From NCBI RefSeq assembly GCF_020171365.1, contig NZ_JAIUZO010000002.1, positions 1,761,001-1,825,000 of the forward strand: a stretch of 64,000 nucleotides of DNA. The letters are read 5' to 3'. Under the pieces are notes generated by a model. That model searched no databases, had not been told where the DNA came from, and saw only the letters and a program-made list of their open reading frames with translations. Origin of the DNA: Qipengyuania gaetbuli (GTDB taxonomy: Bacteria > Pseudomonadota > Alphaproteobacteria > Sphingomonadales > Sphingomonadaceae). The translations under genes and the position numbers were made by a program. How positions within the stretch are numbered: position 1 is the first letter of the stretch; each line of letters opens with the position of its first letter. Of this stretch, positions 1 through 64,000 are shown in pieces.

Positions 1-798
1 CGCGGCGATTTCGCGCAGCTTTTCGACACCGCGCTTCGAACGGGCGACACCGGCAATCCCGCTGCGTTCGTGGGCGAGCAGGAACTTGGCATAGGTCCAG
101 CCCTTGTTCTCTTCACCAACGAGGTTCTCGACCGGTACGCGCACGTCGGTGAGCCAGGTTTCGTTGACCTCGTAGCCGCCGTCGAGGAGCTTGATCGGCT
201 TCACTTCGACGCCGGGCGTTTTCATGTCGACGAGGATGAAGCTGATGCCTTCCTGCGGTTTGTCGGCATCGGGATCGGTCCGGCACAGGAAAAAGCCCCA
301 GTCGGCATATTGCGCCAAGGTGGTCCAGGTCTTCTGGCCGTTGATGACGTAATGGTCGCCGTCGCGGACCGCGGTGGTCTTAAGCGAAGCGAGGTCCGAA
401 CCGGCGCCCGGTTCGGAATAGCCCTGGCACCACCACACGTCGCCGCTGCGGATGCCGGGCAGGTGCTTCGCCTTCTGCTCTTCATTGCCGAAGGTGTAGA
501 TGACCGGGCCGACCATCGCCACGCCGAACGGGAGCGGCATGAACGCGTTCACGCGGGCGTTCTCTTCCGACCAGATATAGCGCTGGGTCGGCGTCCAGCC
601 GGTGCCGCCATATTCCACCGGCCAGGCAGGTACGGACCAGCCCTTTTCGCCGAGGATCTTGTGCCACGCGACCATGTCTTCGGGCGACATGTCCTCGCGC
701 ATGCCGAAATCGGCGAGATGGGCCGGATAGTTCTGCGAGATGAAGGCGCGCACTTCGTCGCGGAAGGCTTTTTCCTCGGGGGTGAATTCGAGATTCAT
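1..798 (-). CDS. Acyl-CoA dehydrogenase (C-terminus beyond window)
   Basis: Flavoprotein of fatty-acid or acyl-CoA beta-oxidation, 266 codons visible. The start ATG at 796-798 follows a GGAG about 9 nt upstream. The N-terminus (MNLEFTPEEKAFRDEVRAF) is the usual helical acyl-CoA dehydrogenase start. The middle carries the flavin/substrate-binding stretch with QGYSEPGAGSDLA followed by DYH-like VINGQKTWTT. The reading frame stays open to base 1, so the C-terminal helical domain with the catalytic Glu lies outside the window. The family is clear; the acyl substrate cannot be told. It is transcribed away from the MscS gene, separated by about 170 nt. Confidence 0.9.
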   Translation of the reverse strand, partial: MNLEFTPEEKAFRDEVRAFISQNYPAHLADFGMREDMSPEDMVAWHKILGEKGWSVPAWPVEYGGTGWTPTQRYIWSEENARVNAFMPLPFGVAMVGPVIYTFGNEEQKAKHLPGIRSGDVWWCQGYSEPGAGSDLASLKTTAVRDGDHYVINGQKTWTTLAQYADWGFFLCRTDPDADKPQEGISFILVDMKTPGVEVKPIKLLDGGYEVNETWLTDVRVPVENLVGEENKGWTYAKFLLAHERSGIAGVARSKRGVEKLREIAA

Positions 799-966
799 TG
801 GCTCAGGCTCCGATATCCGTTCTGTCCGGCTAGCCCTGTCAGGGCCAGCTCCTGCCGGCTTCCGTCACTCACGTAATGGAAGGTTCGAGCGAATCGCAAC
901 CGTTACGCAACGGAAGGTGCAAGATTCCTTCCCGGTTTCGGGCGCCGGGAACCGGATTCGTGCGGA

Positions 967-2307
967 TCAGGCGCTTGCAGGCGAGGGCAGCGACTTCACG
1001 TGAATGTCCTGCTGCGGATAGGGCATGGTCAGCCCGCGCTTCTCGAACGCCTCTTTCACGCTGCGCGTCAGGTCGCAGTGGACATCCCAGTAGTCCCCTG
1101 CCGCCACCCACGGCCTGCAGACAAACGTCACCGCGCTCGCGCCCAGTTCGGTCGGGCGGATTTCCGGAGCGGGATCGGCAAGGACCTTGGGATGGGCAGC
1201 GACCTGCTGCTGCAGGACATCGAGCACGTCCTGGATGGGGTCGCCGTATGAAGCGCCGAACACCAGGTCGACGCGACGCGTCTCGCTGGCCGTCGCATTC
1301 ACGATGACATTGCCCCAGACGTTCTTGTTGGGGACGATGACGATGCGATTGTCCGGCGTGGCCACGGTGGTACCCACCATGCTGACATTCCTGACCGTGC
1401 CGCCGACGCCGCCGACTTCGATGTAATCGCCTTCGTCGAACGGCTGGTTGATCATGATCATCAGCCCGCTCGCAAGATTGCCGAGCGTATCCTGGAAGGC
1501 GAAGGCGAGGATGAAGGACGCACCCCCGATCAGCGCGAAGACGGGCGTGATGTCGACATCGATCGAAGCGAGGACGATGACGATGCCGGCCAGTATGAAG
1601 AGCCAGAAGAATGCTCCGACGATGAAGGCCTGCAGGAGTTTCGACAGACTGGTGAATCGCCCGATCCAGAGCCGGACGAAACCTTTCGCCACCCGTGCCG
1701 CCAGCACGATGGCACCGAGGGCAAGGAGAGCCACCAGCACCCTTTTCAGCAAGGCAATTCCGCCGTCCGGCCTGCCGAGCCACTCGACCATCGAGCCGAA
1801 CAGGGCCTTGGCGCTGGCCTGCGAGGTTTCTTCGAACAGGATACCGTTCCGGTAAGCCCTCAGGCGGGCGACCTGATCCGGATCGCCGCCCTTCCTTTCG
1901 AGGGAATCGACCACCAGCGTGAACTTCTCGAGCAGCTTGGCGCGCTGTTCGACGAGAGTGATGATCCTGGCGATCTTCGCCTCGTCGGCAGGGTCTTTGC
2001 CACCGACTCTGTCGGCCTGGGCGCGGGCGATTTCCTCGGTTTTTGCGCGGACGAGGCCGAGCCACGTATCGCTGGCCTGCTGCAGTTCATCCGCAGTCAG
2101 CGGTACGAGCAGGTGCGCCAGTTCCGGATTGGATATCTCTGGCCGGGTGACCATGGAGACGAGGTCTTCCTCGCCTGCATCCGCTGCGGTTTCTTCGACA
2201 GCCGGTGCTGCAGTTTCCTCCGCGGCGTCCTGGGCGTTCGCCACATGGGCGAACGCAAGCGTCCAGAACGCCGCGAAGCACAGCGCGATTATCCTTGAAA
2301 CAGCCAA
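967..2307 (-). CDS. MscS-family mechanosensitive ion channel
   Basis: Inner-membrane tension-gated channel protecting against hypo-osmotic shock, 446 aa. A signal peptide (residues 1-26, AHVANAQ end) leads to a charged periplasmic helical segment (about 45-175). Three membrane helices follow (about 184-206, 224-250 and 253-285), the last being the Gly/Ala-rich pore helix (GGASFILAFAFQDTLGNLASG). The MscS beta domain begins with the PFDEGDYIEVGG motif, and an alpha/beta C-terminal domain ends the protein. This is the long-N-terminus MscS class. The start is set by the signal peptide. What it senses beyond tension is unknown. Confidence 0.9.
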   Translation of the reverse strand: MAVSRIIALCFAAFWTLAFAHVANAQDAAEETAAPAVEETAADAGEEDLVSMVTRPEISNPELAHLLVPLTADELQQASDTWLGLVRAKTEEIARAQADRVGGKDPADEAKIARIITLVEQRAKLLEKFTLVVDSLERKGGDPDQVARLRAYRNGILFEETSQASAKALFGSMVEWLGRPDGGIALLKRVLVALLALGAIVLAARVAKGFVRLWIGRFTSLSKLLQAFIVGAFFWLFILAGIVIVLASIDVDITPVFALIGGASFILAFAFQDTLGNLASGLMIMINQPFDEGDYIEVGGVGGTVRNVSMVGTTVATPDNRIVIVPNKNVWGNVIVNATASETRRVDLVFGASYGDPIQDVLDVLQQQVAAHPKVLADPAPEIRPTELGASAVTFVCRPWVAAGDYWDVHCDLTRSVKEAFEKRGLTMPYPQQDIHVKSLPSPASA

Positions 2308-2332
2308 TCCGGCCTCCTCGTCTCGGGCGGCC

Positions 2333-3676
2333 TCAATCCTTTGCCATCAGGTATTCGGCCACCGCCTGGTAGGCGGGCAGCGAGGTAGGATCGATCCTGC
2401 CGTTCGCTGCTGTCGGGAAGGAAGCGAAGCGCACCAGCACCATCTCTGCCGTAGGATCGACATAGATGGTCTGGCCATGCACACCGCGGGCGGCATAGGC
2501 GCCGTGCTCGTTATGGAAGACCCACCACTGGCTGGTGTAGCTGCCGTTCGGAATGGTCGGGAAGCCGGCGAATTTCGACGGATCGCCGCCTTGCCGGATT
2601 CGCTGCGCTACTTCTGCAGGGAAGAGCCTGCGGCCGTTGATGACCCCCTCGTCGAGCATGAGCTGGCCGAGCCGGCCAAGGTCCCTCAGGCTCGCGGTGA
2701 GACCGCCACCGGCGAAGGGCACGCCCTTGCCGTCGACCGTCTGGTAGGCGGCCTGTTCCGCGCCCATCTTCGACCACAGCCGTTCGGATGCGAGCTGGGT
2801 CACTTCCTTCCCGGTCACGCGGGTGATGATCCAGCCGAGCATGTCGGAATTGATCGTCTTGTAGTGGAACTCGTCACCGTGGCGCCCTTCGGGCTGCACC
2901 TGCTGGAGGTATTCCCAATAGCCGTTCGGGCCCTTGTAGCCTTCGGGCTTGGGCAGCGGGCTGGCGGCGCGGGAATAGACCCAGATATCGGCATTGGGAT
3001 CGGCGTAATTCTCCGAATATTTCACGCCGGTGGTCATATCCATGACCTCGCGCACGGTCGCCGTGGCGAAAGCGCTACCCTTGATTTCGGGAATGATGTC
3101 GATGACGCGCTTGGTTTCATCGAGCGTGCCCTCGGTCACGAGGATCTGGGCGAGAAGGCCGGTCAGCGACTTGGTCATCGACATGGCGGCGTGCTTGCCA
3201 TCTTCGGTCAGGCAGCCCGAGTATTTCTCGTACACCACCCGGCCCTTGTGCATGATCAGCATGCCGTCGGTGTAATTGGCGCCGAGCGAATCCTTCCACG
3301 TCATCTGCCCGTCCGAATTCATCGGCGTGAATGTCAGTGCGTCGATCTCTTCCGCGTACTGCGTAAGTTCGTCGGGCGTCAGGTAGGACAGCGGAACCGG
3401 CGCGCCGAGCCCTCGGCTGATTTCTTCCGTCGGAAGGAATTCGCGCAGGTGGCAAACGCTCCACCGCAGGCGAGGGAAGCTGAAATAGACCGAATCGGGC
3501 TGGGTGATGATCTTGTCGGCAGGCGGCGGCGAACCGACCATCCAGCCGAGTACGCGCGGATCGGATTCCTCTGCCGAAAGGGGCGGCTGACCCTGCTGGG
3601 CCGATGCCGATGCCGAAAGGCCTGCAGCGACAGCAAGCGAAAGCCCCATCGCGGGGAGTCTGGAAATGAAACGCAT
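2333..3676 (-). CDS. Secreted serine hydrolase, beta-lactamase/class C type
   Basis: Periplasmic penicillin-binding-protein-like hydrolase, 447 aa. The nucleophile motif SxxK is SMTK at residues 166-169, and a Tyr-containing motif (YSENY) lies about 50 residues later. A signal peptide ends at SASAQQ. The start ATG at 3674-3676 has AGGGAG about 7 nt upstream; an upstream in-frame start at 3703 would overlap the neighbouring gene and has no such site. Members of this family include esterases, D-aminopeptidases and 6-aminohexanoate-dimer-like hydrolases, so the substrate is open. It is probably co-transcribed with the two small secreted proteins upstream. Confidence 0.85.
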   Translation of the reverse strand: MRFISRLPAMGLSLAVAAGLSASASAQQGQPPLSAEESDPRVLGWMVGSPPPADKIITQPDSVYFSFPRLRWSVCHLREFLPTEEISRGLGAPVPLSYLTPDELTQYAEEIDALTFTPMNSDGQMTWKDSLGANYTDGMLIMHKGRVVYEKYSGCLTEDGKHAAMSMTKSLTGLLAQILVTEGTLDETKRVIDIIPEIKGSAFATATVREVMDMTTGVKYSENYADPNADIWVYSRAASPLPKPEGYKGPNGYWEYLQQVQPEGRHGDEFHYKTINSDMLGWIITRVTGKEVTQLASERLWSKMGAEQAAYQTVDGKGVPFAGGGLTASLRDLGRLGQLMLDEGVINGRRLFPAEVAQRIRQGGDPSKFAGFPTIPNGSYTSQWWVFHNEHGAYAARGVHGQTIYVDPTAEMVLVRFASFPTAANGRIDPTSLPAYQAVAEYLMAKD

Positions 3677-3699
3677 GGAATTACTCCCTGTTCGAGGCC

Positions 3700-4149
3700 T
3701 CAATCGTCATCCGTGACAGCAGCGATCACGCCGATCACGGCCGCTCCGACGAGCACGCCCGTCAGGACATCCGCACCGTCATTGTCGGTCCGCTTGTAAT
3801 ACCGGCGAAGGTAATCGTTGCGGTTCCAGTAGCGTCCGTCACGCCACCAGCGACCGTTGCCGCGGTAGAACCGGTCGTAATAATCCTCGCGGATTTCGCG
3901 GCTCACTTCGCGCCGTGCTTCGCGGCGTTCGCGGGCGACTTCGCGATTGGCCTTGCGGTATTCGCGCTCGACGCATTCGCGGTCCTTGCAGCGCCTGATG
4001 CGTTCGTCCGCTTCCCGCCTCTCGCGATTGACCTCGCGGTTGGCTTCGCGGATTTCCCGGCGCACTTCCCAGCTCTGTGCCTGCACTTCGGACGGGATAG
4101 CCGTGAGAACGGTTACCGTGCCGAGCGCCATCAATATTTTGGCGTACAT
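3700..4149 (-). CDS. Small secreted Arg/Glu-repeat protein
   Basis: 149-aa protein of unknown function. A signal peptide (cleavage near SEVQAQ) is followed by a long, highly charged helix built of repeated R-E-x-R-E and EANREV-like units (about residues 28-92). An aromatic patch comes next (RFYRGNGRWWRDGRYW), then a hydrophobic C-terminal helix (about 128-145) before an acidic end. The charged stretch should form a single alpha-helix or coiled coil in the periplasm, and the C-terminal helix could anchor it in a membrane. It lies 3 nt from the next upstream gene, so both probably share a transcript. Confidence 0.6.
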   Translation of the reverse strand: MYAKILMALGTVTVLTAIPSEVQAQSWEVRREIREANREVNRERREADERIRRCKDRECVEREYRKANREVARERREARREVSREIREDYYDRFYRGNGRWWRDGRYWNRNDYLRRYYKRTDNDGADVLTGVLVGAAVIGVIAAVTDDD

Positions 4150-4152
4150 GGC

Positions 4153-4539
4153 TCAGCCCTCCTGTGCCGCGCCGCGGAATTTCGCCGCGCGCCGTTCGTA
4201 CTGCTTGAGGACTTCGGCGCAGTTCTCGGTCTCGACGGCAACACTGGTGCCGTAACCGAAGGCGGAGGAGAACAGGAAGGCGCGGTCGACACCGAGCAGC
4301 CGGGCGATGGAGGCGTTCATGTCCAGCACGTCCCGCTCAAAAGCGACCTGCTGGCTTTCGGCGACGCACCCGCGCGAGAGACCGGCGATGTAGCCGAAAT
4401 TCTTGAGGCCGTTATCGACCTGCTCTTCCTGGCTGAGCGTTTCGCCGGCATCGTCCTGCGCTACTGCAGGCGACAGGCCCATGGTGGCCATGGCAAGGGC
4501 GCCAGCGCCGAGAGATTTTCCAAGAAGCTTTTTCATCAC
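4153..4539 (-). CDS. Small secreted hypothetical protein
   Basis: 128-aa predicted periplasmic protein. A signal peptide runs to about residue 28 (LSPAVAQDD). The mature part is helical and contains two Cys (GLSRGCVAE and ENCAEV) that could form a disulfide. No family is recognised. It heads a likely three-gene transcript with the Arg/Glu-repeat protein and the serine hydrolase. Two adjacent Met codons (4539 or 4536) are possible starts. Confidence 0.6.
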   Translation of the reverse strand: MMKKLLGKSLGAGALAMATMGLSPAVAQDDAGETLSQEEQVDNGLKNFGYIAGLSRGCVAESQQVAFERDVLDMNASIARLLGVDRAFLFSSAFGYGTSVAVETENCAEVLKQYERRAAKFRGAAQEG

Positions 4540-4610
4540 TGTCTCTCCTCAATTCGAAAGCCGCTGTCCGGGTAAGGCGCGACTTCATTGGGCCCGACGG
4601 CCCGATCCGG

Positions 4611-6089
4611 TCACATATTGACGACGAGATTCACAAAGCCACCCGTCCACGCGGGTGCATCACCACCGAAGGCATTCTCGATCCCCTTGCCGGGAATGGA
4701 GATGCTGAACCCTCCGGTCAGGAAGGCATTGGGCGTCAGTACGCGGGTGTATTCGATGAAGAAATCGTCCGCGAGATGGTTGGCGGTGACGCCGGCAATC
4801 ACGGCGCCCAAATCGTCGGTGATCTCGAGTCGGGTTGCCTGGCCGAACTGGATCGGGCTGCGCTGCTCGTTCACCCGGATGTGCGCGGCCCTCAGCGTCA
4901 GGAAGTCACGCGGGCTGGGCATGGTCTTGAGCGTCAGCTGGTGCGACTGCACGTTCGAGTTGATGAAGACGAGCGCCGCCTTCGAACCCGTGGCCCAGCT
5001 TGCGGGCGAGCCTTCGTAGTTGAGCGGGTCGAACCGCTCCAGTTCGGGCGTGTCGGGATCGTCGCCCGAGAAGGTCTGGTAGGAATAGAACAGGTCGGGG
5101 CGCCACGGCTTGTCGTTCCAGGCATGACCGATCTTGATGCGTCCACCCCACGCGTCGAGGCTGACGCGGTCGTTCCATTCATAGGCACCGTCGAGGCCGA
5201 CATAGAAGCCGGGCAGCGCACCCTTGGCCGGGTGGAACATGCCGTAGAATGACAGCGCGTTGAGGCCCTCGCGCCCGCCGTCGAGGAATGCGGGCGGACC
5301 GTTGCCGCCCGGCGCTGCCTGCGGATACGGAGCGCCCGATTGCAGGACGTTGACGTAGCTGACGCCGGCGAAATCGGTCTTGTCGAAATCGTAGCGGATG
5401 TCGCCGCCGACGCTGTGCGTCTTGGTGTTGTTCGATGCGAGCTCGTTCGGGTCGATGAAGAATCCGGTCGCGGTAAGGCCCTGGTAGCGGAAGCGGCCGA
5501 TGATGGTGCGCTCCCACGCCTTGCGCGGGCCAAGCTTGACGGCACCGCGTTCGAAACCGTTGGAAGCACCGTTGGAAATCAGCATGCCCGTGCCGAGCTT
5601 CAGTTCCTGCGCACCGGCCGACAGGTCGAACTGGCCGGTTTCGACCGAGCCCGTGCGGAAGCCGACATAGGCCTCTTCGATGGTTACGCGGCTGGTGTTC
5701 TGCTGGTCGAAGGCGTCAGTACCGAGCGTCGCCGAGGCGACCATGGAAAAGCCGCCGTAGAACTGGATGTCCGAGCTTGCGTCATGGGTGATCTCGACGC
5801 CCGGCTTCACATAGAATTCGAGCCATTGCGTGTCCGAATCGAAACCGGCCGAGGGAGCGAACTTGTCCGCCAGGTTCCAGTAGAGATTTTCTTCGGCGAC
5901 GGCGTTTACGCCGCCTTCGAACGTATACTTGATCTGGGTCGGGCCTTGGTCGGCGGCGGGTTCGGCATCCTGCGCGAATGCGGGCGATCCGAAGGCGAGT
6001 GGCGAAACAGCGGCGGCCAGCAACACGAGGGGTCTGACGCGCATCGCGCGAAACCCACGAGCGGTAGAACTGTCACCTTCTGCATGCAT
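4611..6089 (-). CDS. Alginate-export-type outer-membrane porin
   Basis: 492-aa predicted outer-membrane beta-barrel. A long signal region ends at SPAFAQDAE. The mature protein shows alternating amphipathic strands with many aromatic girdle residues, Gly-rich turns (DGGREGLNALSFYGMFHP), and ends GGFVNLVVNM, giving a short C-terminal strand. The overall pattern fits the alginate_exp barrel family, found in many proteobacteria lacking alginate. The start at 6089 is supported by AGGGAGG 7 nt upstream. It is divergent from a DNA-binding protein 126 nt away, which may regulate it. The substrate is unknown. Confidence 0.8.
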   Translation of the reverse strand: MHAEGDSSTARGFRAMRVRPLVLLAAAVSPLAFGSPAFAQDAEPAADQGPTQIKYTFEGGVNAVAEENLYWNLADKFAPSAGFDSDTQWLEFYVKPGVEITHDASSDIQFYGGFSMVASATLGTDAFDQQNTSRVTIEEAYVGFRTGSVETGQFDLSAGAQELKLGTGMLISNGASNGFERGAVKLGPRKAWERTIIGRFRYQGLTATGFFIDPNELASNNTKTHSVGGDIRYDFDKTDFAGVSYVNVLQSGAPYPQAAPGGNGPPAFLDGGREGLNALSFYGMFHPAKGALPGFYVGLDGAYEWNDRVSLDAWGGRIKIGHAWNDKPWRPDLFYSYQTFSGDDPDTPELERFDPLNYEGSPASWATGSKAALVFINSNVQSHQLTLKTMPSPRDFLTLRAAHIRVNEQRSPIQFGQATRLEITDDLGAVIAGVTANHLADDFFIEYTRVLTPNAFLTGGFSISIPGKGIENAFGGDAPAWTGGFVNLVVNM

Positions 6090-6172
6090 ACGCCAACCTC
6101 CCTGAAAGGAATGAATGGCGACCCGACTGGCCCTATGCGCCTCAAATGATGCGATTTACCAGCTACCAATTA

Positions 6173-6183
6173 CCCAAAATGGG
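6173..6183. promoter_or_regulatory. Possible operator between porin and regulator genes
   Basis: The short inverted repeat CCCA-AAA-TGGG lies in the 126-nt divergent spacer between the porin (starts 6089) and the winged-helix protein (starts 6216). Its position suggests an operator for the latter, but the palindrome is only 4+4 bp, so this is inference. Confidence 0.25.
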
Positions 6184-6215
6184 CACTAAACGCAATTTTC
6201 CTGTCGGGCGCTTTA

Positions 6216-6692
6216 ATGGGGGTGGAATTGCCCAATATCGCCGAAGAACATTTTTCCCTCCTCTGGCCGCGCCATGTCGAAGGCATGATCGCCCTCTTGT
6301 CCGAGTTGAGGGATGCATTCGGCGGCGATCTCGATGCCGCACTCATCATGGCGGTCGTCGGTGCGGCCCTGCTGCCGGCTGACAGATTGCCCGTCTCGTT
6401 CAGCTATGCCGATCTGCTCGCGCGCAAGAACATCGATTTCCGCAAGCCCTTGAACACGCTCTCGATCGCGCAGGTCACCGGGATTCCTCGCGAGACCGTC
6501 AGGCGCAAGATCGCGAAGATGGAAGAGAAGAACTGGATTGCTCGCGACAGCAAGGGGCACTGGCAGATCGGATCGCGCGGGTCGGAGGATCTTCGGCCGA
6601 TGACGGAACTGTCGCTCAAATACATCTCCAGCATTGCCGAGGGGCTGGATCTTGCGAGAAACGGAAAAGCCGACGCCTTGCGAATTATCTGA
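6216..6692 (+). CDS. Winged-helix transcriptional regulator
   Basis: 158-aa DNA-binding protein. A helical N-terminal half is followed by a helix-turn-helix of Crp/MarR style (LNTLSIAQVTGIPRETVRRK, about residues 80-100), a wing (NWIARDSKGHWQI) and a C-terminal helix. It has no cyclic-nucleotide domain, so it is not a full Crp protein. Divergent position suggests control of the porin at 4611-6089. The ribosome-binding site is weak, and a GTG two codons downstream is an alternative start. The effector is unknown. Confidence 0.75.
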   Translation: MGVELPNIAEEHFSLLWPRHVEGMIALLSELRDAFGGDLDAALIMAVVGAALLPADRLPVSFSYADLLARKNIDFRKPLNTLSIAQVTGIPRETVRRKIAKMEEKNWIARDSKGHWQIGSRGSEDLRPMTELSLKYISSIAEGLDLARNGKADALRII

Positions 6693-6709
6693 AAGCGGCG
6701 GGGCGCTCG

Positions 6710-8323
6710 CTATTCCATCACCTGCGCCAGCATCGCCTGCATCGAGGCGCGCTGTTCCGGGTTCTGTACGACCGCCAGCGATCGTTCGATCACCGATGGC
6801 GGATCGAGCCTGCGGGCCATGGTCTGCGCTTCCTCGGGCCTGCCCATCGCCGCAAGGCACAAGGTCAGGCCGAAAATGCCGGGACTGTGATCGGGAGCAA
6901 GATGCAGCGATTCCGATAGCACCATATGCGCTTCGTCCAGCCGTCCCAGCCCGACGAGGCACAGGCCCTTGCCCGAAAGCAGGCCGTAGCGCCGCGCGGA
7001 ATGGGGATCGAGCCTCAGGGATTCCTCGAAATGCTCGATGCCTTCTTCCGGTCGACCGGCCGCAAGCGCAGTCCATCCGGCGTAGAGGCGGGTGAGGGCC
7101 GAGCCGGGATTTACCTCCAGCGCGCGGCCGATGAGGCGCTCCGCTGTCGGCAGGTCTTCGCCGAGCGCCACGAGCACCCCGGCGCCGTGCGCCAGCACAT
7201 AGGTGTCCTCTCCCCGCAGGCGCAGGGCGAGGTCGAGGTAACGATGCGCCTTTTCGCGGTGCTCCTCGCCGTTCTCGTCCCACTGCGAATTGTAATAGAC
7301 CGCATGGCTCATCGCCAGAATGACGGCGGCCCATGCGAATTTCGGGTCGAGGCGTAGCGCTTCCTCGGCGGCCTCGATCGCGACTTCCATGTCCTCGCGA
7401 TCCCAGCTCATGGTGGCGGCGTTGGCCCGCAGGAAGAGCTCGTAGGCGCCGGGGGAACTGGTCGGCCGCTCCACCGCGCGGCGGGTTTCGAGCGCCTCGA
7501 TCGTCGCGTCGATCGCGCTGGCGACCGAATTGGCGATGCGGTCCTGTAGTTCGAAGACATCTTCGAGCTCGTCGTCGAAACGGCCGGCCCAGACCTGCGC
7601 CCCGCCTTCGCCGTCGATCAGCGACACTGCAATGCGAACTCGTCCGCTGGCCCTGCGCACGCTGCCTACGAGCAGGTAGCGCACCCCCAGTTCGAGCGCT
7701 ATTTCCGGCAGGGGCAACGTGCTGTCGCGGTAGACCCTGCTGGTCGAAGCTCCGAGAACGAAAAGGACATTGAACCGCGAGAGGACGGTGGCGATTTCCT
7801 CGACGATGCCGTCGGCGAAATACTCGTCGCTTTCCTGCGGCGAAAGATCCTTGAAGGGCAGGACGGCGATGCTCGGAATGGTTGCCTTCTGGGTGCCCAT
7901 GGCAGGCCGGGGTGAGGCCTTGGGCACCGGCTCGCCGGCTTCGGCCAGTTCCTCGATCGTTGCCAGCAGGCGGTGCCAGGCAGGGCTTTCCTTGCCGTCC
8001 CACCCGCTCATGTCGAGGCAGTGGATCTGGTTGAAGGGGAGAGGCGGCTGCGCTCCGTCGAGCGTGACCTGGACCAGCTTGCCATCCTGCCGGGCCGTAT
8101 CGGCTTCCGCCCGCACCCATTGCGACCGCGCGGCTGCCGATGACCAGAGGGCCACGACCGCTTCTGCATCGCGCAGGCGTTCCTCGATCACCTCGGCATA
8201 GGCACGGTGTGCGGGAAGCTGGTCGTCGCGCCAGACCTTGTAGCCGTGGAGGCGCAGCATCTCCGCCAGCAAGCGCGCCTTGCGCTCGTCCGCCCGGGCA
8301 TAGGAAATGAAGATCCCGCTCAT
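6710..8323 (-). CDS. TIR domain / TolB-like / TPR protein
   Basis: 537-aa three-part protein. The N-terminal TIR domain (about 1-125) starts GIFISYARADE. It has the conserved segment SQWVRAE, whose Glu (E73) is where NADase TIR domains place the catalytic acid. Residues about 148-270 match the TolB-like or cyclase-associated domain (IAVLPFKDLSPQESDEYFADG, then GSVRRASGRVRIAVSLID). The rest is TPR helices. TIR domains in bacteria act as NAD-consuming effectors or as adaptors. TIR-TolB-TPR proteins are common in alphaproteobacteria, but their role is mostly undefined. It is divergent from the lipoxygenase operon, 114 nt away. Confidence 0.85.
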   Translation of the reverse strand: MSGIFISYARADERKARLLAEMLRLHGYKVWRDDQLPAHRAYAEVIEERLRDAEAVVALWSSAAARSQWVRAEADTARQDGKLVQVTLDGAQPPLPFNQIHCLDMSGWDGKESPAWHRLLATIEELAEAGEPVPKASPRPAMGTQKATIPSIAVLPFKDLSPQESDEYFADGIVEEIATVLSRFNVLFVLGASTSRVYRDSTLPLPEIALELGVRYLLVGSVRRASGRVRIAVSLIDGEGGAQVWAGRFDDELEDVFELQDRIANSVASAIDATIEALETRRAVERPTSSPGAYELFLRANAATMSWDREDMEVAIEAAEEALRLDPKFAWAAVILAMSHAVYYNSQWDENGEEHREKAHRYLDLALRLRGEDTYVLAHGAGVLVALGEDLPTAERLIGRALEVNPGSALTRLYAGWTALAAGRPEEGIEHFEESLRLDPHSARRYGLLSGKGLCLVGLGRLDEAHMVLSESLHLAPDHSPGIFGLTLCLAAMGRPEEAQTMARRLDPPSVIERSLAVVQNPEQRASMQAMLAQVME

Positions 8324-8437
8324 GGAATGCCGACCTATAACGCCTCCCTGTTTCGACCAAGCCCTTTGTTCCCCGCACGGGACACGGCGGTCAACCGCAG
8401 ATTGACTGGCGCCAAACCTGCTGACAGACTTTGCTTC

Positions 8438-10330
8438 ATGGGGGATACGGCAACACTACCGCAGCACGACCCTGATCGGCAGAAACGCTCTGCCGACCTT
8501 GCTGTCGCGCAGGCTCGCTATGCGATATCCTACGATATCGTGCCCGGAATTCCGATGGTGGCGCAGGTGCCGGAGGAGGCGACGCCGAGCAAGGAATGGA
8601 CGCTCCGCACGCTCTTGCCGCTCAAGAACATCCTCGCCAATGTGGTGGCAAACCGCTGCATCGAGGAAGAGCACGATGTCGAGAACGCCTTCGAGAAACA
8701 GGTCGCCAAGGGCCTGAGTTTCACCAACCTGATCAAGGGTTTCGGGGCAGGGATCGAAAAGGTGGGCGAGTTGCTCGACCACCTCGGCGAAGACGCCAGC
8801 CATTCGCTGATGAAGAAGGTTCTGCGCGGCCAGCACATTACCGGACATCACGATGCCACTGCCAGCAGCCCCTGGATGTCACCCCTGACGCCGCATGGGC
8901 GCCCTAAGTCCATCCAGTGCTATGACGACCTCTATCGCGAGGTCGCCCGCCCGCCTGTCATGGAAAAGTGGCAGGATGACGGCTGGTTTGCGCAGATGCG
9001 AGTCGCCGGACAGAACCCGATGCTGATCAAGGGCGTCGACGACTTGCCCGCCAAGTTTCCGGTCACCGAGGACCATTACGCCGTGAATGCCGAGGCCGGT
9101 GACACGCTGGCTGCGGCCCTGAAGGACGGTCGCCTCTTCCTGCTCGACTACGAGCTGATCGGCGATACGGTCGAGGACAATACGAACCCCATCCTCGGGG
9201 AGCGCAAGTACACACCCGCTCCGATTGCCCTGTTCGCCGTGCCGCCAACCGGCGGGTCCCTGCGCCCTGTCGCGATACAGGTAGGGCAGGATCCGGCAAA
9301 TTTCTCGATTTCCACCCCCGCCGACGGTTGGGCGTGGCAGAAGGCGAAGACCGCAGTGCAGGTCGCCGATGCGAACTATCACGAGCTGGTCTGCCATCTT
9401 GGCCAGACGCATCTCATCATGGAGGCGGCGGCGCTGGCGACGAAGCGCAACTTGTCTGAGCGGCACCCGCTCTACAAGCTGCTGATGCCGCATTTCGAAG
9501 GCACGCTGGCGATCAACAATTCGGCCGCCCATTCCATGCTGGCGCCGGGCGGCGTGATCGACCTGTCCTTCGGCGGCACGCTGGAAAGCATGATCCGGCT
9601 CGCCGGGCGGGCCGTGTCGGAATACGACTTCCATGCCGCCATGCCGCCGGCCGATTTCGCGCGGCGCAAGATCGGTCCGGAAGGGCGGCTCGTCGACTAC
9701 CCCTATCGTGACGATGCCCTGCGCCTGTGGGATGCCATCGGCGACTGGGCGCGGTCCTATGTCGATTATTACTATCGCAGCGATGCGGACGTCGCTGCCG
9801 ACGACGAACTCGGGGCCTGGTCGAAGACGCTTTCGTCGCCTCTGTCGGAAGGCGGGATCGGGGGTTTCACGCCGATCACCAACCGCGCCGACCTGCGCAA
9901 GGCGCTGGCCATGATCATGTTCACCGCCAGCGCGCAGCACGCGGCAGTCAATTTCACCCAGTGGGCGGACATGTCCTATTCACCCGCGCTTGCCGGAGCG
10001 CTGTGGGCGGAATGGAAGGAGGGGGACGCGACCGAGCAGGACTGGCTCGATCTCCTGCCCCCGCTCCAGTTCGGGGAGTTGCAGGCCGAGTTCCTCTCGC
10101 TTCTCGGCGGCGTCCACCACACCCATCTGGGCGAATACAAGTCCAACAGCTTCCCCTATTCCGACATGATCACCGAACCGGAGATCGTCGAGGGTGCTCT
10201 CGCCGTGTTCCAGGCGCGCCTGAAGGAAATCGAGATACAGATCGCCCGTGAAAACCGTGACCTCGTCACGCGCTCCGCACCCTATGTCTACCTCCTTCCG
10301 TCCAAGGTCCCGGCGAGCATCAACATATGA
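8438..10330 (+). CDS. Lipoxygenase
   Basis: Non-heme iron dioxygenase that makes fatty-acid hydroperoxides from polyunsaturated chains, 630 aa. All five iron ligands of the family are visible: H320 and H325 (HLGQTH), H501 and N505 (SAQHAAVNF), and the C-terminal Ile of ...ASINI. The substrate-channel signature (ERHPLYKLLMPHFEGTLAIN) is also intact. There is no N-terminal PLAT domain, as in other short bacterial lipoxygenases. The Met at 8438 precedes the conserved region; an upstream extension to 8207 would run through the divergent promoter. Its stop overlaps the P450 start (ATGA), indicating translational coupling. Regiospecificity is not predictable. Confidence 0.92.
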   Translation: MGDTATLPQHDPDRQKRSADLAVAQARYAISYDIVPGIPMVAQVPEEATPSKEWTLRTLLPLKNILANVVANRCIEEEHDVENAFEKQVAKGLSFTNLIKGFGAGIEKVGELLDHLGEDASHSLMKKVLRGQHITGHHDATASSPWMSPLTPHGRPKSIQCYDDLYREVARPPVMEKWQDDGWFAQMRVAGQNPMLIKGVDDLPAKFPVTEDHYAVNAEAGDTLAAALKDGRLFLLDYELIGDTVEDNTNPILGERKYTPAPIALFAVPPTGGSLRPVAIQVGQDPANFSISTPADGWAWQKAKTAVQVADANYHELVCHLGQTHLIMEAAALATKRNLSERHPLYKLLMPHFEGTLAINNSAAHSMLAPGGVIDLSFGGTLESMIRLAGRAVSEYDFHAAMPPADFARRKIGPEGRLVDYPYRDDALRLWDAIGDWARSYVDYYYRSDADVAADDELGAWSKTLSSPLSEGGIGGFTPITNRADLRKALAMIMFTASAQHAAVNFTQWADMSYSPALAGALWAEWKEGDATEQDWLDLLPPLQFGELQAEFLSLLGGVHHTHLGEYKSNSFPYSDMITEPEIVEGALAVFQARLKEIEIQIARENRDLVTRSAPYVYLLPSKVPASINI

Positions 10331-11709
10331 CGGGCAAGGGTGGAGGACATCAGCCGTCGATCGACGACCTTCCCTCTCCCAAGGGCCTGCCGATACTCGG
10401 CGATATGCTCGATTTCGTGGACGGCCAGTTGCCGTGGGACGTAATGCTTCATTACGCGCGCGACGTGGGAGCCTTGTCCCGGGTCGACCTGCCGGGGGCA
10501 GACATCGTGCTGGTGAGCGATCCGGAAGCGATCACCCAGATCATGGTCACGGACACGGCCGACTTCTACAAGAAGACGCCCACCGCCGCGCTGCGCCCGG
10601 TTTCGACTGACGAAGGCGACGTTTTCACCCAGCCGGGCGGCAAGGTCTGGGCGGAACGCATGGCGTCCAATCCCATGGTGCTCGCCCTGCGCGATGGCTG
10701 GCTCGACACCGCCCTGCCGCGGATGCACGAGCAGCTCAGGAAGCGCGTTTCGGGCTTCGTCGGGAAGAGTTTCGAGCACACCTACGACACGCTTCTGCAC
10801 ATGGCGTTCGATGCGTTTTCGGTGATGCTCTATGGCGAGGAATTCGGGGAAAGCACTTTCCGCGACTGGGTCATCGTTGCCAGCGAACTCGACCGGCGGA
10901 TGAAGAGCAAGATGCCCTTTCTCTTCGATACACTTCCCGAGGAAGCGCAGGCGGCGCAGGATCGCAACCATGCGGCCTTTGTCGGTGCGGTGCGCAAGGC
11001 GCGGGCCGAGACCAACCCTGCGGGCACCGATCTCCTGCGGCACGCGATCAGGTCGGGCTGCGACCACGATGACGACCTGCTCGCGACCGAACTGGCCAAC
11101 ATGTATTACGGCGGCATCGTTTCCAGTTCGAGTGCGGTAACCTGCACCCTCTATCTCCTCGGCAAGTCCGACACGGAGATGGAGCGTGTGTGCAATGCAC
11201 TCGCCAAACTCGGGCCCGATGCCGCGCACGCCCAGATCAGGGCCTGCGAGGAATTGCAGGCCGCGATGCTCGAGACCTTGCGCCTCTTGCCGCCCGTTTC
11301 GCTCTGGACGCGCAATGTCCGGACGGATGCCGACGTGGTGGTCGCAGGATACCGAATGCCCGCGGATACCAGCCTGCTCATCGGCAATCGCCACGCCCAT
11401 ACCCATGCCGATCATTGGGAGGATGCCGAACACTACAGGCCGGGCCGCTGGACCGCTGAAAGGCGGGCGAGCGATCCGCTCGGCAGCGACTATTTCTTCC
11501 CCTTCGGCAGGGGCGAGCGGACCTGCCTCGCGCAGGACGTGGGCCTTGCCTATATCCAGCTCGCGGTGGGAACCGCGCTGATGCACAGTGACCCCAACGT
11601 CGGGCTGGGCGAGAAACTGGACCAGGATTTCTGGTTCGGCTGCATGGTGCCGAAGGACCTGAGTTCCAACTTCGACCGCAAGCGGACCCCGGTAGATGGC
11701 GCTCGCTGA
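10327..11709 (+). CDS. Cytochrome P450, possible hydroperoxide-converting type
   Basis: 460-aa heme-thiolate protein. The heme loop FPFGRGERTC has Cys400 as axial ligand; the ExxR pair is E316/R319 (ETLRLLPP). The I-helix reads GGIVSSSSAVT: the usual acidic residue and Thr of the oxygen-activating motif are replaced by Val and Ser. P450s that rearrange lipid hydroperoxides without O2, such as allene oxide synthases, also lack this motif. Coupling to a lipoxygenase makes a hydroperoxide substrate likely, but this is inference, and the heme loop is of ordinary length rather than CYP74-like. No N-terminal membrane anchor is seen. It overlaps the next gene by 14 nt. Confidence 0.88.
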   Translation: MTGKGGGHQPSIDDLPSPKGLPILGDMLDFVDGQLPWDVMLHYARDVGALSRVDLPGADIVLVSDPEAITQIMVTDTADFYKKTPTAALRPVSTDEGDVFTQPGGKVWAERMASNPMVLALRDGWLDTALPRMHEQLRKRVSGFVGKSFEHTYDTLLHMAFDAFSVMLYGEEFGESTFRDWVIVASELDRRMKSKMPFLFDTLPEEAQAAQDRNHAAFVGAVRKARAETNPAGTDLLRHAIRSGCDHDDDLLATELANMYYGGIVSSSSAVTCTLYLLGKSDTEMERVCNALAKLGPDAAHAQIRACEELQAAMLETLRLLPPVSLWTRNVRTDADVVVAGYRMPADTSLLIGNRHAHTHADHWEDAEHYRPGRWTAERRASDPLGSDYFFPFGRGERTCLAQDVGLAYIQLAVGTALMHSDPNVGLGEKLDQDFWFGCMVPKDLSSNFDRKRTPVDGAR

Positions 11710-12880
11710 GCGGAGCGCCGATATCCGAGCGGAGGCAGACCTCCGGGCGACTTCGCGGCAGGCCGGTGACCTGAGGTCGATCCTTTTCCTGACACCCGTC
11801 AGCACCGCGGTCTGGCTCGGCATGATCGCCGTTGCGGGTGCAATCTGCCTTGTTGCAGGGCTCTCGTGGTGGTGGATGCCCGTCCTTGCTTATGCGGTGC
11901 TGGCCTTGCACGAGCTGCTGGCCTTTACGGTGTTCCACCGCGGGCTGTTCCCTTCGTCCGAACGCGTCGCGCGGGTCTATCAGTGGTTCACGATCTTCCT
12001 CGGCGATCGCGCGGATCTCGAAGCTCGCGGAGACCTTACCGAGGGCCTTTTCGACGGCGATTTCGACAAGAGCATCGAGCAGGCGACCCGCGACAAGTAT
12101 CGCCGGATCGTCGAACTGCTTGGCCTCAAACCGGGCATGCGCGTGCTCGACGTGGGATGCGGCCTGGGCGACTTTCTCGCCTATCTGAAATCGGTCGGCA
12201 TCGACGGGACGGGCCTCACCCTTTCACCCGACCAGCAACGGATTGTCGAGGCGCGTGGGATCGAGGCGCATGTGCTCGATTTCCGCAAACCCCTGCCGGC
12301 AAAGCTGGCGGGCAGGTTCGATGCGGTCACGCTGATCGGCTCGCTCGAACATTTCTGCACATCCTACCAGATGCGCGATCGGCGCGGCACCGACGAGGTC
12401 TATGCCAATGTCTTCCGTTCGGCGTCGGAGGCGCTCAAACCCGACACGGGATCGGGCAAGGTCTTTTCCGCGACGCTACACAGTTCGGCTTCGGGCGGAT
12501 GGACGGCCTCGGACTGGCTCCATGCCTATTCGTTCCATGCCCATTATTCCGGGCTCTATCCGCGGATCGGCGATTTCGACCGGCTCTGCGTACCTTGGTT
12601 CGAGGTGGAGCACCTGCAGGACACGACGGTCGACTACCAGTACAGCTCGATCGCCTCGAGCAGGCACTTCGGCAACTTCACCGTCCGCTGGACAGCACGC
12701 AAGGCCGTTGCCGCGCTGCTGTTACTCGTCGTGAACCCGTTCGCGCCCTGGTCGTGGATCTACCACCTGCGCCGGTCGTGGATGTGGCAGTTCGGCGGGA
12801 TGGATCTGGAGCCGAGGAAGGCGCGGCCTGCGCACGCGCTCTGGTATGTTCACGCGCGCCGGGAAACCGCCCGGCCCTAG
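11696..12880 (+). CDS. Membrane-anchored CFA-synthase-like SAM methyltransferase
   Basis: 394 aa. Two hydrophobic helices at about 30-80 precede a class I methyltransferase fold with the SAM loop VLDVGCGLGDF (150-160). The wider layout (YQWFTIFLGD and YRRIVELLGLKPGMRVLD) resembles cyclopropane-fatty-acid synthases and related lipid or sterol methyltransferases. A C-terminal hydrophobic segment (about 340-365) may add membrane contact. As the third gene of the lipoxygenase-P450 operon it probably methylates or cyclises a lipid made there; this is inference. Its stop codon shares the CTAG tetranucleotide with the stop of the convergent fnrL. Confidence 0.8.
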   Translation: MALAERSADIRAEADLRATSRQAGDLRSILFLTPVSTAVWLGMIAVAGAICLVAGLSWWWMPVLAYAVLALHELLAFTVFHRGLFPSSERVARVYQWFTIFLGDRADLEARGDLTEGLFDGDFDKSIEQATRDKYRRIVELLGLKPGMRVLDVGCGLGDFLAYLKSVGIDGTGLTLSPDQQRIVEARGIEAHVLDFRKPLPAKLAGRFDAVTLIGSLEHFCTSYQMRDRRGTDEVYANVFRSASEALKPDTGSGKVFSATLHSSASGGWTASDWLHAYSFHAHYSGLYPRIGDFDRLCVPWFEVEHLQDTTVDYQYSSIASSRHFGNFTVRWTARKAVAALLLLVVNPFAPWSWIYHLRRSWMWQFGGMDLEPRKARPAHALWYVHARRETARP

Positions 12881-13659
12881 CTGGCCAGCGCTTCTAGTCC
12901 CGCGCGGTCGATAATCCGCACGTCCCTGCGCGAAGGCAGGTCGATCAGGCCTTCCTTGCGCAGCTTAGTGAACTGGCGGCTGACCGTCTCGATCGTGAGA
13001 CCAAGGACGTCGGCGATTTGCTGGCGGGTAAGCGGCAGCTCCATAACCTCGTTGCTTCCCTCCGTCGGTGCGCAGGTTGCAGGCACCAGCCGGTCGGCCA
13101 TGTCGAGCAGGAATGTAGCCATCTTCTGCTCTGCATTCATCCGCCCGAGCAGCAGCATCCAGCGACGCGTGCGGTCCAGTTCGGACAAGGTGCGTTCGAG
13201 GAGCTTGTGTTCGAGCCGTGGATGTTCGCGGGCGAAATGGTCGAAGTCCGAGCGCTGGAAGGTGCATACGAGCGCAGGGGTCAGGGCCTCGACGCCGTAA
13301 GGCGTGGTCTCGCCGAATGGCCGGCCGAGGAAGTCGGACGGATAGGCGATGCCGAGAATCTGTTCCTTGCCTTCGCTCGTCTGGGTCGAAAGCTTCAGCA
13401 GCCCTTCGATCACGTTGGCCACGACGACGGCGTCGTCGCCTTCCCAGAGCACCTGCTCGCCTGCTTCGACCCAGCGACGCCGCCCGATCTTGTTCAGGAC
13501 GTTGATCTCATCGTCATGCAGGTCGCCGCAGATCGCGCGGTTGCGCACCGTGCAGGACTGGCAGAAGTTCGTGAGGGCTTCGGGCATCGACATTTCCACC
13601 AAGCAGATACCCATGGCGGCATGGTCTGCCAAGCGCGCTTGCGCCTTTTGTCCAGACAA
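12877..13659 (-). CDS. fnrL: FnrL-type oxygen-sensing Crp/Fnr regulator
   Basis: 260 aa as drawn. N-terminal Cys33-x2-Cys36-x7-Cys44 plus Cys132 fit the [4Fe-4S] ligands of FnrL, which dimerises and binds DNA when oxygen is low. A cNMP-like beta-roll follows. The helix-turn-helix QQIADVLGLTIETVSRQF carries the E-x-x-S-R recognition residues that read TTGAT-N4-ATCAA boxes. Later Met codons at 13614, 13593 and 13587 are possible true starts, since FnrL proteins usually begin just before the first Cys. The tRNA-derived attachment repeat lies 9 nt upstream of the longest start, so integration replaced its upstream DNA. Confidence 0.88.
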   Translation of the reverse strand: MSGQKAQARLADHAAMGICLVEMSMPEALTNFCQSCTVRNRAICGDLHDDEINVLNKIGRRRWVEAGEQVLWEGDDAVVVANVIEGLLKLSTQTSEGKEQILGIAYPSDFLGRPFGETTPYGVEALTPALVCTFQRSDFDHFAREHPRLEHKLLERTLSELDRTRRWMLLLGRMNAEQKMATFLLDMADRLVPATCAPTEGSNEVMELPLTRQQIADVLGLTIETVSRQFTKLRKEGLIDLPSRRDVRIIDRAGLEALAS

Positions 13660-13668
13660 GCAGTGAAA

Positions 13669-13682
13669 TGGCGGAGACGGAG
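13669..13682. repeat. Left attachment repeat (tRNA-Ser 3'-end fragment)
   Basis: TGGCGGAGACGGAG is identical over 14 bp to the CCA end and acceptor/T-stem side of tRNA-Ser(GCT) at 41313-41326, in the same orientation. The match stops at base 15. No tRNA body is attached here, as expected for the distal attachment site. Confidence 0.85.
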
Positions 13683-13706
13683 TCCGATCTGATTTTGATC
13701 TAACAT

Positions 13707-13718
13707 CTTGATATCAAG
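13707..13718. promoter_or_regulatory. Palindrome CTTGATATCAAG upstream of fnrL
   Basis: A perfect 12-bp palindrome made of two FNR half-sites (TTGAT/ATCAA) joined without the usual 4-nt spacer, 48 nt upstream of the longest fnrL start and inside the element end. The spacing is wrong for a normal FNR dimer, so a regulatory role is uncertain. No gene is seen between 13683 and 13912. Confidence 0.25.
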
Positions 13719-13743
13719 AAACTATAGATGTCGCGAAATGAAC

Positions 13744-13766
13744 CAGACCCACACCTAGACCCACAC
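13744..13766. repeat. Left integrase arm repeat
   Basis: Two tandem copies of AGACCCACA separated by a CT-containing spacer. The 23-bp block matches the one at 41177-41199 with a single difference and the same orientation. Its position just inside each attachment core fits arm-type binding sites of a tyrosine integrase. Confidence 0.7.
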
Positions 13767-13912
13767 TTTCGAATGGATGCAAGCGAACTCCTGCGCCAGA
13801 AAAACTTAGGGCTACTTGGGGCCCAGCGCCAGAGTATCGCGATTGGTGCAAGGCATCCAAATGGCTGCATCCAGTCGGATATCTGATTCACCCCTGACGT
13901 TGGGCCGCGTCA

Positions 13913-14167
13913 CTATGCCTTCGAAGCCCGATAGCGGGCGTCGATCACTTCACAATCCAGGTTTGCCATGAACGCGTCGATGATGTGCATAGCTGCTGTG
14001 CCGAAGTTCATGTGATAGGAGAGGAGAGGTCGTTCATAGCTAGCGCAATCAGCGGCGTTCCCGTCATCGCGCCATGCATGTGATCCTATGTCGAGTAATT
14101 GTGGAGCGATCGCGTGTGTGCGTTTATGGTCAGCACGCACCAGCCAGCGCCGCTCCCGCGCCACCAA
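13913..14167 (-). CDS. Hypothetical short ORF at element end
   Basis: 84 codons with no recognised family. The C-terminal half (AMHIIDAFMANLDCEVIDA) has a natural amino-acid mix, whereas the N-terminal part is Arg-rich. There is no clear ribosome-binding site. It may be a remnant of an older gene in the left junction or not coding at all. The following 14168-14323 stretch is AT-richer than the surroundings and holds nothing recognisable. Confidence 0.25.
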   Translation of the reverse strand: MVARERRWLVRADHKRTHAIAPQLLDIGSHAWRDDGNAADCASYERPLLSYHMNFGTAAMHIIDAFMANLDCEVIDARYRASKA

Positions 14168-14323
14168 CCGCCGCCGGTCCCATAGCCTCGCGTCTGGTTA
14201 GATTGCTCATCATGGCAGACTCCCCACTTCACTCAATCAACAGCAGAATGGGCCAATCTAATAATTTAAAGAATAACTCGTATCTGTGTCATTGTCTCGG
14301 ATCAAAACAAATGCGATCCCGTC

Positions 14324-14935
14324 TCAATTCTCAAGGAAATCAACCTTCCCGCTGTCGAGATGATAGAAGGCACCGACCACTTTGAGTGAGCCCTGGCGTT
14401 GCGGTGCTAGTAAGGCCGGTGAAGCTTCCTCTCGCAGCTCTCTGACCACGCGCCGGACATTGCTGATCGCGGCGGCGTCGACGATGTGATCTGCCCAGGG
14501 ATCTGTCTCAAGCACGGCTGGGAGCAGCGATTGCAAAACCTTGGAAATGTTTCCTGAGAAGGTGGCCTTACCCCGCGCGAGGGACACCGCGGCGTTGATT
14601 GCGCCGCAGGCTTCGTGCCCCATCACCACGATGAGCGGCACCTTGAGGTTCGTGACCGCGAATTCGAGGCTACCGAGTGCCGTCGTGCACAGCGTGTTGC
14701 CTGCGTTGCGGATAATGAAAAGCTCGCCAAGCCCACGTTCAAAGAGAAGCTCTGGCGGAACGCGCGAATCGGAGCAGCTCAGATAGGCCGCGAAGGGGCG
14801 CTGCGCCGCCGCAAGCTCGAGCCGCCGCATGCGATCCATGGTCGGCTCATAAGTCGTATCGTCGAGAAAACGCCGATTGCCTTCTTTCAAAAGTTCAAGA
14901 GCTTGATCGGGTGTAAGTTGAGGTACCTCTTCCAC
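14324..14935 (-). CDS. Beta-carbonic anhydrase
   Basis: 203-aa zinc enzyme interconverting CO2 and bicarbonate. Zinc ligands and the catalytic dyad are intact: C54-S-D56-S-R58 and H107-x2-C110 (GHEACGA). No signal peptide is present, so it is cytoplasmic. Its stop lies close to the AT-rich element end. It is probably in one transcript with the membrane protein upstream (50 nt gap), under the FNR box at 15492. Its role next to nitrate-respiration genes is not obvious; pH or bicarbonate supply during anaerobic growth is a guess. Confidence 0.93.
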   Translation of the reverse strand: MEEVPQLTPDQALELLKEGNRRFLDDTTYEPTMDRMRRLELAAAQRPFAAYLSCSDSRVPPELLFERGLGELFIIRNAGNTLCTTALGSLEFAVTNLKVPLIVVMGHEACGAINAAVSLARGKATFSGNISKVLQSLLPAVLETDPWADHIVDAAAISNVRRVVRELREEASPALLAPQRQGSLKVVGAFYHLDSGKVDFLEN

Positions 14936-14985
14936 TTGGTCTCATCATCCTTCGGTTCTCGCTGACGGCTCTTGAGCCATCCCGT

Positions 14986-15456
14986 TCAGAGTATTCCGTG
15001 GGCGCCGGCCATTGCACCAAGCGTCGTCAACAGGGCGGCAATGGAAAGGGCCTGATGCACCCGAACCATCAAGCGAAAATCGCGTTCGGGTGTTTGCGAG
15101 TGCGCCATCCGTCGGTGCAAAAACAGCGGTTCGGCAATGAACAGCATCACAAAGAACGCCAGCCACAGGGCAAGCATCGCATGCATCCACCAGTAACCCT
15201 GCTCGGCAAAACGCCCCCACATGTCGCCGCGCCACGTCATCCAGAACCCGGAGGCGCCAGCCAGCAGAACCCACGCCTTGGCATGTGCGGAAAAGCCCTG
15301 CTCTATGCGGTGAAAGGCCTGCAACCGGTTCTCAGGCGCTTCGGTCTTCCGTATGGCCGGCATCACCACGAATGTGACGAACCAGACGCCGCCGATCCAG
15401 CCGACAATGGAGACGACATGCAGCACGCGAGCAATGGTGAAGTCGTCGAAGATCAT
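14986..15456 (-). CDS. Small four-helix membrane protein, CopD-like
   Basis: 156 aa with four predicted membrane helices (about 8-32, 60-75, 88-110 and 130-152). Conserved-looking His residues near helix ends (VLHVVSIVGWIGG, WWMHAML, RVHQALS) are of the kind that bind heme or copper in the CopD superfamily. The start ATG at 15454-15456 has AGAAGG 7 nt upstream. An FNR box centred 42 nt upstream suggests anaerobic expression. Proteins like this often lie beside denitrification genes, but no precise function is assigned. Confidence 0.7.
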   Translation of the reverse strand: MIFDDFTIARVLHVVSIVGWIGGVWFVTFVVMPAIRKTEAPENRLQAFHRIEQGFSAHAKAWVLLAGASGFWMTWRGDMWGRFAEQGYWWMHAMLALWLAFFVMLFIAEPLFLHRRMAHSQTPERDFRLMVRVHQALSIAALLTTLGAMAGAHGIL

Positions 15457-15491
15457 GGTCTTGCCTTCTAGCTGTTATCGCCTGCACAACT

Positions 15492-15505
15492 TTGATCAGC
15501 ATCAA
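15492..15505. promoter_or_regulatory. FNR box TTGAT-CAGC-ATCAA
   Basis: A perfect match to the FNR/FnrL consensus with extra flanking symmetry (TTTGAT...ATCAAA). It lies in the 82-nt spacer between the divergent CopD-like gene (start 15456) and porin gene (start 15539), nearly centred. It could serve both directions. The likely readers are FnrL (12877-13659) or the element's own Crp/Fnr protein (16750-17445). Confidence 0.8.
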
Positions 15506-15538
15506 ATACATCTCGGCTTGCGAGTCTATTCGGGCGAT

Positions 15539-16753
15539 ATGAAAACACACCTTCTCAGCCTTACGGCTGCTTCGCTGGCGATACTTTCGCCGACCGCCGC
15601 CTTCGCAGATGACGGCAATGACCTGCCGATCGACCCCTATCTGGATTTGAGGTACCGGCTCGAAGTAGTCGATCAGGCGAATCTGCCGCAAGATGCCACC
15701 GCTTCGACACTCAGGATCAGGGGCGGGGTCGAGACCGACGAGTGGAACGGTTTCAGCGCGCTGGTCGAAGGCGAGGCCGTGGTCCGGATCGGGCCAGAGG
15801 ATTTTAATGACACCACCAACGGGTTGGTCCAGTTCCCCGTCGTCGCCGATTCGTCCGACGTGTTGCTCAACCGCGCCTTCGTGCGATGGCGCCCTGATCC
15901 GGCGATCGAAGCGGTCGCCGGGCGGCAAAAGGTCAACCTCGACAATCAGCGCTGGATCGGTTCGGTCGACTGGCGCCAGAACGACCAGACATTCGACCTT
16001 GCACAGCTATCGGTGAAGCCCGTCGAAGGGGCATCGATCCAGTACTTCCATGCATGGCGGGTCAACCGGATCTTTGGGCCGGATTCCCCCAACGGAATCT
16101 GGCGGGACAACGATATCCATGCCCTCAACGCCAGCTACGCCATTCCGTCAGTGGGTACGGTTTCTGCCTATGGCTATTTCCTCGATATCCCCGATGCGCC
16201 CGCGGCCAGTTCGCAAACACTGGGTTTGCGCCTTGCGGGCTCGCAGCCGGTGAGCGGCAGTACGAAACTCCTCTACACTGCGGAATACGCGAACCAGCGC
16301 GATCTGGGGCCGAATCCGGGCAATTTTTCGCTCGACTACCTGCTGCTCGAGCCGGGGGTTTCGACCGGGGGTTTCACTGCCAAGGTCGGCTTTGAGCGTC
16401 TGGAAGGCAACGGATCGACCGGGCTGCAGACTCCATTGGCGACCTTGCACGCTTTCAACGGCTGGGCCGACAAGTTCCTCGCCACCCCACCAGACGGGCT
16501 GCGCGATTTCTATGGCGACGTGAGCTATCGTTTCGGCGACGGATCGCCTCTCAAGGGGTTGCTATTGCGCGGTATCGTGCACGATTTCGACGCTACCGAG
16601 ACGGACCTTGCTTACGGACGGGAAGTGAACCTGCTTGCGGTATTTCCGATAAGGAAGAACCTTACCGTTCTGGCGAAGTTTGCGCATTACGAAGCGGAAG
16701 GGTTCAGTGTCGATACCACAAAAGGATGGCTGCAAGTCCAGGTCAGTTTCTAG
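15539..16753 (+). CDS. Alginate-export-type outer-membrane porin of the nitrate element
   Basis: 404-aa outer-membrane barrel. The signal peptide ends at TAAFADDG. The family core GRQKVNLDNQRWIGSVDWRQ is followed by NDQTFD (about residues 129-156), typical of the alginate_exp/porin family. The C-terminus ...KGWLQVQVSF ends in Phe as outer-membrane proteins do. An earlier in-frame start at 15353 would overlap the divergent gene; the Met at 15539 directly precedes the signal peptide but has no Shine-Dalgarno, and the FNR box is centred 40 nt upstream. A role in nitrate or nitrite passage is inference from context. Confidence 0.8.
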   Translation: MKTHLLSLTAASLAILSPTAAFADDGNDLPIDPYLDLRYRLEVVDQANLPQDATASTLRIRGGVETDEWNGFSALVEGEAVVRIGPEDFNDTTNGLVQFPVVADSSDVLLNRAFVRWRPDPAIEAVAGRQKVNLDNQRWIGSVDWRQNDQTFDLAQLSVKPVEGASIQYFHAWRVNRIFGPDSPNGIWRDNDIHALNASYAIPSVGTVSAYGYFLDIPDAPAASSQTLGLRLAGSQPVSGSTKLLYTAEYANQRDLGPNPGNFSLDYLLLEPGVSTGGFTAKVGFERLEGNGSTGLQTPLATLHAFNGWADKFLATPPDGLRDFYGDVSYRFGDGSPLKGLLLRGIVHDFDATETDLAYGREVNLLAVFPIRKNLTVLAKFAHYEAEGFSVDTTKGWLQVQVSF

Positions 16754-17445
16754 CGCAGGTCAGGCGGAACCGGATCGGGCCGGGAATAGCGCTCAAGGCT
16801 TTCGCGGTCCTCGATCCTCACCTTTGAGCCATCAAGCGAGACGCCGTGTTTCCTGAGCGTACCGAAAGCACGGGAGAGGTTTTCGGGCGTCATGCCGAGC
16901 AGCGAGGCGAGCAGTCGCTTTTCACCCTTGAGCTCGAACTCCCACTGCCCGCCTTTCCGGGCGGATTTTTCAAGCAAGTGATTGCCTAACCGTTCGGCCG
17001 ACTGTCGCACCTTCATATCCGTTAGCGCGCGGACAAGATCGCGATAGCCATGTGCGAGCTCGTGCATGGTCGCCTGCATCAAGGCAGCATCATGCCGAAT
17101 GGATTCGCGCAAACCGGATGCAGGAACGAGCAGGATGCGCGATGATGCGAGCGTGCGTGCCGACATCAGATAGGGTGTATCGGTCACGACGGCGGCGAGA
17201 ATAAAGCTTTCGACGGGTTCCACGATCCGCATGGTCGTATCGCGCCCGGCGCCCTCCACAAACAGTTCCACCAGCCCATCGACAAGCACATGCAGGAAGT
17301 CCGCATCCTGCCCTTTCTCGAACAGCGTAAGCTGGGGAGGAAATACCTGGAGATAGGCCCCCGCAAGGATCGTATCGCGCTGCGCTTCGGCCATGTCCCG
17401 AAACAGCGGAAGCCGTGCGATTTCAGGCTTCTCTCCGATTCGCAT
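16750..17445 (-). CDS. Crp/Fnr-family regulator, possibly NO-responsive
   Basis: 231 aa: a cNMP-type beta-roll, a long dimer helix and a helix-turn-helix with SLLGMTPENLSRAF, where E-x-x-S-R again predicts FNR-type boxes. It contains no cysteine, so it cannot carry the FNR [4Fe-4S] cluster. That fits the Dnr/NarR subgroup that sense NO or nitrate/nitrite through heme or unknown means. The position between the porin and narK-narGHJI supports a pathway-specific activator role. An FNR box lies 48 nt upstream of its start, giving possible autoregulation or FnrL control. The subgroup assignment is inference. Confidence 0.8.
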   Translation of the reverse strand: MRIGEKPEIARLPLFRDMAEAQRDTILAGAYLQVFPPQLTLFEKGQDADFLHVLVDGLVELFVEGAGRDTTMRIVEPVESFILAAVVTDTPYLMSARTLASSRILLVPASGLRESIRHDAALMQATMHELAHGYRDLVRALTDMKVRQSAERLGNHLLEKSARKGGQWEFELKGEKRLLASLLGMTPENLSRAFGTLRKHGVSLDGSKVRIEDRESLERYSRPDPVPPDLR

Positions 17446-17492
17446 GATTGTCGCAGCTCCAGCTCGATGAATTCGCCAAGTTAGCCTTCAGA

Positions 17493-17506
17493 TTGATAAT
17501 TATCAA
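17493..17506. promoter_or_regulatory. FNR box TTGAT-AATT-ATCAA
   Basis: A fully palindromic FNR consensus site between the Crp/Fnr regulator (start 17445) and narK. Centred about 54 nt upstream of the regulator's ATG, it most likely controls that gene. Confidence 0.8.
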
Positions 17507-17585
17507 GAAGGTGCATGATCCATTTCGGTGACTCCATTGCGCCTCGTCATGCCGAGAGGAGATTGCCCGGGCCTCGTATTCCAAT

Positions 17586-17599
17586 TTGATCCTCGTCAA
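17586..17599. promoter_or_regulatory. FNR/Dnr-type box upstream of narK
   Basis: TTGAT-CCTC-GTCAA, one base off the FNR consensus and of the kind also read by Dnr/NarR proteins. Centred 70 nt upstream of the narK ATG at 17663. If it acts at -41.5, transcription would start near 17634, leaving room for the AGGA at 17651-17654 and arguing against the in-frame start at 17624. Confidence 0.75.
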
Positions 17600-17662
17600 A
17601 GAGCCTCGATGAGCCTCCCGTAATTGAGGTCCTGTCCGAAATACCAGATCAGGAACCATATC

Positions 17663-20410
17663 ATGCCAGGACAGGAAATCGCGACCAGCAGCGAACAGAA
17701 TCGGGCTCTAGGACTGAGCACATTCGCGTTCACGATCTGCTTCGCTGTCTGGACGATCTTCGCGATCGTCGGGATCGAAATCAAGGCCGAGCTGGGCCTC
17801 AGCGATACCCAGTTCGGACTGCTAGTCGGAACCCCGATTCTGACGGGGTCGTTGACCCGCCTGTTCCTCGGTATCTGGACTGACCAATATGGTGGTCGCA
17901 TCGTCTTCCCGATCACCATGCTCGCCTCGGCGGCATCGACATTCCTGCTTTCCTACACGGACAGCTATCTCATGATGCTGCTGGCGGCGTTGGGTCTTGG
18001 CTTGGCGGGTGGCGGCTTCGCCGTAGGCGTCGCCTATGTTTCCAAGTTCTACCCGCTTGAAAAGCAGGGCTCGGCTCTCGGTTTCTTCGGCATGGGCAAT
18101 GTCGGTGCGGCGGTGACCAAGTTTCTGGCGCCGTGGGTTATGGTGGCGATCGGCTGGCAGGGCGTGGCCCAGGTCTGGGCGGGAGCCTTGGCGATCGTAG
18201 CCGTCCTGTTCTACCTTTTTGCCAAGGACGATCCCGAGTTCGCGGCCCGCAAGACTAGCGGGGTGAAGGCAAAAGGCTTGCTCGAACAGCTCGAACCGCT
18301 CCGTAATGAGCAGGTGTGGCGTTTCTCGCTCTATTACTTCTTCGTCTTCGGAGCCTTCGTGGCGCTCGCGCTCTGGCTGCCCAATTACATGGTGGGACTC
18401 TACGGCATCGACGTGAAGCTGGCGGGTATGCTCGCTGCGACCTTCTCGCTCTCGGCCAGTGTGTTCCGCGCCTATGGAGGCGTGCTCTCGGATAAGTATG
18501 GCGCGCGCAAGATCATGTACGCCACCTTCGGCGTCTCGCTGATCTGCCTCTTCATGCTGTCCTATCCCGCGACCGATTACGTCATCCACGGGATCGAAGG
18601 CGACATCACGTTCTCGACCTCGATGAACTTGGTGCCTTTTGTCATCACTGTATTCGTGCTGGGCTTCTTCATGTCGCTCGGCAAGGCGGCGGTCTACAAG
18701 CACATTCCGGTCTACTATCCGGGCCACGTTGGATCGGTGGGCGGTCTCGTGGGCCTCGTCGGTGGGCTCGGCGGCTTTATTTTGCCGATCGTGTTCGGCG
18801 CGGTCAGTGACCTGACCGGCATCTGGACCAGCTGTTTCATGGTCCTGTTCGCCCTGGTCGGCATTGCGCTCGCATGGATGCATATCGCTATCCGGCAGAT
18901 GGAACAGAAGGCCAGCGGCATCGATATGCGCTCGCTTCCCGAATTCCCTGAAATGGCCGAGCTGCACGATGAGGAAAAGCAGGCCGTTGCTACGCCCAGC
19001 AAGGTGCTGACCGAGTGGAAGCCAGAGGATCCCGGTTTCTGGGAGCAAACGGGCGAGAAGATTGCTCGCCGCAATCTCTACATCTCGATCCCGGCGCTGC
19101 TGCTGGCGTTCTCGGTCTGGATGGTGTGGTCGATGGTGGTCGCGAAGCTGCCCTCGATAGGCTTCGACTACACCACCGATCAGCTGTTTTGGCTGGCGGC
19201 ATTGCCGGGCCTTTCGGGCGCGACCTTGCGGATCTTCTACAGCTTTGTCGTTCCGATATTCGGCGGGCGCCTGTGGACCACGATGTCGACCGCGTCGCTG
19301 CTGATCCCGGCATTCGGGATAGGCTATGCGGTCCAGAACCCGGATACGCCCTATGTCATCTTCCTGACTCTGGCGCTGCTGTGCGGCTTTGGTGGCGGCA
19401 ACTTCGCCTCCTCCATGTCCAACATAAGCTTCTTCTTCCCGAAGGCGCAGAAGGGCAATGCGCTCGCGCTTAACGCCGGACTCGGAAACCTGGGAGTTTC
19501 GGTGATGCAGTTCCTCGTTCCGTTGGTGATTGTCGCCAGCGTGTTCGGCGCGCTGGGCGGGGAGCCTCAGCAAACTGCCGAAGGCGGTCAGCTGTGGCTG
19601 CAGAATGCCGGCTTCATCTGGGTGCCGTTCATCATGGTGTCCACGCTGCTGGCATGGTTCGGGATGAATGACATCGCCGATGCAAAAGCCAGCTTCTCCG
19701 AACAGTCGGTGATCTTCCAGCGCAAGCACAACTGGCTGATGTGCTGGCTCTACACCGGCACATTCGGCAGCTTCATCGGTTTCTCCGCTGGCCTGCCGTT
19801 GCTCGCCAAGCACCAGTTCCCCGATGTGGATGTGCTGCAGTTCGTCTTCCTCGGGCCGCTTGTGGGGGCGCTCAGCCGTGCTGCGACGGGATGGGTGTCG
19901 GACAAGTGGGGCGGGGCTCGGGTAACCTTCTGGGTCTTTGTACTCATGATGCTGGGCGTGCTCGGGGTGGTGTACTTCCTCGAAGCGGCCAACTGGTGGG
20001 GCTTCCTTGGCGCTTTCATCTTCATGTTCTTCATGACCGGTGTTGGCAATGCATCGACCTTCCAGATGATCCCCAACATCATGCGCCAGGAAGTCCCGCG
20101 CCTGATGCCGGAACTCGATGCAACGGCCCGGGTTCGCCAGGCAGAGAAGGAATCCGCTGCGATCGTTGGCTTCACTTCGGCCATTGCCGCTTACGGGGCC
20201 TTCTTCATTCCGAAGAGCTTCGGTAGCGCGATTGCCGCCACCGGTTCGCCAATGGCGGCGCTGTGGGGCTTCTTCATCTTCTATTCCAGCTGTGCGGCAT
20301 TGACCTGGTGGGCCTACACCCGCCGCGGCGGCCTGCTGCACGACATCGAGCGCGGCCGGGCACCAGCCCCGGTTGAAACACTCGCTCAGATCAAGGGAGC
20401 AACCGCATGA
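17663..20410 (+). CDS. narK: Fused NarK1-NarK2 nitrate/nitrite transporter
   Basis: 915-aa inner-membrane protein made of two complete major-facilitator domains in tandem (about 1-430 and 470-900), about 24 helices. The first half should be the NarK1 nitrate/proton symporter and the second the NarK2 nitrate/nitrite antiporter, as in the Paracoccus fusion. Both halves have Gly-rich nitrate-signature helices, for example GGLVGLVGGLGGF and FGGGNFASSMSNISFFFP. The linker is cytoplasmic and acidic. Start 17663 is supported by AGGA 8 nt upstream and the box above. The stop overlaps the narG start (ATGA), so the five nar genes are one operon. Confidence 0.93.
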   Translation: MPGQEIATSSEQNRALGLSTFAFTICFAVWTIFAIVGIEIKAELGLSDTQFGLLVGTPILTGSLTRLFLGIWTDQYGGRIVFPITMLASAASTFLLSYTDSYLMMLLAALGLGLAGGGFAVGVAYVSKFYPLEKQGSALGFFGMGNVGAAVTKFLAPWVMVAIGWQGVAQVWAGALAIVAVLFYLFAKDDPEFAARKTSGVKAKGLLEQLEPLRNEQVWRFSLYYFFVFGAFVALALWLPNYMVGLYGIDVKLAGMLAATFSLSASVFRAYGGVLSDKYGARKIMYATFGVSLICLFMLSYPATDYVIHGIEGDITFSTSMNLVPFVITVFVLGFFMSLGKAAVYKHIPVYYPGHVGSVGGLVGLVGGLGGFILPIVFGAVSDLTGIWTSCFMVLFALVGIALAWMHIAIRQMEQKASGIDMRSLPEFPEMAELHDEEKQAVATPSKVLTEWKPEDPGFWEQTGEKIARRNLYISIPALLLAFSVWMVWSMVVAKLPSIGFDYTTDQLFWLAALPGLSGATLRIFYSFVVPIFGGRLWTTMSTASLLIPAFGIGYAVQNPDTPYVIFLTLALLCGFGGGNFASSMSNISFFFPKAQKGNALALNAGLGNLGVSVMQFLVPLVIVASVFGALGGEPQQTAEGGQLWLQNAGFIWVPFIMVSTLLAWFGMNDIADAKASFSEQSVIFQRKHNWLMCWLYTGTFGSFIGFSAGLPLLAKHQFPDVDVLQFVFLGPLVGALSRAATGWVSDKWGGARVTFWVFVLMMLGVLGVVYFLEAANWWGFLGAFIFMFFMTGVGNASTFQMIPNIMRQEVPRLMPELDATARVRQAEKESAAIVGFTSAIAAYGAFFIPKSFGSAIAATGSPMAALWGFFIFYSSCAALTWWAYTRRGGLLHDIERGRAPAPVETLAQIKGATA

Positions 20411-23400
20411 GCCATCTTCTCGACCGCCTGACCTTCTTCAAACAGGCCAAGCAGCCGTTTTCGAAAGGCCACGGCATCACAACCAACCAGAACCGAGACT
20501 GGGAGGACAGCTATCGCAAGCGTTGGCAGCACGACAAAATCGTGCGGTCGACCCACGGGGTGAACTGCACCGGCTCGTGCAGTTGGAAGATTTACGTTAA
20601 GGGCGGGATCATCACGTGGGAAACACAGCAGACCGACTATCCGCGTACGCGGCCCGATCTGCCGAACCACGAGCCTCGTGGGTGCCCGCGCGGTGCAAGT
20701 TACAGTTGGTACATCTATTCGGCCCAGCGGCTGAAGTATCCGATGATCCGCTCGCGGCTTGTCAAGCTGTGGCGCGAAGCGCGTACGGTGCGGACTCCCG
20801 TCGCGGCATGGGCTTCGATCGTCGAGGATCCGGCCAAGCGCAAAACCTACACCGCAATACGTGGTCACGGCGGTTTCGTGCGTTCGACGTGGGATGAGGT
20901 CAACGAGATCATCGCCGCGGCCAATGCCTACACCGCCAAGACCTACGGCCCCGACCGGGTGATCGGCTTCTCGCCGATCCCGGCGATGTCGATGGTGAGT
21001 TATGCGGCTGGCTCGCGCTACCTTTCGCTGCTCGGCGGCACCTGCATGTCATTCTACGACTGGTACTGCGATCTGCCACCCGCCAGCCCTCAGACCTGGG
21101 GTGAGCAGACCGACGTTCCGGAAAGCGCCGACTGGTACAATGCCGGCTTCCTGATGATGTGGGGCTCCAACGTGCCGCAAACGCGCACGCCCGACGCGCA
21201 CTTCATGACCGAGGCACGCTATCGCGGGACCAAGGTTGCCGTGGTCAGCCCTGACTATGCCGAGGCGACCAAATTCGCCGACCTGTGGCTCAATCCCAAG
21301 CAGGGCACAGACGCGGCGCTGGCGATGGCAATGGGGCATGTCATCCTGCGCGAATATCACCTCGACCGTCAGGCAGAGTATTTCGAGGATTACTGCCGCA
21401 AGTATTCCGACATGCCGATGCTTGTGCGTTTGGTCGAAAAAGACGGTGCATACGTGCCCGAACGGCTCTTGCGGGCTGCGGATTTCCTCGAGGATCTTGG
21501 GGAAGACAACAATCCCGATTGGAAAACCGTCGCCATTGACGACACCACAGAAGAAGTCGTGGTGCCCAGCGGTTCCGCTGGCTTCCGTTGGGGCGAAGAG
21601 GGCAAGTGGAACCTGGAGGAAAAAGATGGGCGTGGCAACGACACTGCCCTTCGCATGACCAACATCCTCGAAGGTCAGCACGACGAGGTGGTCGAGGTCT
21701 CCTTCCCCTATTTCGGCAATCGCGAACACGATCATTTCGAAGGCACTGATCACCCCAGCGTGCTTAATCGTCGGGTGCCGGTGCGCCAGGTCCAGCTCAA
21801 GGAAGGCAAGGCCTTCGTTGCTACGGTGTTCGACCTGTTCTGCGCCAATTACGGCCTCGACCGTGGTCTGGGCGGCGAACATGTTGCACGCGACTACGCC
21901 GAGATGGTCCCCTACACCCCTGCTTGGGCTGAGAAAATCACCGGGGTACCGGCTGAACAGATCATTACGATTGCCCGCGAATTCGCCAGCAATGCCGAAG
22001 TGACCAAGGGTAAGTCGATGGTCATTGTCGGGGCCGGCCTGAACCACTGGTACCACATGGACATGAATTATCGGGGCATCATCAACATGTTGGTGATGTG
22101 CGGCTGTGTCGGCCAGTCGGGCGGTGGCTGGTCGCACTACGTCGGCCAGGAAAAGCTCCGGCCCCAGACCGGGTGGCTCCCGCTGGCCTTTGCGCTCGAC
22201 TGGAACCGGCCGCCGCGGCAGATGAATTCGACGAGCTTCTTCTACGCGCATACCGACCAATGGCGCTACGAAACGCTTGGCGTGGACGAAATCCTCTCGC
22301 CGACCGCGCCGGAGGGCGAATGGGACGCGAGCCTGATCGATTACAACGCCCGCGCTGAGCGCATGGGGTGGCTGCCAAGCGCGCCGCAGCTCAAGACCAA
22401 TCCGCTCGAAGTGGGCAAGGCCGCCAAGGCATCGGGCAAGGACGCCAAGGACTATGTGGCGGAGCAGCTCAAGTCGGGTGAGCTGGAAATGTCCTGCTTC
22501 GATCCGGACGATCCAGCCAACTGGCCGCGCAACATGTTCGTGTGGCGCTCCAACCTGCTCGGCTCTTCGGGCAAGGGCCACGAATATTTCCTCAAGCACC
22601 TGCTCGGTACCGCGCATGGCGTGCAAGGCAAGGACTTGGGAGAGATCGGTGGCCAGAAGCCGAAGGAAGTAAAGTGGCACGATGATGCACCGCAAGGAAA
22701 GCTCGACCTGCTCGTCACGCTCGACTTCCGCATGTCGACCACCTGTGTCTATTCGGACATCGTCCTGCCGACTGCGAGTTGGTATGAGAAGGACGATCTC
22801 AACACGTCCGACATGCACCCCTTCATCCACCCGCTATCGGCAGCGGTTGACCCCGTTTGGGAATCGCGCAGCGACTGGGACATCTACAAGGGGATCGCAA
22901 AGAAGTTCTCCGAAGTTGCCCCCGAGGTTCTAGGCGTCGAACAAGACGTGGTCTTGAGCCCGATCCAGCATGACAGCCCTAACGAGATCGCCCAGCCCTT
23001 CGAGGTCGAAGACTGGGGCCAGGGACAAGTCGAACCTGTCCCTGGCAAGACGATGGCAACCGTTGCTCTCGTCGAGCGCGATTACCCCGCGCTTTATGAA
23101 CGGTTCTGCTCGCTCGGTCCCCTCATGGACAAGCTCGGCAATGGCGGAAAAGGCATTGCCTGGAATACCGAGAGGGAGGTGGAAAATTTGCGGAAGCTCA
23201 ATGGTACCACCAAGCTCAATGGCTCGGATAAAGGCGCGCCGAGGATCGAGAGCGCGATCGATGCCGCCGAGGTCATCCTGATGCTCGCGCCGGAAACCAA
23301 TGGCGAGGTTGCGGTCAAGGCGTGGGGTGACCTGTCGAAAAAGACGGGTCGCGACCACAAGCATCTTGCACTGCCGAAGGAAGAGGAGAAGATCCGCTTT

Positions 23401-24144
23401 CGCGACATTCAGGCGCAACCGAGGAAGATCATTTCCTCTCCGACCTGGTCGGGGCTGGAAAGCGAGCATGTATGCTACAACGCCGGCTATACCAATGTGC
23501 ACGAATTGATCCCTTGGCGGACGCTGACCGGGAGGCAGCAGCTCTATCAGGATCACAAGTGGATGCGCGCCTTTGGCGAAGGGTTCTGCGTTTATCGCCC
23601 GCCGATCGATACCAAGGCCGTGCAGCCTATGCTGGATGAGGCCAAGGACGCTCCGCATGTGATCCTGAACTTCATTACGCCGCACCAGAAATGGGGCATC
23701 CACTCGACCTACACTGACAATTTGCTGATGCTCACCCTGTCTCGTGGCGGGCCGATCGTCTGGATGAGCGAGGTTGATGCTGCGAAGGCGGGTCTCGTCG
23801 ACAATGACTGGGTCGAAACCTTCAACGCCAACGGAGCGCTTGTCGCCCGCGTAGTGGTGTCTCAGCGCATGAAGGAAGGCACGCTCTTCATGTACCATGC
23901 GCAAGAGAAGATCACGAACGTCCCCGGATCGCCGCTGACCGGCCAGCGCGGCGGCATTCATAATTCGGTGACCCGCGCGGTGCTCAAGCCAACCCACATG
24001 ATCGGTGGCTACGTTCAGCAGAGTTATGGCTTCAACTACTACGGCACGGTCGGGTCGAACCGCGACGAATACGTGATCGTCCGTAAGCTTCAGAAGGTCG
24101 ACTGGCTCGAAGAAGCGCTTCCTGAAGGGGAGACCGCAGCATGA
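20407..24144 (+). CDS. narG: Respiratory nitrate reductase alpha subunit
   Basis: 1245 aa, the normal NarG length. This is the cytoplasmic-facing catalytic subunit that reduces nitrate to nitrite at a bis-MGD molybdenum centre. H50-x3-C54-x3-C58 ... C93 are the FS0 [4Fe-4S] ligands with the characteristic His. D222 in YDWYCDLPPASPQTWGEQTD is the Mo ligand of NarG. No twin-arginine leader is seen beyond the usual short NarG N-terminus. The end overlaps narH by 4 nt. The cofactor is supplied by the moa/moe/mob genes downstream, and the chaperone is NarJ. Confidence 0.97.
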   Translation: MSHLLDRLTFFKQAKQPFSKGHGITTNQNRDWEDSYRKRWQHDKIVRSTHGVNCTGSCSWKIYVKGGIITWETQQTDYPRTRPDLPNHEPRGCPRGASYSWYIYSAQRLKYPMIRSRLVKLWREARTVRTPVAAWASIVEDPAKRKTYTAIRGHGGFVRSTWDEVNEIIAAANAYTAKTYGPDRVIGFSPIPAMSMVSYAAGSRYLSLLGGTCMSFYDWYCDLPPASPQTWGEQTDVPESADWYNAGFLMMWGSNVPQTRTPDAHFMTEARYRGTKVAVVSPDYAEATKFADLWLNPKQGTDAALAMAMGHVILREYHLDRQAEYFEDYCRKYSDMPMLVRLVEKDGAYVPERLLRAADFLEDLGEDNNPDWKTVAIDDTTEEVVVPSGSAGFRWGEEGKWNLEEKDGRGNDTALRMTNILEGQHDEVVEVSFPYFGNREHDHFEGTDHPSVLNRRVPVRQVQLKEGKAFVATVFDLFCANYGLDRGLGGEHVARDYAEMVPYTPAWAEKITGVPAEQIITIAREFASNAEVTKGKSMVIVGAGLNHWYHMDMNYRGIINMLVMCGCVGQSGGGWSHYVGQEKLRPQTGWLPLAFALDWNRPPRQMNSTSFFYAHTDQWRYETLGVDEILSPTAPEGEWDASLIDYNARAERMGWLPSAPQLKTNPLEVGKAAKASGKDAKDYVAEQLKSGELEMSCFDPDDPANWPRNMFVWRSNLLGSSGKGHEYFLKHLLGTAHGVQGKDLGEIGGQKPKEVKWHDDAPQGKLDLLVTLDFRMSTTCVYSDIVLPTASWYEKDDLNTSDMHPFIHPLSAAVDPVWESRSDWDIYKGIAKKFSEVAPEVLGVEQDVVLSPIQHDSPNEIAQPFEVEDWGQGQVEPVPGKTMATVALVERDYPALYERFCSLGPLMDKLGNGGKGIAWNTEREVENLRKLNGTTKLNGSDKGAPRIESAIDAAEVILMLAPETNGEVAVKAWGDLSKKTGRDHKHLALPKEEEKIRFRDIQAQPRKIISSPTWSGLESEHVCYNAGYTNVHELIPWRTLTGRQQLYQDHKWMRAFGEGFCVYRPPIDTKAVQPMLDEAKDAPHVILNFITPHQKWGIHSTYTDNLLMLTLSRGGPIVWMSEVDAAKAGLVDNDWVETFNANGALVARVVVSQRMKEGTLFMYHAQEKITNVPGSPLTGQRGGIHNSVTRAVLKPTHMIGGYVQQSYGFNYYGTVGSNRDEYVIVRKLQKVDWLEEALPEGETAA

Positions 24145-25670
24145 AGATTCGCGCACAGATCGGCAAAGTTCTCAATCTCGACAAGTGCATCGGCTGCCAT
24201 ACATGCTCGGTCACCTGCAAGAACGTGTGGACCAGCCGCGAAGGCATGGAATATGCCTGGTTCAACAATGTCGAGACCAAGCCAGGCATCGGCTATCCGA
24301 AGGATTGGGAAAACCAGAAGCGCTGGAATGGTGGCTGGGTCCGCACGCCCGGCGGTTCGATCCGGCCCAAGATGGGCGGCAAGTGGCGGGTTCTGGCGAA
24401 GATCTTCGCCAACCCCGATCTGCCCGAAATCGACGACTACTACGAACCCTTCACCTTCGATTACGCGCATCTGCAGAAGGCAGGCGAGAGCAAGGCGTTT
24501 CCGACGGCGCGTCCGCGCAGCCTGATTTCGGGCGAGCGAATGGAGAAGATCGAGTGGGGTCCCAACTGGGAGGAAATCCTCGGCGGCGAATTCTCCAAGC
24601 GCTCCGAAGATTACAACTTCGAAGGGGTCCAGAAGGAGATCTACGGCCAGTTCGAAAACACCTTCATGATGTATCTGCCGCGGCTGTGCGAACACTGCCT
24701 CAATCCGACCTGCGTCGCCGCCTGCCCCTCCGGCGCAATCTACAAGCGCGAGGAAGACGGGATCGTCCTGATCGACCAAGAAGCTTGCCGCGGATGGCGC
24801 ATGTGCGTGTCGGGCTGCCCGTACAAGAAGATCTACTACAACTGGAAGACTGGTAAGAGCGAGAAGTGCATCTTCTGCTATCCGCGTATCGAAGCGGGCC
24901 AGCCCACCGTCTGCTCGGAAACCTGCGTTGGCCGGATCCGCTATCTCGGCGTGATGCTCTATGATGCGGATCGGATCGAAGAGGCCGCCTCGGCAGAAAA
25001 TGTCGAGGATCTTTATCAGGCCCAGCTCGATATCTTCCTCGATCCCAACGATCCCGAAGTGATCGAGCAGGCGCGCAAGGATGGTGTCCCCGAAGCCTGG
25101 CTGGAAGCGGCGCGTAATTCGCCCGTCTACAAGATGGCGATGGAATGGAAGGTCGCCTTCCCGCTCCACCCGGAATATCGCACGCTGCCGATGGTCTGGT
25201 ACGTGCCGCCGCTGTCACCCATCAGCGCTGCCGCCAATGCTGGGCAAATTTCGATCAACAATAACATGCCCGATATTCGATCCCTGCGGATCCCGCTCAA
25301 ATATCTCGCCAACCTGCTGACCGCAGGAGACGAAGAGCCGATTGCGGTGTGCCTTGAACGCATGCTCGCGATGCGGGGATATATGCGGGCGAAAACTGTC
25401 GAGGGTGTCCACAATGAGGCCATCGCAACCGATGTCGGCCTCACCGGCGAGCAAATCGAGGAGATGTACAAGGTGATGGCGCTGGCGGACTATGAAGACC
25501 GCTTCGTCATCCCCACCGGCCACCGCGAGGATGCCGAAGACATGTTCGACGAGCGCGGCTCGTGCGGCTTTTCCTTTGGTAACGGTTGCTCAGGCGGCAG
25601 TGGCGAACCGAACCTGTTCGGTGCGCCCGCCGCCCGCAAGAAACTCCAGACTCCGACGGAGGTATTCTGA
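24141..25670 (+). CDS. narH: Respiratory nitrate reductase beta subunit
   Basis: 509-aa iron-sulfur electron-transfer subunit passing electrons from NarI to NarG. Cys clusters: CIGCHTCSVTC near the N-terminus, CEHCLNPTCVAAC, CRGWRMCVSGC and CIFC...CSETC. In the third, Trp replaces one Cys, the known mark of the NarH [3Fe-4S] centre. Length and order match NarH. Overlaps: 4 nt with narG, 1 nt (TGATG) with narJ. Confidence 0.97.
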   Translation: MKIRAQIGKVLNLDKCIGCHTCSVTCKNVWTSREGMEYAWFNNVETKPGIGYPKDWENQKRWNGGWVRTPGGSIRPKMGGKWRVLAKIFANPDLPEIDDYYEPFTFDYAHLQKAGESKAFPTARPRSLISGERMEKIEWGPNWEEILGGEFSKRSEDYNFEGVQKEIYGQFENTFMMYLPRLCEHCLNPTCVAACPSGAIYKREEDGIVLIDQEACRGWRMCVSGCPYKKIYYNWKTGKSEKCIFCYPRIEAGQPTVCSETCVGRIRYLGVMLYDADRIEEAASAENVEDLYQAQLDIFLDPNDPEVIEQARKDGVPEAWLEAARNSPVYKMAMEWKVAFPLHPEYRTLPMVWYVPPLSPISAAANAGQISINNNMPDIRSLRIPLKYLANLLTAGDEEPIAVCLERMLAMRGYMRAKTVEGVHNEAIATDVGLTGEQIEEMYKVMALADYEDRFVIPTGHREDAEDMFDERGSCGFSFGNGCSGGSGEPNLFGAPAARKKLQTPTEVF

Positions 25671-26374
25671 TGAAATCGCTCCATTTGCTTTCTCTGCTGC
25701 TGCAATATCCTTCGCTGGACTTGCAGGCAGTGTCAGGCGAAATCCGTCAGCGGCTCAATGATGACCGCTCACTTCAGGCCAAATCCGTAGAGGCACTGAA
25801 TCCGCTCCTGACCCGGCTTGCCACGAGTGACATTTATGATGTGCAAGAGGCCTATGTCGAACTGTTCGATCGTGGGCGGGCGCACAGCTTGCATCTGTTC
25901 GAGCATGTTCACGGCGAAAGTCGCGATCGCGGCCAGGCTATGGTCGACTTGCGTGAGCGGTATCTCGCCGCAGGGCTGGAGCCGACCGGCAATGAACTGC
26001 CCGATTACTTGCCACTGTTTCTCGACTATTGTTCGACCCTGCCTGATGAGGCCGCGCGTGACACGCTGGCCGAACCGGGGGTGGTACTAGTCGCCTTGGC
26101 CGCGCGGCTGGCAGAGAAGGGGTCCGACTATGCTCCGCTGTTCGCCCTGCTGTGCGACATTGCCGGGGTCGAGATGGACGAAGAGGCGAAGAACGCGCTT
26201 CCTCCGGCGGAAGATCCGGAGAGCCTGGAAGAACTAGATGCGCAATGGGAAGAAGAGGAAATCCGCTTCGGGGCTGAAGCGGTCCCCGATCCCAATGCGG
26301 CTTGTCCGAAGGTCGGCGAGATGCTCGATCGCATGCGAGAAACCCCAGCAATCCAATCCTCGGCAAGGAGCTGA
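25670..26374 (+). CDS. narJ: Nitrate reductase assembly chaperone
   Basis: 234-aa cytoplasmic TorD/NarJ-type chaperone that holds apo-NarGH until molybdenum cofactor is inserted. N-terminal LHLLSLLLQYPS and VEAYVELFDRGR-like helices (YVELFDRGRAHSLHLFEHVH) are family hallmarks, and the acidic C-terminus is usual. The start at 25670 overlaps the narH stop; a longer in-frame reading from 25586 would lie inside narH and is not needed. Confidence 0.93.
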   Translation: MKSLHLLSLLLQYPSLDLQAVSGEIRQRLNDDRSLQAKSVEALNPLLTRLATSDIYDVQEAYVELFDRGRAHSLHLFEHVHGESRDRGQAMVDLRERYLAAGLEPTGNELPDYLPLFLDYCSTLPDEAARDTLAEPGVVLVALAARLAEKGSDYAPLFALLCDIAGVEMDEEAKNALPPAEDPESLEELDAQWEEEEIRFGAEAVPDPNAACPKVGEMLDRMRETPAIQSSARS

Positions 26375-26377
26375 GCC

Positions 26378-27079
26378 ATGGAAGACTTCATCCACCACCT
26401 GCTTTATGGGATTTATCCCTATATCGCGCTCGCCATACTCGCGATCGGCTCGATCATACGCTTCGACCGGGAGCCCTATACATGGCGTTCCGGTTCCAGC
26501 CAGCTGCTGCGTCGCAAGCAGCTCATGGTTGGATCGGTCCTGTTCCATGTCGGGGTGCTATTCATCTTTGTTGGCCACCTGGTTGGCCTGCTGACCCCGA
26601 TCGCGCTGTTCGATGCTCTGGGTATCAGCCACGGAGCCAAGCAGTTGCTGGCGATCGTCGCTGGCGGAATAGCCGGCGTCGCAGCGATCATTGGCGCCAC
26701 ATTGCTAATCCATCGTCGCTTCTTCGATCCCCGCGTCCGCGCTGCCTCGAATTTCAGCGACAACATGATCATCCTGATCCTTTGGGTGCAACTGGCACTG
26801 GGTCTAGCGACCATCCCTCTTTCCGCCGGTCATCTCGACGGGCATGAAATGGTCAAGTTCATGAATTGGGCGCAGGGCATCTTCACCTTCCAGGGCGATG
26901 CGGCGAGTTATATTGCGGATGTCCATATCATCTTCAAATTGCACCTGTTCCTGGGCCTGACAATCTTCGTGCTGTTTCCGTTCACCCGCTTGGTGCACAT
27001 GCTATCGGCTCCGGTACGTTATCTGTGGCGTGGCGGCTATCAAGTCGTGCGTTCGCGCAAGAGCCTGAGCCATGGCTGA
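26378..27079 (+). CDS. narI: Respiratory nitrate reductase gamma subunit (cytochrome b)
   Basis: 233-aa inner-membrane diheme cytochrome b that oxidises quinol and feeds NarH. Five membrane helices are visible. Candidate heme-ligand His residues lie in helix 2 (LFHVGVLFIFVGHLVG) and helix 5 (VHIIFKLHLFLG). It follows narJ by 3 nt and overlaps the PpiC gene by 8 nt. Confidence 0.95.
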   Translation: MEDFIHHLLYGIYPYIALAILAIGSIIRFDREPYTWRSGSSQLLRRKQLMVGSVLFHVGVLFIFVGHLVGLLTPIALFDALGISHGAKQLLAIVAGGIAGVAAIIGATLLIHRRFFDPRVRAASNFSDNMIILILWVQLALGLATIPLSAGHLDGHEMVKFMNWAQGIFTFQGDAASYIADVHIIFKLHLFLGLTIFVLFPFTRLVHMLSAPVRYLWRGGYQVVRSRKSLSHG

Positions 27080-27884
27080 CTTCTTGGAGCATCCCAAAGT
27101 GGTTGTCGGCGGGGTCGAGATTCCCGCTGCCGCTATCGCCGCCGAGGTACAGAACCATCCGGCCCCCGACGCAGAGGAAGCCTGGCAGGAAGCGGCGCGG
27201 GCGCTCGCTGTCCGCCAGCTCCTGCTGGCCGAAGCAGACAGGCAAGAGATCGTCGCCGGTGAGTGCACCGATGTCGAAGGCCGCAAACTGGTCGAGGACG
27301 ATGCCCGGATCGACGCTCTCCTGGTCGAGAATGTCATGGTGCCGAGCGCAACCATAGAGGAGGCAAGGCGTTTCTATGACAACCACACCGACCGCTTCTG
27401 CAGCGAGACCTTGATCGAGGCGGAGCATATCCTGTTTTCCGCCAGCCCGGAGGATGAGTTCAACTACAGCCTGGCAGTGGGCGATGCGCGGATGGCCATT
27501 CGCGAGCTCGAGAAAAACCCTGCCTGTTTCGCTGAGCTGGCCAAGGCCAAATCTGCCTGTCCGTCGAAAGAGCAAGGCGGCAATCTCGGCCAGGTCGGGA
27601 AGGGTCAGACGGTCGCGGAGTTCGAGCAGGCGCTGTTCGGGTTGGCAGAAGGCGAGCTGTGCCGCGATCCGGTAAAGTCACCCTATGGCGTGCATGTGAT
27701 CCGTGCCGGGCGCCGCGCCGAGGGCAGGCAATTGCCGTTCGAAGTGGTCGAGCAATCGATCCGCAACTATCTGGAGGAGGCAAGCTACCGCAAGGCCATG
27801 TCCCAGTATCTGTCGATCCTTGCCAGTGAAACCGAGATCGAAGGCGTCGATCTCGCTGCGGCAGAAGGTCCGCTGGTTCAGTGA
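27072..27884 (+). CDS. PpiC-type peptidyl-prolyl isomerase of the nar operon
   Basis: 270-aa parvulin-type isomerase. The rotamase core runs from about residue 118 (EAEHILFSASPEDE) through GGNLGQVGKGQTVAEFEQAL to SPYGVHVIRAGRR (about 215). The N-terminal helical part resembles NifM/SurA-type chaperone domains. No signal peptide is present, so it acts in the cytoplasm. PpiC genes follow narI in several proteobacteria and are thought to help nitrate reductase folding. Its stop overlaps the GTG start of moaA. Confidence 0.88.
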   Translation: MADFLEHPKVVVGGVEIPAAAIAAEVQNHPAPDAEEAWQEAARALAVRQLLLAEADRQEIVAGECTDVEGRKLVEDDARIDALLVENVMVPSATIEEARRFYDNHTDRFCSETLIEAEHILFSASPEDEFNYSLAVGDARMAIRELEKNPACFAELAKAKSACPSKEQGGNLGQVGKGQTVAEFEQALFGLAEGELCRDPVKSPYGVHVIRAGRRAEGRQLPFEVVEQSIRNYLEEASYRKAMSQYLSILASETEIEGVDLAAAEGPLVQ

Positions 27885-28909
27885 ACGATCATCGTATCCG
27901 AGATGTTCTGCCGTTGGCGTCAGGCGGCTCCACGCGGCTGAGCGATAGTATCGGGCGGCGCTTCGAATATCTGCGCCTTTCGCTGACCGAGGTCTGCAAC
28001 TTTCGCTGCACCTATTGCCTCCCGGAGGGATACAAGAAGCCGTGCAATTTGCCGAACGAACTGTCCGTTGAGGAAGTTCGCAGAGCTGTCACGGCCTTTG
28101 CACAGCTTGGCCTATGGAAAGTCCGCCTGACGGGCGGGGAACCAACCTTGCGGCGCGATTTCGAAGACGTCGTCCGTACGGTTTCGCAAGTGCCAGGGAT
28201 CCACAAAGTAGCGATGACCACAAACGGATACCGTCTCGCCCAGCGTGCAAAAGCATGGCGCGATTGCGGTGTGAGCGCGATCAATATCAGCGTGGATTCG
28301 CTCGATCCCGCCCGCTTCTCGGCCATCACCGGCCATGACCGGCTTGCCGAGGTGATGCGCGGGATTGATGCTGCCGAGGCTGCGGGGTTTGAGAGCATCA
28401 AGCTCAATGCGGTGCTTATGCGCGGAGTGAACGATGATGAGCTGGAGACGATGGTGGAATTCGTGGCCGCCCGCGATCTGTCGCTGCGTTTCATCGAGGT
28501 GATGCGAACGAACGACAACGCTTCCTTCTTTGACGAGCGCCATGTCGCGGGGCAGAGCGTCATCGACCGGCTGGAAGCTGTCGGGTGGCAGCGGCTGCCT
28601 CGCGAGGTCGGTGCAGGCCCGGCCGTAGAGTTCGGCCATCCGGAGGCGAAGGGCCGCATCGGTATCATAGCCCCCTATTCGAAGGACTTCTGCGCAAGCT
28701 GCAATCGCCTGCGATTGTCATCCGACGGTAAATTGCATCTCTGCCTGTTCGGGGATGGCGGTTTCGATCTACGACCGCTGCTGGCAGAGGATTCTGAAAC
28801 GGACCTGGCGGAGCGCATTCGGACGCTGGTTGGAGCCAAGGCGCCTGCGCATCGCCTGCACGAGGGGAATAGCGGCGCGACACCGCACCTGGCATCGATT
28901 GGAGGATAA
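27881..28909 (+). CDS. moaA: GTP 3',8-cyclase (molybdopterin step 1)
   Basis: 342-aa radical-SAM enzyme converting GTP to 3',8-cyclo-GTP. The N-terminal cluster motif is C-x3-C-x2-C (CNFRCTYC), the second [4Fe-4S] ligands are in FCASCNRLRLSSDGKLHLC, and the essential C-terminal GG is present (SIGG). It starts with GTG at 27881, overlapping the PpiC stop. It supplies precursor for the NarG cofactor. The partner moaC is not in this window. Confidence 0.95.
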   Translation: MNDHRIRDVLPLASGGSTRLSDSIGRRFEYLRLSLTEVCNFRCTYCLPEGYKKPCNLPNELSVEEVRRAVTAFAQLGLWKVRLTGGEPTLRRDFEDVVRTVSQVPGIHKVAMTTNGYRLAQRAKAWRDCGVSAINISVDSLDPARFSAITGHDRLAEVMRGIDAAEAAGFESIKLNAVLMRGVNDDELETMVEFVAARDLSLRFIEVMRTNDNASFFDERHVAGQSVIDRLEAVGWQRLPREVGAGPAVEFGHPEAKGRIGIIAPYSKDFCASCNRLRLSSDGKLHLCLFGDGGFDLRPLLAEDSETDLAERIRTLVGAKAPAHRLHEGNSGATPHLASIGG

Positions 28910-28912
28910 CGC

Positions 28913-29173
28913 ATGGCCGAACTGACGATCAGCGTCGAACTCTGCGGCCGACTGGCCGATCCATGCGGTCCGACTGTCGACATCCCGCTACCAGCAACGG
29001 GGCTCCACGTGCCTGACCTCCTGGCGAGTCTGGGCAGCACCTTTCCGCTCCTTCAGGATAGTCTGGCCAAAGGACGGATCCGGGCCTGCATCAACGAAAC
29101 CATCGTCCCCGACGAAACGGTCGTGAGGCCCGGCGATGTCGTGGCGATCTTTCCTCCGGTGTCCGGTGGATGA
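28913..29173 (+). CDS. moaD: Molybdopterin synthase sulfur carrier subunit
   Basis: 86-aa ubiquitin-fold sulfur carrier. It ends FPPVSGG, the di-Gly tail that is thiocarboxylated before sulfur transfer to precursor Z. It starts 3 nt after moaA and overlaps moaE by 4 nt, as expected for subunits of one heterotetramer. Confidence 0.93.
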   Translation: MAELTISVELCGRLADPCGPTVDIPLPATGLHVPDLLASLGSTFPLLQDSLAKGRIRACINETIVPDETVVRPGDVVAIFPPVSGG

Positions 29174-29670
29174 GTATGATGGTCGAATTGCATGAGCGGG
29201 AGTTCGATCCTGCCGCGCTGCTCGCTCAATTCTCAAGCGAACTCGACGACGAAGGCGCGGTCGTGAGCTTCACTGGCCGCGCGCGTTCGCGGGCAAAGGA
29301 TGGCGGCGAAGTCGATGCTCTCATTCTGGAGAAGTATCGCGGTGTGACATTGGCTTCGATGCGGGCCATTGCCGAAGAGGCTCATACGCATTTTCCAATC
29401 TCGAAAAGCCATGTTGTCCATCGAGTAGGGAGGATATTTCCACGCGAGCCGATCGTCTTTGTCGCCACGGCGTCTGCGCATCGGCGCGCCGCCTTCGAAG
29501 CTGCCGATTACATGATGGACCGGCTGAAGACCGAGGCCGTGTTCTGGAAACGCGAAGAGTATGAGAGTGGATCAAGCTGGATCGAACCGACCGATCAGGA
29601 CCATTTGGACAATGCACGCTGGGATAGGCGCGCAAGTGAGGATTTATGCCGGGAATCGATGAAAGTCTGA
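29170..29670 (+). CDS. moaE: Molybdopterin synthase catalytic subunit
   Basis: 166-aa large subunit of molybdopterin synthase. Family motifs: GAVVSFTGRAR near residue 35, the Arg-His site in VVHRVGRI, and ATASAHRRAAFEAADYMMDRLK with the catalytic Lys region ending VFWKREEY. The C-terminal tail is longer than usual. It overlaps moaB by 25 nt. Confidence 0.93.
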   Translation: MSMMVELHEREFDPAALLAQFSSELDDEGAVVSFTGRARSRAKDGGEVDALILEKYRGVTLASMRAIAEEAHTHFPISKSHVVHRVGRIFPREPIVFVATASAHRRAAFEAADYMMDRLKTEAVFWKREEYESGSSWIEPTDQDHLDNARWDRRASEDLCRESMKV

Positions 29671-30182
29671 CCTTCTATCCTTTAGGTATCGCGGTTCTCA
29701 CGATCTCCGACACTCGCACACTTGAGACCGACACGTCAGGTGGCTTGCTCGCCGAACGCCTGCAATCGGCGGGGCATGAGCTCATTGCGCGCGATATCGT
29801 GAAGGATGAGATCGAAGATATTCGCGCTTGCCTGCTCGAGTGGCTCGCCAATCCCGAAATCGAGATCATCTTGACCACCGGCGGGACTGGGTTTTCGCCG
29901 CGCGATCATACGCCGGAAGCTGTCAAGCCACTCCTCAAACGCAAAATGGATGGCTTCTCGGTGGCCTTTCACCAGAAGAGCATGCAAAGCGTTGGCGTTG
30001 CAACCATGCAGTCGCGCGCGTTTGCAGGACAGGCGGGGGATGCTTTCATCTTTTGCGTGCCCGGTTCAACCGGAGCCTGCCGGGATGCCTGGGACGGCTT
30101 GCTTGAATTGGAATTCGATAGCCGTCACAAGCCATGCTCGATCGCGGGCGCGTTGCCGCGACTGCGGGATGTCTGCGCTTGA
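29646..30182 (+). CDS. moaB: Molybdopterin adenylyltransferase, MoaB/Mog type
   Basis: 178-aa enzyme that adenylates molybdopterin before metal insertion. Motifs: LTISDTRTLETDTSGG near the N-terminus and the nucleotide-binding TTGGTGFSPRDHTPEA in the middle, both typical of MoaB/Mog. The overlap with both neighbours shows tight coupling of the cofactor genes. Confidence 0.9.
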   Translation: MPGIDESLTFYPLGIAVLTISDTRTLETDTSGGLLAERLQSAGHELIARDIVKDEIEDIRACLLEWLANPEIEIILTTGGTGFSPRDHTPEAVKPLLKRKMDGFSVAFHQKSMQSVGVATMQSRAFAGQAGDAFIFCVPGSTGACRDAWDGLLELEFDSRHKPCSIAGALPRLRDVCA

Positions 30183-31363
30183 TTACGGTTGATGAGGCGC
30201 TTGCTCGGCTTGAAGCTGAAGTCAGACCTCTGGCGATAGAGGAGGTCGCACTTGCCTGCGCAACCGGGCGCGTACTCGCCGAGCCGGTAACAGCTCGCAG
30301 TGCCGCGCCGCGCATGGCAGTTGCGGCAATGGATGGATATGCGGTTCTGGACGCCTCCACATCTCCAGACGAGCCGATCAGGGTGGTGGGCGAAAGCCGC
30401 GCGGGATTGAGCTTCTCGGGAGAGGTTGGGCCGGGTGAGGCCGCGCGCATTTTCACTGGCGCTCCAATGCCAAAAGGCACTGACCGCTGCATCATGCAAG
30501 AATATGCTGAGCGCGAGGGCGGGATCGTGCGCTTTGCTGAGGGCTATGGCCCCGGTTGGCACGTTCGCAGCGCTGGCAGTGACTTTGCGGCGGGTGACGT
30601 CCTGCTGGAGGCGGGAACACGTTTGTCACCTCGTGCAATGATCGCAGCGGCCGCTGCAGACCAGGCGACGGTGCAGGTTCATGCACAGCCAAAGGTCGCT
30701 ATCATAGGCACCGGAGACGAACTGGCGCTTCCCGGGCTGGCCCATCTTCGTGCCGACGCCATTCCTGAAAGCGTGACGCTTGGCATTGCGGCCATGGCTG
30801 AGCAGGCTGGGGCAAGGATTGTCGATCGGGTGGTCGGTGAGGACGCCTTGCCCGCTCTTGAGCGACTTGCCGGTAAGGTGCTGGACCTTGCCGATGTCGT
30901 GATTGTGACCGGCGGCGCTTCGGTTGGTGAGCGCGATTTTGCCAAGCCCATGTTTGCGCCGCACGGGCTCGAATTGCTGTTCGCCAAAGTCGCGATGAAA
31001 CCGGGGAAGCCTGTGTGGCTGGGAAGGGCAAAGGGCAAGTGGGTGCTCGGGCTTCCCGGTAATCCGACATCCGCCATGGTCACGGCGCGGTTGTTCCTGG
31101 TGCCGCTGCTTGCGAAGCTGCAAGGCCAGGCAATCGGCAAGGTCTTGCACTGGCGGGAGTTGCCGCTTGAAGGGACGATACCCGAAACGGGCAGCCGTGA
31201 GACCTTCGTTCGCGCCTCTTGGGGTGAGCGCGGATTGCACCCACTCAGCAATCAGGAAAGCGGCGCCCAGGCCGCGCTCGCTCAAGCGGATTGGCTTATA
31301 CGCTGCACGCCCGGAGGTTCAGCCCGCGCATCGGGTGATATGGTAGTGGCGACCGAGTTCTAG
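30134..31363 (+). CDS. moeA: Molybdopterin molybdenumtransferase
   Basis: 409-aa enzyme inserting molybdate into adenylated molybdopterin. Visible features: RMAVAAMDGYAVLD, the domain II ring, GTGDEL, ITGGASVGERDF-like VTGGASVGERDF, and KPGKPVWLGRAKGKWVLGLPGNPTS read as MKPGKPVWLG and GLPGNPTSAMV. The ATG at 30134 gives a 49-nt overlap with moaB. A TTG at 30179, one codon before the conserved LITVDEAL start, would give the more usual 4-nt overlap, so the true N-terminus may be 15 residues shorter. Confidence 0.92.
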   Translation: MLDRGRVAATAGCLRLITVDEALARLEAEVRPLAIEEVALACATGRVLAEPVTARSAAPRMAVAAMDGYAVLDASTSPDEPIRVVGESRAGLSFSGEVGPGEAARIFTGAPMPKGTDRCIMQEYAEREGGIVRFAEGYGPGWHVRSAGSDFAAGDVLLEAGTRLSPRAMIAAAAADQATVQVHAQPKVAIIGTGDELALPGLAHLRADAIPESVTLGIAAMAEQAGARIVDRVVGEDALPALERLAGKVLDLADVVIVTGGASVGERDFAKPMFAPHGLELLFAKVAMKPGKPVWLGRAKGKWVLGLPGNPTSAMVTARLFLVPLLAKLQGQAIGKVLHWRELPLEGTIPETGSRETFVRASWGERGLHPLSNQESGAQAALAQADWLIRCTPGGSARASGDMVVATEF

Positions 31364-31393
31364 CCTTAGTTTGATGCCACTGGGAGCATAGCA

Positions 31394-32599
31394 ATGGTGA
31401 CATTAAGGACTATGGAGCGGCATCGCGCATGGCAGGGTCCAGCTGTGCTGAGCTTTGGCTTCCGCCCATTCTTTCTGCTGGGAGCGATATGGGCCGCGGC
31501 GGCGATGATCCTCTGGATTGCTATGCTCTCCGGGCGACTTGCGCTGCCCACGGTGTTCGATCCGGTGAGCTGGCACGCCCATGAATTCCTGTTTGGCTAT
31601 TTGGGCGCGATTATTGCCGGGTTCCTGTTGACGGCGGTTCCCAATTGGACCGGGCGATTACCAGTCACCGGATGGGCGCTGGGCGGACTTGTGGTGCTGT
31701 GGATTGGGGGCCGCTTGGCAGTTTCCGTTTCGCATTATCTCGATCCGATCGCGGTCGCCTCTGCCGATCTTGCCATGCTCCTCGTATTAGCTGGGCTCCT
31801 AGGCCGGGAGATTGTCGTCGGGAAAAACTGGCGCAACCTGCCGGTGGTGGCATTGCTCGTCGTGTTCTGTCTTGCGAATGGACTGTTCCACTGGGAATTT
31901 GCGAAAGGGACCTTTGCTGCGCAGGGCTACGGGCTGCGTCTTGGACTAGGCGCCGCGGTGTTGATGATCTCTCTTATCGGGGGCCGCATCGTTCCCTCTT
32001 TCACGCGCAACTGGCTGGTGAAACAAGGGGAGGAACGATTGCCCGTCCCGCCGATGCAGGTCTTCGACAAGATCGCACTGGCTGGCTTGCTGGCTGCCGT
32101 CTTGTGTTGGCTGGTCAAACCGGATGCACTAGTCACAGCCGTGTTTCTCGCGATTGCCGGTGTGCTCCACCTTGTTAGGCTTATGCGCTGGGCCGGGGAT
32201 CGGACAGGAGCGGAGCCGCTCGTCTTTGTCTTGCACGCCGGCTACTTCTTCATACCGCTCGGCGCATTGGCTGGCGCAGCCGAAACTTTTGGCTATGGTT
32301 TCGTAGGAGCGGGGACGGCGCAACACCTCTGGATGGCAGGCGGGATCGGCCTCATGACCCTAGCCGTCATGACCCGCGCAACGCTTGGTCATACCGGGCG
32401 GGAGCTGACTGCAGGGGGAAGGACAAGTGCTATTTACGTCGCGGTTGTTTTGGCAGTAGCGGCCAGGCTCGCCGCGGGGGTCTGGCCCGGTCATGCGCTG
32501 CTGCTTCACGGCGTTTCGGGAGCGGCATGGATTGCGGCCTTTGGCGGGTTTGCGGTGGTTTACGGCCCCCTGCTGTTGCGACCGCGCAAAACGGGTTGA
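31394..32599 (+). CDS. nnrS: NnrS family heme-copper membrane protein
   Basis: 401-aa polytopic protein, about 12 helices. NnrS hallmarks are present: GFRPFFLLGAIWA at the N-terminus, SWHAHEFLFGYLGAIIAGF, LTAVPNWTGR, GGRIVPSFTRNW and MTRATLGHTGR. NnrS proteins ease nitric-oxide or metal-nitrosyl stress during nitrate respiration or denitrification. It lies 30 nt after moeA in the same direction and probably belongs to the same transcript. No nitrite or NO reductase is in the window, so NO would come from side reactions or other genes. Confidence 0.93.
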   Translation: MVTLRTMERHRAWQGPAVLSFGFRPFFLLGAIWAAAAMILWIAMLSGRLALPTVFDPVSWHAHEFLFGYLGAIIAGFLLTAVPNWTGRLPVTGWALGGLVVLWIGGRLAVSVSHYLDPIAVASADLAMLLVLAGLLGREIVVGKNWRNLPVVALLVVFCLANGLFHWEFAKGTFAAQGYGLRLGLGAAVLMISLIGGRIVPSFTRNWLVKQGEERLPVPPMQVFDKIALAGLLAAVLCWLVKPDALVTAVFLAIAGVLHLVRLMRWAGDRTGAEPLVFVLHAGYFFIPLGALAGAAETFGYGFVGAGTAQHLWMAGGIGLMTLAVMTRATLGHTGRELTAGGRTSAIYVAVVLAVAARLAAGVWPGHALLLHGVSGAAWIAAFGGFAVVYGPLLLRPRKTG

Positions 32600-32642
32600 G
32601 CGATCGCAGGGCCGACAGGAAGCACGCGCTCCTTCCCGGATA

Positions 32643-33224
32643 TCATGACTGCCGGAGCCTGCTCTCAACTCGTGCGAGCATTTCAAGGTCGTTGATATTG
32701 GTGAAGGGATCGATGCCTTGGTCCGTTGGCCAATCGAAGTGTTTCACTCCGATGCTTTCCGCGAATCGCCAGATCGAACGCCCTCCCGCCGCAATGAAGG
32801 CATCCAGTGCGGCGCGCTCGATCCGCCACAAAGCAGCCATCGGATGATCGCGCCCTTTGCTCACTGACATGGCGCAGGATTGCGAGCCAATTCCCCGCGC
32901 AAGTCGTTCCACGAGATCGGATGGCAGGAACGGCAAATCGCATCCGATCAGGACGACTTGGTCACGATTATGCTCTTCAGCGAAACCGAAGGCACTCTTC
33001 AAGGCGCTGATCGGTCCAAGGCCCGCCGCTGCATCTACCAGTATCGGAATCGAGGTGAGATCAAGCTGATCGGAATCGCGAACAGCAACAGCGATCAGAT
33101 CAGAATGTTTGCTTGCCCAATGCAAGGCATGGTCAAGAAGAGATTTCCCGGCGAGCTTTTGAGCCGGTTTGCTGCCGCCCATGCGGCGACCTTCGCCACC
33201 GGCGGCGATCACTATCGCGGGCAT
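32643..33224 (-). CDS. mobA: Molybdenum cofactor guanylyltransferase
   Basis: 193-aa enzyme that attaches GMP to Mo-molybdopterin to make the MGD form needed by NarG. N-terminal nucleotide-binding motif AIVIAAGGEGRRMGGSKP, then LIGCDLPFLP with the metal-binding Asp, and NINDLEML near the C-terminus. The ATG at 33224, 8 nt after the pdxH-like stop, is chosen; a TTG at 33260 is also in frame but would add residues before the usual start. Convergent with nnrS. Confidence 0.9.
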   Translation of the reverse strand: MPAIVIAAGGEGRRMGGSKPAQKLAGKSLLDHALHWASKHSDLIAVAVRDSDQLDLTSIPILVDAAAGLGPISALKSAFGFAEEHNRDQVVLIGCDLPFLPSDLVERLARGIGSQSCAMSVSKGRDHPMAALWRIERAALDAFIAAGGRSIWRFAESIGVKHFDWPTDQGIDPFTNINDLEMLARVESRLRQS

Positions 33225-33232
33225 TGTGTCAG

Positions 33233-33826
33233 TCACGGGTAAAGCAGGTAGCGCTCCCAACGATCATTGTCTTGCTTTTCGAACAACACTCGCTTGTGCA
33301 ATCGGTATTCCCCTTCGGACCAGAATTCAAAGCGACGCGGTTCGATCCGGAACCCTGACCAGAACGGTGGACGCCCGGGGTCCTTCAGGGCGAAGGAAGA
33401 TGTGTATCGAGCGATACGAGCCAAAAGTTTCCCGCGGCTCTCAAGCGGGCTTGACTGCTTCGACGCCCATGCCCCGATCCTGCTGGCGAGCGGTCTTGAG
33501 GCGAAGTAGATGTCGGCTTCCTCATCGCTAACTGGCTGGACTGATCCCTCGATCCTGACCTGAAGGCTCAGTGGAGCCCAATAGAAACACAGGGCGGCAT
33601 GGGGATTGGCTGTCAGTTCACTCGCCTTGCGACTGCCGAGATTGGTGTAAATCACAAAGCCCGATGCGTCGTGCCCTTTGAGCAGGACCATGCGGTTCGA
33701 TGGCATGCCATCCTTGCTTGCCGTTGCGAGATTGGCCGCACTCGCATCGGCAATTTCAGGATGCCGGGACGCTTTTGCATACCACGATCCGAAGAGTGCA
33801 TGCGGATCGTCGGATAGTCCGTTCAT
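33233..33826 (-). CDS. pdxH: Pyridoxamine 5'-phosphate oxidase-like flavoprotein
   Basis: 197 aa matching PdxH layout: [17 protein letters not shown] (FMN), [32 protein letters not shown] and a C-terminal [11 protein letters not shown] region ending LLYP. PdxH oxidises pyridoxine or pyridoxamine phosphate to pyridoxal phosphate. In canonical PdxH the terminal motif reads RLHDR; here it is RLHKR, so substrate use may differ. It overlaps the acyl-CoA dehydrogenase by 4 nt. It is probably a second copy to a chromosomal pdxH, which is inference. Confidence 0.82.
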
Positions 33827-35085
33827 GAGCCTCTGCGATCTCGCCAGTCGGTCATGCGGTCCCTGAATTTCCCGAATTCCATTCGAGCAATAGATCGCAA
33901 GTGGACTTCATCGGGACCATCGGCAATCCGCAATGCGCGCATACCGGCATAGACTTCGGCCAAGCCGAAATCGTCAGAGAGACCGCCCGCCCCATGAGCT
34001 TGCATTGCGTGATCGAGAACGCGCAATGCCGTCCTCGGCGCAGCGACCTTGATCAGGGCGATCTCAAGCTTGGCCGCCTTGTTACCGGCCTTGTCCATCA
34101 TGTCGGCGGCCTTGAGGCAGAGAAGTCTGGTCATCTCGATATCAAGCCGCGCTTCACCCAGGCGTTGTTCCCATACCGACTGTTCGGACAGGTGCTTGCC
34201 GAAGGCGACCCGCGATTGAAGCCTCTCGGCCATCTTCTCGATAGCGCGCTCGGCGGCACCGATTGCGCGCATGCAATGATGAATGCGGCCGGGACCGAGC
34301 CTGCCTTGCGCGATCTCGAAGCCGCGACCCTCACCAAGGATGATATTGCTGGCAGGAACCCGGACATCGCGCAGCACCACTTCGCCATGTCCATGGGGAG
34401 CTCCGTCGTATCCGAAGACGGGCAGCATGCGCACGATCTCGATGCCGGGCGTGTCGAGCGGCACGAGGATCTGTGATTGCTGCTGGTGCGCGTTCGCGTC
34501 TGGGTCGGTCTTGCCCATGACAATCGCTAGCTTGCAGCGCGTATCGCCCACTCCGGACGACCACCATTTGCGCCCATTGATAACGTATTCATCACCCTCG
34601 CGGCGGATCGATGTCTCGATGTTGGTCGCATCGGAGGACGCAACATCGGGTTCGGTCATCAGGAAGGCAGAACGAATTTCTCCATCAAGCAGCGGTCGCA
34701 ACCATTGCGCCTTTTGCTCCGGCGTTCCGTAGCGGTGAAGCACCTCCATATTGCCGGTATCAGGTGCCGAACAGTTGAACGTTTCCGAAGCAAAGCCGAC
34801 CCGCCCCATTTCTTCTGCACACAACGCGTAGTCCAGATTGGAGAGCCCTGCTCCGCGATACGCCTCCTCATCATGCTCGGAAGGCGGCAGGAAGAGGTTC
34901 CAGAGCCCCTCGGAATAGGCGCGCGCCTTCAGTTCATCGATGATAGGTGGCACTTGCCAACGCTCGTCTCCGCATTCGCCCAGCTGGGATCGGTATACCT
35001 CTTCTGCACGATAGACATGCGCGTCCATGAAACTTCGCACGCGATCTCGCCAAAGGGTCTGATTATCGGAAAGGCTGAAATCCAT
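33823..35085 (-). CDS. Acyl-CoA dehydrogenase, ACAD10/11-like
   Basis: 420-aa flavin-dependent dehydrogenase. The flavin/substrate loop [16 protein letters not shown] is followed by [11 protein letters not shown], the W-W form typical of the long-chain ACAD10/11-like group. The C-terminal helices contain [13 protein letters not shown], where the group's catalytic acid region sits. First gene of a three-gene minus-strand unit with the pdxH-like gene and mobA, starting 66 nt from the FNR-type box at 35151. Why a beta-oxidation enzyme travels with nitrate respiration is unknown; use of acyl substrates under anoxia is a guess. Confidence 0.9.
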
Positions 35086-35150
35086 TGATCGGGTGCTCTG
35101 CGGAAGTGATTTTCGGAAGCACAGCGATACACTCAGATGGTCGATTTGAA

Positions 35151-35164
35151 TTGATCTTGGTCAA
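35151..35164. promoter_or_regulatory. FNR/Dnr-type box TTGAT-CTTG-GTCAA
   Basis: Same variant form as the narK box. It lies between the divergent acyl-CoA dehydrogenase (start 35085) and the bicupin (start 35200), so both could be switched on together with the nar genes. Centre-to-ATG distances are about 72 and 42 nt. Confidence 0.7.
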
Positions 35165-35199
35165 GGATCGATGGTCGAGTTTGCTTTCTAGTGATCGCT

Positions 35200-36048
35200 A
35201 TGGATCGTCGTGAGCATATCGAGTTTGTGCAGTCGCAATTGCTACCCTGGCAACGCATCGGTGCGGGGCTTGCGCGGCCGGATGCCGAATACAAGATGCT
35301 CAGCCGTGACCCTGAGGGTGGGACTTGCAGTGCATTGATGCGCTATCCTCCTGGCTGGTCGCGCATGGGGCCAGAGCATATCTTGGCAGACGAGGAATTC
35401 TTCGTTCTCGATGGATCACTGGAAATGGATGGCGAACTGTATGAACCGGACAGCTATGCCTTCCTGCCTGCCGGCTGGACCCGCACCAGCATGGCAAGCA
35501 AGAACGGCTGCGTCTTAATTGCATTCTACAATCGCGAACCCGTTCTCGTCGGAGACATGGGCGACTGCGACAAGCGGCGCGCCGTTCCCCACCTTAAGAC
35601 GCGGCAGATGTCATGGGACATGACGCTCAATGACCCCAATCTGCGCCATCTGGGAATCTCGCGAAAGGATCTGCGGACCGATCCGGAGACCGGCGAACGC
35701 ACTTTCCTTTCATTGATTCTCCCGCAGTCCGAACCGCCCGCTGGCAAGGGGCCGCAGGAAAGCCACCCGGTTGTGGAGGAATGTTACATGATTGCTGGCT
35801 CGCTAACAGGGCCGCCCGGCACGATGCATCCCGGCGCCTATTTCTGGAGACCGCCAACTATTCCCCACGGCCCTTACGGTTCCCGTTGGGGTGCGGTCTC
35901 GCTGATCCGTTTCGTGGGTGGCAAGCATGAAAATGTTTGGAGTGACGACCAAGCCGATTTCTCTTTCGACCAAGCCTACGATCCGATCCTTCCTGAGCGG
36001 TTGGAGTACCTGCGCGAATTCACCTGGGAAGGTCCGCTATCTTACTAG
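35200..36048 (+). CDS. Bicupin protein (DUF4437/ChrR-like)
   Basis: 282 aa with two cupin barrels (about 45-120 and 165-250). The first has RYPPGWSRMGPEHILADEEF and the second HPVVEECYMIAGSLTGPPGT with GAYFWRPPTIPHGPYG, giving His/Glu side chains suited to one metal. The function is unknown; relatives include anti-sigma ChrR sensor domains and small dioxygenase-like proteins. The ATG at 35200 is preferred over a GTG at 35191 because the upstream box would place transcription start at the ATG. No Shine-Dalgarno is visible. Confidence 0.75.
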   Translation: MDRREHIEFVQSQLLPWQRIGAGLARPDAEYKMLSRDPEGGTCSALMRYPPGWSRMGPEHILADEEFFVLDGSLEMDGELYEPDSYAFLPAGWTRTSMASKNGCVLIAFYNREPVLVGDMGDCDKRRAVPHLKTRQMSWDMTLNDPNLRHLGISRKDLRTDPETGERTFLSLILPQSEPPAGKGPQESHPVVEECYMIAGSLTGPPGTMHPGAYFWRPPTIPHGPYGSRWGAVSLIRFVGGKHENVWSDDQADFSFDQAYDPILPERLEYLREFTWEGPLSY

Positions 36049-36201
36049 AACATAGCCTCGACTCTCAGTTTCAAAAATGGTGAAGGTTATCGCCCGCGGG
36101 GACTGAATGATGCCAGATCACTTTATTGAACAGCACTGGCAAATGTGGTGCCGAGCACGTCTAGGAATGCGCGATGGTCATGGTGACGGGCCGCATCCAA
36201 T

Positions 36202-36221
36202 AAAACCGCTGGACCGGTTTT
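36202..36221. terminator. Short hairpin, possible bidirectional terminator
   Basis: AAAACCG-CTGGAC-CGGTTTT forms a 7-bp stem with A- and T-runs at its outer edges, 154 nt after the bicupin stop. It is weak because the A-T pairs are part of the stem. Confidence 0.35.
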
Positions 36222-36340
36222 GAAGGGCAGACTTGCAACGACTGCGAGATCATCGCAGAACAAGTCGATTTCCTCGCCAAGGCGAAGGTAACTGGCGTTA
36301 CCAAGACCGGTTGTCGAATCCGCGATCAGACGCTCTCAAA

Positions 36341-36373
36341 GGTCTCGCTGGCACGATCCAGCGGGGCCTTTTT
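36341..36373 (+). terminator. Strong Rho-independent terminator
   Basis: GGTCTCGCTGG and CCAGCGGGGCC form an 11-bp stem with two G-T pairs around the loop CACGAT, followed by TTTTT; AAA precedes it. It lies 290 nt beyond the bicupin stop in a stretch (36049-36712) where no convincing protein gene is seen. It may therefore end the bicupin transcript or a separate short RNA. Confidence 0.65.
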
Positions 36374-36593
36374 CCATGCACGGGTATGGCCTTTGACCCT
36401 TTCGCTTCTGCGCCGCGGAGGCGCAGAAATCCTTTAGGTAAGGCTGCCAAGCGCGCTGAGCACAAAATGGTCCAACGACTGGTTACGGGCCTGGAAAATG
36501 GGAAATTTGATTGCACACCGTACCCGGAACTCCGGTGTTTGGGATACGAGCATTTCTGCGGGCTTCGCCGGCATTTCGGTGTCTGTCGCCACC

Positions 36594-36721
36594 TAATGTC
36601 ATTTGATGTCAGTTTGGGAGTCGCAACTCGCTTACGAGTTGCCTGTCGGTAAGCGCCTAATTTTAAATCAGAAAATAGCGTTTTCCTACAGGGTTGCCGC
36701 TGCCGTAAACTGATGTCAATT
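36594..36721. other. Candidate origin of transfer (oriT)
   Basis: Directly upstream of the mobilization genes. It contains a perfect 8-bp inverted repeat GCAACTCG-CTTA-CGAGTTGC (36623-36642) and three copies of the direct repeat TRATGTCANTT (36594-36604, 36604-36614, 36711-36721), the last covering the start of the accessory gene. MobF relaxases act at such hairpins next to the nick site, and accessory proteins bind direct repeats nearby. The nick site itself cannot be read off. Confidence 0.5.
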
Positions 36722-37075
36722 CAGAGGGGTCATCGGGCCGGCGGGGGCGGCCAAACGTCAGGTGACGCCGTGCGGTTTGCCCTCCAATGCTATGTCGACG
36801 AAGACCTCCATGCCCTCGTGAAAGCGGCTGCTGATGCAGCGCATATGAGCGTCAGCCAGTGGCTGAAACTCACCGTGATCGAGGCGCTGGACGAACCTCA
36901 GGATGAGGCGTTCCGCGATCAGGTTCTGGCCGATCTGCTGTTCACCAAGATCGCGCTCGATGGCTGGCTTCGCACCCACAAGGACAAGGAACTGCGCGAC
37001 CGCGTGGTGATAGCCTACCAACGACGCATCCGGGAGTATCGCGAACGCAAAGCCTTCAAGCCCGAGGGGCGCTGA
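36713..37075 (+). CDS. Small mobilization accessory protein
   Basis: 120 aa. The segment VRFALQCYVDEDLHALVKAAADAAHMSVSQWLKLTVIEAL (about 21-60) reads as a ribbon-helix-helix-like DNA-binding fold, that is a beta strand, then two helices with SVSQWLK. A charged helical C-terminus follows. It sits 3 nt upstream of the relaxase and just after the candidate oriT repeats, the usual place for a relaxosome accessory protein (TrwA/TraY-like role). The family call is from pattern and context only. Confidence 0.65.
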   Translation: MSIQRGHRAGGGGQTSGDAVRFALQCYVDEDLHALVKAAADAAHMSVSQWLKLTVIEALDEPQDEAFRDQVLADLLFTKIALDGWLRTHKDKELRDRVVIAYQRRIREYRERKAFKPEGR

Positions 37076-37078
37076 GCG

Positions 37079-40018
37079 ATGTTGTCGGTGGCCAATGTGC
37101 GTTCGGCTGGCGGGGCTGCCAACTACTTCGCCAAGGACAATTACTATACCAAGGCAGACGCCGATCGATCGGGTATCTGGGTTGGGAAAGGAGCCGAACG
37201 GCTAGGTCTTTCCGGCACGGTCGACGCCAAGGCGTTCGAGGCCATCCTGCGCGGCGAGTTGCCCACTGGCGAGCGCATCGGGCACGAAGCTCAGTATCAC
37301 CGGGCAGGCACGGACCTGACCTTTTCTCTGCCCAAGAGCTGGTCGCTCCTGGCACTCGTCGGCAAGGATCAGCGGATCATCGACGCCTACCGGTCAGCGG
37401 TTGTCGAAACGCTCCAGTGGGCGGAGAACAACGCCGCGCAGTACCGTATCGAAAAGGGCGGGAAAGATCGGCTGCATACCAGCGACAACCTGACTGTTGC
37501 TCTGTACCAGCACGACACCAACCGCAATCAGGAACCGAACCTGCACTTCCACGCGGTCGTCGCCAACATGACGCAGGACAAGGACGGGAAGTGGAGGGCG
37601 CTACGCAATGACAAGCTGTGGCAGCGCAACACGTTGCTCAATGCAATGACCATGGCGCGCTTCCGGATCGAGGTCGAGAAACTTGGCTACCGGATCGGTG
37701 AACTCGGAAAGCACGGAAACTTCGAGGCCAAGGGCATCGACCGGGATGCGGTGATGGCCTTTTCCACGCGGCGGCAGGAGGTGCTCGAAGCGCGGCGTGG
37801 CGGTGGCCTCGAGGCGGGTTTGGTGGCGACGCTGGCGACCCGCGAGGCCAAGCAAAGCGATGTCGATCGCGGTGCCTTGATGGCCCAATGGGAAGGACAG
37901 GCTTGGGAGCAGGGGCTCGACCTCGATGGCATGGTGCGCGCTGCCAGGCTGCGCACGCATGAACTCACGGTAGCGGCTGCAAAGCGGGCGAATGATCGCT
38001 TCAGCTTGCTCGAAAGGGGCAAGGCCATGATTGCCAGCCTCGCCGAGCGAATGGGCATCAAGGAGGGGGATCCGCTCATACCCAGGCGACTGCATCTGAA
38101 AAGCCGCGAAGAGATCGCAACCGCCCATGCGGTCGCATCGGCGGTGCGGCACCTTTCTGAGCGAGAGGCGGCCTTTACCGCTACCGATTTAGCCAAGGCC
38201 GCGCTCGATTTTGGCCTGCCGACGACGATGAATTTAGTCGAGAAGCGTATTGGCCAACTCGCCCAGCAGGGCGCGCTGATGCGCGGGCGAGGCGTGCAGA
38301 AAGGGTGGCTGACAACATCCAATGCATTGGCGCTAGAGACCCGCATGCTGGCGGAGATCGAGAAGGGAAAAGGCGTAGTTCATCCGATCCTCGACGCGAA
38401 GACCGCTGGACAGTTCCTGCAAGCTTCGGCAGCCATCAATTACGGGATGAAACTCAACTTCGGTCAGGAAGCGGCGGGCCGGTTGATCCTGTCTTCAAAC
38501 AATCGCGTCGTAGCCGTTCAGGGTGTTGCAGGGGCGGGCAAATCGAGCGTGCTACGGCCGGTCAACCAGCTTCTGGAAGAACAAGGCAAGAGGGTCGTTG
38601 GCTTGGGTGTCCAGAACACCTTGGTCCGTATGCTGGAGAAGGACACCGGCATTCCATCGATCACATTGCATCGCTTTCTCGGTGGGCATCGAAGGCTGCT
38701 GGATGGCTCCGCTGGCAAAGCAGAGATCGCCGCTGCGCGCGAAGAGTATCTCGACACTGTCCTTGTTCTCGATGAGGCGTCGATGGTCTCCACGCGTGAC
38801 CAGGATCGCCTAATCCGCATCGCCAATCTGCTGCAGGTCGATCGCCTTGTGCTGATGGGCGACGAGAAGCAATTGGGTGCCGTCGAAGCGGGCAAGCCCT
38901 TTGCATTGGCGCAGCGTGTCGGGACAGACACGGCGCGCATGGACCACAATCTTCGCGCCCGTTCTGACACCCTTAAGAAGGCACAACATGCAGCACAGCA
39001 GGGCAAGACCAATGAAGCCCTCGAGCATCTCAAGAATCACATTGTCGAGGTGCAGGAGGACAGCGCGATAGATGCGGCAGAACGGTGGCTGTCGCTGCCG
39101 TCAGCAGAGCGCGAGCGTACATCGATCTTTGCGACGGGCCGTCGTTTGCGCTCGGAGATCAACGAGGCCGTACAAACCGGACTCGCCGCTAATGGCGAGA
39201 TCGGACCAGCAAGAACGAGACTGTCCGTTCTTTCGCGCGTGAATGCAACCCGCGAGGAGTTACGCTACGCACGCAATTATCAAACCGGCATGGTGCTCGA
39301 AGCGGCGAGCCGACAATCGCGGCACGGTTTAGGGCGTGGCAGCCACGAGGTGATGGCTGTCGACATTGGCAAGGGCGTGGTCACGCTTCGCGACGAGCGG
39401 GGCCGTTTGCAGAGGTTCATCCCGTCAAAGCTATCCGCCAGGGGCAGCGACCAATTGCTGCAGCTGTTCGAGAAGAAAGAACTCGACCTTTATACAGGGG
39501 ACGCAATCCGGTGGACGGCGAGCGACCATCAGCGCGGCATGACAAACGCGGATCGCGCAACGGTAACCGCAATCGATAGAGGCGTGGTGACGGTCACGAC
39601 CTCCAGCGGCATGGAGCATAGACTGAAGAAGAACGACCCGATGTTGAAGCGGATCGACCTCGCCTACGCGCTCAACGCCCACATGGCGCAGGGTCTAACA
39701 GCAGATAAAGGCATCGCCGTACTCGACAGCCGCGAGCGGCGACTGCTTTCGCAGCGCAACTTCCTCGTCACGATTACGCGGGTGCGAGACGAGCTTAAAC
39801 TGATCGTCGACAGCCGGGAAAAGGTCGGGCGAGGTATTTCCGCCAATCTGGGTGAGAAATCTTCTGCAGCGGAAGTAACCGAGCGGCTTGGGCAGGCGGC
39901 GGCAAAAGGCGTCCGCGCGGCCCACGTCCAAGCAATTAAACATGCACCACAGGCCGAGCGCGAGAAGGCACCTGAGTTGGCGAAGGAAAGAGCGAAGCCC
40001 TTTGACTTCGGCATCTAA
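37079..40018 (+). CDS. MobF-family relaxase/helicase (TrwC/TraI-like)
   Basis: 979 aa. The N-terminal relaxase domain has candidate catalytic tyrosines Y16, Y22 and Y23 and the metal-binding His triad H145, H156 and H158 (PNLHFHAV). The second half is a RecD-like superfamily 1 helicase: Walker A GVAGAGKSSVL (about 480-490), Walker B LVLDEASM (about 560), LMGDEKQLGAVEAG, and motif VI-like YALNAHMAQGLT. It nicks oriT and unwinds the transferred strand. It is shorter than F TraI but complete. It converges with the integrase, the two stops overlapping by 4 nt. Confidence 0.93.
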   Translation: MLSVANVRSAGGAANYFAKDNYYTKADADRSGIWVGKGAERLGLSGTVDAKAFEAILRGELPTGERIGHEAQYHRAGTDLTFSLPKSWSLLALVGKDQRIIDAYRSAVVETLQWAENNAAQYRIEKGGKDRLHTSDNLTVALYQHDTNRNQEPNLHFHAVVANMTQDKDGKWRALRNDKLWQRNTLLNAMTMARFRIEVEKLGYRIGELGKHGNFEAKGIDRDAVMAFSTRRQEVLEARRGGGLEAGLVATLATREAKQSDVDRGALMAQWEGQAWEQGLDLDGMVRAARLRTHELTVAAAKRANDRFSLLERGKAMIASLAERMGIKEGDPLIPRRLHLKSREEIATAHAVASAVRHLSEREAAFTATDLAKAALDFGLPTTMNLVEKRIGQLAQQGALMRGRGVQKGWLTTSNALALETRMLAEIEKGKGVVHPILDAKTAGQFLQASAAINYGMKLNFGQEAAGRLILSSNNRVVAVQGVAGAGKSSVLRPVNQLLEEQGKRVVGLGVQNTLVRMLEKDTGIPSITLHRFLGGHRRLLDGSAGKAEIAAAREEYLDTVLVLDEASMVSTRDQDRLIRIANLLQVDRLVLMGDEKQLGAVEAGKPFALAQRVGTDTARMDHNLRARSDTLKKAQHAAQQGKTNEALEHLKNHIVEVQEDSAIDAAERWLSLPSAERERTSIFATGRRLRSEINEAVQTGLAANGEIGPARTRLSVLSRVNATREELRYARNYQTGMVLEAASRQSRHGLGRGSHEVMAVDIGKGVVTLRDERGRLQRFIPSKLSARGSDQLLQLFEKKELDLYTGDAIRWTASDHQRGMTNADRATVTAIDRGVVTVTTSSGMEHRLKKNDPMLKRIDLAYALNAHMAQGLTADKGIAVLDSRERRLLSQRNFLVTITRVRDELKLIVDSREKVGRGISANLGEKSSAAEVTERLGQAAAKGVRAAHVQAIKHAPQAEREKAPELAKERAKPFDFGI

Positions 40019-41163
40019 CCGCTCAGGCAAAAATCTGCCCAATCGGCCATCAGCGGCCTGCGTTTATCGAGATAATCCGTGCGCCGATAGGCCGCTTCGA
40101 CCTTGTTGGCGATCGTGTGGGCAAGCGCTGCCTCTGCGACTTCACCCGGATAGTTCGTCTTTTCGGCGACCCAGTCGCGAAAGGACGAGCGAAAACCGTG
40201 AACCGTGTAATCGTCGCCCTTGTCGCGCAGGATTTTGAGCAAGGTCATATCTGACAAGTGTCGACGAGGATTCTGGCCCGGAAAGACTAGAGTGCTCACA
40301 GGGGAGCGAAAGGCTTTCGCTCGCTTGAGGACGTCCATGGCCGCTTCCGACAGCGGGACGACGTGGATGGTTCCTGCCTTCATGCGTTCGGCAGGGATGT
40401 TCCAGAGCTTCTTCCTGAGGTCGATCTCGTTCCAGCACGCACCGCGCACTTCGCCGGAGCGAGAGGCGTTCAGGATCACGAACTCCAGGGCAAGACGGCC
40501 AACCGAGGAGCGCCCGCGCAGCCATGTAATGAAAGCGGGTAGGTCAGGATAAGGCATTGCTGCGAAGTGGCTTTGCTTCTTGGGCTGGCGCGGCAAGCCA
40601 CGGAGTACCGAGCGCATCGGAGCCTCGGTCTCACGAAAGCCCTTTGCGCAGGCCCAATCGAGCACCGACCCGATTCGTTGCCGTACTCGCCTCGCAGTCT
40701 CGGGCTTGGTCAGCCAGATTGGCGAAAGCGCATCGCGGATTGCCGGCCCTTCAATTTCTGAAACGAGTTTGTCGCCGAGAGTCGGAAAGGCATAGGTTTC
40801 GAGAGTCTTGATCCATTGGGCCTGATGCTTGCCGTTCTTCCACGCGGCCTTGTGCTCGTCATGAACGAGCTTGGCGGCGTCGCTGAAAGTGGGGATGACC
40901 AAGGCTTCCTTTTTGCGCTCTGCCAAGACGTCGACGCCCGCCTTTACCTCCTTGCGGAGGGCCCGCGCGGCCTCGCGAGCATCGGCTAGCGGCAGCTCGG
41001 AAAGAGGACCTAAACCGATGTCTCGGCGCTTCCCATTGGCCTGAACCCGGACAATCCAGCTGCCTTTACCCTTTGCAGCGAGTTTGAGGATCAAACCCTC
41101 GCCATCTGAATAGCGGCCAGGTTCAACCAGATTCTTGACCCTCATCGCCGTCAGCTTGCCCAT
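40015..41163 (-). CDS. int: P4-type tyrosine integrase
   Basis: 382 aa. An N-terminal DUF4102-type arm-binding domain (GRYSDGEGLILKL, about 14-80) precedes a core-binding SAM-like domain (about 95-190) and the catalytic domain. Active-site residues seen: R235 (ASRSGEVR), H322-x2-R325 (HGFRSSFRD), H349 and Y359 (EAAYRRTDYLDKRR). It should recombine the 14-bp tRNA core at 41313-41326 with that at 13669-13682. Arm repeats at 41177-41199 lie 13 nt upstream of its start, so the enzyme may repress its own promoter. Confidence 0.95.
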   Translation of the reverse strand: MGKLTAMRVKNLVEPGRYSDGEGLILKLAAKGKGSWIVRVQANGKRRDIGLGPLSELPLADAREAARALRKEVKAGVDVLAERKKEALVIPTFSDAAKLVHDEHKAAWKNGKHQAQWIKTLETYAFPTLGDKLVSEIEGPAIRDALSPIWLTKPETARRVRQRIGSVLDWACAKGFRETEAPMRSVLRGLPRQPKKQSHFAAMPYPDLPAFITWLRGRSSVGRLALEFVILNASRSGEVRGACWNEIDLRKKLWNIPAERMKAGTIHVVPLSEAAMDVLKRAKAFRSPVSTLVFPGQNPRRHLSDMTLLKILRDKGDDYTVHGFRSSFRDWVAEKTNYPGEVAEAALAHTIANKVEAAYRRTDYLDKRRPLMADWADFCLSG

Positions 41164-41176
41164 TGCTTGTTCCTTT

Positions 41177-41199
41177 CAGACCCACATCTAGACCCACAC
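41177..41199. repeat. Right integrase arm repeat
   Basis: Tandem AGACCCACA copies, 22 of 23 bases identical to the left block at 13744-13766 and in the same orientation. It lies between the integrase start and the tRNA attachment core, where arm sites and the int promoter usually overlap. Confidence 0.7.
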
Positions 41200-41312
41200 G
41201 CTGCGCCGGATGAATAGGAACATATAGAGAACTAAGCGGACGACGAAAAGCGAAAAAACGCCGCATTTCTGCGGGTTTGGGGACTATAAGGGATTGATTG
41301 GGAAAAGCGAGG

Positions 41313-41326
41313 TGGCGGAGACGGAG
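41313..41326. repeat. Right attachment repeat inside tRNA-Ser
   Basis: TGGCGGAGACGGAG, the last 14 bases of the tRNA gene read on the plus strand, duplicated at 13669-13682. This is the attachment core that keeps the tRNA functional after integration. Confidence 0.85.
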
Positions 41327-41404
41327 GGATTCGAACCCTCGATACCCGTTACCAGGTATGGCTCCTTAGCAGGGAGCTGGTTTCAGCCACTCACCCACGT
41401 CTCC
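41313..41404 (-). tRNA. tRNA-Ser(GCT)
   Basis: 92 nt including an encoded CCA. The acceptor stem GGAGACG pairs perfectly with CGTCTCC, followed by discriminator G and CCA. Anticodon GCT lies in CTGCTAA, and a long variable arm is present, as in class II serine tRNAs. The T-arm reads GGGTTCGAATCCC. It is the integration target: the gene is intact and the element joins its 3' end. Confidence 0.97.
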
Positions 41405-41433
41405 GCATCGCAAGCCTCGGCTGCGAGGGGCGC

Positions 41434-41462
41434 GCTATAGCTAGGGGGGCACCGGCCATCAA
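41434..41462 (-). promoter_or_regulatory. Promoter of tRNA-Ser
   Basis: On the minus strand TTGATG, a 17-nt spacer and TATAGC give good -35 and -10 hexamers, about 30 nt before the tRNA 5' end. The spacing is ideal for the housekeeping sigma factor. Confidence 0.6.
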
Positions 41463-41628
41463 GTGCAATTCCTCCCTCCACGATTCACCGCTTCCCGGAC
41501 TCGGTTCGGCGCGAATCCGATTCGGTTCATCGCCCTGTCATTGCCCGCCTGCTTGAAAGCGATTCTCCTGTCGCACGTGACCTTCGTTGGCGCGCCTGCG
41601 GGCAGGGTCACGGGAAGGGAATATCGAG

Positions 41629-42423
41629 ATGAATACGGCACGCAGCATCCTAGTCAGCCTGGCCGCAGGGCTCGGCCTGCTTGCGACGCCCCTTGCGGCA
41701 CAGGTCGAAACGGTCGACCCCGATGCCGCCTATGAAGCGGTCATCGACGGCGACCTGGAAGAGGCGCCGGGCGAGCCTTCGCCCTATGCGGACTCCGAAA
41801 CGCAGCCGGCCATCGAGCTGCCCGAATTCGAGGACGAGGCTGCTCCGGCCGAATCCGGCGCCCCGCCTGTCTGGTCGGAACAGTCCGCCGAAGAAGCAGC
41901 GTCCGCGCGCGTCGCGAGCGCCAATGTCGACGATCCGTCCACCACCTACCGCGAGGATGACCTCATCGGCGCGGCAGAGGGCGTGTTCGGCAAGGGCGCC
42001 GAAGGCCTGGCGCAGATGATCAAGAAACTGCTCGCCGACCAGGGCGAGCCCAACGGCTACATCGTCGGCCGCGAGGCAGGCGGCGCATTCGTCGTCGGCG
42101 CGCGCTACGGTTCGGGCACGCTGTTCCACAAGGTGGAAGGCGAAATGCCGGTATACTGGACCGGCCCCTCGATCGGCTTCGATGCTGGCGCAAACGCCGG
42201 CAGCACCTTCGTGCTCGTCTACAACCTCTACGACACTGAAGAGCTTTACGAGCGCTTCCCCGCCGCGGAAGGGCAGGCCTACCTCATCGGCGGCCTCACC
42301 GCGAGCTACGTGCGCAAGGGCGACGTCGTCCTCATTCCGATCCGCATGGGTGCAGGGCTCCGGCTCGGCGTCAACGCGGGCTACATGCGTTTTTCCAAGA
42401 AGCAGCGCTGGCTGCCGTTCTGA
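41629..42423 (+). CDS. DUF1134/EipA-like envelope protein
   Basis: 264-aa exported protein. The signal peptide ends at TPLAAQVE, followed by an acidic low-complexity stretch (about 25-100) and the DUF1134 domain from about 120. The domain is Gly-rich: GREAGGAFVVGARYGSG, WTGPSIGFDAGANAG and GLTASYVRKGDVVLIPIRMGAGLRLGVN read in pieces. In Brucella the member EipA supports envelope integrity. The ATG at 41629 with GGAAGGGA upstream is chosen over an in-frame TTG at 41587. A strong terminator follows. Confidence 0.88.
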   Translation: MNTARSILVSLAAGLGLLATPLAAQVETVDPDAAYEAVIDGDLEEAPGEPSPYADSETQPAIELPEFEDEAAPAESGAPPVWSEQSAEEAASARVASANVDDPSTTYREDDLIGAAEGVFGKGAEGLAQMIKKLLADQGEPNGYIVGREAGGAFVVGARYGSGTLFHKVEGEMPVYWTGPSIGFDAGANAGSTFVLVYNLYDTEELYERFPAAEGQAYLIGGLTASYVRKGDVVLIPIRMGAGLRLGVNAGYMRFSKKQRWLPF

Positions 42424-42478
42424 GCCTCCAAAGGGCTGCCCCGAGCAGAGGTCGCACTCACAACAAGGGCTCCTATAC

Positions 42479-42507
42479 GGGCCGCAACCGAATTCCGGTT
42501 GCGGCCC
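42479..42507 (+). terminator. Rho-independent terminator after the EipA-like gene
   Basis: A perfect 12-bp stem GGGCCGCAACCG/CGGTTGCGGCCC with loop AATTC, followed by TTCGTTTGTT. It lies 56 nt after the stop and 28 nt before the aminotransferase start. Confidence 0.8.
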
Positions 42508-42534
42508 TTCGTTTGTTGGGCGAAAGGGGCGCCC

Positions 42535-43716
42535 ATGCTCGATACACTTGACGCCCAGCCGCCAGACGCCCTCCTTGCCCTGATCAAGATGTACGCCGCC
42601 GACGAGCGCGCGGACAAGATCGACCTCGGCGTGGGGGTCTATCGCACCAATGAAGGCGCGACCCCGGTTTTCCGGGCGATCAAGCAGGCCGAACAGCGCC
42701 TGATCGACGAGCAGGACAGCAAGTCCTACCTCGGCCCCGAAGGCGATACCGGCTTCGTGGAGGCGCTGCGCCCCTACATCTTCGGCCAGGACTGCCAGCT
42801 CGCCGACCGGATCGGCGGCATGCAGACGCCGGGCGGCACGGGCGCGGTCCGGCTTGCCGTGGCGCTCGCTGCCAAGGCGGGCGTCACGCGCATCCATCTC
42901 GGCATGCCCAGCTGGCCGAACCATGCCCAGATCCTCGACGATGTGGGCGTCGAAACCGTGCCTTTCCGCCATGCGACGCCCGACGGCACGGCCGATCTCG
43001 ATGCCGTGCTCGGCGCGATCCGCAATGCCGGGCCCAAGGACGCGGTCCTGCTGCACGGCTGCTGTCACAACCCGACCGGCATCGACTACACCGATGCGGA
43101 GTGGGGCGAGATTGCAAAGGCCTTCGCCGAAACCGGCGTGCTGCCGATCCTCGACATCGCCTACCAGGGCCTCGGCCACGGGATGGAAGAAGACGTCACC
43201 GGTGTGCGCATCGTGCTGGATACCGTGGCCGAAGCGCTGGTCGCCTACAGCTGCGACAAGAACTTCGGCCTCTACCGGGACCGTGTGGGTGCCTTCTACA
43301 TGATGGCGAAGGAACCCGCGCAGCTGGCAGCCATCGTCTCGAATGCCAATGCGCTGGCCCGTGCGAACTGGTCGATGCCGCCCGATCACGGCGGTGCGGC
43401 GGTGCGCGTCGCGCTGTGCGACGCGGGCATGACGCAGGTCTGGCTGGACGAGCTCGACGAGATGCGCGCTCGCATGCGCCGCGTCCGCGACCGGCTGGCA
43501 GCCGCCGACAACGAAGTACCGGGCCTCGGCCTTGCCGCGCTGGCCCAGCAGAACGGCCTGTTCGCCATGCTGCCGCTGTCGAAGGAGCAGATCACGAGCC
43601 TGCGCGAGGACCATGCCATCTACATGGCAGGATCGGGCCGGATCAACGTGGCCGGTCTCCACGCGGGCAACACCGACAAGTTCATCGCCGCGCTGGCCGA
43701 CGTCACCAAGGGCTGA
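42535..43716 (+). CDS. Aromatic/aspartate aminotransferase, class I
   Basis: 393-aa PLP enzyme of the AspC/TyrB group. Features: GVGVYRTNEGATPVFRAI, SYLGPEGDTGFVEAL, HGCCHNPTGID (PLP contact), ILDIAYQGLG and the Schiff-base Lys in SCDKNFGLYRDRVG (about residue 244). Near the C-terminus SGRINVAGL holds the substrate-carboxylate Arg. It probably transaminates aromatic amino acids or aspartate with 2-oxoglutarate. The ATG at 42535 follows GAAAGGGGC. Confidence 0.92.
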   Translation: MLDTLDAQPPDALLALIKMYAADERADKIDLGVGVYRTNEGATPVFRAIKQAEQRLIDEQDSKSYLGPEGDTGFVEALRPYIFGQDCQLADRIGGMQTPGGTGAVRLAVALAAKAGVTRIHLGMPSWPNHAQILDDVGVETVPFRHATPDGTADLDAVLGAIRNAGPKDAVLLHGCCHNPTGIDYTDAEWGEIAKAFAETGVLPILDIAYQGLGHGMEEDVTGVRIVLDTVAEALVAYSCDKNFGLYRDRVGAFYMMAKEPAQLAAIVSNANALARANWSMPPDHGGAAVRVALCDAGMTQVWLDELDEMRARMRRVRDRLAAADNEVPGLGLAALAQQNGLFAMLPLSKEQITSLREDHAIYMAGSGRINVAGLHAGNTDKFIAALADVTKG

Positions 43717-43722
43717 AGGCAC

Positions 43723-44262
43723 ATGGACCGGCAGCCGACCCTCGAGACCGAGCGGCTGCTGATCCGGCCGATGGCGGAAGACGACCGCGAGGCGCTCTTC
43801 GCGGTCGCGTCGGATCCGATGGTGTGGGAACAGCATCCCATCCACGACCGCTGGCGGCGCGAGGTCTTCGATCGCTTCTTCGATGAATGCCTTGCCAGCG
43901 GCGGCGGCCTTGCGATCATCCGCAAGGATACCGGCCGTGTGGTCGGCGCGTCCCGCTACGACGGCTACGATAGCGAAGAAGGCGGCGTGGTCGAGATCGG
44001 CTGGACCTATCTCGAACGCGCCTGCTGGGGGAAGGGCATCAACACCGAGATGAAGCGGGTCATGCTCGCCCATGCGCTGGCGCACGTGGCGGTGGTCGAG
44101 TTCCGCGTGGGTGATACCAACTACCGTTCGCGCAATGCGCTCGAGGCAATCGGGGCGGAGCGCACGCGCCGCTACGAGGTCGACCGGTACCAGGGCAAGC
44201 GCGTGGTCCATCTGGTCTACGAGATCACCCGCGAAAGCTTCGCGTCGGGCCCGCTGGCCTGA
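43723..44262 (+). CDS. GNAT acetyltransferase, RimJ/RimL-like
   Basis: 179-aa N-acetyltransferase of the GNAT fold (ETERLLIRPMAEDDREALF; VVEIGWTYLERACWGKGINTEMKR with the acetyl-CoA loop; NYRSRNALEAIGA). RimJ-like members modify ribosomal-protein N-termini or small molecules, so the substrate is open. It is 6 nt after the aminotransferase and probably co-transcribed. Confidence 0.88.
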   Translation: MDRQPTLETERLLIRPMAEDDREALFAVASDPMVWEQHPIHDRWRREVFDRFFDECLASGGGLAIIRKDTGRVVGASRYDGYDSEEGGVVEIGWTYLERACWGKGINTEMKRVMLAHALAHVAVVEFRVGDTNYRSRNALEAIGAERTRRYEVDRYQGKRVVHLVYEITRESFASGPLA

Positions 44263-44303
44263 TGTAGGAGTGCGGCAGGACTTGCCGCAGGCAGGCTCCT
44301 ACA
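44263..44303. terminator. Nested hairpin directly after the GNAT stop
   Basis: Outer stem TGTAGGAG/CTCCTACA (44263-44270 and 44296-44303) encloses an inner stem GCGGCA-GGACT-TGCCGC (44272-44288). It begins at the base after the stop codon and has no T-run, so it may stabilise the mRNA 3' end or be a repeat palindrome rather than a classic terminator. Confidence 0.45.
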
Positions 44304-44724
44304 GGCTGGAACACTTGGAACACGGTCCTGGCGGGAAAATCCTGCGACTCGTGCGAGATGCAGGTCTTGGCCAGTTTCGGGGCGGAATGCGGGCGGCGAC
44401 ATAACCCGGCATCGTGCAGATTCGCGTCCGGTAGGAAAGCCGCGTGCAGCCCGCAAGAAATCCATCCACGGCTCGGTTCATCGCAGACTGTGCCCGAACC
44501 GCCCCCTGTGGTAACGGGGTATGCGAGGCTGTTAATAGGCTCGCAAGGTAGGCTTGCGCACGGGCTTCGCGGGCGGCGGATCGTCTGTCCGTCCCAACCA
44601 TAGCGATAAGAACCTACCAATTAGACACGAAGGGGCTCTGACGGCCGGCGGGAATATCAGGGGAGCAGCGGTGCCAGCGGTACCGGACCTGCGTCGCCGG
44701 ACGGTCAATCGAAGGAGCAAGACT
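44304..44724. other. 421-nt non-coding stretch before the ompA-like gene
   Basis: No protein or RNA gene is recognised. A near-tandem repeat TGGAACACT/TGGAACAC occurs at about 44309-44326. The right part is probably the promoter and long leader of the OmpA-like gene, as GAAGGAGC at 44711-44718 is a good ribosome-binding site. Confidence 0.4.
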
Positions 44725-45606
44725 ATGAAGTTCATTTCCAAGAGCGCTGTCGCCATTGCCGCGGTCAGCATGCTTGCCGTGCCGGTCGCCGGCGTTTCGG
44801 CACAGAATTACGACCAGCAGGAAGGCGAAGTGCTGACGACCGTTTACGGCGCAGCCCCGGCCGACCTCTCGGACATGCCGAAAGGCCCGGAAGTCGAAGG
44901 CATCATCTCAGCCCGCAAGGACGACAAGATCCAGGTGACCACCGCCGACGGCAACCGCACCGTGGTGACGATCAGCGCGGCTACCGAAGTGCGTAGCAGC
45001 GGCGGCTTCCTTGGCCTCAACCGCGACAAGCTGGGCGCCGAAGCCCTGCTCAACGGCCTGCCGGTCACCGTGGAAACTGTCCAGTGGGGCGACCGCGGGC
45101 TGATCGCTGCCAAGGTCGCGGTCAAGAACAAGGACCTCAAGACCGCGCAGATGATCCAGAACGGCACCGACCAGCGTTTCACCGCCAATGAAGCGGCCAC
45201 CGACGCGCTGCGCAGCCGTGTCGCCGACATCGACCAGTACAACGTGAAGGGCACGACCAACGTCTATTTCGACACCGGCAAGTACAACCTGTCGGACGAT
45301 GCGCGCCGCGACCTGTGCGATGCCGCCAACCAGGCGAATGCAACGGACAACGCGCTGCTGCTCGTGGTCGGCTACACCGATTCGACCGGCGATTACGAGT
45401 TCAACCAGGAACTCAGCGAAAAGCGCGCCAGCCGCGTCGTGAACTTCCTGCAGCAGCAGTGCGGCTGGAAGCCGTATCGCATGCTGACGCCCACGGGCAT
45501 GGCGGAAGCCGACCCGGCAGCGGACAATTCAACCGAGGAAGGCAAGGCGCAGAACCGCCGCGTCGCCGTGAACATCCTGGTCAGCAAGAGCGTCGACGGC
45601 CTCTAA
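44725..45606 (+). CDS. OmpA-family outer-membrane/periplasmic protein
   Basis: 293 aa. A signal peptide (AVPVAGVSAQN) leads to a beta-rich domain with GPEVEGIISARKDDKIQVTT and VAVKNKDL (about 45-140). The C-terminal OmpA peptidoglycan-binding domain has NVYFDTGKYNLSDDARRDL, LLVVGYTDSTGDYEFNQELS and RRVAVNILVS. The middle beta domain resembles DUF5666-type OB folds. It probably tethers the envelope to peptidoglycan. The ATG at 44725 is fixed by the ribosome-binding site and signal peptide. Confidence 0.9.
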   Translation: MKFISKSAVAIAAVSMLAVPVAGVSAQNYDQQEGEVLTTVYGAAPADLSDMPKGPEVEGIISARKDDKIQVTTADGNRTVVTISAATEVRSSGGFLGLNRDKLGAEALLNGLPVTVETVQWGDRGLIAAKVAVKNKDLKTAQMIQNGTDQRFTANEAATDALRSRVADIDQYNVKGTTNVYFDTGKYNLSDDARRDLCDAANQANATDNALLLVVGYTDSTGDYEFNQELSEKRASRVVNFLQQQCGWKPYRMLTPTGMAEADPAADNSTEEGKAQNRRVAVNILVSKSVDGL

Positions 45607-45633
45607 GGCCCAAGCGCACAGCTTCGACTTTCG

Positions 45634-45668
45634 AGCGGGGCGGGCCACTGCGGCCTGCCCCGCTTTTT
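45634..45668 (+). terminator. Rho-independent terminator after the ompA-like gene
   Basis: Stem AGCGGGGC/GCCCCGCT with a GC-rich interior, followed by TTTTCTTT, 28 nt after the stop codon. Confidence 0.85.
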
Positions 45669-45740
45669 CTTTGTGCCGCCACCCCATTGCACAGCCCGGC
45701 TCGGGTGTTAGTCTCTCCGCCAATCACAGGGGAGATGACG

Positions 45741-47255
45741 ATGGTCCGGTTGACGACTTCATTCGGCGCGGCGGCGCTGCTGGCCTTTGCGGCCATTCCG
45801 GCGAATGCCGAAACGCCCGACCGCGACGAGATCCTCGGCACCGTGGTCGAACAGCGCGGGGCGACCGTACAGGCGCTGCGCGACTGGATCGCCCTGCCGA
45901 CCATCGCGGCGGAAAAGCGCAACACCGCCGAAGGCGCGGAATACATGCGCAAGCTCGCGCTCGATGCCGGGTTCCAGCACGCGGAGATCATTCCCACCGA
46001 CGGCGTGCCGGGCGTGTTCGCCACGCTCGATGCCGGGGCTGACACCACGCTCGGCATCTATTTCATGTACGACGTGAAGCAGTACGACCCTGCCGAATGG
46101 AGCTCGCCCCCGCTCGAAGGCAGGCTGGTCGACCGTCCGGGCGAAGGGCAGGTCATCATGGGCCGCGGCGCGGTCAACCAGAAGGGGCCCCAGACTGCCT
46201 TCCTCGCCGCGATCAAGGCGATCCAGGCGAGCGGGCGCAAGCTGCCCGTCAATCTCGTGCTCGTCGCCGAGGGCGAGGAAGAGGTCGCCTCGACCAATTT
46301 CCACCAGGTCGTTGCCGTGCCGCAGGTGCGCGAAGCCCTGTCCAAGACCATCGGCGTCTTCATCCCCTCTGCCGCGCAGAGCAAGGATGGCAGTGCCAAC
46401 ATCACGCTGGGCGCGAAGGGCGCGATCGAGTTCCAGCTGGTCGTGGGCGGCGAGACCTCGGACAAATATCCCAAGACCGATATCCATTCCTCCAACCATG
46501 CGCGGATCGAAAGCCCCGTCTGGCGGCTGGTGAAGGCGCTCGACACGCTGGTCGCGGATGACGGGCACACGCCCGCCATCGACGGCTGGTTCGAAAATGT
46601 CCGCCCGCTGACCGAACGGCAGAAGGAATTGATCGCACAAGGTGCCAAGCTCAATCCCGAATCGGAAGTGAAGGCGCTCTTGGGCGTGGGCCGGTGGATC
46701 GACGACGAACCCTATGTCACCAGCCTCGAGCGGCTGGTTTCGCAGCCCACGGTCAATATCCAGGGGCTGGTCGCCGGCTACATGGGGCCGGGCGGCAAGA
46801 CCGTGCTGCCGGGCCGCGCGGAGGCGAAGCTGGAATTCCGCCTGGTGCCCGCGATGACCAAGGACGAGGCGGTGAGCAAGCTCAAGGCCCACCTCGCCAA
46901 GCGGGGCTTCGACGATGTGCAGGTGACGATTTCGGGCGGCTATGGCCCCAACGAGACCGATGAGGACAGCACGCTGATCCGCGCGCAGAAGAAGCTATTC
47001 GAACAGTCGGGGATTCCCTATTCGATCACGCCGCGCAGCGCGGGCAGCTGGCCGGGGGTCATCTTTAACGGCGCGCCGCTGAACCTGCCGGCATCGCAGT
47101 TCGGCCTCAGCCGCGGGGGCGGGGCCCATGCGCCGAACGAATGGTTTCTGATCGACAGCAGCGACCCGAAGGTGAACGGGATCGACGGGGCCACAATGGC
47201 CTATGTCGACTATCTCTACGTGGTGGCGGAAGAGGCCGAAAGCGCTGCCGACTGA
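45741..47255 (+). CDS. Exported M20-family metallopeptidase
   Basis: 504-aa peptidase with a signal peptide (AIPANAETP). The M20 core is visible: YDVKQYDPAEWSSPPLEG and GRGAVNQKGPQTAFLAA (metal loop with Asn in place of the usual Asp), AEGEEEVAS with the catalytic Glu, and LEFRLVPAM in the lid domain. The canonical first-metal motif HxDV is replaced by YFMYDVKQ, so a His ligand may be missing. AGGGGAG at 45728-45734 is well spaced for the ATG at 45741 and too close for the one at 45735. Probably a dipeptidase or carboxypeptidase. Confidence 0.88.
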   Translation: MVRLTTSFGAAALLAFAAIPANAETPDRDEILGTVVEQRGATVQALRDWIALPTIAAEKRNTAEGAEYMRKLALDAGFQHAEIIPTDGVPGVFATLDAGADTTLGIYFMYDVKQYDPAEWSSPPLEGRLVDRPGEGQVIMGRGAVNQKGPQTAFLAAIKAIQASGRKLPVNLVLVAEGEEEVASTNFHQVVAVPQVREALSKTIGVFIPSAAQSKDGSANITLGAKGAIEFQLVVGGETSDKYPKTDIHSSNHARIESPVWRLVKALDTLVADDGHTPAIDGWFENVRPLTERQKELIAQGAKLNPESEVKALLGVGRWIDDEPYVTSLERLVSQPTVNIQGLVAGYMGPGGKTVLPGRAEAKLEFRLVPAMTKDEAVSKLKAHLAKRGFDDVQVTISGGYGPNETDEDSTLIRAQKKLFEQSGIPYSITPRSAGSWPGVIFNGAPLNLPASQFGLSRGGGAHAPNEWFLIDSSDPKVNGIDGATMAYVDYLYVVAEEAESAAD

Positions 47256-47270
47256 CGGCTGCGCGCAGGG

Positions 47271-47888
47271 TCAGCCCTGCAGGCTCTGCATCCGCTTGAG
47301 GTAGCGGGCGAGGACGTCGATCTCGAGATTGACGGTGTCGCCTTCGCGCAAATCGCCCAGCGTGGTGACTTCGCCCGTGTGCGGGATGATGTTGAGCGCG
47401 AAATCGCACGTCCCGTCGGTCCGGTCGCGCACGTCGTTCACGGTCAGCGATACGCCGTCCACGGTGATCGATCCTTTTTCCGCCACGAAGGGCGCGAATT
47501 CGCGTCCGATGCGGATGGCGAGCATGGTCGAACCGCCCGCATCGCGCACTGCGACCACCTGCCCGACCGTGTCGACGTGGCCGGTCACGAGATGCCCGCC
47601 AAGCTCGTCGCCGAGGCGCAGCGCAGGTTCGAGATTGAGCTTGCGCCCTTCGGCCCACATGCCCGGGACGGTGCGGCGGATCGTTTCGCCCGACACGTCG
47701 AAGCCGATGCGCGCCGCGCCTGCTTCACCGGCCAGTTCCACCACGGTCAGGCAGACGCCCGAACAGGCGATAGATGCGCCGATATCGATTGTAGCCGGGT
47801 CGAAGGGACAGGCCACGGTCACGCGCGTGTCGCGCCGCGTCTCGACGCTTTCGATGGTGCCGATGGCGGTGACGATACCGGTGAACAT
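47271..47888 (-). CDS. ribE: Riboflavin synthase alpha subunit
   Basis: 205-aa enzyme making riboflavin from two lumazine molecules. It has the two tandem lumazine-binding barrels: MFTGIVTAIGTIES and GASIACSGVCLTV in the first, GHLVTGHVDTVGQV and GSITVDGVSLTVND in the second. It is 18 nt downstream of ribD and in the same direction, forming a small riboflavin unit. Confidence 0.95.
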   Translation of the reverse strand: MFTGIVTAIGTIESVETRRDTRVTVACPFDPATIDIGASIACSGVCLTVVELAGEAGAARIGFDVSGETIRRTVPGMWAEGRKLNLEPALRLGDELGGHLVTGHVDTVGQVVAVRDAGGSTMLAIRIGREFAPFVAEKGSITVDGVSLTVNDVRDRTDGTCDFALNIIPHTGEVTTLGDLREGDTVNLEIDVLARYLKRMQSLQG

Positions 47889-47906
47889 GCGTGACGGGCC
47901 CCTTGC

Positions 47907-48881
47907 TTAGCGCGTGCGGCGATAGGCGGTGAATTGGTCGCTGCCAAGGCGGCGGTGTTCGGTTTCCGCCCAGCGCCCGTGCGCATCCGCCAGCGAACCG
48001 AGGGCAATGTCCCCGATACCGGGACGCCCGCCGCCGATGACGATCGGGGCGCGATAGATTTCGAGCCGGTCGACGAGGTCTTCGGCAAGAAAGCTGGCCG
48101 CCGTCTGCGCGCCGCCTTCGACATAGAGATATTGCACGCCCTCGAGGCCTGCGATCTGGGCAGGACGGTTGATGATCGTCGCGCCTTCCAGCGGCACGCC
48201 GCGCGTCAGCACGACGCGGCGGAGCGTGCGACCTTCGAGACCCGGCAGGCGCACGTCGAGGCGCGGGCGGTCCGCGCGCCAGGTGCCGCCGCCGACGAGG
48301 ATCGCATCCTGCATGGCGCGGCGCGAATGGACATGGGCGCGCGCTTCCTCGCCGGTGATCCACTGGCTCTCGCCATCCGCCGTAGCGATGCAGCCATCGA
48401 GCGAGAGCGCGAGCTTGAGCGTCACAAAAGGCCGCCCTTCGGCAGCTCGCATGAGATAGCCTGCGAGGCTGTCCTGCACCGCGCGCGATGGCAGCAGCAC
48501 GGCTTCGATGCCCGCCGCCTTCAGTCGCGCGATGCCGCTACCTGCGGTGCGCGGGTCCGGATCGCTGGCGCCGATCACCACGCGGGCGAGGCCCGAACCT
48601 GCCAGCAGGTCAGCACAGGCGGGCCCGCGCTCGGACTTGTGGGCGCAGGGTTCCAGCGTGACATAGGCAGTGGCGCCGCGCGCCCGGTCACCGGCCTGCG
48701 CCAGTGCCGCAGCCTCGGCATGGGGGCGGCCGCCCTCTGCGGTCCAGCCGCGCCCGACGACCACGCCGTCTTTCACGATCACGCATCCGACCGCCGGATT
48801 GGGGCGCGACAGGGGCCGGCCGCGCGCGGCGAGGCGCGCTGCGGCGTCGAGCCAGTGCGCGTCAGTCGGCGGTGTCTGCAA
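47907..48881 (-). CDS. ribD: Bifunctional riboflavin deaminase/reductase
   Basis: About 324 aa. The N-terminal deaminase has zinc ligands in HAEAAAL and PCAHKSERGPAC, and the C-terminal reductase reads LKLALSLDGCIATADGESQWITG. It performs steps 2 and 3 of riboflavin synthesis. There is no ATG near the conserved start: a TTG at 48881 is taken, overlapping the previous gene by 20 nt; a GTG at 48911 is an alternative. A longer in-frame reading to 49139 lies inside the neighbour and looks unnatural (Pro/Arg/Ser-rich). Confidence 0.88.
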   Translation of the reverse strand: MQTPPTDAHWLDAAARLAARGRPLSRPNPAVGCVIVKDGVVVGRGWTAEGGRPHAEAAALAQAGDRARGATAYVTLEPCAHKSERGPACADLLAGSGLARVVIGASDPDPRTAGSGIARLKAAGIEAVLLPSRAVQDSLAGYLMRAAEGRPFVTLKLALSLDGCIATADGESQWITGEEARAHVHSRRAMQDAILVGGGTWRADRPRLDVRLPGLEGRTLRRVVLTRGVPLEGATIINRPAQIAGLEGVQYLYVEGGAQTAASFLAEDLVDRLEIYRAPIVIGGGRPGIGDIALGSLADAHGRWAETEHRRLGSDQFTAYRRTR

Positions 48882-49332
48882 CCGGCTTGTCCGTGGCCTG
48901 CTGGCGTTCACCGAAGAGCCGTTCGAGCCGCTCGCGCTCGGCCTTTTCGGCGGCGGCGCGTTCGGCCTCGGCCTTGGCTTCCGCGGCGGTCGTATCGACG
49001 CCGGTGGCGGCGCCCACACGGCGATAGAGATCACGCTTTTCCTGTTCGATCCGGTCGAGTTCCGCCTGCCGCTCTTCCTTGCGGTGCTGGTTCTCGACGT
49101 TGGACTGGCGGATTTCCTCGTCGGTCCGGCCTTCGGCAAAGGTGCGGATGTATTCGACCTCGAATTCCTCCGGCGGCATGAAAACGCGCTCGTGCGTCAG
49201 GATCGAAATCAGGCCGACGCAGAAAGCGACCGACAACGCCAGGAACGCCCAGCGATAGGGCTGGGGCTGGCGGATATAGGACCAGAAGTCGGCCACACCC
49301 CCGACCGGGTTCACTCGTCTGAAGTAACGCAT
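48862..49332 (-). CDS. Single-pass membrane protein with coiled-coil tail
   Basis: 156-aa protein of unknown function. It has one membrane helix (about 27-45, WAFLALSVAFCVGLISIL) and then a long Glu/Lys/Arg/Ala-rich coiled coil to the C-terminus. An N-terminal VNPVGGVADFWSYIRQPQPYRW motif suggests a conserved family. It overlaps ribD and is probably co-transcribed. No function can be given. Confidence 0.75.
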   Translation of the reverse strand: MRYFRRVNPVGGVADFWSYIRQPQPYRWAFLALSVAFCVGLISILTHERVFMPPEEFEVEYIRTFAEGRTDEEIRQSNVENQHRKEERQAELDRIEQEKRDLYRRVGAATGVDTTAAEAKAEAERAAAEKAERERLERLFGERQQATDKPVADTAD

Positions 49333-49364
49333 GGGGCCGAGATAGTAGACGCAGCGGCTTTCCG

Positions 49365-50087
49365 CTAGCTGAAGCTGGCGTAGAGCTTGCGGCCGTGGCG
49401 CGAAAGCCAGGCGTTCGCTTCCTCCACCTCGCCTTCGAACAGGCTGTCGAGCAGCGCGTGGAAAGCCGGGCTGTGGTCGAAATGGACGAGATGGGCGACT
49501 TCGTGCGCGACCACCGAGCGGCGCACGTTGTCGGGGGCCATCACCAGCCGCCAGTTGAGGCGCAGCACGCCCTCGCTCGAACAGCTGCCCCAGCGCCGCT
49601 TGGCGCGGGTCAGGCGGACGGGCGCGACGGCAAGCCCGGCACGGGCGCAGTATTGCGCGGCATCGTCGGCAAAGTGCCGCTCCGCTTCGGCTTCGAGCCA
49701 GCGCTGCAGGCGCCTCGCCAGCGTATCCTCCGGTCCGCCGAGCGTGAGCCTGCCATTGGCCAGCACCGGCCTGCGCGGAGCATCGGCGCGCCAGTCGATG
49801 GCGATTTCCGTGCCGCGATAGGGCAGGGTGCCGCTGGCGACCGGGTCATGCGCTTCGGGCACCTTGGCCAGCTGGGCTTCGAGCCATGCGGCGCGCGCAT
49901 GGGCAAAGGCGATGGCTTCCTTGCTGGCGCACCAGCGCGGCAGGGTAATGCGCACGGCGCTGCCATCGGGGGCAAGCCGCAAGGTCAGCCGACGCGCGCG
50001 CGGATGGCGCTTTATCTCGATCGGGAGCGAACGGCCGGCGATGGTGATTTCCGGCTCCAGCGCTTCGCCCCGCAGCCACTCGATCAT
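49365..50087 (-). CDS. YgjP-type zinc metallopeptidase
   Basis: 240-aa protein of the YgjP/DUF45 family. The zinc motif is HEVAHLVHFDHS (HExxH plus downstream His), and the family-typical RWGSCSSEGVLRLNWRL lies just before it. The N-terminus is a beta-rich domain. Cytoplasmic; cellular substrates are unknown. It overlaps the next gene by 4 nt. Confidence 0.88.
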   Translation of the reverse strand: MIEWLRGEALEPEITIAGRSLPIEIKRHPRARRLTLRLAPDGSAVRITLPRWCASKEAIAFAHARAAWLEAQLAKVPEAHDPVASGTLPYRGTEIAIDWRADAPRRPVLANGRLTLGGPEDTLARRLQRWLEAEAERHFADDAAQYCARAGLAVAPVRLTRAKRRWGSCSSEGVLRLNWRLVMAPDNVRRSVVAHEVAHLVHFDHSPAFHALLDSLFEGEVEEANAWLSRHGRKLYASFS

Positions 50088-50554
50088 GCTGCCGCCTCTT
50101 CCCAGCCGTCCTCGCCGTCACCCCATTCGACGATGTGGTGTTCGAGCGGGCCTGCCTCGTCCTCGCTGATCACGCGCCCTGCGACGGATACGCCTGCGCG
50201 GATCACCGCCTCGCGGTCGCCGGTGAGCAGGTAATGCCAGCCCGGCAGCGGCCGGTCGTCGGCACGGCGGCGATAGGCACAGGTGTCGGGCAGCCATGGC
50301 ACCTTGTCGACCAGCTTCAGCGTCAGGCGCAGGCAGTCGGGCACAAAGGCCTTGCGGTTCTTGTAGTCCTTGCAGCGCGCGGTGCGGCAATCGAGCAGGG
50401 TGCAGGCGACGTTCGTCTCCTCGATCTCGCCCGTGTCCTCGTATTCGACCTTGTGGAGGCAGCAGCGGCCGCAGCCGTCGCACAGCGCTTCCCATTCCTC
50501 CTGGTTGAGCTTGGCCAAAGGCAGCTCCCAGAAGCGGTCCCTCAGCGCACCCAT
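50084..50554 (-). CDS. YkgJ/YcgN-type cysteine-cluster protein
   Basis: 156 aa. It has eight or more Cys in CxxCxxCC style (LCDGCGRCCLHKVEY, then NVACTLLDCRTARC and VPDCL), typical of the UPF0260/YkgJ family that probably binds zinc or an iron-sulfur cluster. The start ATG at 50554 overlaps the SCO1 gene by 13 nt. A far longer in-frame reading to 51715 is only the shadow of neighbours. Confidence 0.88.
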   Translation of the reverse strand: MGALRDRFWELPLAKLNQEEWEALCDGCGRCCLHKVEYEDTGEIEETNVACTLLDCRTARCKDYKNRKAFVPDCLRLTLKLVDKVPWLPDTCAYRRRADDRPLPGWHYLLTGDREAVIRAGVSVAGRVISEDEAGPLEHHIVEWGDGEDGWEEAAA

Positions 50555-51138
50555 TTGTCCAGTTCCGCCTTCACCGCTTCCGGCCCCTGGTCGGTCGGCA
50601 GCATGGCCAGCGGCGAGCCGTCCGGCGCAAAGAGATAGGTGATGTTCGAATGGTCCATCAGATATCCGCCCGCCTCGCTGTCGGCGCCGCGAGTGAAATA
50701 GACTGCGAACTTGTCCGCCGTGGCCTTGATGTCCGCTTCGCTGCCGGTGAGGCCGATCAGGCGCGGATGAAAGGCATCGGTGAATTCCGCGACCACTTCG
50801 GGCGTATCGCGAGCAGGGTCGACCGTGACGAAGAGCGGCTGGATCTTCGCGCCGAGATCGGGCGAATCCTTCTCGAACAGCTTGAGGCCTGCCATCGCGC
50901 GCTGGACATCGGTCGGGCAGATGTCGGGGCAGAAGGCATAGCCGAAATAGACGATGCGGTACTTGCCCGAAAAATCGCTCCACGAAACTTCGCTGCCGTC
51001 TTCGCCGATGAGGGTAAAATCGCCCCCGATGGCAGCGCCCGCAAGCGGCGGTTCCTCTGCCGGTGCGGCATTGCAGGAGGCGAGAAGGAGAGCGGTCAGG
51101 GCAACAGTGAATTTGTGGGGCATGACAGCATGGTTCAT
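50542..51138 (-). CDS. SCO1/SenC-family copper chaperone lipoprotein
   Basis: 198 aa. A lipobox (LLASC) gives membrane anchoring. The copper/redox motif FGYAFCPDICP and the later His in GYLMDHSN are the three SCO1 copper ligands. It delivers copper to the CuA site of cytochrome c oxidase or handles thiols. The start is 51138 or, more conservatively, 51123. Confidence 0.93.
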   Translation of the reverse strand: MNHAVMPHKFTVALTALLLASCNAAPAEEPPLAGAAIGGDFTLIGEDGSEVSWSDFSGKYRIVYFGYAFCPDICPTDVQRAMAGLKLFEKDSPDLGAKIQPLFVTVDPARDTPEVVAEFTDAFHPRLIGLTGSEADIKATADKFAVYFTRGADSEAGGYLMDHSNITYLFAPDGSPLAMLPTDQGPEAVKAELDKWVR

Positions 51139-51212
51139 GGTCTGCTAAGCGCCCGTATTCAAGGGCAGGCCAACTGTTCTCAGACGTAAATTCCGCAAGG
51201 AGAAAGTCCAAG

Positions 51213-51824
51213 GTGCGCGTAAATCCGGTATCCCGTTTCCTGGCCCTGGCATTCGGCATGGTCGCCCTCGTGGCCACCCCGGTGGCGGCGCAGCAACGCT
51301 CGGACGGCTCGAAATTCCTCGAGGCGGTCCGCAAGCGTGACGGAGACACCGCGACGCAGCTGCTGGACGAGCCGGGCTCGACCATCATCAATGCGCGCGA
51401 CATCACCACGGGCGAGACGGGTCTGCACGCCGTGGCCGAACGCCGCGACCTGACGTGGGTGCGCTTCCTCCTCCAGCGCGGAGCCAATCCGAACATCGCC
51501 GACCGCAACGGCGTCACCCCCTTGCAGATCGCCGCCCAGCTCGGCTTCGTCGAAGGGGTCGAACGCCTGGCACAGGGCGGGGCGGACGTGGACGTGCGCA
51601 ATGTTGCCGGTGAAACTCCGCTGATCAGCGCGATCCACCGCCGCGACGTGGCCATGATCGAAGTGCTCATCAAGGCCGGCGCCAATCTCGACCGGACCGA
51701 CAATTCGGGCCGCACGGCGCGCGACTATGCCAAGCTCATGGGCGAAGGCAGCAAGGTCATGGGGGCCATTACCGCCGCCGAAGAAGCGCGCGGCAAGCAG
51801 GCCGAAACCTACGGGCCGAACTGA
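51213..51824 (+). CDS. Exported ankyrin-repeat protein
   Basis: 203 aa. A signal peptide (ATPVAAQQR) precedes four ankyrin repeats (about 50-180), for example NGVTPLQIAAQLGFVEGVERL and AGETPLISAIHRRDVAMIEVL read in parts. It should act in protein-protein contact in the periplasm. It starts with GTG; AAGGAGAAAG lies upstream. It overlaps the COQ9 gene by 1 nt. Confidence 0.88.
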   Translation: MRVNPVSRFLALAFGMVALVATPVAAQQRSDGSKFLEAVRKRDGDTATQLLDEPGSTIINARDITTGETGLHAVAERRDLTWVRFLLQRGANPNIADRNGVTPLQIAAQLGFVEGVERLAQGGADVDVRNVAGETPLISAIHRRDVAMIEVLIKAGANLDRTDNSGRTARDYAKLMGEGSKVMGAITAAEEARGKQAETYGPN

Positions 51825-52498
51825 TGGCTGACACCGCTGCTCCCGATATCGCCGACCTGACGCTCGACGAATTGCGCCTCGCGCTGGCCCCGGCCATCGC
51901 CGATGCCGCGATCTTCGACGGGTGGAGCGATGCCGCGCTCGAAATGGCGGCAGACCAGCTGGGCGCAGACATCGATGTCGCGCGCCTCGCCTTCAAGGGC
52001 GGTGCGATCGACATGGTCTTCGCCTGGATCGAGGCAGTCGACCTAGGGATGGCCGCTGCCTTCCCCGACGACGTTATCGGCAAGATGAAGATCCGTGAGC
52101 GCATCCGAAGCCTCGTCCAGTTCCGCCTCGATGCGGTGGCAGGACAGGAAGAGGCGCTGCGCCGAGCGCTCGCCATCATGGCGATGCCTCAGAACGCGCC
52201 TGCTTCGGCGAAGCGCGGCTGGCAGACCGCCGACCTGATGTGGCGGCTCGCGGGCGACACGGCGACCGACTACAACCACTTTACCAAGCGCGCGATCCTC
52301 GCCTCGATCTACGGTGCGACGCTGGCCGTGTTCGTCGAGGACGAGAGCGAGGGCAAGGCGGAGACGCGCGCCTTCCTCGACCGGCGCATCGAAGGGGTGA
52401 TGAAGTTCGAGAAGGTGAAGGCCAAGTGGCTCAACCCCGAACGAGAGACCTTCAGCCTGTCGCGCTTCCTCGGTCGTTTGCGCTATCCGGCGCGCTAA
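51824..52498 (+). CDS. COQ9 family protein
   Basis: 224 aa, TetR-fold lipid-binding protein that supports COQ7 hydroxylation in ubiquinone synthesis. Family signs: DGWSDAALEMAADQLG, LAFKGGAIDMVFAW, and TADLMWRLAGDTATDYNHFTKRAILASIYG read in parts. Mitochondrial COQ9 descends from the alphaproteobacterial form, which supports the lineage call. Confidence 0.92.
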   Translation: MADTAAPDIADLTLDELRLALAPAIADAAIFDGWSDAALEMAADQLGADIDVARLAFKGGAIDMVFAWIEAVDLGMAAAFPDDVIGKMKIRERIRSLVQFRLDAVAGQEEALRRALAIMAMPQNAPASAKRGWQTADLMWRLAGDTATDYNHFTKRAILASIYGATLAVFVEDESEGKAETRAFLDRRIEGVMKFEKVKAKWLNPERETFSLSRFLGRLRYPAR

Positions 52499-52506
52499 CC
52501 GACGCT

Positions 52507-52525
52507 ATTGATAACCAGTTGCAAT
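52507..52525. promoter_or_regulatory. Possible iron-regulator site before feoA
   Basis: ATTGATAACCAGTTGCAAT is a loose inverted repeat (ATTG...CAAT) 30 nt upstream of feoA. Fur-type control of feo genes is usual, but the match to any Fur box is weak. Confidence 0.25.
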
Positions 52526-52554
52526 AAGCGCGGCGATCTGACAGGGCGGCCCGC

Positions 52555-52794
52555 ATGACTCTGGACGCTCTCGAAAGCGGAACTGCGGCGCGAATCGTCG
52601 CCGTAGACTGGCCCAGCCTGGCCGAGGACGAAGGCAAGCGCTTGCGCGCCCTCGGCGTGGACGAGGGGGCCGAGGTCGCCGTGATCCATCGCGGGATTTT
52701 CGGCACGCGCGACCCGCTGGCGCTGCGCCTCGGCAACATGACCATCGCCATCCGCCGCGTCCACGCGAAGGCGATCGAGGTGGACGCAGCATGA
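52555..52794 (+). CDS. feoA: FeoA ferrous iron transport accessory protein
   Basis: 79-aa SH3-like protein that assists FeoB. Core strands: GTAARIVAVDWPS, RLRALGVDEGAEVAVIHRG, and DPLALRLGNMTIAIRR with the usual metal/ligand-binding loops. It overlaps feoB by 4 nt. Confidence 0.9.
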   Translation: MTLDALESGTAARIVAVDWPSLAEDEGKRLRALGVDEGAEVAVIHRGIFGTRDPLALRLGNMTIAIRRVHAKAIEVDAA

Positions 52795-54638
52795 GCCGCA
52801 AGCGCACCGCAGCCCTTGTCGGCAATCCCAATTCGGGCAAGTCCGCGCTCTTCAACGCGCTGACCGGCGCCCGCCAGAAGATCGCGAACTATGCGGGCGT
52901 CACGGTGGAGCGCAAGGCGGGCCGCCTGGTCCTGCCAAGCGGCGAACCGGTCGAACTGCTTGACCTTCCCGGCTCCTACAGCTTCGATGCCGCCAGCCCC
53001 GACGAGGCAGTCACCCGCGACGTGGTCAAGGGCACGTTCGAGGGCGAGGCCGTCCCGGACGTCATCATCCTGGTGCTCGACGCGGCCAATCTCGAACAGC
53101 ATCTCGTCTTTGCACAGGAAGTGCTCGAGCTCGGCCGGCCCACGGTGGTCGCGCTCAACATGATCGACCTCGCCGAACGCGACGGGCTGACGCTCGACCC
53201 GGCGGCTTTGTCGCAGGCGCTCGGCGTGCCGGTGATCCCGACCGTGGCGGTACGCCGCAAGGGCCTGGCCGAACTGACCGACGCCATCGCCGAGGCGGAA
53301 ACGCATGCGGACGAGGAAGCGCACACGCGCTGGCACGTCACGCTGCCCGAACGGCGCCTGTCGGCCAAGCATATGGCCCGCGCCGCGATCCTGTCGAAAT
53401 CGGCCCGTCACACGATCGAGAACGGCGTTGACCGCGTGCTGCTCAATCCGTGGATCGGGCCGGTCATCCTGTTCGGCCTGCTGTTCGTTGTCTTCCAGGC
53501 CGTGTTCGCCTGGGCGACGCCCTTTGCCGACGCGCTGGAAGGCGGGGTGGGCGTCATCTCGCAAGGCGTCTCCGATACGCTGCCCGAAGGCCTGCTGCGC
53601 GATTTCCTGACCGAAGGCGTACTGGCGGGCGTGGGCTCGGTCGTGGTCTTCCTGCCGCAGATCATCATCCTGTTCTTCTTCATCCTGGTCATGGAAGCGA
53701 GCGGCTACATGGCGCGTGCGGCCTTCCTCATGGACCGGCTGATGGCGAGCGTCGGCCTGTCGGGCCGCAGCTTCATCCCGCTGCTGTCGAGCTTTGCCTG
53801 CGCCATTCCCGGCATCATGGCGACGCGCTCGATCTCCGATCCCAAGGACCGGCTGACCACCATCCTGATCGCCCCGCTGATGACCTGTTCGGCGCGCCTG
53901 CCGGTCTATGCCGTGGTCATCGCTGCAGTCATCCCGCAGACCAGCGTCGGGCCGGGCGTGGGCCTCCAGGGCCTTGTCCTGTTTGCGCTCTACGTCGCCG
54001 GTATCGTCGGAGCCATGGCGGTCGCGCTGGTGCTGCGCCGCACGGTCACCAAGGGCGCGGCCTCCGGCTTCATCATGGAGCTGCCGCGCTACCAGCTGCC
54101 ACGGGCGAAGGACCTCCTCATCGGCCTGTGGCAGCGCGCCTGGGTCTTCCTGCGCCGCGCCGGTACGATCATCTTCGTCGCCACGATCGCGCTGTGGGTG
54201 CTGCTGAGCTTCCCCAAGGCGGAAGCCGGCGAAAGCCAGCTCGATGCGAGCTTTGCAGGCGCCATCGCCGATACGCTGCACCCGGTGCTCGCGCCCGTGG
54301 GCTTCAACCGCGAAATGAGCCTGGCCATCGTGCCGGCCATCGCCGCGCGCGAGGTTGCCGTCTCCGCGCTTGCCACGACCTATGCCGTCGATGCCGAGGA
54401 CGAGGAACTGGCCGCGCAGGGCGTGACCGCCCAGATCGCCGCGCTGTGGAGCCTGCCGACCGCGCTGGCCTTCCTTGCATGGTTCGTCTTCGCCCCGCAG
54501 TGCCTGTCGACCATCGCGGTCGCCCGGCGCGAGACGAACGGGTGGAAATGGCCCGCCGTCATGGTCGGCTATCTCTTCGCGCTGGCATGGCTGGCGGCGG
54601 GAGCGACCTACTGGATCGCGGTGAGCCTGGGGCTTTAG
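52791..54638 (+). CDS. feoB: Ferrous iron transporter FeoB
   Basis: 615-aa inner-membrane Fe(II) transporter. The N-terminal G domain has G1 GNPNSGKSALFNALTG, G3 DLPGSYS and G4 LNMID. The membrane part has two Gate motifs (SFACAIPGIMATRSI; APLMTCSARLPVY). It is shorter than E. coli FeoB because the C-terminal cytoplasmic tail is missing, as in many alphaproteobacteria. Confidence 0.95.
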   Translation: MSRKRTAALVGNPNSGKSALFNALTGARQKIANYAGVTVERKAGRLVLPSGEPVELLDLPGSYSFDAASPDEAVTRDVVKGTFEGEAVPDVIILVLDAANLEQHLVFAQEVLELGRPTVVALNMIDLAERDGLTLDPAALSQALGVPVIPTVAVRRKGLAELTDAIAEAETHADEEAHTRWHVTLPERRLSAKHMARAAILSKSARHTIENGVDRVLLNPWIGPVILFGLLFVVFQAVFAWATPFADALEGGVGVISQGVSDTLPEGLLRDFLTEGVLAGVGSVVVFLPQIIILFFFILVMEASGYMARAAFLMDRLMASVGLSGRSFIPLLSSFACAIPGIMATRSISDPKDRLTTILIAPLMTCSARLPVYAVVIAAVIPQTSVGPGVGLQGLVLFALYVAGIVGAMAVALVLRRTVTKGAASGFIMELPRYQLPRAKDLLIGLWQRAWVFLRRAGTIIFVATIALWVLLSFPKAEAGESQLDASFAGAIADTLHPVLAPVGFNREMSLAIVPAIAAREVAVSALATTYAVDAEDEELAAQGVTAQIAALWSLPTALAFLAWFVFAPQCLSTIAVARRETNGWKWPAVMVGYLFALAWLAAGATYWIAVSLGL

Positions 54639-54729
54639 CTCCGCTTCGGTGGAAAGCTTGCTCGCGCCCTAGAACCGACTCGCTCGCTTCGTTAGGCCAC
54701 GTGCCAACAAGTTACGAAGGAACGATTCG

Positions 54730-55272
54730 ATGGCCGGTAGCCTCAACAAAGTCATGCTGATCGGAAACCTGGGTGCAGACCCGGAAATCCGCAGCTTCCA
54801 GAACGGCGGCAAGGTCGCGAACCTGCGCGTTGCCACCACCGAAACCTGGAAGGACCGCAATACTGGCGAACGCCAGGAACGCACCGAATGGCACACCGTT
54901 GCGATCTTTTCCGAAGGTCTGGTCGGCGTGGTCGAACGCTTCCTGCGCAAGGGTTCCAAGGTCTACATCGAAGGCCAGCTGCAGACCCGCAAGTGGCAGG
55001 ACCAGTCGGGCAATGACCGCTATTCGACCGAAGTCGTGATCCGCGGCATGAACGGCACGCTGACCATGCTCGACGGCGCCCAGGGTGGCGGCGGCGGCAA
55101 TCGCGGCGGCGGTGGCGGCGGTGGCAACTGGGACCAGGGCGGCGGTTCGTCGGGCGGTGGCTCGGGCGGAGGCTCGGGCGGCGGCTGGAACCAGGGCGGC
55201 GGTTCGTCCGGCGGCAGCCAGTCGGGCGGTGGCTCGAACTACGACGATCTCGACGACGACATTCCGTTCTGA
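54730..55272 (+). CDS. ssb: Single-stranded DNA-binding protein
   Basis: 180 aa. An OB fold (about 1-110) opens with [19 protein letters not shown] Gly-rich linker of GGGS/NQGG repeats (about 118-165) is followed by the acidic partner-binding tip DDDIPF. It coats single-stranded DNA in replication and repair. A bidirectional terminator follows. Confidence 0.97.
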
Positions 55273-55290
55273 TCGCCGGCAGACACGCCG

Positions 55291-55318
55291 AAAAGGGCCG
55301 CCATCGCGCGGCCCTTTT
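55291..55318. terminator. Bidirectional terminator between ssb and the YceD-type gene
   Basis: A perfect 11-bp stem AAAAGGGCCGC/GCGGCCCTTTT with loop CATCGC gives U-runs on both strands, fitting the convergent ssb and the 55331-55858 gene. Confidence 0.9.
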
Positions 55319-55330
55319 CTTTTGCGCCTT

Positions 55331-55858
55331 CTACTTCTTCAGCTTCGCGAGCGCTTCGGCCAGCGGGCCGCTGGGCTTTCGGTCCTCGTCGCTTTCGATG
55401 CCCTTTTCCGCGCGCACTCGGTCGGCGTCAGGGCCTTCGCGATAGGGATCGACGGCAAGGCCCAGTTCCTGCGCGATTGCCTCGCCGATATCGAAGGCTT
55501 CGCCCTCGTATTCGATCTCGTCGAGGTCGTCGGAGCTCAACTCGAATTCCTCGTCCGGCTCGTGTGCTGCGGGCGCGCTTTCTGGGACGAAGCGCAGTTC
55601 GAACTCCTCTGCGACCTCGTAAGTGAAGTCTTCGCGGCTGACCGCGCAAGGCTGTTCGACGCTTGCCGCAAGACTGCCGCGCGCAATGACTGCCTCGCCC
55701 TTGGGTTCGAAGGATACGCGAGCCGACAGGGCGGGCAGGGCCGTGATGCCGAAGCGGGAAGCGAGCGCAGCGCGCTCTGCCTCGCTCGCCTCGATAGTCA
55801 TTTCGCCGGGGGGAAGCGCGCGCGGCTTGATCATGCGTGAGAGTTCGGGCGCGCTCAT
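55331..55858 (-). CDS. YceD/DUF177 family protein
   Basis: 175 aa, acidic. Recognisable YceD/DUF177 core: the segment with EQPCAVSREDFTYEVAEEF and the acidic FELSSDDLDEIEYEGEAFDIG followed by DPYREGPDAD. Relatives support 23S rRNA/L32 function or lie in the plsX region, but this role is not shown here. It overlaps the CBP3-like gene by 4 nt. Confidence 0.88.
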   Translation of the reverse strand: MSAPELSRMIKPRALPPGEMTIEASEAERAALASRFGITALPALSARVSFEPKGEAVIARGSLAASVEQPCAVSREDFTYEVAEEFELRFVPESAPAAHEPDEEFELSSDDLDEIEYEGEAFDIGEAIAQELGLAVDPYREGPDADRVRAEKGIESDEDRKPSGPLAEALAKLKK

Positions 55859-56373
55859 GCGGCGAACTCGCCCTTGCGCAGCTGGTTGGCGCTGGTCCGC
55901 GAAAGGCGCTTGTCGAGGCGGATCATGCGCTCCGCCAGCGCCTCGGCCTCGTCCTCCTGCGCCATGGTGACATTGCGGCGCACCGCATCGGCCAGCGCCG
56001 CGCGGTCTTCGTCGGCCAGCGCCTTGCGATAGGCGCCGAGACGCCCGCCCATCGTGCTCATCAGCGTGCCGATCTTCTTGCCGACCGTGGGATCGCCGAT
56101 GCCCGCTTCACGCAGCTGGCCCTCCATGTCTTCGACGAACAGTTCGGTCAGTAGCGCGGTGTGGGGTGCGAGGTCCGCATCCTTTTCCATCCGCAGCAAT
56201 GCGAGGCTGAGCGAAAGCGTGACCATGTCGAAGCGTCCTTCGACCGTGTCGGCAACGCCGCACATCCGGTACCAGTCGGGGTCGCGCGCTTCCTCCACGA
56301 CGCGGTGCCACAGCGGGCGCCACTGTTCGCGCGGGTCGGCTTGCGTTCCGAAAAGACGGGATAGGAAGGACAT
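55855..56373 (-). CDS. Ubiquinol-cytochrome c chaperone (CBP3-like)
   Basis: 172-aa helical protein of the CBP3 family that helps assemble cytochrome b of complex III. Family signs: RPLWHRVVEEARDPDWY near the N-terminus, VADTVEGRFDMVTLSLSLAL and LFVEDMEGQLREAGIGD. Cytoplasmic. Confidence 0.9.
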   Translation of the reverse strand: MSFLSRLFGTQADPREQWRPLWHRVVEEARDPDWYRMCGVADTVEGRFDMVTLSLSLALLRMEKDADLAPHTALLTELFVEDMEGQLREAGIGDPTVGKKIGTLMSTMGGRLGAYRKALADEDRAALADAVRRNVTMAQEDEAEALAERMIRLDKRLSRTSANQLRKGEFAA

Positions 56374-56543
56374 CTAATGCTTCTTTCTGTTCAATCGTTC
56401 AGCGGCAATTCAAGCCGCCATCCCCACCGCAGCACGACACGCACGTTGCAAGCTACGTCCCAGCGGTTTAGGGCGTGGGCCGCATATAGGATGCGCTGGC
56501 GACAAGGCCAAGCGCGCCGCCAGGATGGAGACACGCTGTTCCC

Positions 56544-57014
56544 ATGAACAGGTCCAAGATTTTCGGTATCGCCGCGATCCTCGCGGCAGGCCTCGCCACC
56601 ACCGCCTGCAGCTCGATCAAGGAATCGCGCGGCTATATCGTCGACAGCATCCTGGTCAGCACGGTCCAGCCGGGCATTGACAACGAGCGCAGCGTGGCCG
56701 CCACTCTCGGCCGCCCGACCTTCACCAGCCAGTTCGGCGATCCGACCTGGTATTACGTGTCGAGCACGACGGGCCGTAAGCCCTTCGTTCGCCCGAGCAT
56801 TCGCGAACACCAGGTGCTGGCGGTCAAGTTCGATGCGTCCGGCAACGTGATCTCCGCCGACCGCACCGGCCTCGAAAAGGTCGTCTATCTCTCGCCCGAT
56901 GGCGACGAGACGCCGACGCTCGGCCGCGAGCGCAGTTTCCTCGAAGACCTGTTCGGAAATATCGGCACCGTGGGCCAGCCCGGCCTCGGCGGACAGCAGG
57001 GTCCGGGAAGCTGA
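56544..57014 (+). CDS. bamE: BamE/SmpA outer-membrane assembly lipoprotein
   Basis: 156-aa lipoprotein. Lipobox TTACSS is followed by the SmpA/OmlA fold (GIDNERSVAATLGRPTFTSQF and WYYVSS...). It is part of the BAM machine that inserts outer-membrane proteins. The C-terminal Gly-rich tail (GQPGLGGQQGPGS) is extra. The gene is divergent from the CBP3-like gene. Confidence 0.92.
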   Translation: MNRSKIFGIAAILAAGLATTACSSIKESRGYIVDSILVSTVQPGIDNERSVAATLGRPTFTSQFGDPTWYYVSSTTGRKPFVRPSIREHQVLAVKFDASGNVISADRTGLEKVVYLSPDGDETPTLGRERSFLEDLFGNIGTVGQPGLGGQQGPGS

Positions 57015-57053
57015 TCGCTTGACCCTGTTGCGGCGCACCCCATATCGCGCCGC

Positions 57054-57614
57054 ATGGACGATAGAGAAAACCGCCACGGCCTGACCAAGTGGCACGGCAC
57101 CACCATCATCGGGGTACGCAAGGGCGATCGCATTGTCGTTGCCGGGGACGGACAGGTCTCCATGGGCAACACGGTCATGAAGCCCAATGCGCGCAAGGTT
57201 CGCCGGATCGGTGAGGGCGGCAAGGTCGTCGCCGGTTTCGCCGGCGCCACCGCCGATGCCTTCACCCTGTTCGAGCGGCTGGAAAAGAAGCTCGAACAGT
57301 ACAGCGGCCAGCTGCTGCGCGCCGCGGTCGAGCTGACCAAGGACTGGCGCACCGACAAGTACCTGCGCAATCTCGAAGCGCTGATGATCGTGGCCGACAA
57401 GGACAATCTCCTCGTCCTCACCGGCAATGGGGACGTGCTGGAACCGGAAGGCGGCATCACCGCCATCGGCTCGGGCGGCAACTACGCGCTGGCCGCCGCC
57501 AAGGCGATCGCCGAATATGAAGACGATCCCGAAGTGATTGCGCGCAAGGCCATGAAGGTCGCCGCCGACATCTGCGTCTTCACCAATGGCAATGTGACCC
57601 TCGAAGAGGTCTGA
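57054..57614 (+). CDS. hslV: HslV protease subunit
   Basis: 186-aa proteasome-like peptidase. A propeptide of about 15 residues ends at WHG, exposing the catalytic Thr in [23 protein letters not shown] and [16 protein letters not shown] are typical. It forms the HslVU protease with the next gene (8-nt gap). Confidence 0.96.
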
Positions 57615-57622
57615 GCACCTAC

Positions 57623-58921
57623 ATGGACAATCTGACACCCAAGGCGATCGTCGCCGCGCTCGACGAGCACATCATCGGGCAGAAGGACGCCAAGCGCGCC
57701 GTTGCCGTGGCGCTTCGCAACCGCTGGCGCCGCCAGCGACTTGCCGCGGACCTGCGCGACGAGGTGACGCCCAAGAACATCCTCATGATCGGCCCCACCG
57801 GCTGCGGCAAGACCGAGATCAGCCGCCGCTTGGCCAAGCTGGCCGAGGCCCCCTTCGTGAAGGTCGAAGCGACCAAGTTCACCGAGGTCGGCTATGTCGG
57901 CCGCGACGTCGAACAGATCGCCCGCGACCTCGTCGAAGAGGCTATCCGGCTGGAAAAGGAACGCCGCCGCGAAGCCGTGCGCGAAGCGGCTAGCCAGGCG
58001 GCGATGGACCGCCTGCTCAACGCGCTCGTCGGCGAGAATGCCAGCGAGGCGACGCGCGAGGCTTTCCGCGAACGAATCGTCCAGAACGCGATGAACGAGA
58101 CCGAGGTCGAGATCGACGTGAAGGACCAGCCGGCCAGCAACATGGAAATCCCCGGCATGCCCGGCAATGTCGGCATGATTGACCTGTCCGACATGCTCGG
58201 CAAGGCTATGGGCCGCACGCCGACCAAGCGGCGCAAGCTCAAGGTCCCCGATGCGTGGGACAAGCTGGTCGAGGAAGAGGCCGAGAAGCGCATGGACCAG
58301 GACGACGTGCACCGCGTCGCGCTGGAGAATGCCGAGACCAACGGCATCGTCTTCCTCGACGAGATCGACAAGATCGCCGTCAGCGACGTGCGCGGCGGCT
58401 CCGTTTCGCGCGAAGGCGTGCAGCGCGACCTGCTGCCGCTGATCGAGGGCACGACGGTTGCTACCAAGTACGGCCCGATGAAGACCGACCATGTGCTCTT
58501 CATCGCTTCGGGCGCGTTCCATGTCGCGAAGCCTTCGGACATGCTGCCCGAATTGCAGGGCCGCCTGCCGATCCGCGTCGAACTGCGTGCGCTGACGGAA
58601 GAAGACTTCGTGCGCATCCTTACCGAGACGCGCGCCAACCTCGTCGAACAGTACCGCGCGCTGATCGGGACTGAAGAGGTCACGCTCGAGATCACCGACG
58701 ATGCCATTGCCGAAGTCGCCAAGATCGCGGCGCGGGTGAACGAAAGCGTCGAGAATATCGGTGCCCGCCGCCTGCAGACCGTGATGGAACGCCTGCTGGA
58801 AGACATCAGCTTCGAGGCGGAAGAGCACAAGGGCGAGACGGTGACCGTGGATGCGGCTTATGTCCGCGAACGGCTCGACGACCTTGCAGGCGATGCGGAT
58901 CTGAGCAAGTACATCCTCTGA
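57623..58921 (+). CDS. hslU: HslU ATPase subunit
   Basis: 432-aa AAA+ unfoldase. Walker [18 protein letters not shown], Walker [11 protein letters not shown], an intermediate I domain (about 110-220), sensor-2 [20 protein letters not shown], and C-terminal LSKYIL, which docks into HslV. The stop overlaps the start of the ACT protein (TGATG). Confidence 0.97.
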
Positions 58922-59328
58922 TGCCCGAAACCATCCTCCAGACCCAGGCGATGATCGCGGCCATGGCGCCGCGGCTCGACACGCAGCTCTGGAGGTTCGT
59001 GACCGTCACGCCCGACAAGGCGCCCGAATTGCTGGGCGCCGCCATCGGCACTTTCCGCGAAGACGAAGGCGTGACGGCCATCGTCCCGGCAGAGCTGGCG
59101 GATGAGGCGGGACTGGACGGCCCCGACTTCGCGCGCATCACGCTGATGGTGCATTCCGACCTCGAGGGCGTGGGGCTGACCGCGGCGGTTGCCACCGCGC
59201 TCGCCGATGCGGGCATTGCCTGCAACATGGTCGCAGCCTTCCACCACGACCACGCCTTCGTGCCCGCCGCGCACAGCAAGCGGGCGATGACGGTCCTCAA
59301 GATCCTGCAGGACAGCGCCGACCTCTAG
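58921..59328 (+). CDS. ACT-domain protein (DUF2241-like)
   Basis: 135 aa built of ACT-like folds. The N-terminal half has FVTVTPDKAPELLGAAIGTF, and the C-terminal half ITLMVHSDLEGVGLTAAVATAL, with CNMVAAFHHDHAFVP. Probably an amino-acid-sensing protein; the target is unknown. Translationally coupled to hslU. Confidence 0.85.
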   Translation: MPETILQTQAMIAAMAPRLDTQLWRFVTVTPDKAPELLGAAIGTFREDEGVTAIVPAELADEAGLDGPDFARITLMVHSDLEGVGLTAAVATALADAGIACNMVAAFHHDHAFVPAAHSKRAMTVLKILQDSADL

Positions 59329-59411
59329 GCCCGGTCAGGAGCGTTCCAGGGGGCTGCTTGCCTCTTCCACCAATTAAGGTCACACTTCCTCCGGGTTCGG
59401 GGGGACTTGCA

Positions 59412-60683
59412 ATGTGGGATCGGCTGAAGACGCTTTCGCTTTCAATCCGGATTCTGGTGGGGCTGGCTCTGGGGGCCGTAATCGGCCTCGCTTTGCCATC
59501 TACCGGCCGGAACGAGGGGGTGGACCAGTTCGTCGAGGCAGCCGCTATCGGAGGCAAGCTCTGGCTCCAGGCGCTCCAGATGACGATCCTGCCGCTCGTC
59601 TTCGGCCTCGTCGCAACGCTCTTCATCAGGTCCAGGGGACTGACGCAGGGTACGGGCAATGCAAGGCGCGCCTTCTATGTCATGATGGCCTTCTATTTGC
59701 TGGCCATTCCCATCGGAATTTTTTCGGTCGAGGTCTATCTGGGAGCCTTCCCGGTCACCGATGGCATGGCGCAGGCGTTGCGTTCGATGGCCGGCGAGGG
59801 CGTGCCGCAGGAAAGCCTGCACTGGCAGGATTCGGTGCTGTCGCTGGTCCCGGTGAACATCATTTCCGCTATGGCCGGACCCAGCCTGCTGCCGGTTCTG
59901 TTCTTTGCGCTGATCTTCGGTGCGGCGCTGGCCAAATTGCCGGAAGGAGAGGGCAAGCGGGTCCTGTCTTCGGCGCTCAACGGCCTCGTTGATGTAGCCT
60001 TCGTGATCGTCGACTGGGTCCTGCGGCTTGCCCCGGTGGGTGTGGCGCTGCTGATCCTTGCCACCACCCAGCGGTTCGGCGCCGATATCTTTGCAGGCCT
60101 GGCCCACTGGGTGATCCTTTCCAGCGCGAACGTGCTGAACGTGCTGGTGGTCGTCTATGTCATCGTTGCGCTGGCGACCAAGGTGCCGGTGCTCAGCTTC
60201 GCTAAGGCAATGCTCCCGGCGCAATCAGTCGCGGCCGGGACACAGAGCTCCACCGGGACAATGCCGGTCACTATCGAATCCTGCCGCACGATGGGCCTGT
60301 CGGAGGAGGCGATAGGAGCCACCGTTCCGCTGGCTGCCGTGGTATTCCGCCCCATTGCGCCCGCCTCCTTCGTTTTCACCTGCTCTTACGCCTCGGCCGT
60401 ATATGGCCTGCCTGCCGCAAGCTTCGCCTTGCTCCTGACTATCGGGCTGCTCGGCGTGCTGATGGAAATGGGATCGGTCGGCATTCCGAACGCGGCGACG
60501 GCCGTGGCCAAGTTCACGCCCTTTGCCGCCCTCGTGGGATTTCCGATCGAAATCATCGTCGTCTTCCTGGTGGTCGAGATCATCCCGGACATCGTTAAGA
60601 CCACGACCAACGTAACCGCCCATGCAGCCGCCGCCGCGATCGTGGACCGCGGTGTCGTGTCGGAGCCATCCCCCGCCGAATAA
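59412..60683 (+). CDS. Dicarboxylate/amino-acid:cation symporter (DAACS)
   Basis: 423-aa inner-membrane transporter of the glutamate/C4-dicarboxylate family. Hairpin/serine region and NMDGT-like site: here AGTQSSTGTMPVTIES replaces the usual loop, and the second motif reads TTTNVTAHAAAAAIV in place of the canonical ...NV.GD. So substrate preference may differ. The Met at 59412 precedes helix 1; an earlier in-frame Met at 59358 would add an unlikely Pro-rich end. Convergent with sulP, 3 nt apart. Confidence 0.88.
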   Translation: MWDRLKTLSLSIRILVGLALGAVIGLALPSTGRNEGVDQFVEAAAIGGKLWLQALQMTILPLVFGLVATLFIRSRGLTQGTGNARRAFYVMMAFYLLAIPIGIFSVEVYLGAFPVTDGMAQALRSMAGEGVPQESLHWQDSVLSLVPVNIISAMAGPSLLPVLFFALIFGAALAKLPEGEGKRVLSSALNGLVDVAFVIVDWVLRLAPVGVALLILATTQRFGADIFAGLAHWVILSSANVLNVLVVVYVIVALATKVPVLSFAKAMLPAQSVAAGTQSSTGTMPVTIESCRTMGLSEEAIGATVPLAAVVFRPIAPASFVFTCSYASAVYGLPAASFALLLTIGLLGVLMEMGSVGIPNAATAVAKFTPFAALVGFPIEIIVVFLVVEIIPDIVKTTTNVTAHAAAAAIVDRGVVSEPSPAE

Positions 60684-60686
60684 GGC

Positions 60687-62180
60687 TCAGAGGTGGGGTG
60701 CCAGGCCGATCTCCACACCGGTCTTGTCGGTCAGGGCGAACTTGTCGACCAGGTCGGCGCTTGCACGATTGAGGCCGACAACCTGCACACTGCGACCGTT
60801 GCGGCGCATGCGTTCGACCACCTTGTCGAGCGCGCCCACCGCCGAGATGTCCCAGAAGTGCGCCTTGCTGACGTCGATGATCACGTGGTCTGCCGGATCG
60901 GGCATCTGGCTCTCGGGGCCGAGCGCGGCTTCGAAGCGCTCGACGCTGGCGTAGAAGATCTGGCCCTTGGCCCAATAGGTCGCGGTGTCTCCCTCGCGAG
61001 TGCGCACGACATCGAACATGGTCATCACCTTGTGGGTGAAGAACACGCCCGACAGGACGACGCCGGCCAGCACGCCGAGCGCGAGGTTGTGCGTCGCCAC
61101 CACGACCACGACGGTGGTGATCATCACCACGCTCGACTGCCACGGGTGCTTGCCGATGTTGGGGATCGAGTTCCACGAGAAGGTGCCGATCGACACCATG
61201 ATCATGATTGCCACCAGCGCGGGCATCGGCACCTGTCCGACCAGGTCGCCCAGCACGGCCAGCAGGACCAGCAGCGAAAAGCCGGCGGTGAAGGTCGACA
61301 GGCGCGTGCGGCCGCCGCTGGTCACGTTGATGACCGACTGGCCGATCATCGCGCAGCCGCCCATGCCGCCAAACATGGCGGCGACGATATTGGCGACGCC
61401 TTGCCCGGCGCTTTCTCGGCGCTTGTTCGATCCCGTGTGCGTCATGTCGTCGACGATCTGCGCAGTCAGGAGCGATTCGAGCAGGCCGACCGCTGCCATG
61501 GTCGCCGAATAGGGAGCGATGATGGCCAGCGTTTCCCACGTCAGCGGCACGTCGGGCAGCATGAAATAGGGCAGGCCTTCGGGCAGTTCGCCCATGTCGG
61601 CGACCGTGTTGACCGGCGCATTGATGTAAATGCTCAGCGCGGTGAGCACGATGATCGCCACCAGCGGGCTCGGCACGGCGGTGGTCAGCTTGGGGAAGAG
61701 ATAGATGATCGCCAGCGCGGCGGCGACCATGGCATAGGTTTCCCAGCCCACGTTCGTCAGCTGCGGCAGCTGCGCCATGAAGATCAGGATGGCGAGCGCG
61801 TTCACGAAGCCGGTGATGACCGAGCGCGAGACGAACTGCATCAGCAGGTCGAGGCGCAAGAGAGCGGCAATGCCCTGGAACACGCCCATCAGGATGGTCG
61901 CGGCGAAGAGATATTCGACCCCGTGATCGCGCACCAGCGGCACGACGACGACCGCCACGGCGGCCGTCGCGGCGCTGATCATGCCGGGCCGCCCGCCGGT
62001 AAAAGCGATGACCATTGCGATCGCGACCGAAGCATAGAGGCCTACGCGCGGATCGACGCCCGCGATGATCGAGAATCCGATCGCTTCCGGGATCAGGGCC
62101 AGCGCAACGACAATGCCTGCAAGCACGTCGGCGCGGATGTTGGAGAGCCAGTCGCGGCGAAGCGCGCTGCGGTCGAGCAT
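60687..62180 (-). CDS. SulP-family anion transporter with STAS domain
   Basis: 497 aa. A SulP membrane domain with [22 protein letters not shown], and a C-terminal STAS domain (about 390-490) with [20 protein letters not shown]. It carries sulfate, bicarbonate or another anion with a cation. The ATG at 62180 is taken; an in-frame start at 62216 lacks support. A short palindrome GTTGCA-G-TGCAAC lies at 62255-62267 between this gene and the ABC exporter. Confidence 0.92.
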
Positions 62181-62290
62181 GACGAATATCCGTTCGTGTA
62201 AGGATTGGGCGCGCACGGACGCGCGCGAAGAATGTTGCTCGCCCGTTTAAGGATGTTGCAGTGCAACACAACCCCGCGGGGGCAGAATTC

Positions 62291-64000
62291 CTATTCCGCC
62301 GCCTCGCTCTCGGCTTCGCTTTCGGCCTGCTGGCGTGCCCACATCTCGGCATAGAGACCGCCTTGGCGCAGTAGCTGCGCGTGTTTCCCGCTCTCCGCAA
62401 GGCGCCCCTGGTCGAGCACCAGGATGCGGTCGGCATCGGCGATGGTCGAGAGGCGGTGCGCGATGGCGAGCGTGGTGCGGTCCTCGCTCACCCGGTGCAG
62501 CGTGCGCAGGATGTCCTGCTCGGTCCGGCTGTCGAGCGCGCTCGTCGCTTCGTCCAGCAGCAGGATCGGCGGGTTCTTCACCAGCGTGCGCGCAATGGCG
62601 ACGCGCTGCTTCTCGCCGCCCGAAAGCTTCAGGCCGCGTTCGCCCACTTCGGTGTCGAAACCCTGTGGCAGGCGTTCGATGAAAGGCAGGATGGCCGAAG
62701 CCCGCGCCGCGGCGATGACTTCTTCCTCGGTCGCGCCCTCGCGCCCGTAGGCGATGTTATAGCCGATCGTCTCGTTGAACAGCACGCTGTCCTGCGGGAC
62801 GATACCGATCTGGGCGCGCAGGCTCTTCTGGGTGACCTGGGCGATATCCTGCCCGTCAATCAGGATCCGCCCCGACTGCGGGTCGTAGAAGCGGAACAGC
62901 AGGCGCGCGATAGTGCTCTTGCCTGCGCCCGAGGGACCGACGATGGCGACATGGCTGCCCGCCGGCACTTCGAAGCTGAGGCCCTTTAGGATCGTGCGGT
63001 CCTGCTCGTAGCCGAAGACGACATTCTCGAAGGTGATGGTCGGGCGCTTCACCACGAGGGCAGGGGCGCCGGGCGCATCGCGCACCTCCACGTCGGTATC
63101 GATCAGGTCGAACATGGCGGCCATGTCGATGATGCCCTGCCTGACCGTGCGATAGACCATGCCCAGCATGTCGAGCGGGCGGAAGAGCTGGATGAGATAG
63201 GTGTTCACCAGCACGAGGTCGCCCGTGGTCAGCTGGCCCTTGCTCCAGCCCCAGACGGTAAAGGCCATGGCGCCGCCCATCAGCAGGTTCATTATCATGG
63301 CCTGGCTGATGTTGAGTAGGCCCAGCGAGTTTTCGGACCTGATGGCTGCCTCGGCCCAGGCATGGGTGGCCTCGCCGTAACGGGCGCGCTCGCGCTCTTC
63401 GGCTGAGAAGTATTTGACCGTCTCGTAATTGAGCAGGCTGTCGACCGAACGCGACAGCGCCGTCCCGTCGAGTTCGTTCATCCGGCGACGCAGCTCGTTG
63501 CGCCATTCGGTGATCTTGCGGGTCACGACGATATAGGCGGCCACGGTCACGCCGGTCGCGGCCACCAGTTCCCAGCCGAAATTGATGTAGAAGATGACAC
63601 CGACCGCCAGCAGCTCGATCGCAGTCGGCGCGATGTTGAAGAGCAGGAAGTAGAGCATGACATCGATGCTCTTGGTGCCGCGCTCGATGGTCTTGGTGAT
63701 CTCGCCGGTCCGGCGCGAGAGGTGGAAGTGCAGCGACAGCTGGTGCAGCCGCGCAAAGACGTCCTCCGCCAGCTGGCGCGTTGCGTCCTGTCCGACCCGC
63801 TCGAAGGTGATGTTGCGCAGATTGTCGAACGCCACCCCGGCAAAGCGGCCGGCGGCATAGGCAATGACGAAGGCGAGGGCGACCATCGCCGCCTCGTTGG
63901 CCGGCGTCGTCATGGAATCGACTGCACGCTTGTAGGCAAAGGGCAGGGCGAGCGTTGTAGCCTTGGCCGCCAGCACGAACACCATCGCGCCGATGATGCG
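62291..64000 (-). CDS. Atm1-like ABC exporter (N-terminus beyond window)
   Basis: 570 codons visible. A fused membrane and ATPase half-transporter: Walker A GPSGAGKSTIARLL, signature LSGGEKQRVAIART, Walker B ILLLDEATSALDS and AIAHRLSTI. The membrane part contains NLRNITFERVGQDATRQLAEDVF and HLSRRTGEITKTIERGTKSID, marks of the Atm1/ABCB7/HMT1 group, which exports glutathione-linked metals or sulfur species. The frame continues past base 64000. The Met at 63985 is internal. Confidence 0.92.
   Translation of the reverse strand, partial: RIIGAMVFVLAAKATTLALPFAYKRAVDSMTTPANEAAMVALAFVIAYAAGRFAGVAFDNLRNITFERVGQDATRQLAEDVFARLHQLSLHFHLSRRTGEITKTIERGTKSIDVMLYFLLFNIAPTAIELLAVGVIFYINFGWELVAATGVTVAAYIVVTRKITEWRNELRRRMNELDGTALSRSVDSLLNYETVKYFSAEERERARYGEATHAWAEAAIRSENSLGLLNISQAMIMNLLMGGAMAFTVWGWSKGQLTTGDLVLVNTYLIQLFRPLDMLGMVYRTVRQGIIDMAAMFDLIDTDVEVRDAPGAPALVVKRPTITFENVVFGYEQDRTILKGLSFEVPAGSHVAIVGPSGAGKSTIARLLFRFYDPQSGRILIDGQDIAQVTQKSLRAQIGIVPQDSVLFNETIGYNIAYGREGATEEEVIAAARASAILPFIERLPQGFDTEVGERGLKLSGGEKQRVAIARTLVKNPPILLLDEATSALDSRTEQDILRTLHRVSEDRTTLAIAHRLSTIADADRILVLDQGRLAESGKHAQLLRQGGLYAEMWARQQAESEAESEAAE

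Follow-up and report, generated by a model that had tools for sequence, protein, structure and literature searches.

Gene content and boundaries of the locus

The window, by which we mean the whole stretch of 64,000 nucleotides of Qipengyuania gaetbuli DNA that was analysed, contains a nar gene cluster near an intact tRNA-Ser(GCT) gene (41313-41404, minus strand). The last 14 nucleotides of the tRNA gene (41313-41326), TGGCGGAGACGGAG, recur at 13669-13682 on the plus strand and nowhere else in the window, against 0.07 matches expected from shuffled sequence with one mismatch tolerated. We regard the two copies as att cores, with the distal one, a duplicate of the tRNA 3' end, marking the left boundary of an element of ~27.64 kb. 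Within these cores lies a pair of 22-bp arm-type repeats on the plus strand, at 13745-13766 (two AGACCCACA units) and 41178-41199. The pattern AGACCCACANCNAGACCCACAC, which we composed from the repeats already detected, occurs only at 13745 and 41178 in the window when up to two mismatches are allowed (0.00 expected), and these expectations rule out chance as the source of the repeats. The G+C content is 59.4% inside the element, compared with 63.3% and 65.9% in the flanks.

Adjoining the tRNA gene is a tyrosine integrase of 382 residues (40015-41163, minus strand). It combines an arm-binding Arm-DNA-bind_3 domain (PF13356), a central Phage_int_M domain and a catalytic Phage_integrase domain in one protein beside the tRNA 3' end, an arrangement known as 'P4-type'. 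The neighboring gene encodes a relaxase-helicase of 979 residues (37079-40018, plus strand), in which a PF08751 domain (residues 10-275) is followed by an AAA_30 helicase domain (459-654), as in MobF (TrwC/TraI) proteins. TrwC/MobF models matched it above their curated cut-offs, the MobF model with 250.9 bits against a cut-off of 100. Just upstream is a gene for a 120-residue protein that matches no family (36713-37075, plus strand) and is, from its position, probably a relaxosome accessory protein. The largely non-coding DNA that precedes the relaxase operon (36513-36712, plus strand), with an inverted repeat at 36623-36642, is a candidate oriT. It is conserved in the window and three relatives, its start being set by the end of a contig in one of them (G046), and its folding z-score is only -1.64, with 14 of 200 shuffles folding equally well or better. 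No type IV secretion component was found among the element's larger open reading frames scanned with Pfam and NCBIfam profiles. The locus thus combines att repeats and an integrase of its own with a relaxase unaccompanied by a type IV secretion system, as canonical integrative and mobilizable elements (IMEs) do in the available portion of a 2017 review (PMC5704250). An earlier sequence-only reading had proposed a unit of ~27.6 kb delimited by the tRNA-Ser duplication, the arm repeats, the adjoining integrase and the MobF relaxase, and we recovered each of these.

The remaining genes were likewise assigned to families by Pfam and NCBIfam profiles. At the left end are a carbonic anhydrase of the Pro_CA family (PF00484; 14324-14935, minus strand), a small protein with a weak CopD match below the curated cut-off (14986-15456, minus strand) and a probable outer-membrane protein with a weak Alginate_exp match (15539-16753, plus strand), whose reading frame opens at 15353 and whose likely start is 15539, at a signal-peptide-like stretch. 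These are followed by a Crp/Fnr-type regulator resembling FtrB (16750-17445, minus strand; NF006901, 283.6 bits against a cut-off of 211) and, on the plus strand, by narK/narU (17624-20410). The latter encodes an MFS transporter of 928 residues (PF07690 in three stretches), presumably for nitrate/nitrite, and its length suggests a fused pair. Then come, all on the plus strand, narG for the catalytic subunit of 1245 residues (20407-24144), narH for the Fe-S subunit (24141-25670), narJ for the chaperone (PF02613; 25586-26374 as listed, the true start probably lying near the narH stop) and a class A allele of narI for the quinol-oxidising cytochrome b (26378-27079). NarG (residues 1-1235) and NarI align almost over their full lengths with the Escherichia coli structures 1q16_A and 1q16_C, and the residues that we take to be Fe-S and molybdenum ligands align in motif with those of E. 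coli NarG, so that a full NarG, NarH, NarJ and NarI are encoded.

The plus strand continues with a PpiC-type peptidyl-prolyl isomerase (PF00639; 27072-27884) in the position held by nifM in Sphingopyxis granuli TFA, moaA (PF04055 and PF06463; 27881-28909), a moaD-like gene for 86 residues (28913-29173), named from its position and Gly-Gly C-terminus with no profile, moaE (PF02391; 29170-29670), a moaB/mog-like gene (PF00994; 29646-30182), moeA (PF03453/PF00994/PF03454; 30134-31363) and nnrS (PF05940; 31394-32599). Three genes lie on the minus strand, for a MobA-like NTP transferase presumably serving the molybdenum cofactor (PF12804; 32643-33260), a PNPOx-like flavoprotein (PF01243; 33233-33826) and an acyl-CoA dehydrogenase family protein (33823-35085). 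A ChrR-type cupin protein is encoded beyond them (PF12973; 35191-36048, plus strand). Fnr-like boxes (TTGAT-N4-ATCAA, at most one mismatch) number five in the window against 1.31 expected, and four of the five are inside the element, all on the plus strand: a perfect box upstream of the outer-membrane protein (15492-15505), two between the regulator and narK (17493-17599; the one at 17493 perfect, the one at 17586 with one mismatch) and one with a single mismatch between the dehydrogenase and the cupin (35151-35164). Nitrate uptake, NarGHI, NarJ, cofactor genes, NnrS, regulator and promoter boxes are therefore present as first described. The accompanying statement that almost everything here serves one function is roughly right, but it passes over the carbonic anhydrase, the weak CopD match, the acyl-CoA dehydrogenase, the PNPOx-like protein and the cupin. 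Of these five, all but the CopD match also adjoin nar clusters in some relatives.

The tRNA-Ser(GCT) site in other genomes of the genus

We searched 60 genomes of the genus, our own included, with the tRNA gene and its right flank. The site was obtained in 57 of the 59 relatives (none from G047 or G052), and 56 of these loci could be oriented. The sequence-only reading had predicted an empty site in which 13682 is joined to 41327, and such a site was found in two of the 56 (G013 and G018), where an fnrL-like gene lies directly beside the tRNA. The window's flanks, joined at one core, align with both genomes through core and tRNA, with short gaps of 1-8 nt in the stretch from the gene start to the core. 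In a close relative, G011, window positions 1-13660 are syntenic at 94.7% identity, the homology stopping eight bases short of the core; the tRNA is preceded there by a different 38.7 kb, which has a core copy of its own and encodes a distant integrase (29%). G010 is as close as G011 on the right flank, but its two flanks lie on different contigs and it is therefore uninformative on the occupancy of the site. Other inserts, of ~4 and ~8 kb, separate fnrL from the tRNA in G003 and G029. Linking loci through BLAST matches over 300 bp in the 1.5 kb next to the tRNA gave 37 groups among the 56 genomes, some of which will have been split by sequence divergence alone; this fits a busy integration site.

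The same element occupies the same tRNA in one of the 56 oriented loci, that of G030, a distant species of the genus, which is the only further genome among the 60 with the nar version of the element. It has the same arm-type repeats. Homology to G030 begins exactly at 13669 which, like the end of the G011 homology at 13660, supports the left boundary independently of the repeats. With the cores and the empty sites, this bears out the exact ends that had been assigned to the unit. A single alignment in ungapped order runs across the whole element at ~94% identity overall, and by column count identity varies strongly along it: 99.84% over the left 7.5 kb (13669-21168; 12 differences), 89.9% over 21169-25668, 71.1% over 25669-27168 (narJ-narI), 97.8% over 27169-32168, 89.3% over 32169-36168, 96.8% over 36169-38668, 90.0% over 38669-39668 and 99.57% over the last 1.64 kb (39669-41312). 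Beyond the element, the tRNA is 88.0% identical, and the better-supported right-flank reading frames, from a list that includes wrong-frame ones, show ~67-93% protein identity. The left neighbor in G030 has no similarity to that in the window, and the best match in G030 to the window's fnrL region is far off, at 741 kb. An empty site with G030's own left neighbor had no match among the 56 oriented loci, within a reach of up to ~18.5 kb left of the tRNA.

Because the ends of the element are near-identical in two genomes whose tRNA and flanking genes have diverged this far, we conclude that it moved between species. The alignment fits recent movement with recombination in the middle and does not fit vertical descent; the mosaic of 12 differences on the left and 71% at narJ-narI argues for recombination besides transfer. 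The earlier proposal of a single-event transfer is thus upheld in part. The element was inserted and moved as a unit, as G030 and the exact ends indicate, but its copies are mosaic, and in G011 another island lies between the two flanks.

A putatively mobilizable backbone and its cargoes

Relaxases at least 83% identical over most of the protein occur in four of the 60 genus genomes, namely those of the window, G030, G044 and G046. G044 and G046 have both relaxase (83-87%) and integrase (90-93%) at this tRNA, surrounded and separated by other genes; the relaxase of G046 is split by one TAA stop. Among named genomes, 12 of 16 loci encode a relaxase 83-88% identical to ours, a set that overlaps the genus set (G044, G046): Qipengyuania sp. 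XHP0207, an Erythrobacter metagenome-assembled genome, four Croceicoccus loci, Blastomonas marina, Erythrobacter longus and four other assembled environmental genomes. At seven of the 12, the same core and an integrase (65-93% identical) lie within reach, and six of the seven adjoin tRNA-Ser(GCT). No nar gene was found at any of the 12 within the stretch of sequence examined. The tRNA-Ser(GCT) MobF IMEs of erythrobacters (XHP0207, Croceicoccus, Blastomonas marina and others) share the backbone of our element and differ in cargo.

Selected larger reading frames were scanned in seven of these sister elements, and five have clear phage-defence matches. One carries a type IIG enzyme and, between relaxase and integrase, Thoeris ThsA/ThsB; a second has QatA/QatC between the same two genes. 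The other three encode type I restriction, a type IIG enzyme, and OloA/OloB. The defence genes of these three and the type IIG enzyme of the first lie beside the relaxase in elements whose ends are not fixed, and are likely to be inside the IME. Only weak or partial defence matches were seen in L231 and L236. Across 397 genomes of the family, the mobilization module (at least 80% DNA identity over most of its length) is present in eight, of which the window genome and G030 alone have a substantial narGH match. The same kind of backbone thus carries phage defence in some hosts and a respiratory module in others, so that one family of IMEs can convey quite different traits.

Nar clusters, in turn, occur away from the backbone. 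narG is present in 11 of the 60 genus genomes, and nine of the 11 have it elsewhere than in the element. The 33-40 kb read at each of these nine loci contain nar clusters of the same kind, more distant and rearranged in G051, G039 and G049, and no relaxase or integrase related to those of the element, in a search for relatives of these two proteins. Of ten family loci, each read over 23-40 kb, two (G279 and G292) lie near an integrase of 50-51% identity. We accordingly rejected the idea that nar genes in this genus generally travel on the element. The cargo of the element is thus a sphingomonad cluster acquired by an IME.

In our reading, the ~27.64 kb are very probably an IME with nar cargo, integrated at tRNA-Ser(GCT) and mobilizable through its MobF relaxase. 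The P4-type integrase would recombine the 14-bp core at the tRNA 3' end with the core of a circular form, restoring the tRNA on integration and allowing excision. Relaxase, 120-residue accessory protein and the nearby candidate oriT would then permit conjugative transfer through the type IV secretion system of another element. A VirB4-type gene is present in six of six genomes, the host included. A search for coupling proteins of the TrwB type gave a strong match only in G018 among seven genomes; in the window genome it gave two short matches that barely exceed the Pfam cut-off. Since the host matches are weak, mobilization would have to rely on a helper plasmid or on a different coupling protein. 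We rejected a plasmid origin: searched with the relaxase and NarG, a plasmid collection yielded no plasmid form, its best matches being only 44.0% and 78.5% identical, respectively.

These mobilization data also bear on a reading that differs in present activity only, namely that the element arrived in the same way and has since become fixed in the chromosome, unable to excise or be mobilized. Such a fate would agree with the missing secretion components among the scanned reading frames, the weak coupling-protein matches in the host and the split relaxase in the sister element of G046. We think it possible though rather unlikely, because the window has an intact integrase, relaxase and accessory gene as well as intact arms and cores, and the near-identity of both ends with G030 points to recent movement. 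It is less credible still that homologous recombination between two islands already present at tRNA-Ser brought in the nar cluster, with the cargo moving apart from the IME backbone: the identity profile between the two copies is indeed strongly mosaic (71% to 99.8%) and sister IMEs with relaxases of 83-88% identity carry other genes, but the two copies are near-identical at their extreme ends, in either arm and in the left cargo genes, and one alignment covers the element throughout. An ordinary resident nar locus with chance repeats beside a tRNA, for which the nine clusters at other chromosomal places without these mobility genes might speak, is refuted by the exact boundary in G030, the comparison with G011, the empty sites and the chance expectations for core and arm repeat.

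Several parts of this arrangement have precedents. The nitrate respiration island (NCE) of Thermus thermophilus, as described in the available part of its account (PMC5748679), is a 30-kb island with nar genes, transporters and regulators of its own that was received by a formerly aerobic host. It differs from our element in lying on the pTT27 megaplasmid, in reaching the aerobic host by transformation, and in its DnrS/DnrT regulators and nrc NADH dehydrogenase; that part describes no tRNA-targeting integrase together with a MobF relaxase. A gene order of the same kind is found in Sphingopyxis granuli TFA, where the nar cluster is tied to anaerobic growth on nitrate and a narG mutant cannot grow anaerobically (PMC4741004, PMC7713065). 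The excerpts of these papers show a divergent ftrB, narUGHJI, nifM (PpiC here), moa genes, moeA and Fnr boxes upstream of narU as in our element; in TFA, unlike here, moaC is in the operon and a ubiTUV operon adjoins nar, and the excerpts do not place the cluster in a tRNA-integrated IME. We also considered Alteromonas narGHI as a precedent and set it aside, since its paper, in the portion available, concludes that there was no horizontal transfer.

As for the vehicle, the 2017 review in its accessible sections reports no MobF among canonical IMEs, in Proteobacteria or anywhere (PMC5704250), but in 2021 24 such MobF elements were delineated in Mesorhizobium (PMC8627217), so we claim no novelty for MobF IMEs as such. 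The Mesorhizobium elements likewise belong to an alphaproteobacterium and often sit at tRNA genes, tRNA-Ser included; they differ in mostly having a Ti-like traACD locus, and the text consulted mentions no nar cargo (PMC8627217). The ICEs and IMEs of Vibrio europaeus (PMC12824646) and restriction-modification IMEs (PMC5704250) are likewise islands of integrase and relaxase with shared sites and exchangeable cargo, and have defence genes, including qatABCD, in common with the sister elements here. They have other hosts and other backbones, with no nar cargo mentioned in the sections at hand. MobF IMEs, transferable nitrate islands and defence cargo on IMEs are thus known from these sources, each as far as its available text goes. 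In open-licence PubMed Central we found no published account of a nar-bearing IME in sphingomonads. The vinyl chloride respiration islands of Dehalococcoides, from another phylum and with another enzyme, reportedly also place a respiratory function on site-specifically mobilized islands.

Predicted nitrate reduction in the host and replacement of narI

Nitrate respiration has a patchy distribution in sphingomonads, which are generally considered aerobes. Here a nearly complete nitrate-respiration kit has passed from one species to another as a single unit, and because the vehicle can be seen with its exact ends and its target, and in a second host, the transfer becomes testable. The cargo (regulator, transporter, NarGHJI, PpiC, MoaA/D/E/B, MoeA, MobA and NnrS) would couple quinol oxidation to the reduction of nitrate to nitrite at low oxygen, with regulators of the Fnr and FtrB types as activators.

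The sequence-only reading went further, holding that in one step the element would make a nitrate respirer of a strictly aerobic sphingomonad. The element does bring the enzyme and a transporter, together with chaperones and most steps of the cofactor pathway. However, a profile scan of the element's reading frames found no moaC, which is on the chromosome in six of six genomes, so that MoaC would come from the host. Oxygen-independent ubiquinone synthesis needs UbiU/UbiV, and a search with PF01136, positive in eight of 14 known genomes used as a control, gave no match in 18 genus genomes, among them the 11 that have narG. Sustained anaerobic growth is therefore doubtful. The genome search for nitrite reductases covered NirK, which did not score over the cut-off in six of six genomes (weak matches in five) and whose absence puts nitrite removal in doubt; no nitrite reductase was seen among the element's scanned reading frames. 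What is encoded is neither a complete denitrification island nor, with moaC on the chromosome only and PF01136 at 0/18, a self-sufficient package for anaerobic growth. The structural part of that reading is right and its 'one step' should be softened: from the genes present we do not expect full anaerobic growth but reduction of nitrate to nitrite, perhaps chiefly when oxygen is low. This raises a physiological question, the use of a nar module in hosts that probably lack oxygen-independent ubiquinone synthesis; our guess is nitrate reduction for short periods or under micro-oxic conditions.

We also observed that narI has been replaced repeatedly within otherwise conserved nar operons. From 36 extracted operons, 35 were compared (one row being too short), and over all pairs identities correlated at 0.96 between NarG and NarH and at 0.76 between NarG and NarI. 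The pair G223/G376 has NarG 99.9% but NarI 60.7% identical, the two copies of the element (G000, the window genome, and G030) have 97.9% and 69.1%, and G040/G015 have 94.5% and 72.5%; NarI stays at 95-100% in the close pairs G041/G005, G208/G145, G051/G049 and G000/G011. DNA identity drops abruptly at or inside narI and recovers afterwards, the low stretch between G000 and G030 including narJ. AU tests on NarI rejected a sister relationship for G000 and G030 (p = 4e-52) and for G040 and G015 (p = 2e-50), and did not reject it for G223 and G376 (p = 0.161), which have a long branch. On the NarG tree, the 17 rows that were given a narI class require at least five changes of class; the classes were named after the data were seen.

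We tentatively suggest that a phage-defence IME lineage was loaded with a respiratory module and shuttles it between species, and that mobile copies swap parts with resident nar clusters, chiefly narI as a replaceable cassette. If so, the quinol side of nitrate reductase may be selected for variety, for example to match the membrane of a new host or to escape quinone-site inhibitors. In G030, the narH-narI stretch resembles that of G040 (89-97% DNA identity per comparison window), but the adjoining ppiC does not (57-71%).

Allele replacement at narI and the genes accompanying the nar cluster

Comparison of the nar operons revealed that narI has been swapped repeatedly for deeply different alleles, in operons whose NarG proteins are 94-100% identical to one another. 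The replacement concerns narI at window positions 26378-27079 and its counterparts at loci L167-L206 and L111-L126 from the genomes of relatives, and when narI classes were placed on the NarG tree, at least five class changes were counted. Acyl-CoA dehydrogenase, PNPOx-like and cupin genes are found with the nar clusters of several relatives; the window copy of this set (32643-36048) has an Fnr-like box. A Peptidase_U32 (UbiU/UbiV) gene was not found in any of 18 genomes of the genus, which include the window genome and all 11 with narG, which makes the anoxic supply of ubiquinone doubtful.

The left flank and the tRNA-Ser site of a close relative

Immediately to the left of the fnrL-like gene, at window positions 8207-12880, P450 and methyltransferase genes adjoin a lipoxygenase-family gene. 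The tRNA-Ser site of the close relative G011 (L032, L093 and L094) is occupied by a different island of approximately 31 kb, with its own copy of the 14-bp core and a distant integrase, and by approximately 7.8 kb of further DNA.

Sister elements and their cargo

Two other genomes of the genus carry sister IMEs, with a related relaxase and integrase backbone and cargo other than nar. In G044 (L063, 2752-16816), the relaxase/integrase interval holds Thoeris genes (ThsA and ThsB) and a chromate transporter, and genes for a type IIG enzyme and for SSB lie upstream of the candidate oriT. In G046 (L060/L237), Qat defence genes sit between integrase and relaxase, the latter split into two pieces, one with an internal stop (TAA). 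Beyond the genus, Croceicoccus gelatinilyticus (contig NZ_JAHCBF010000012.1) carries two related IMEs, L231 and L236, arranged in tandem, with an internal core copy separating the pair and tRNA-Ser at the end.
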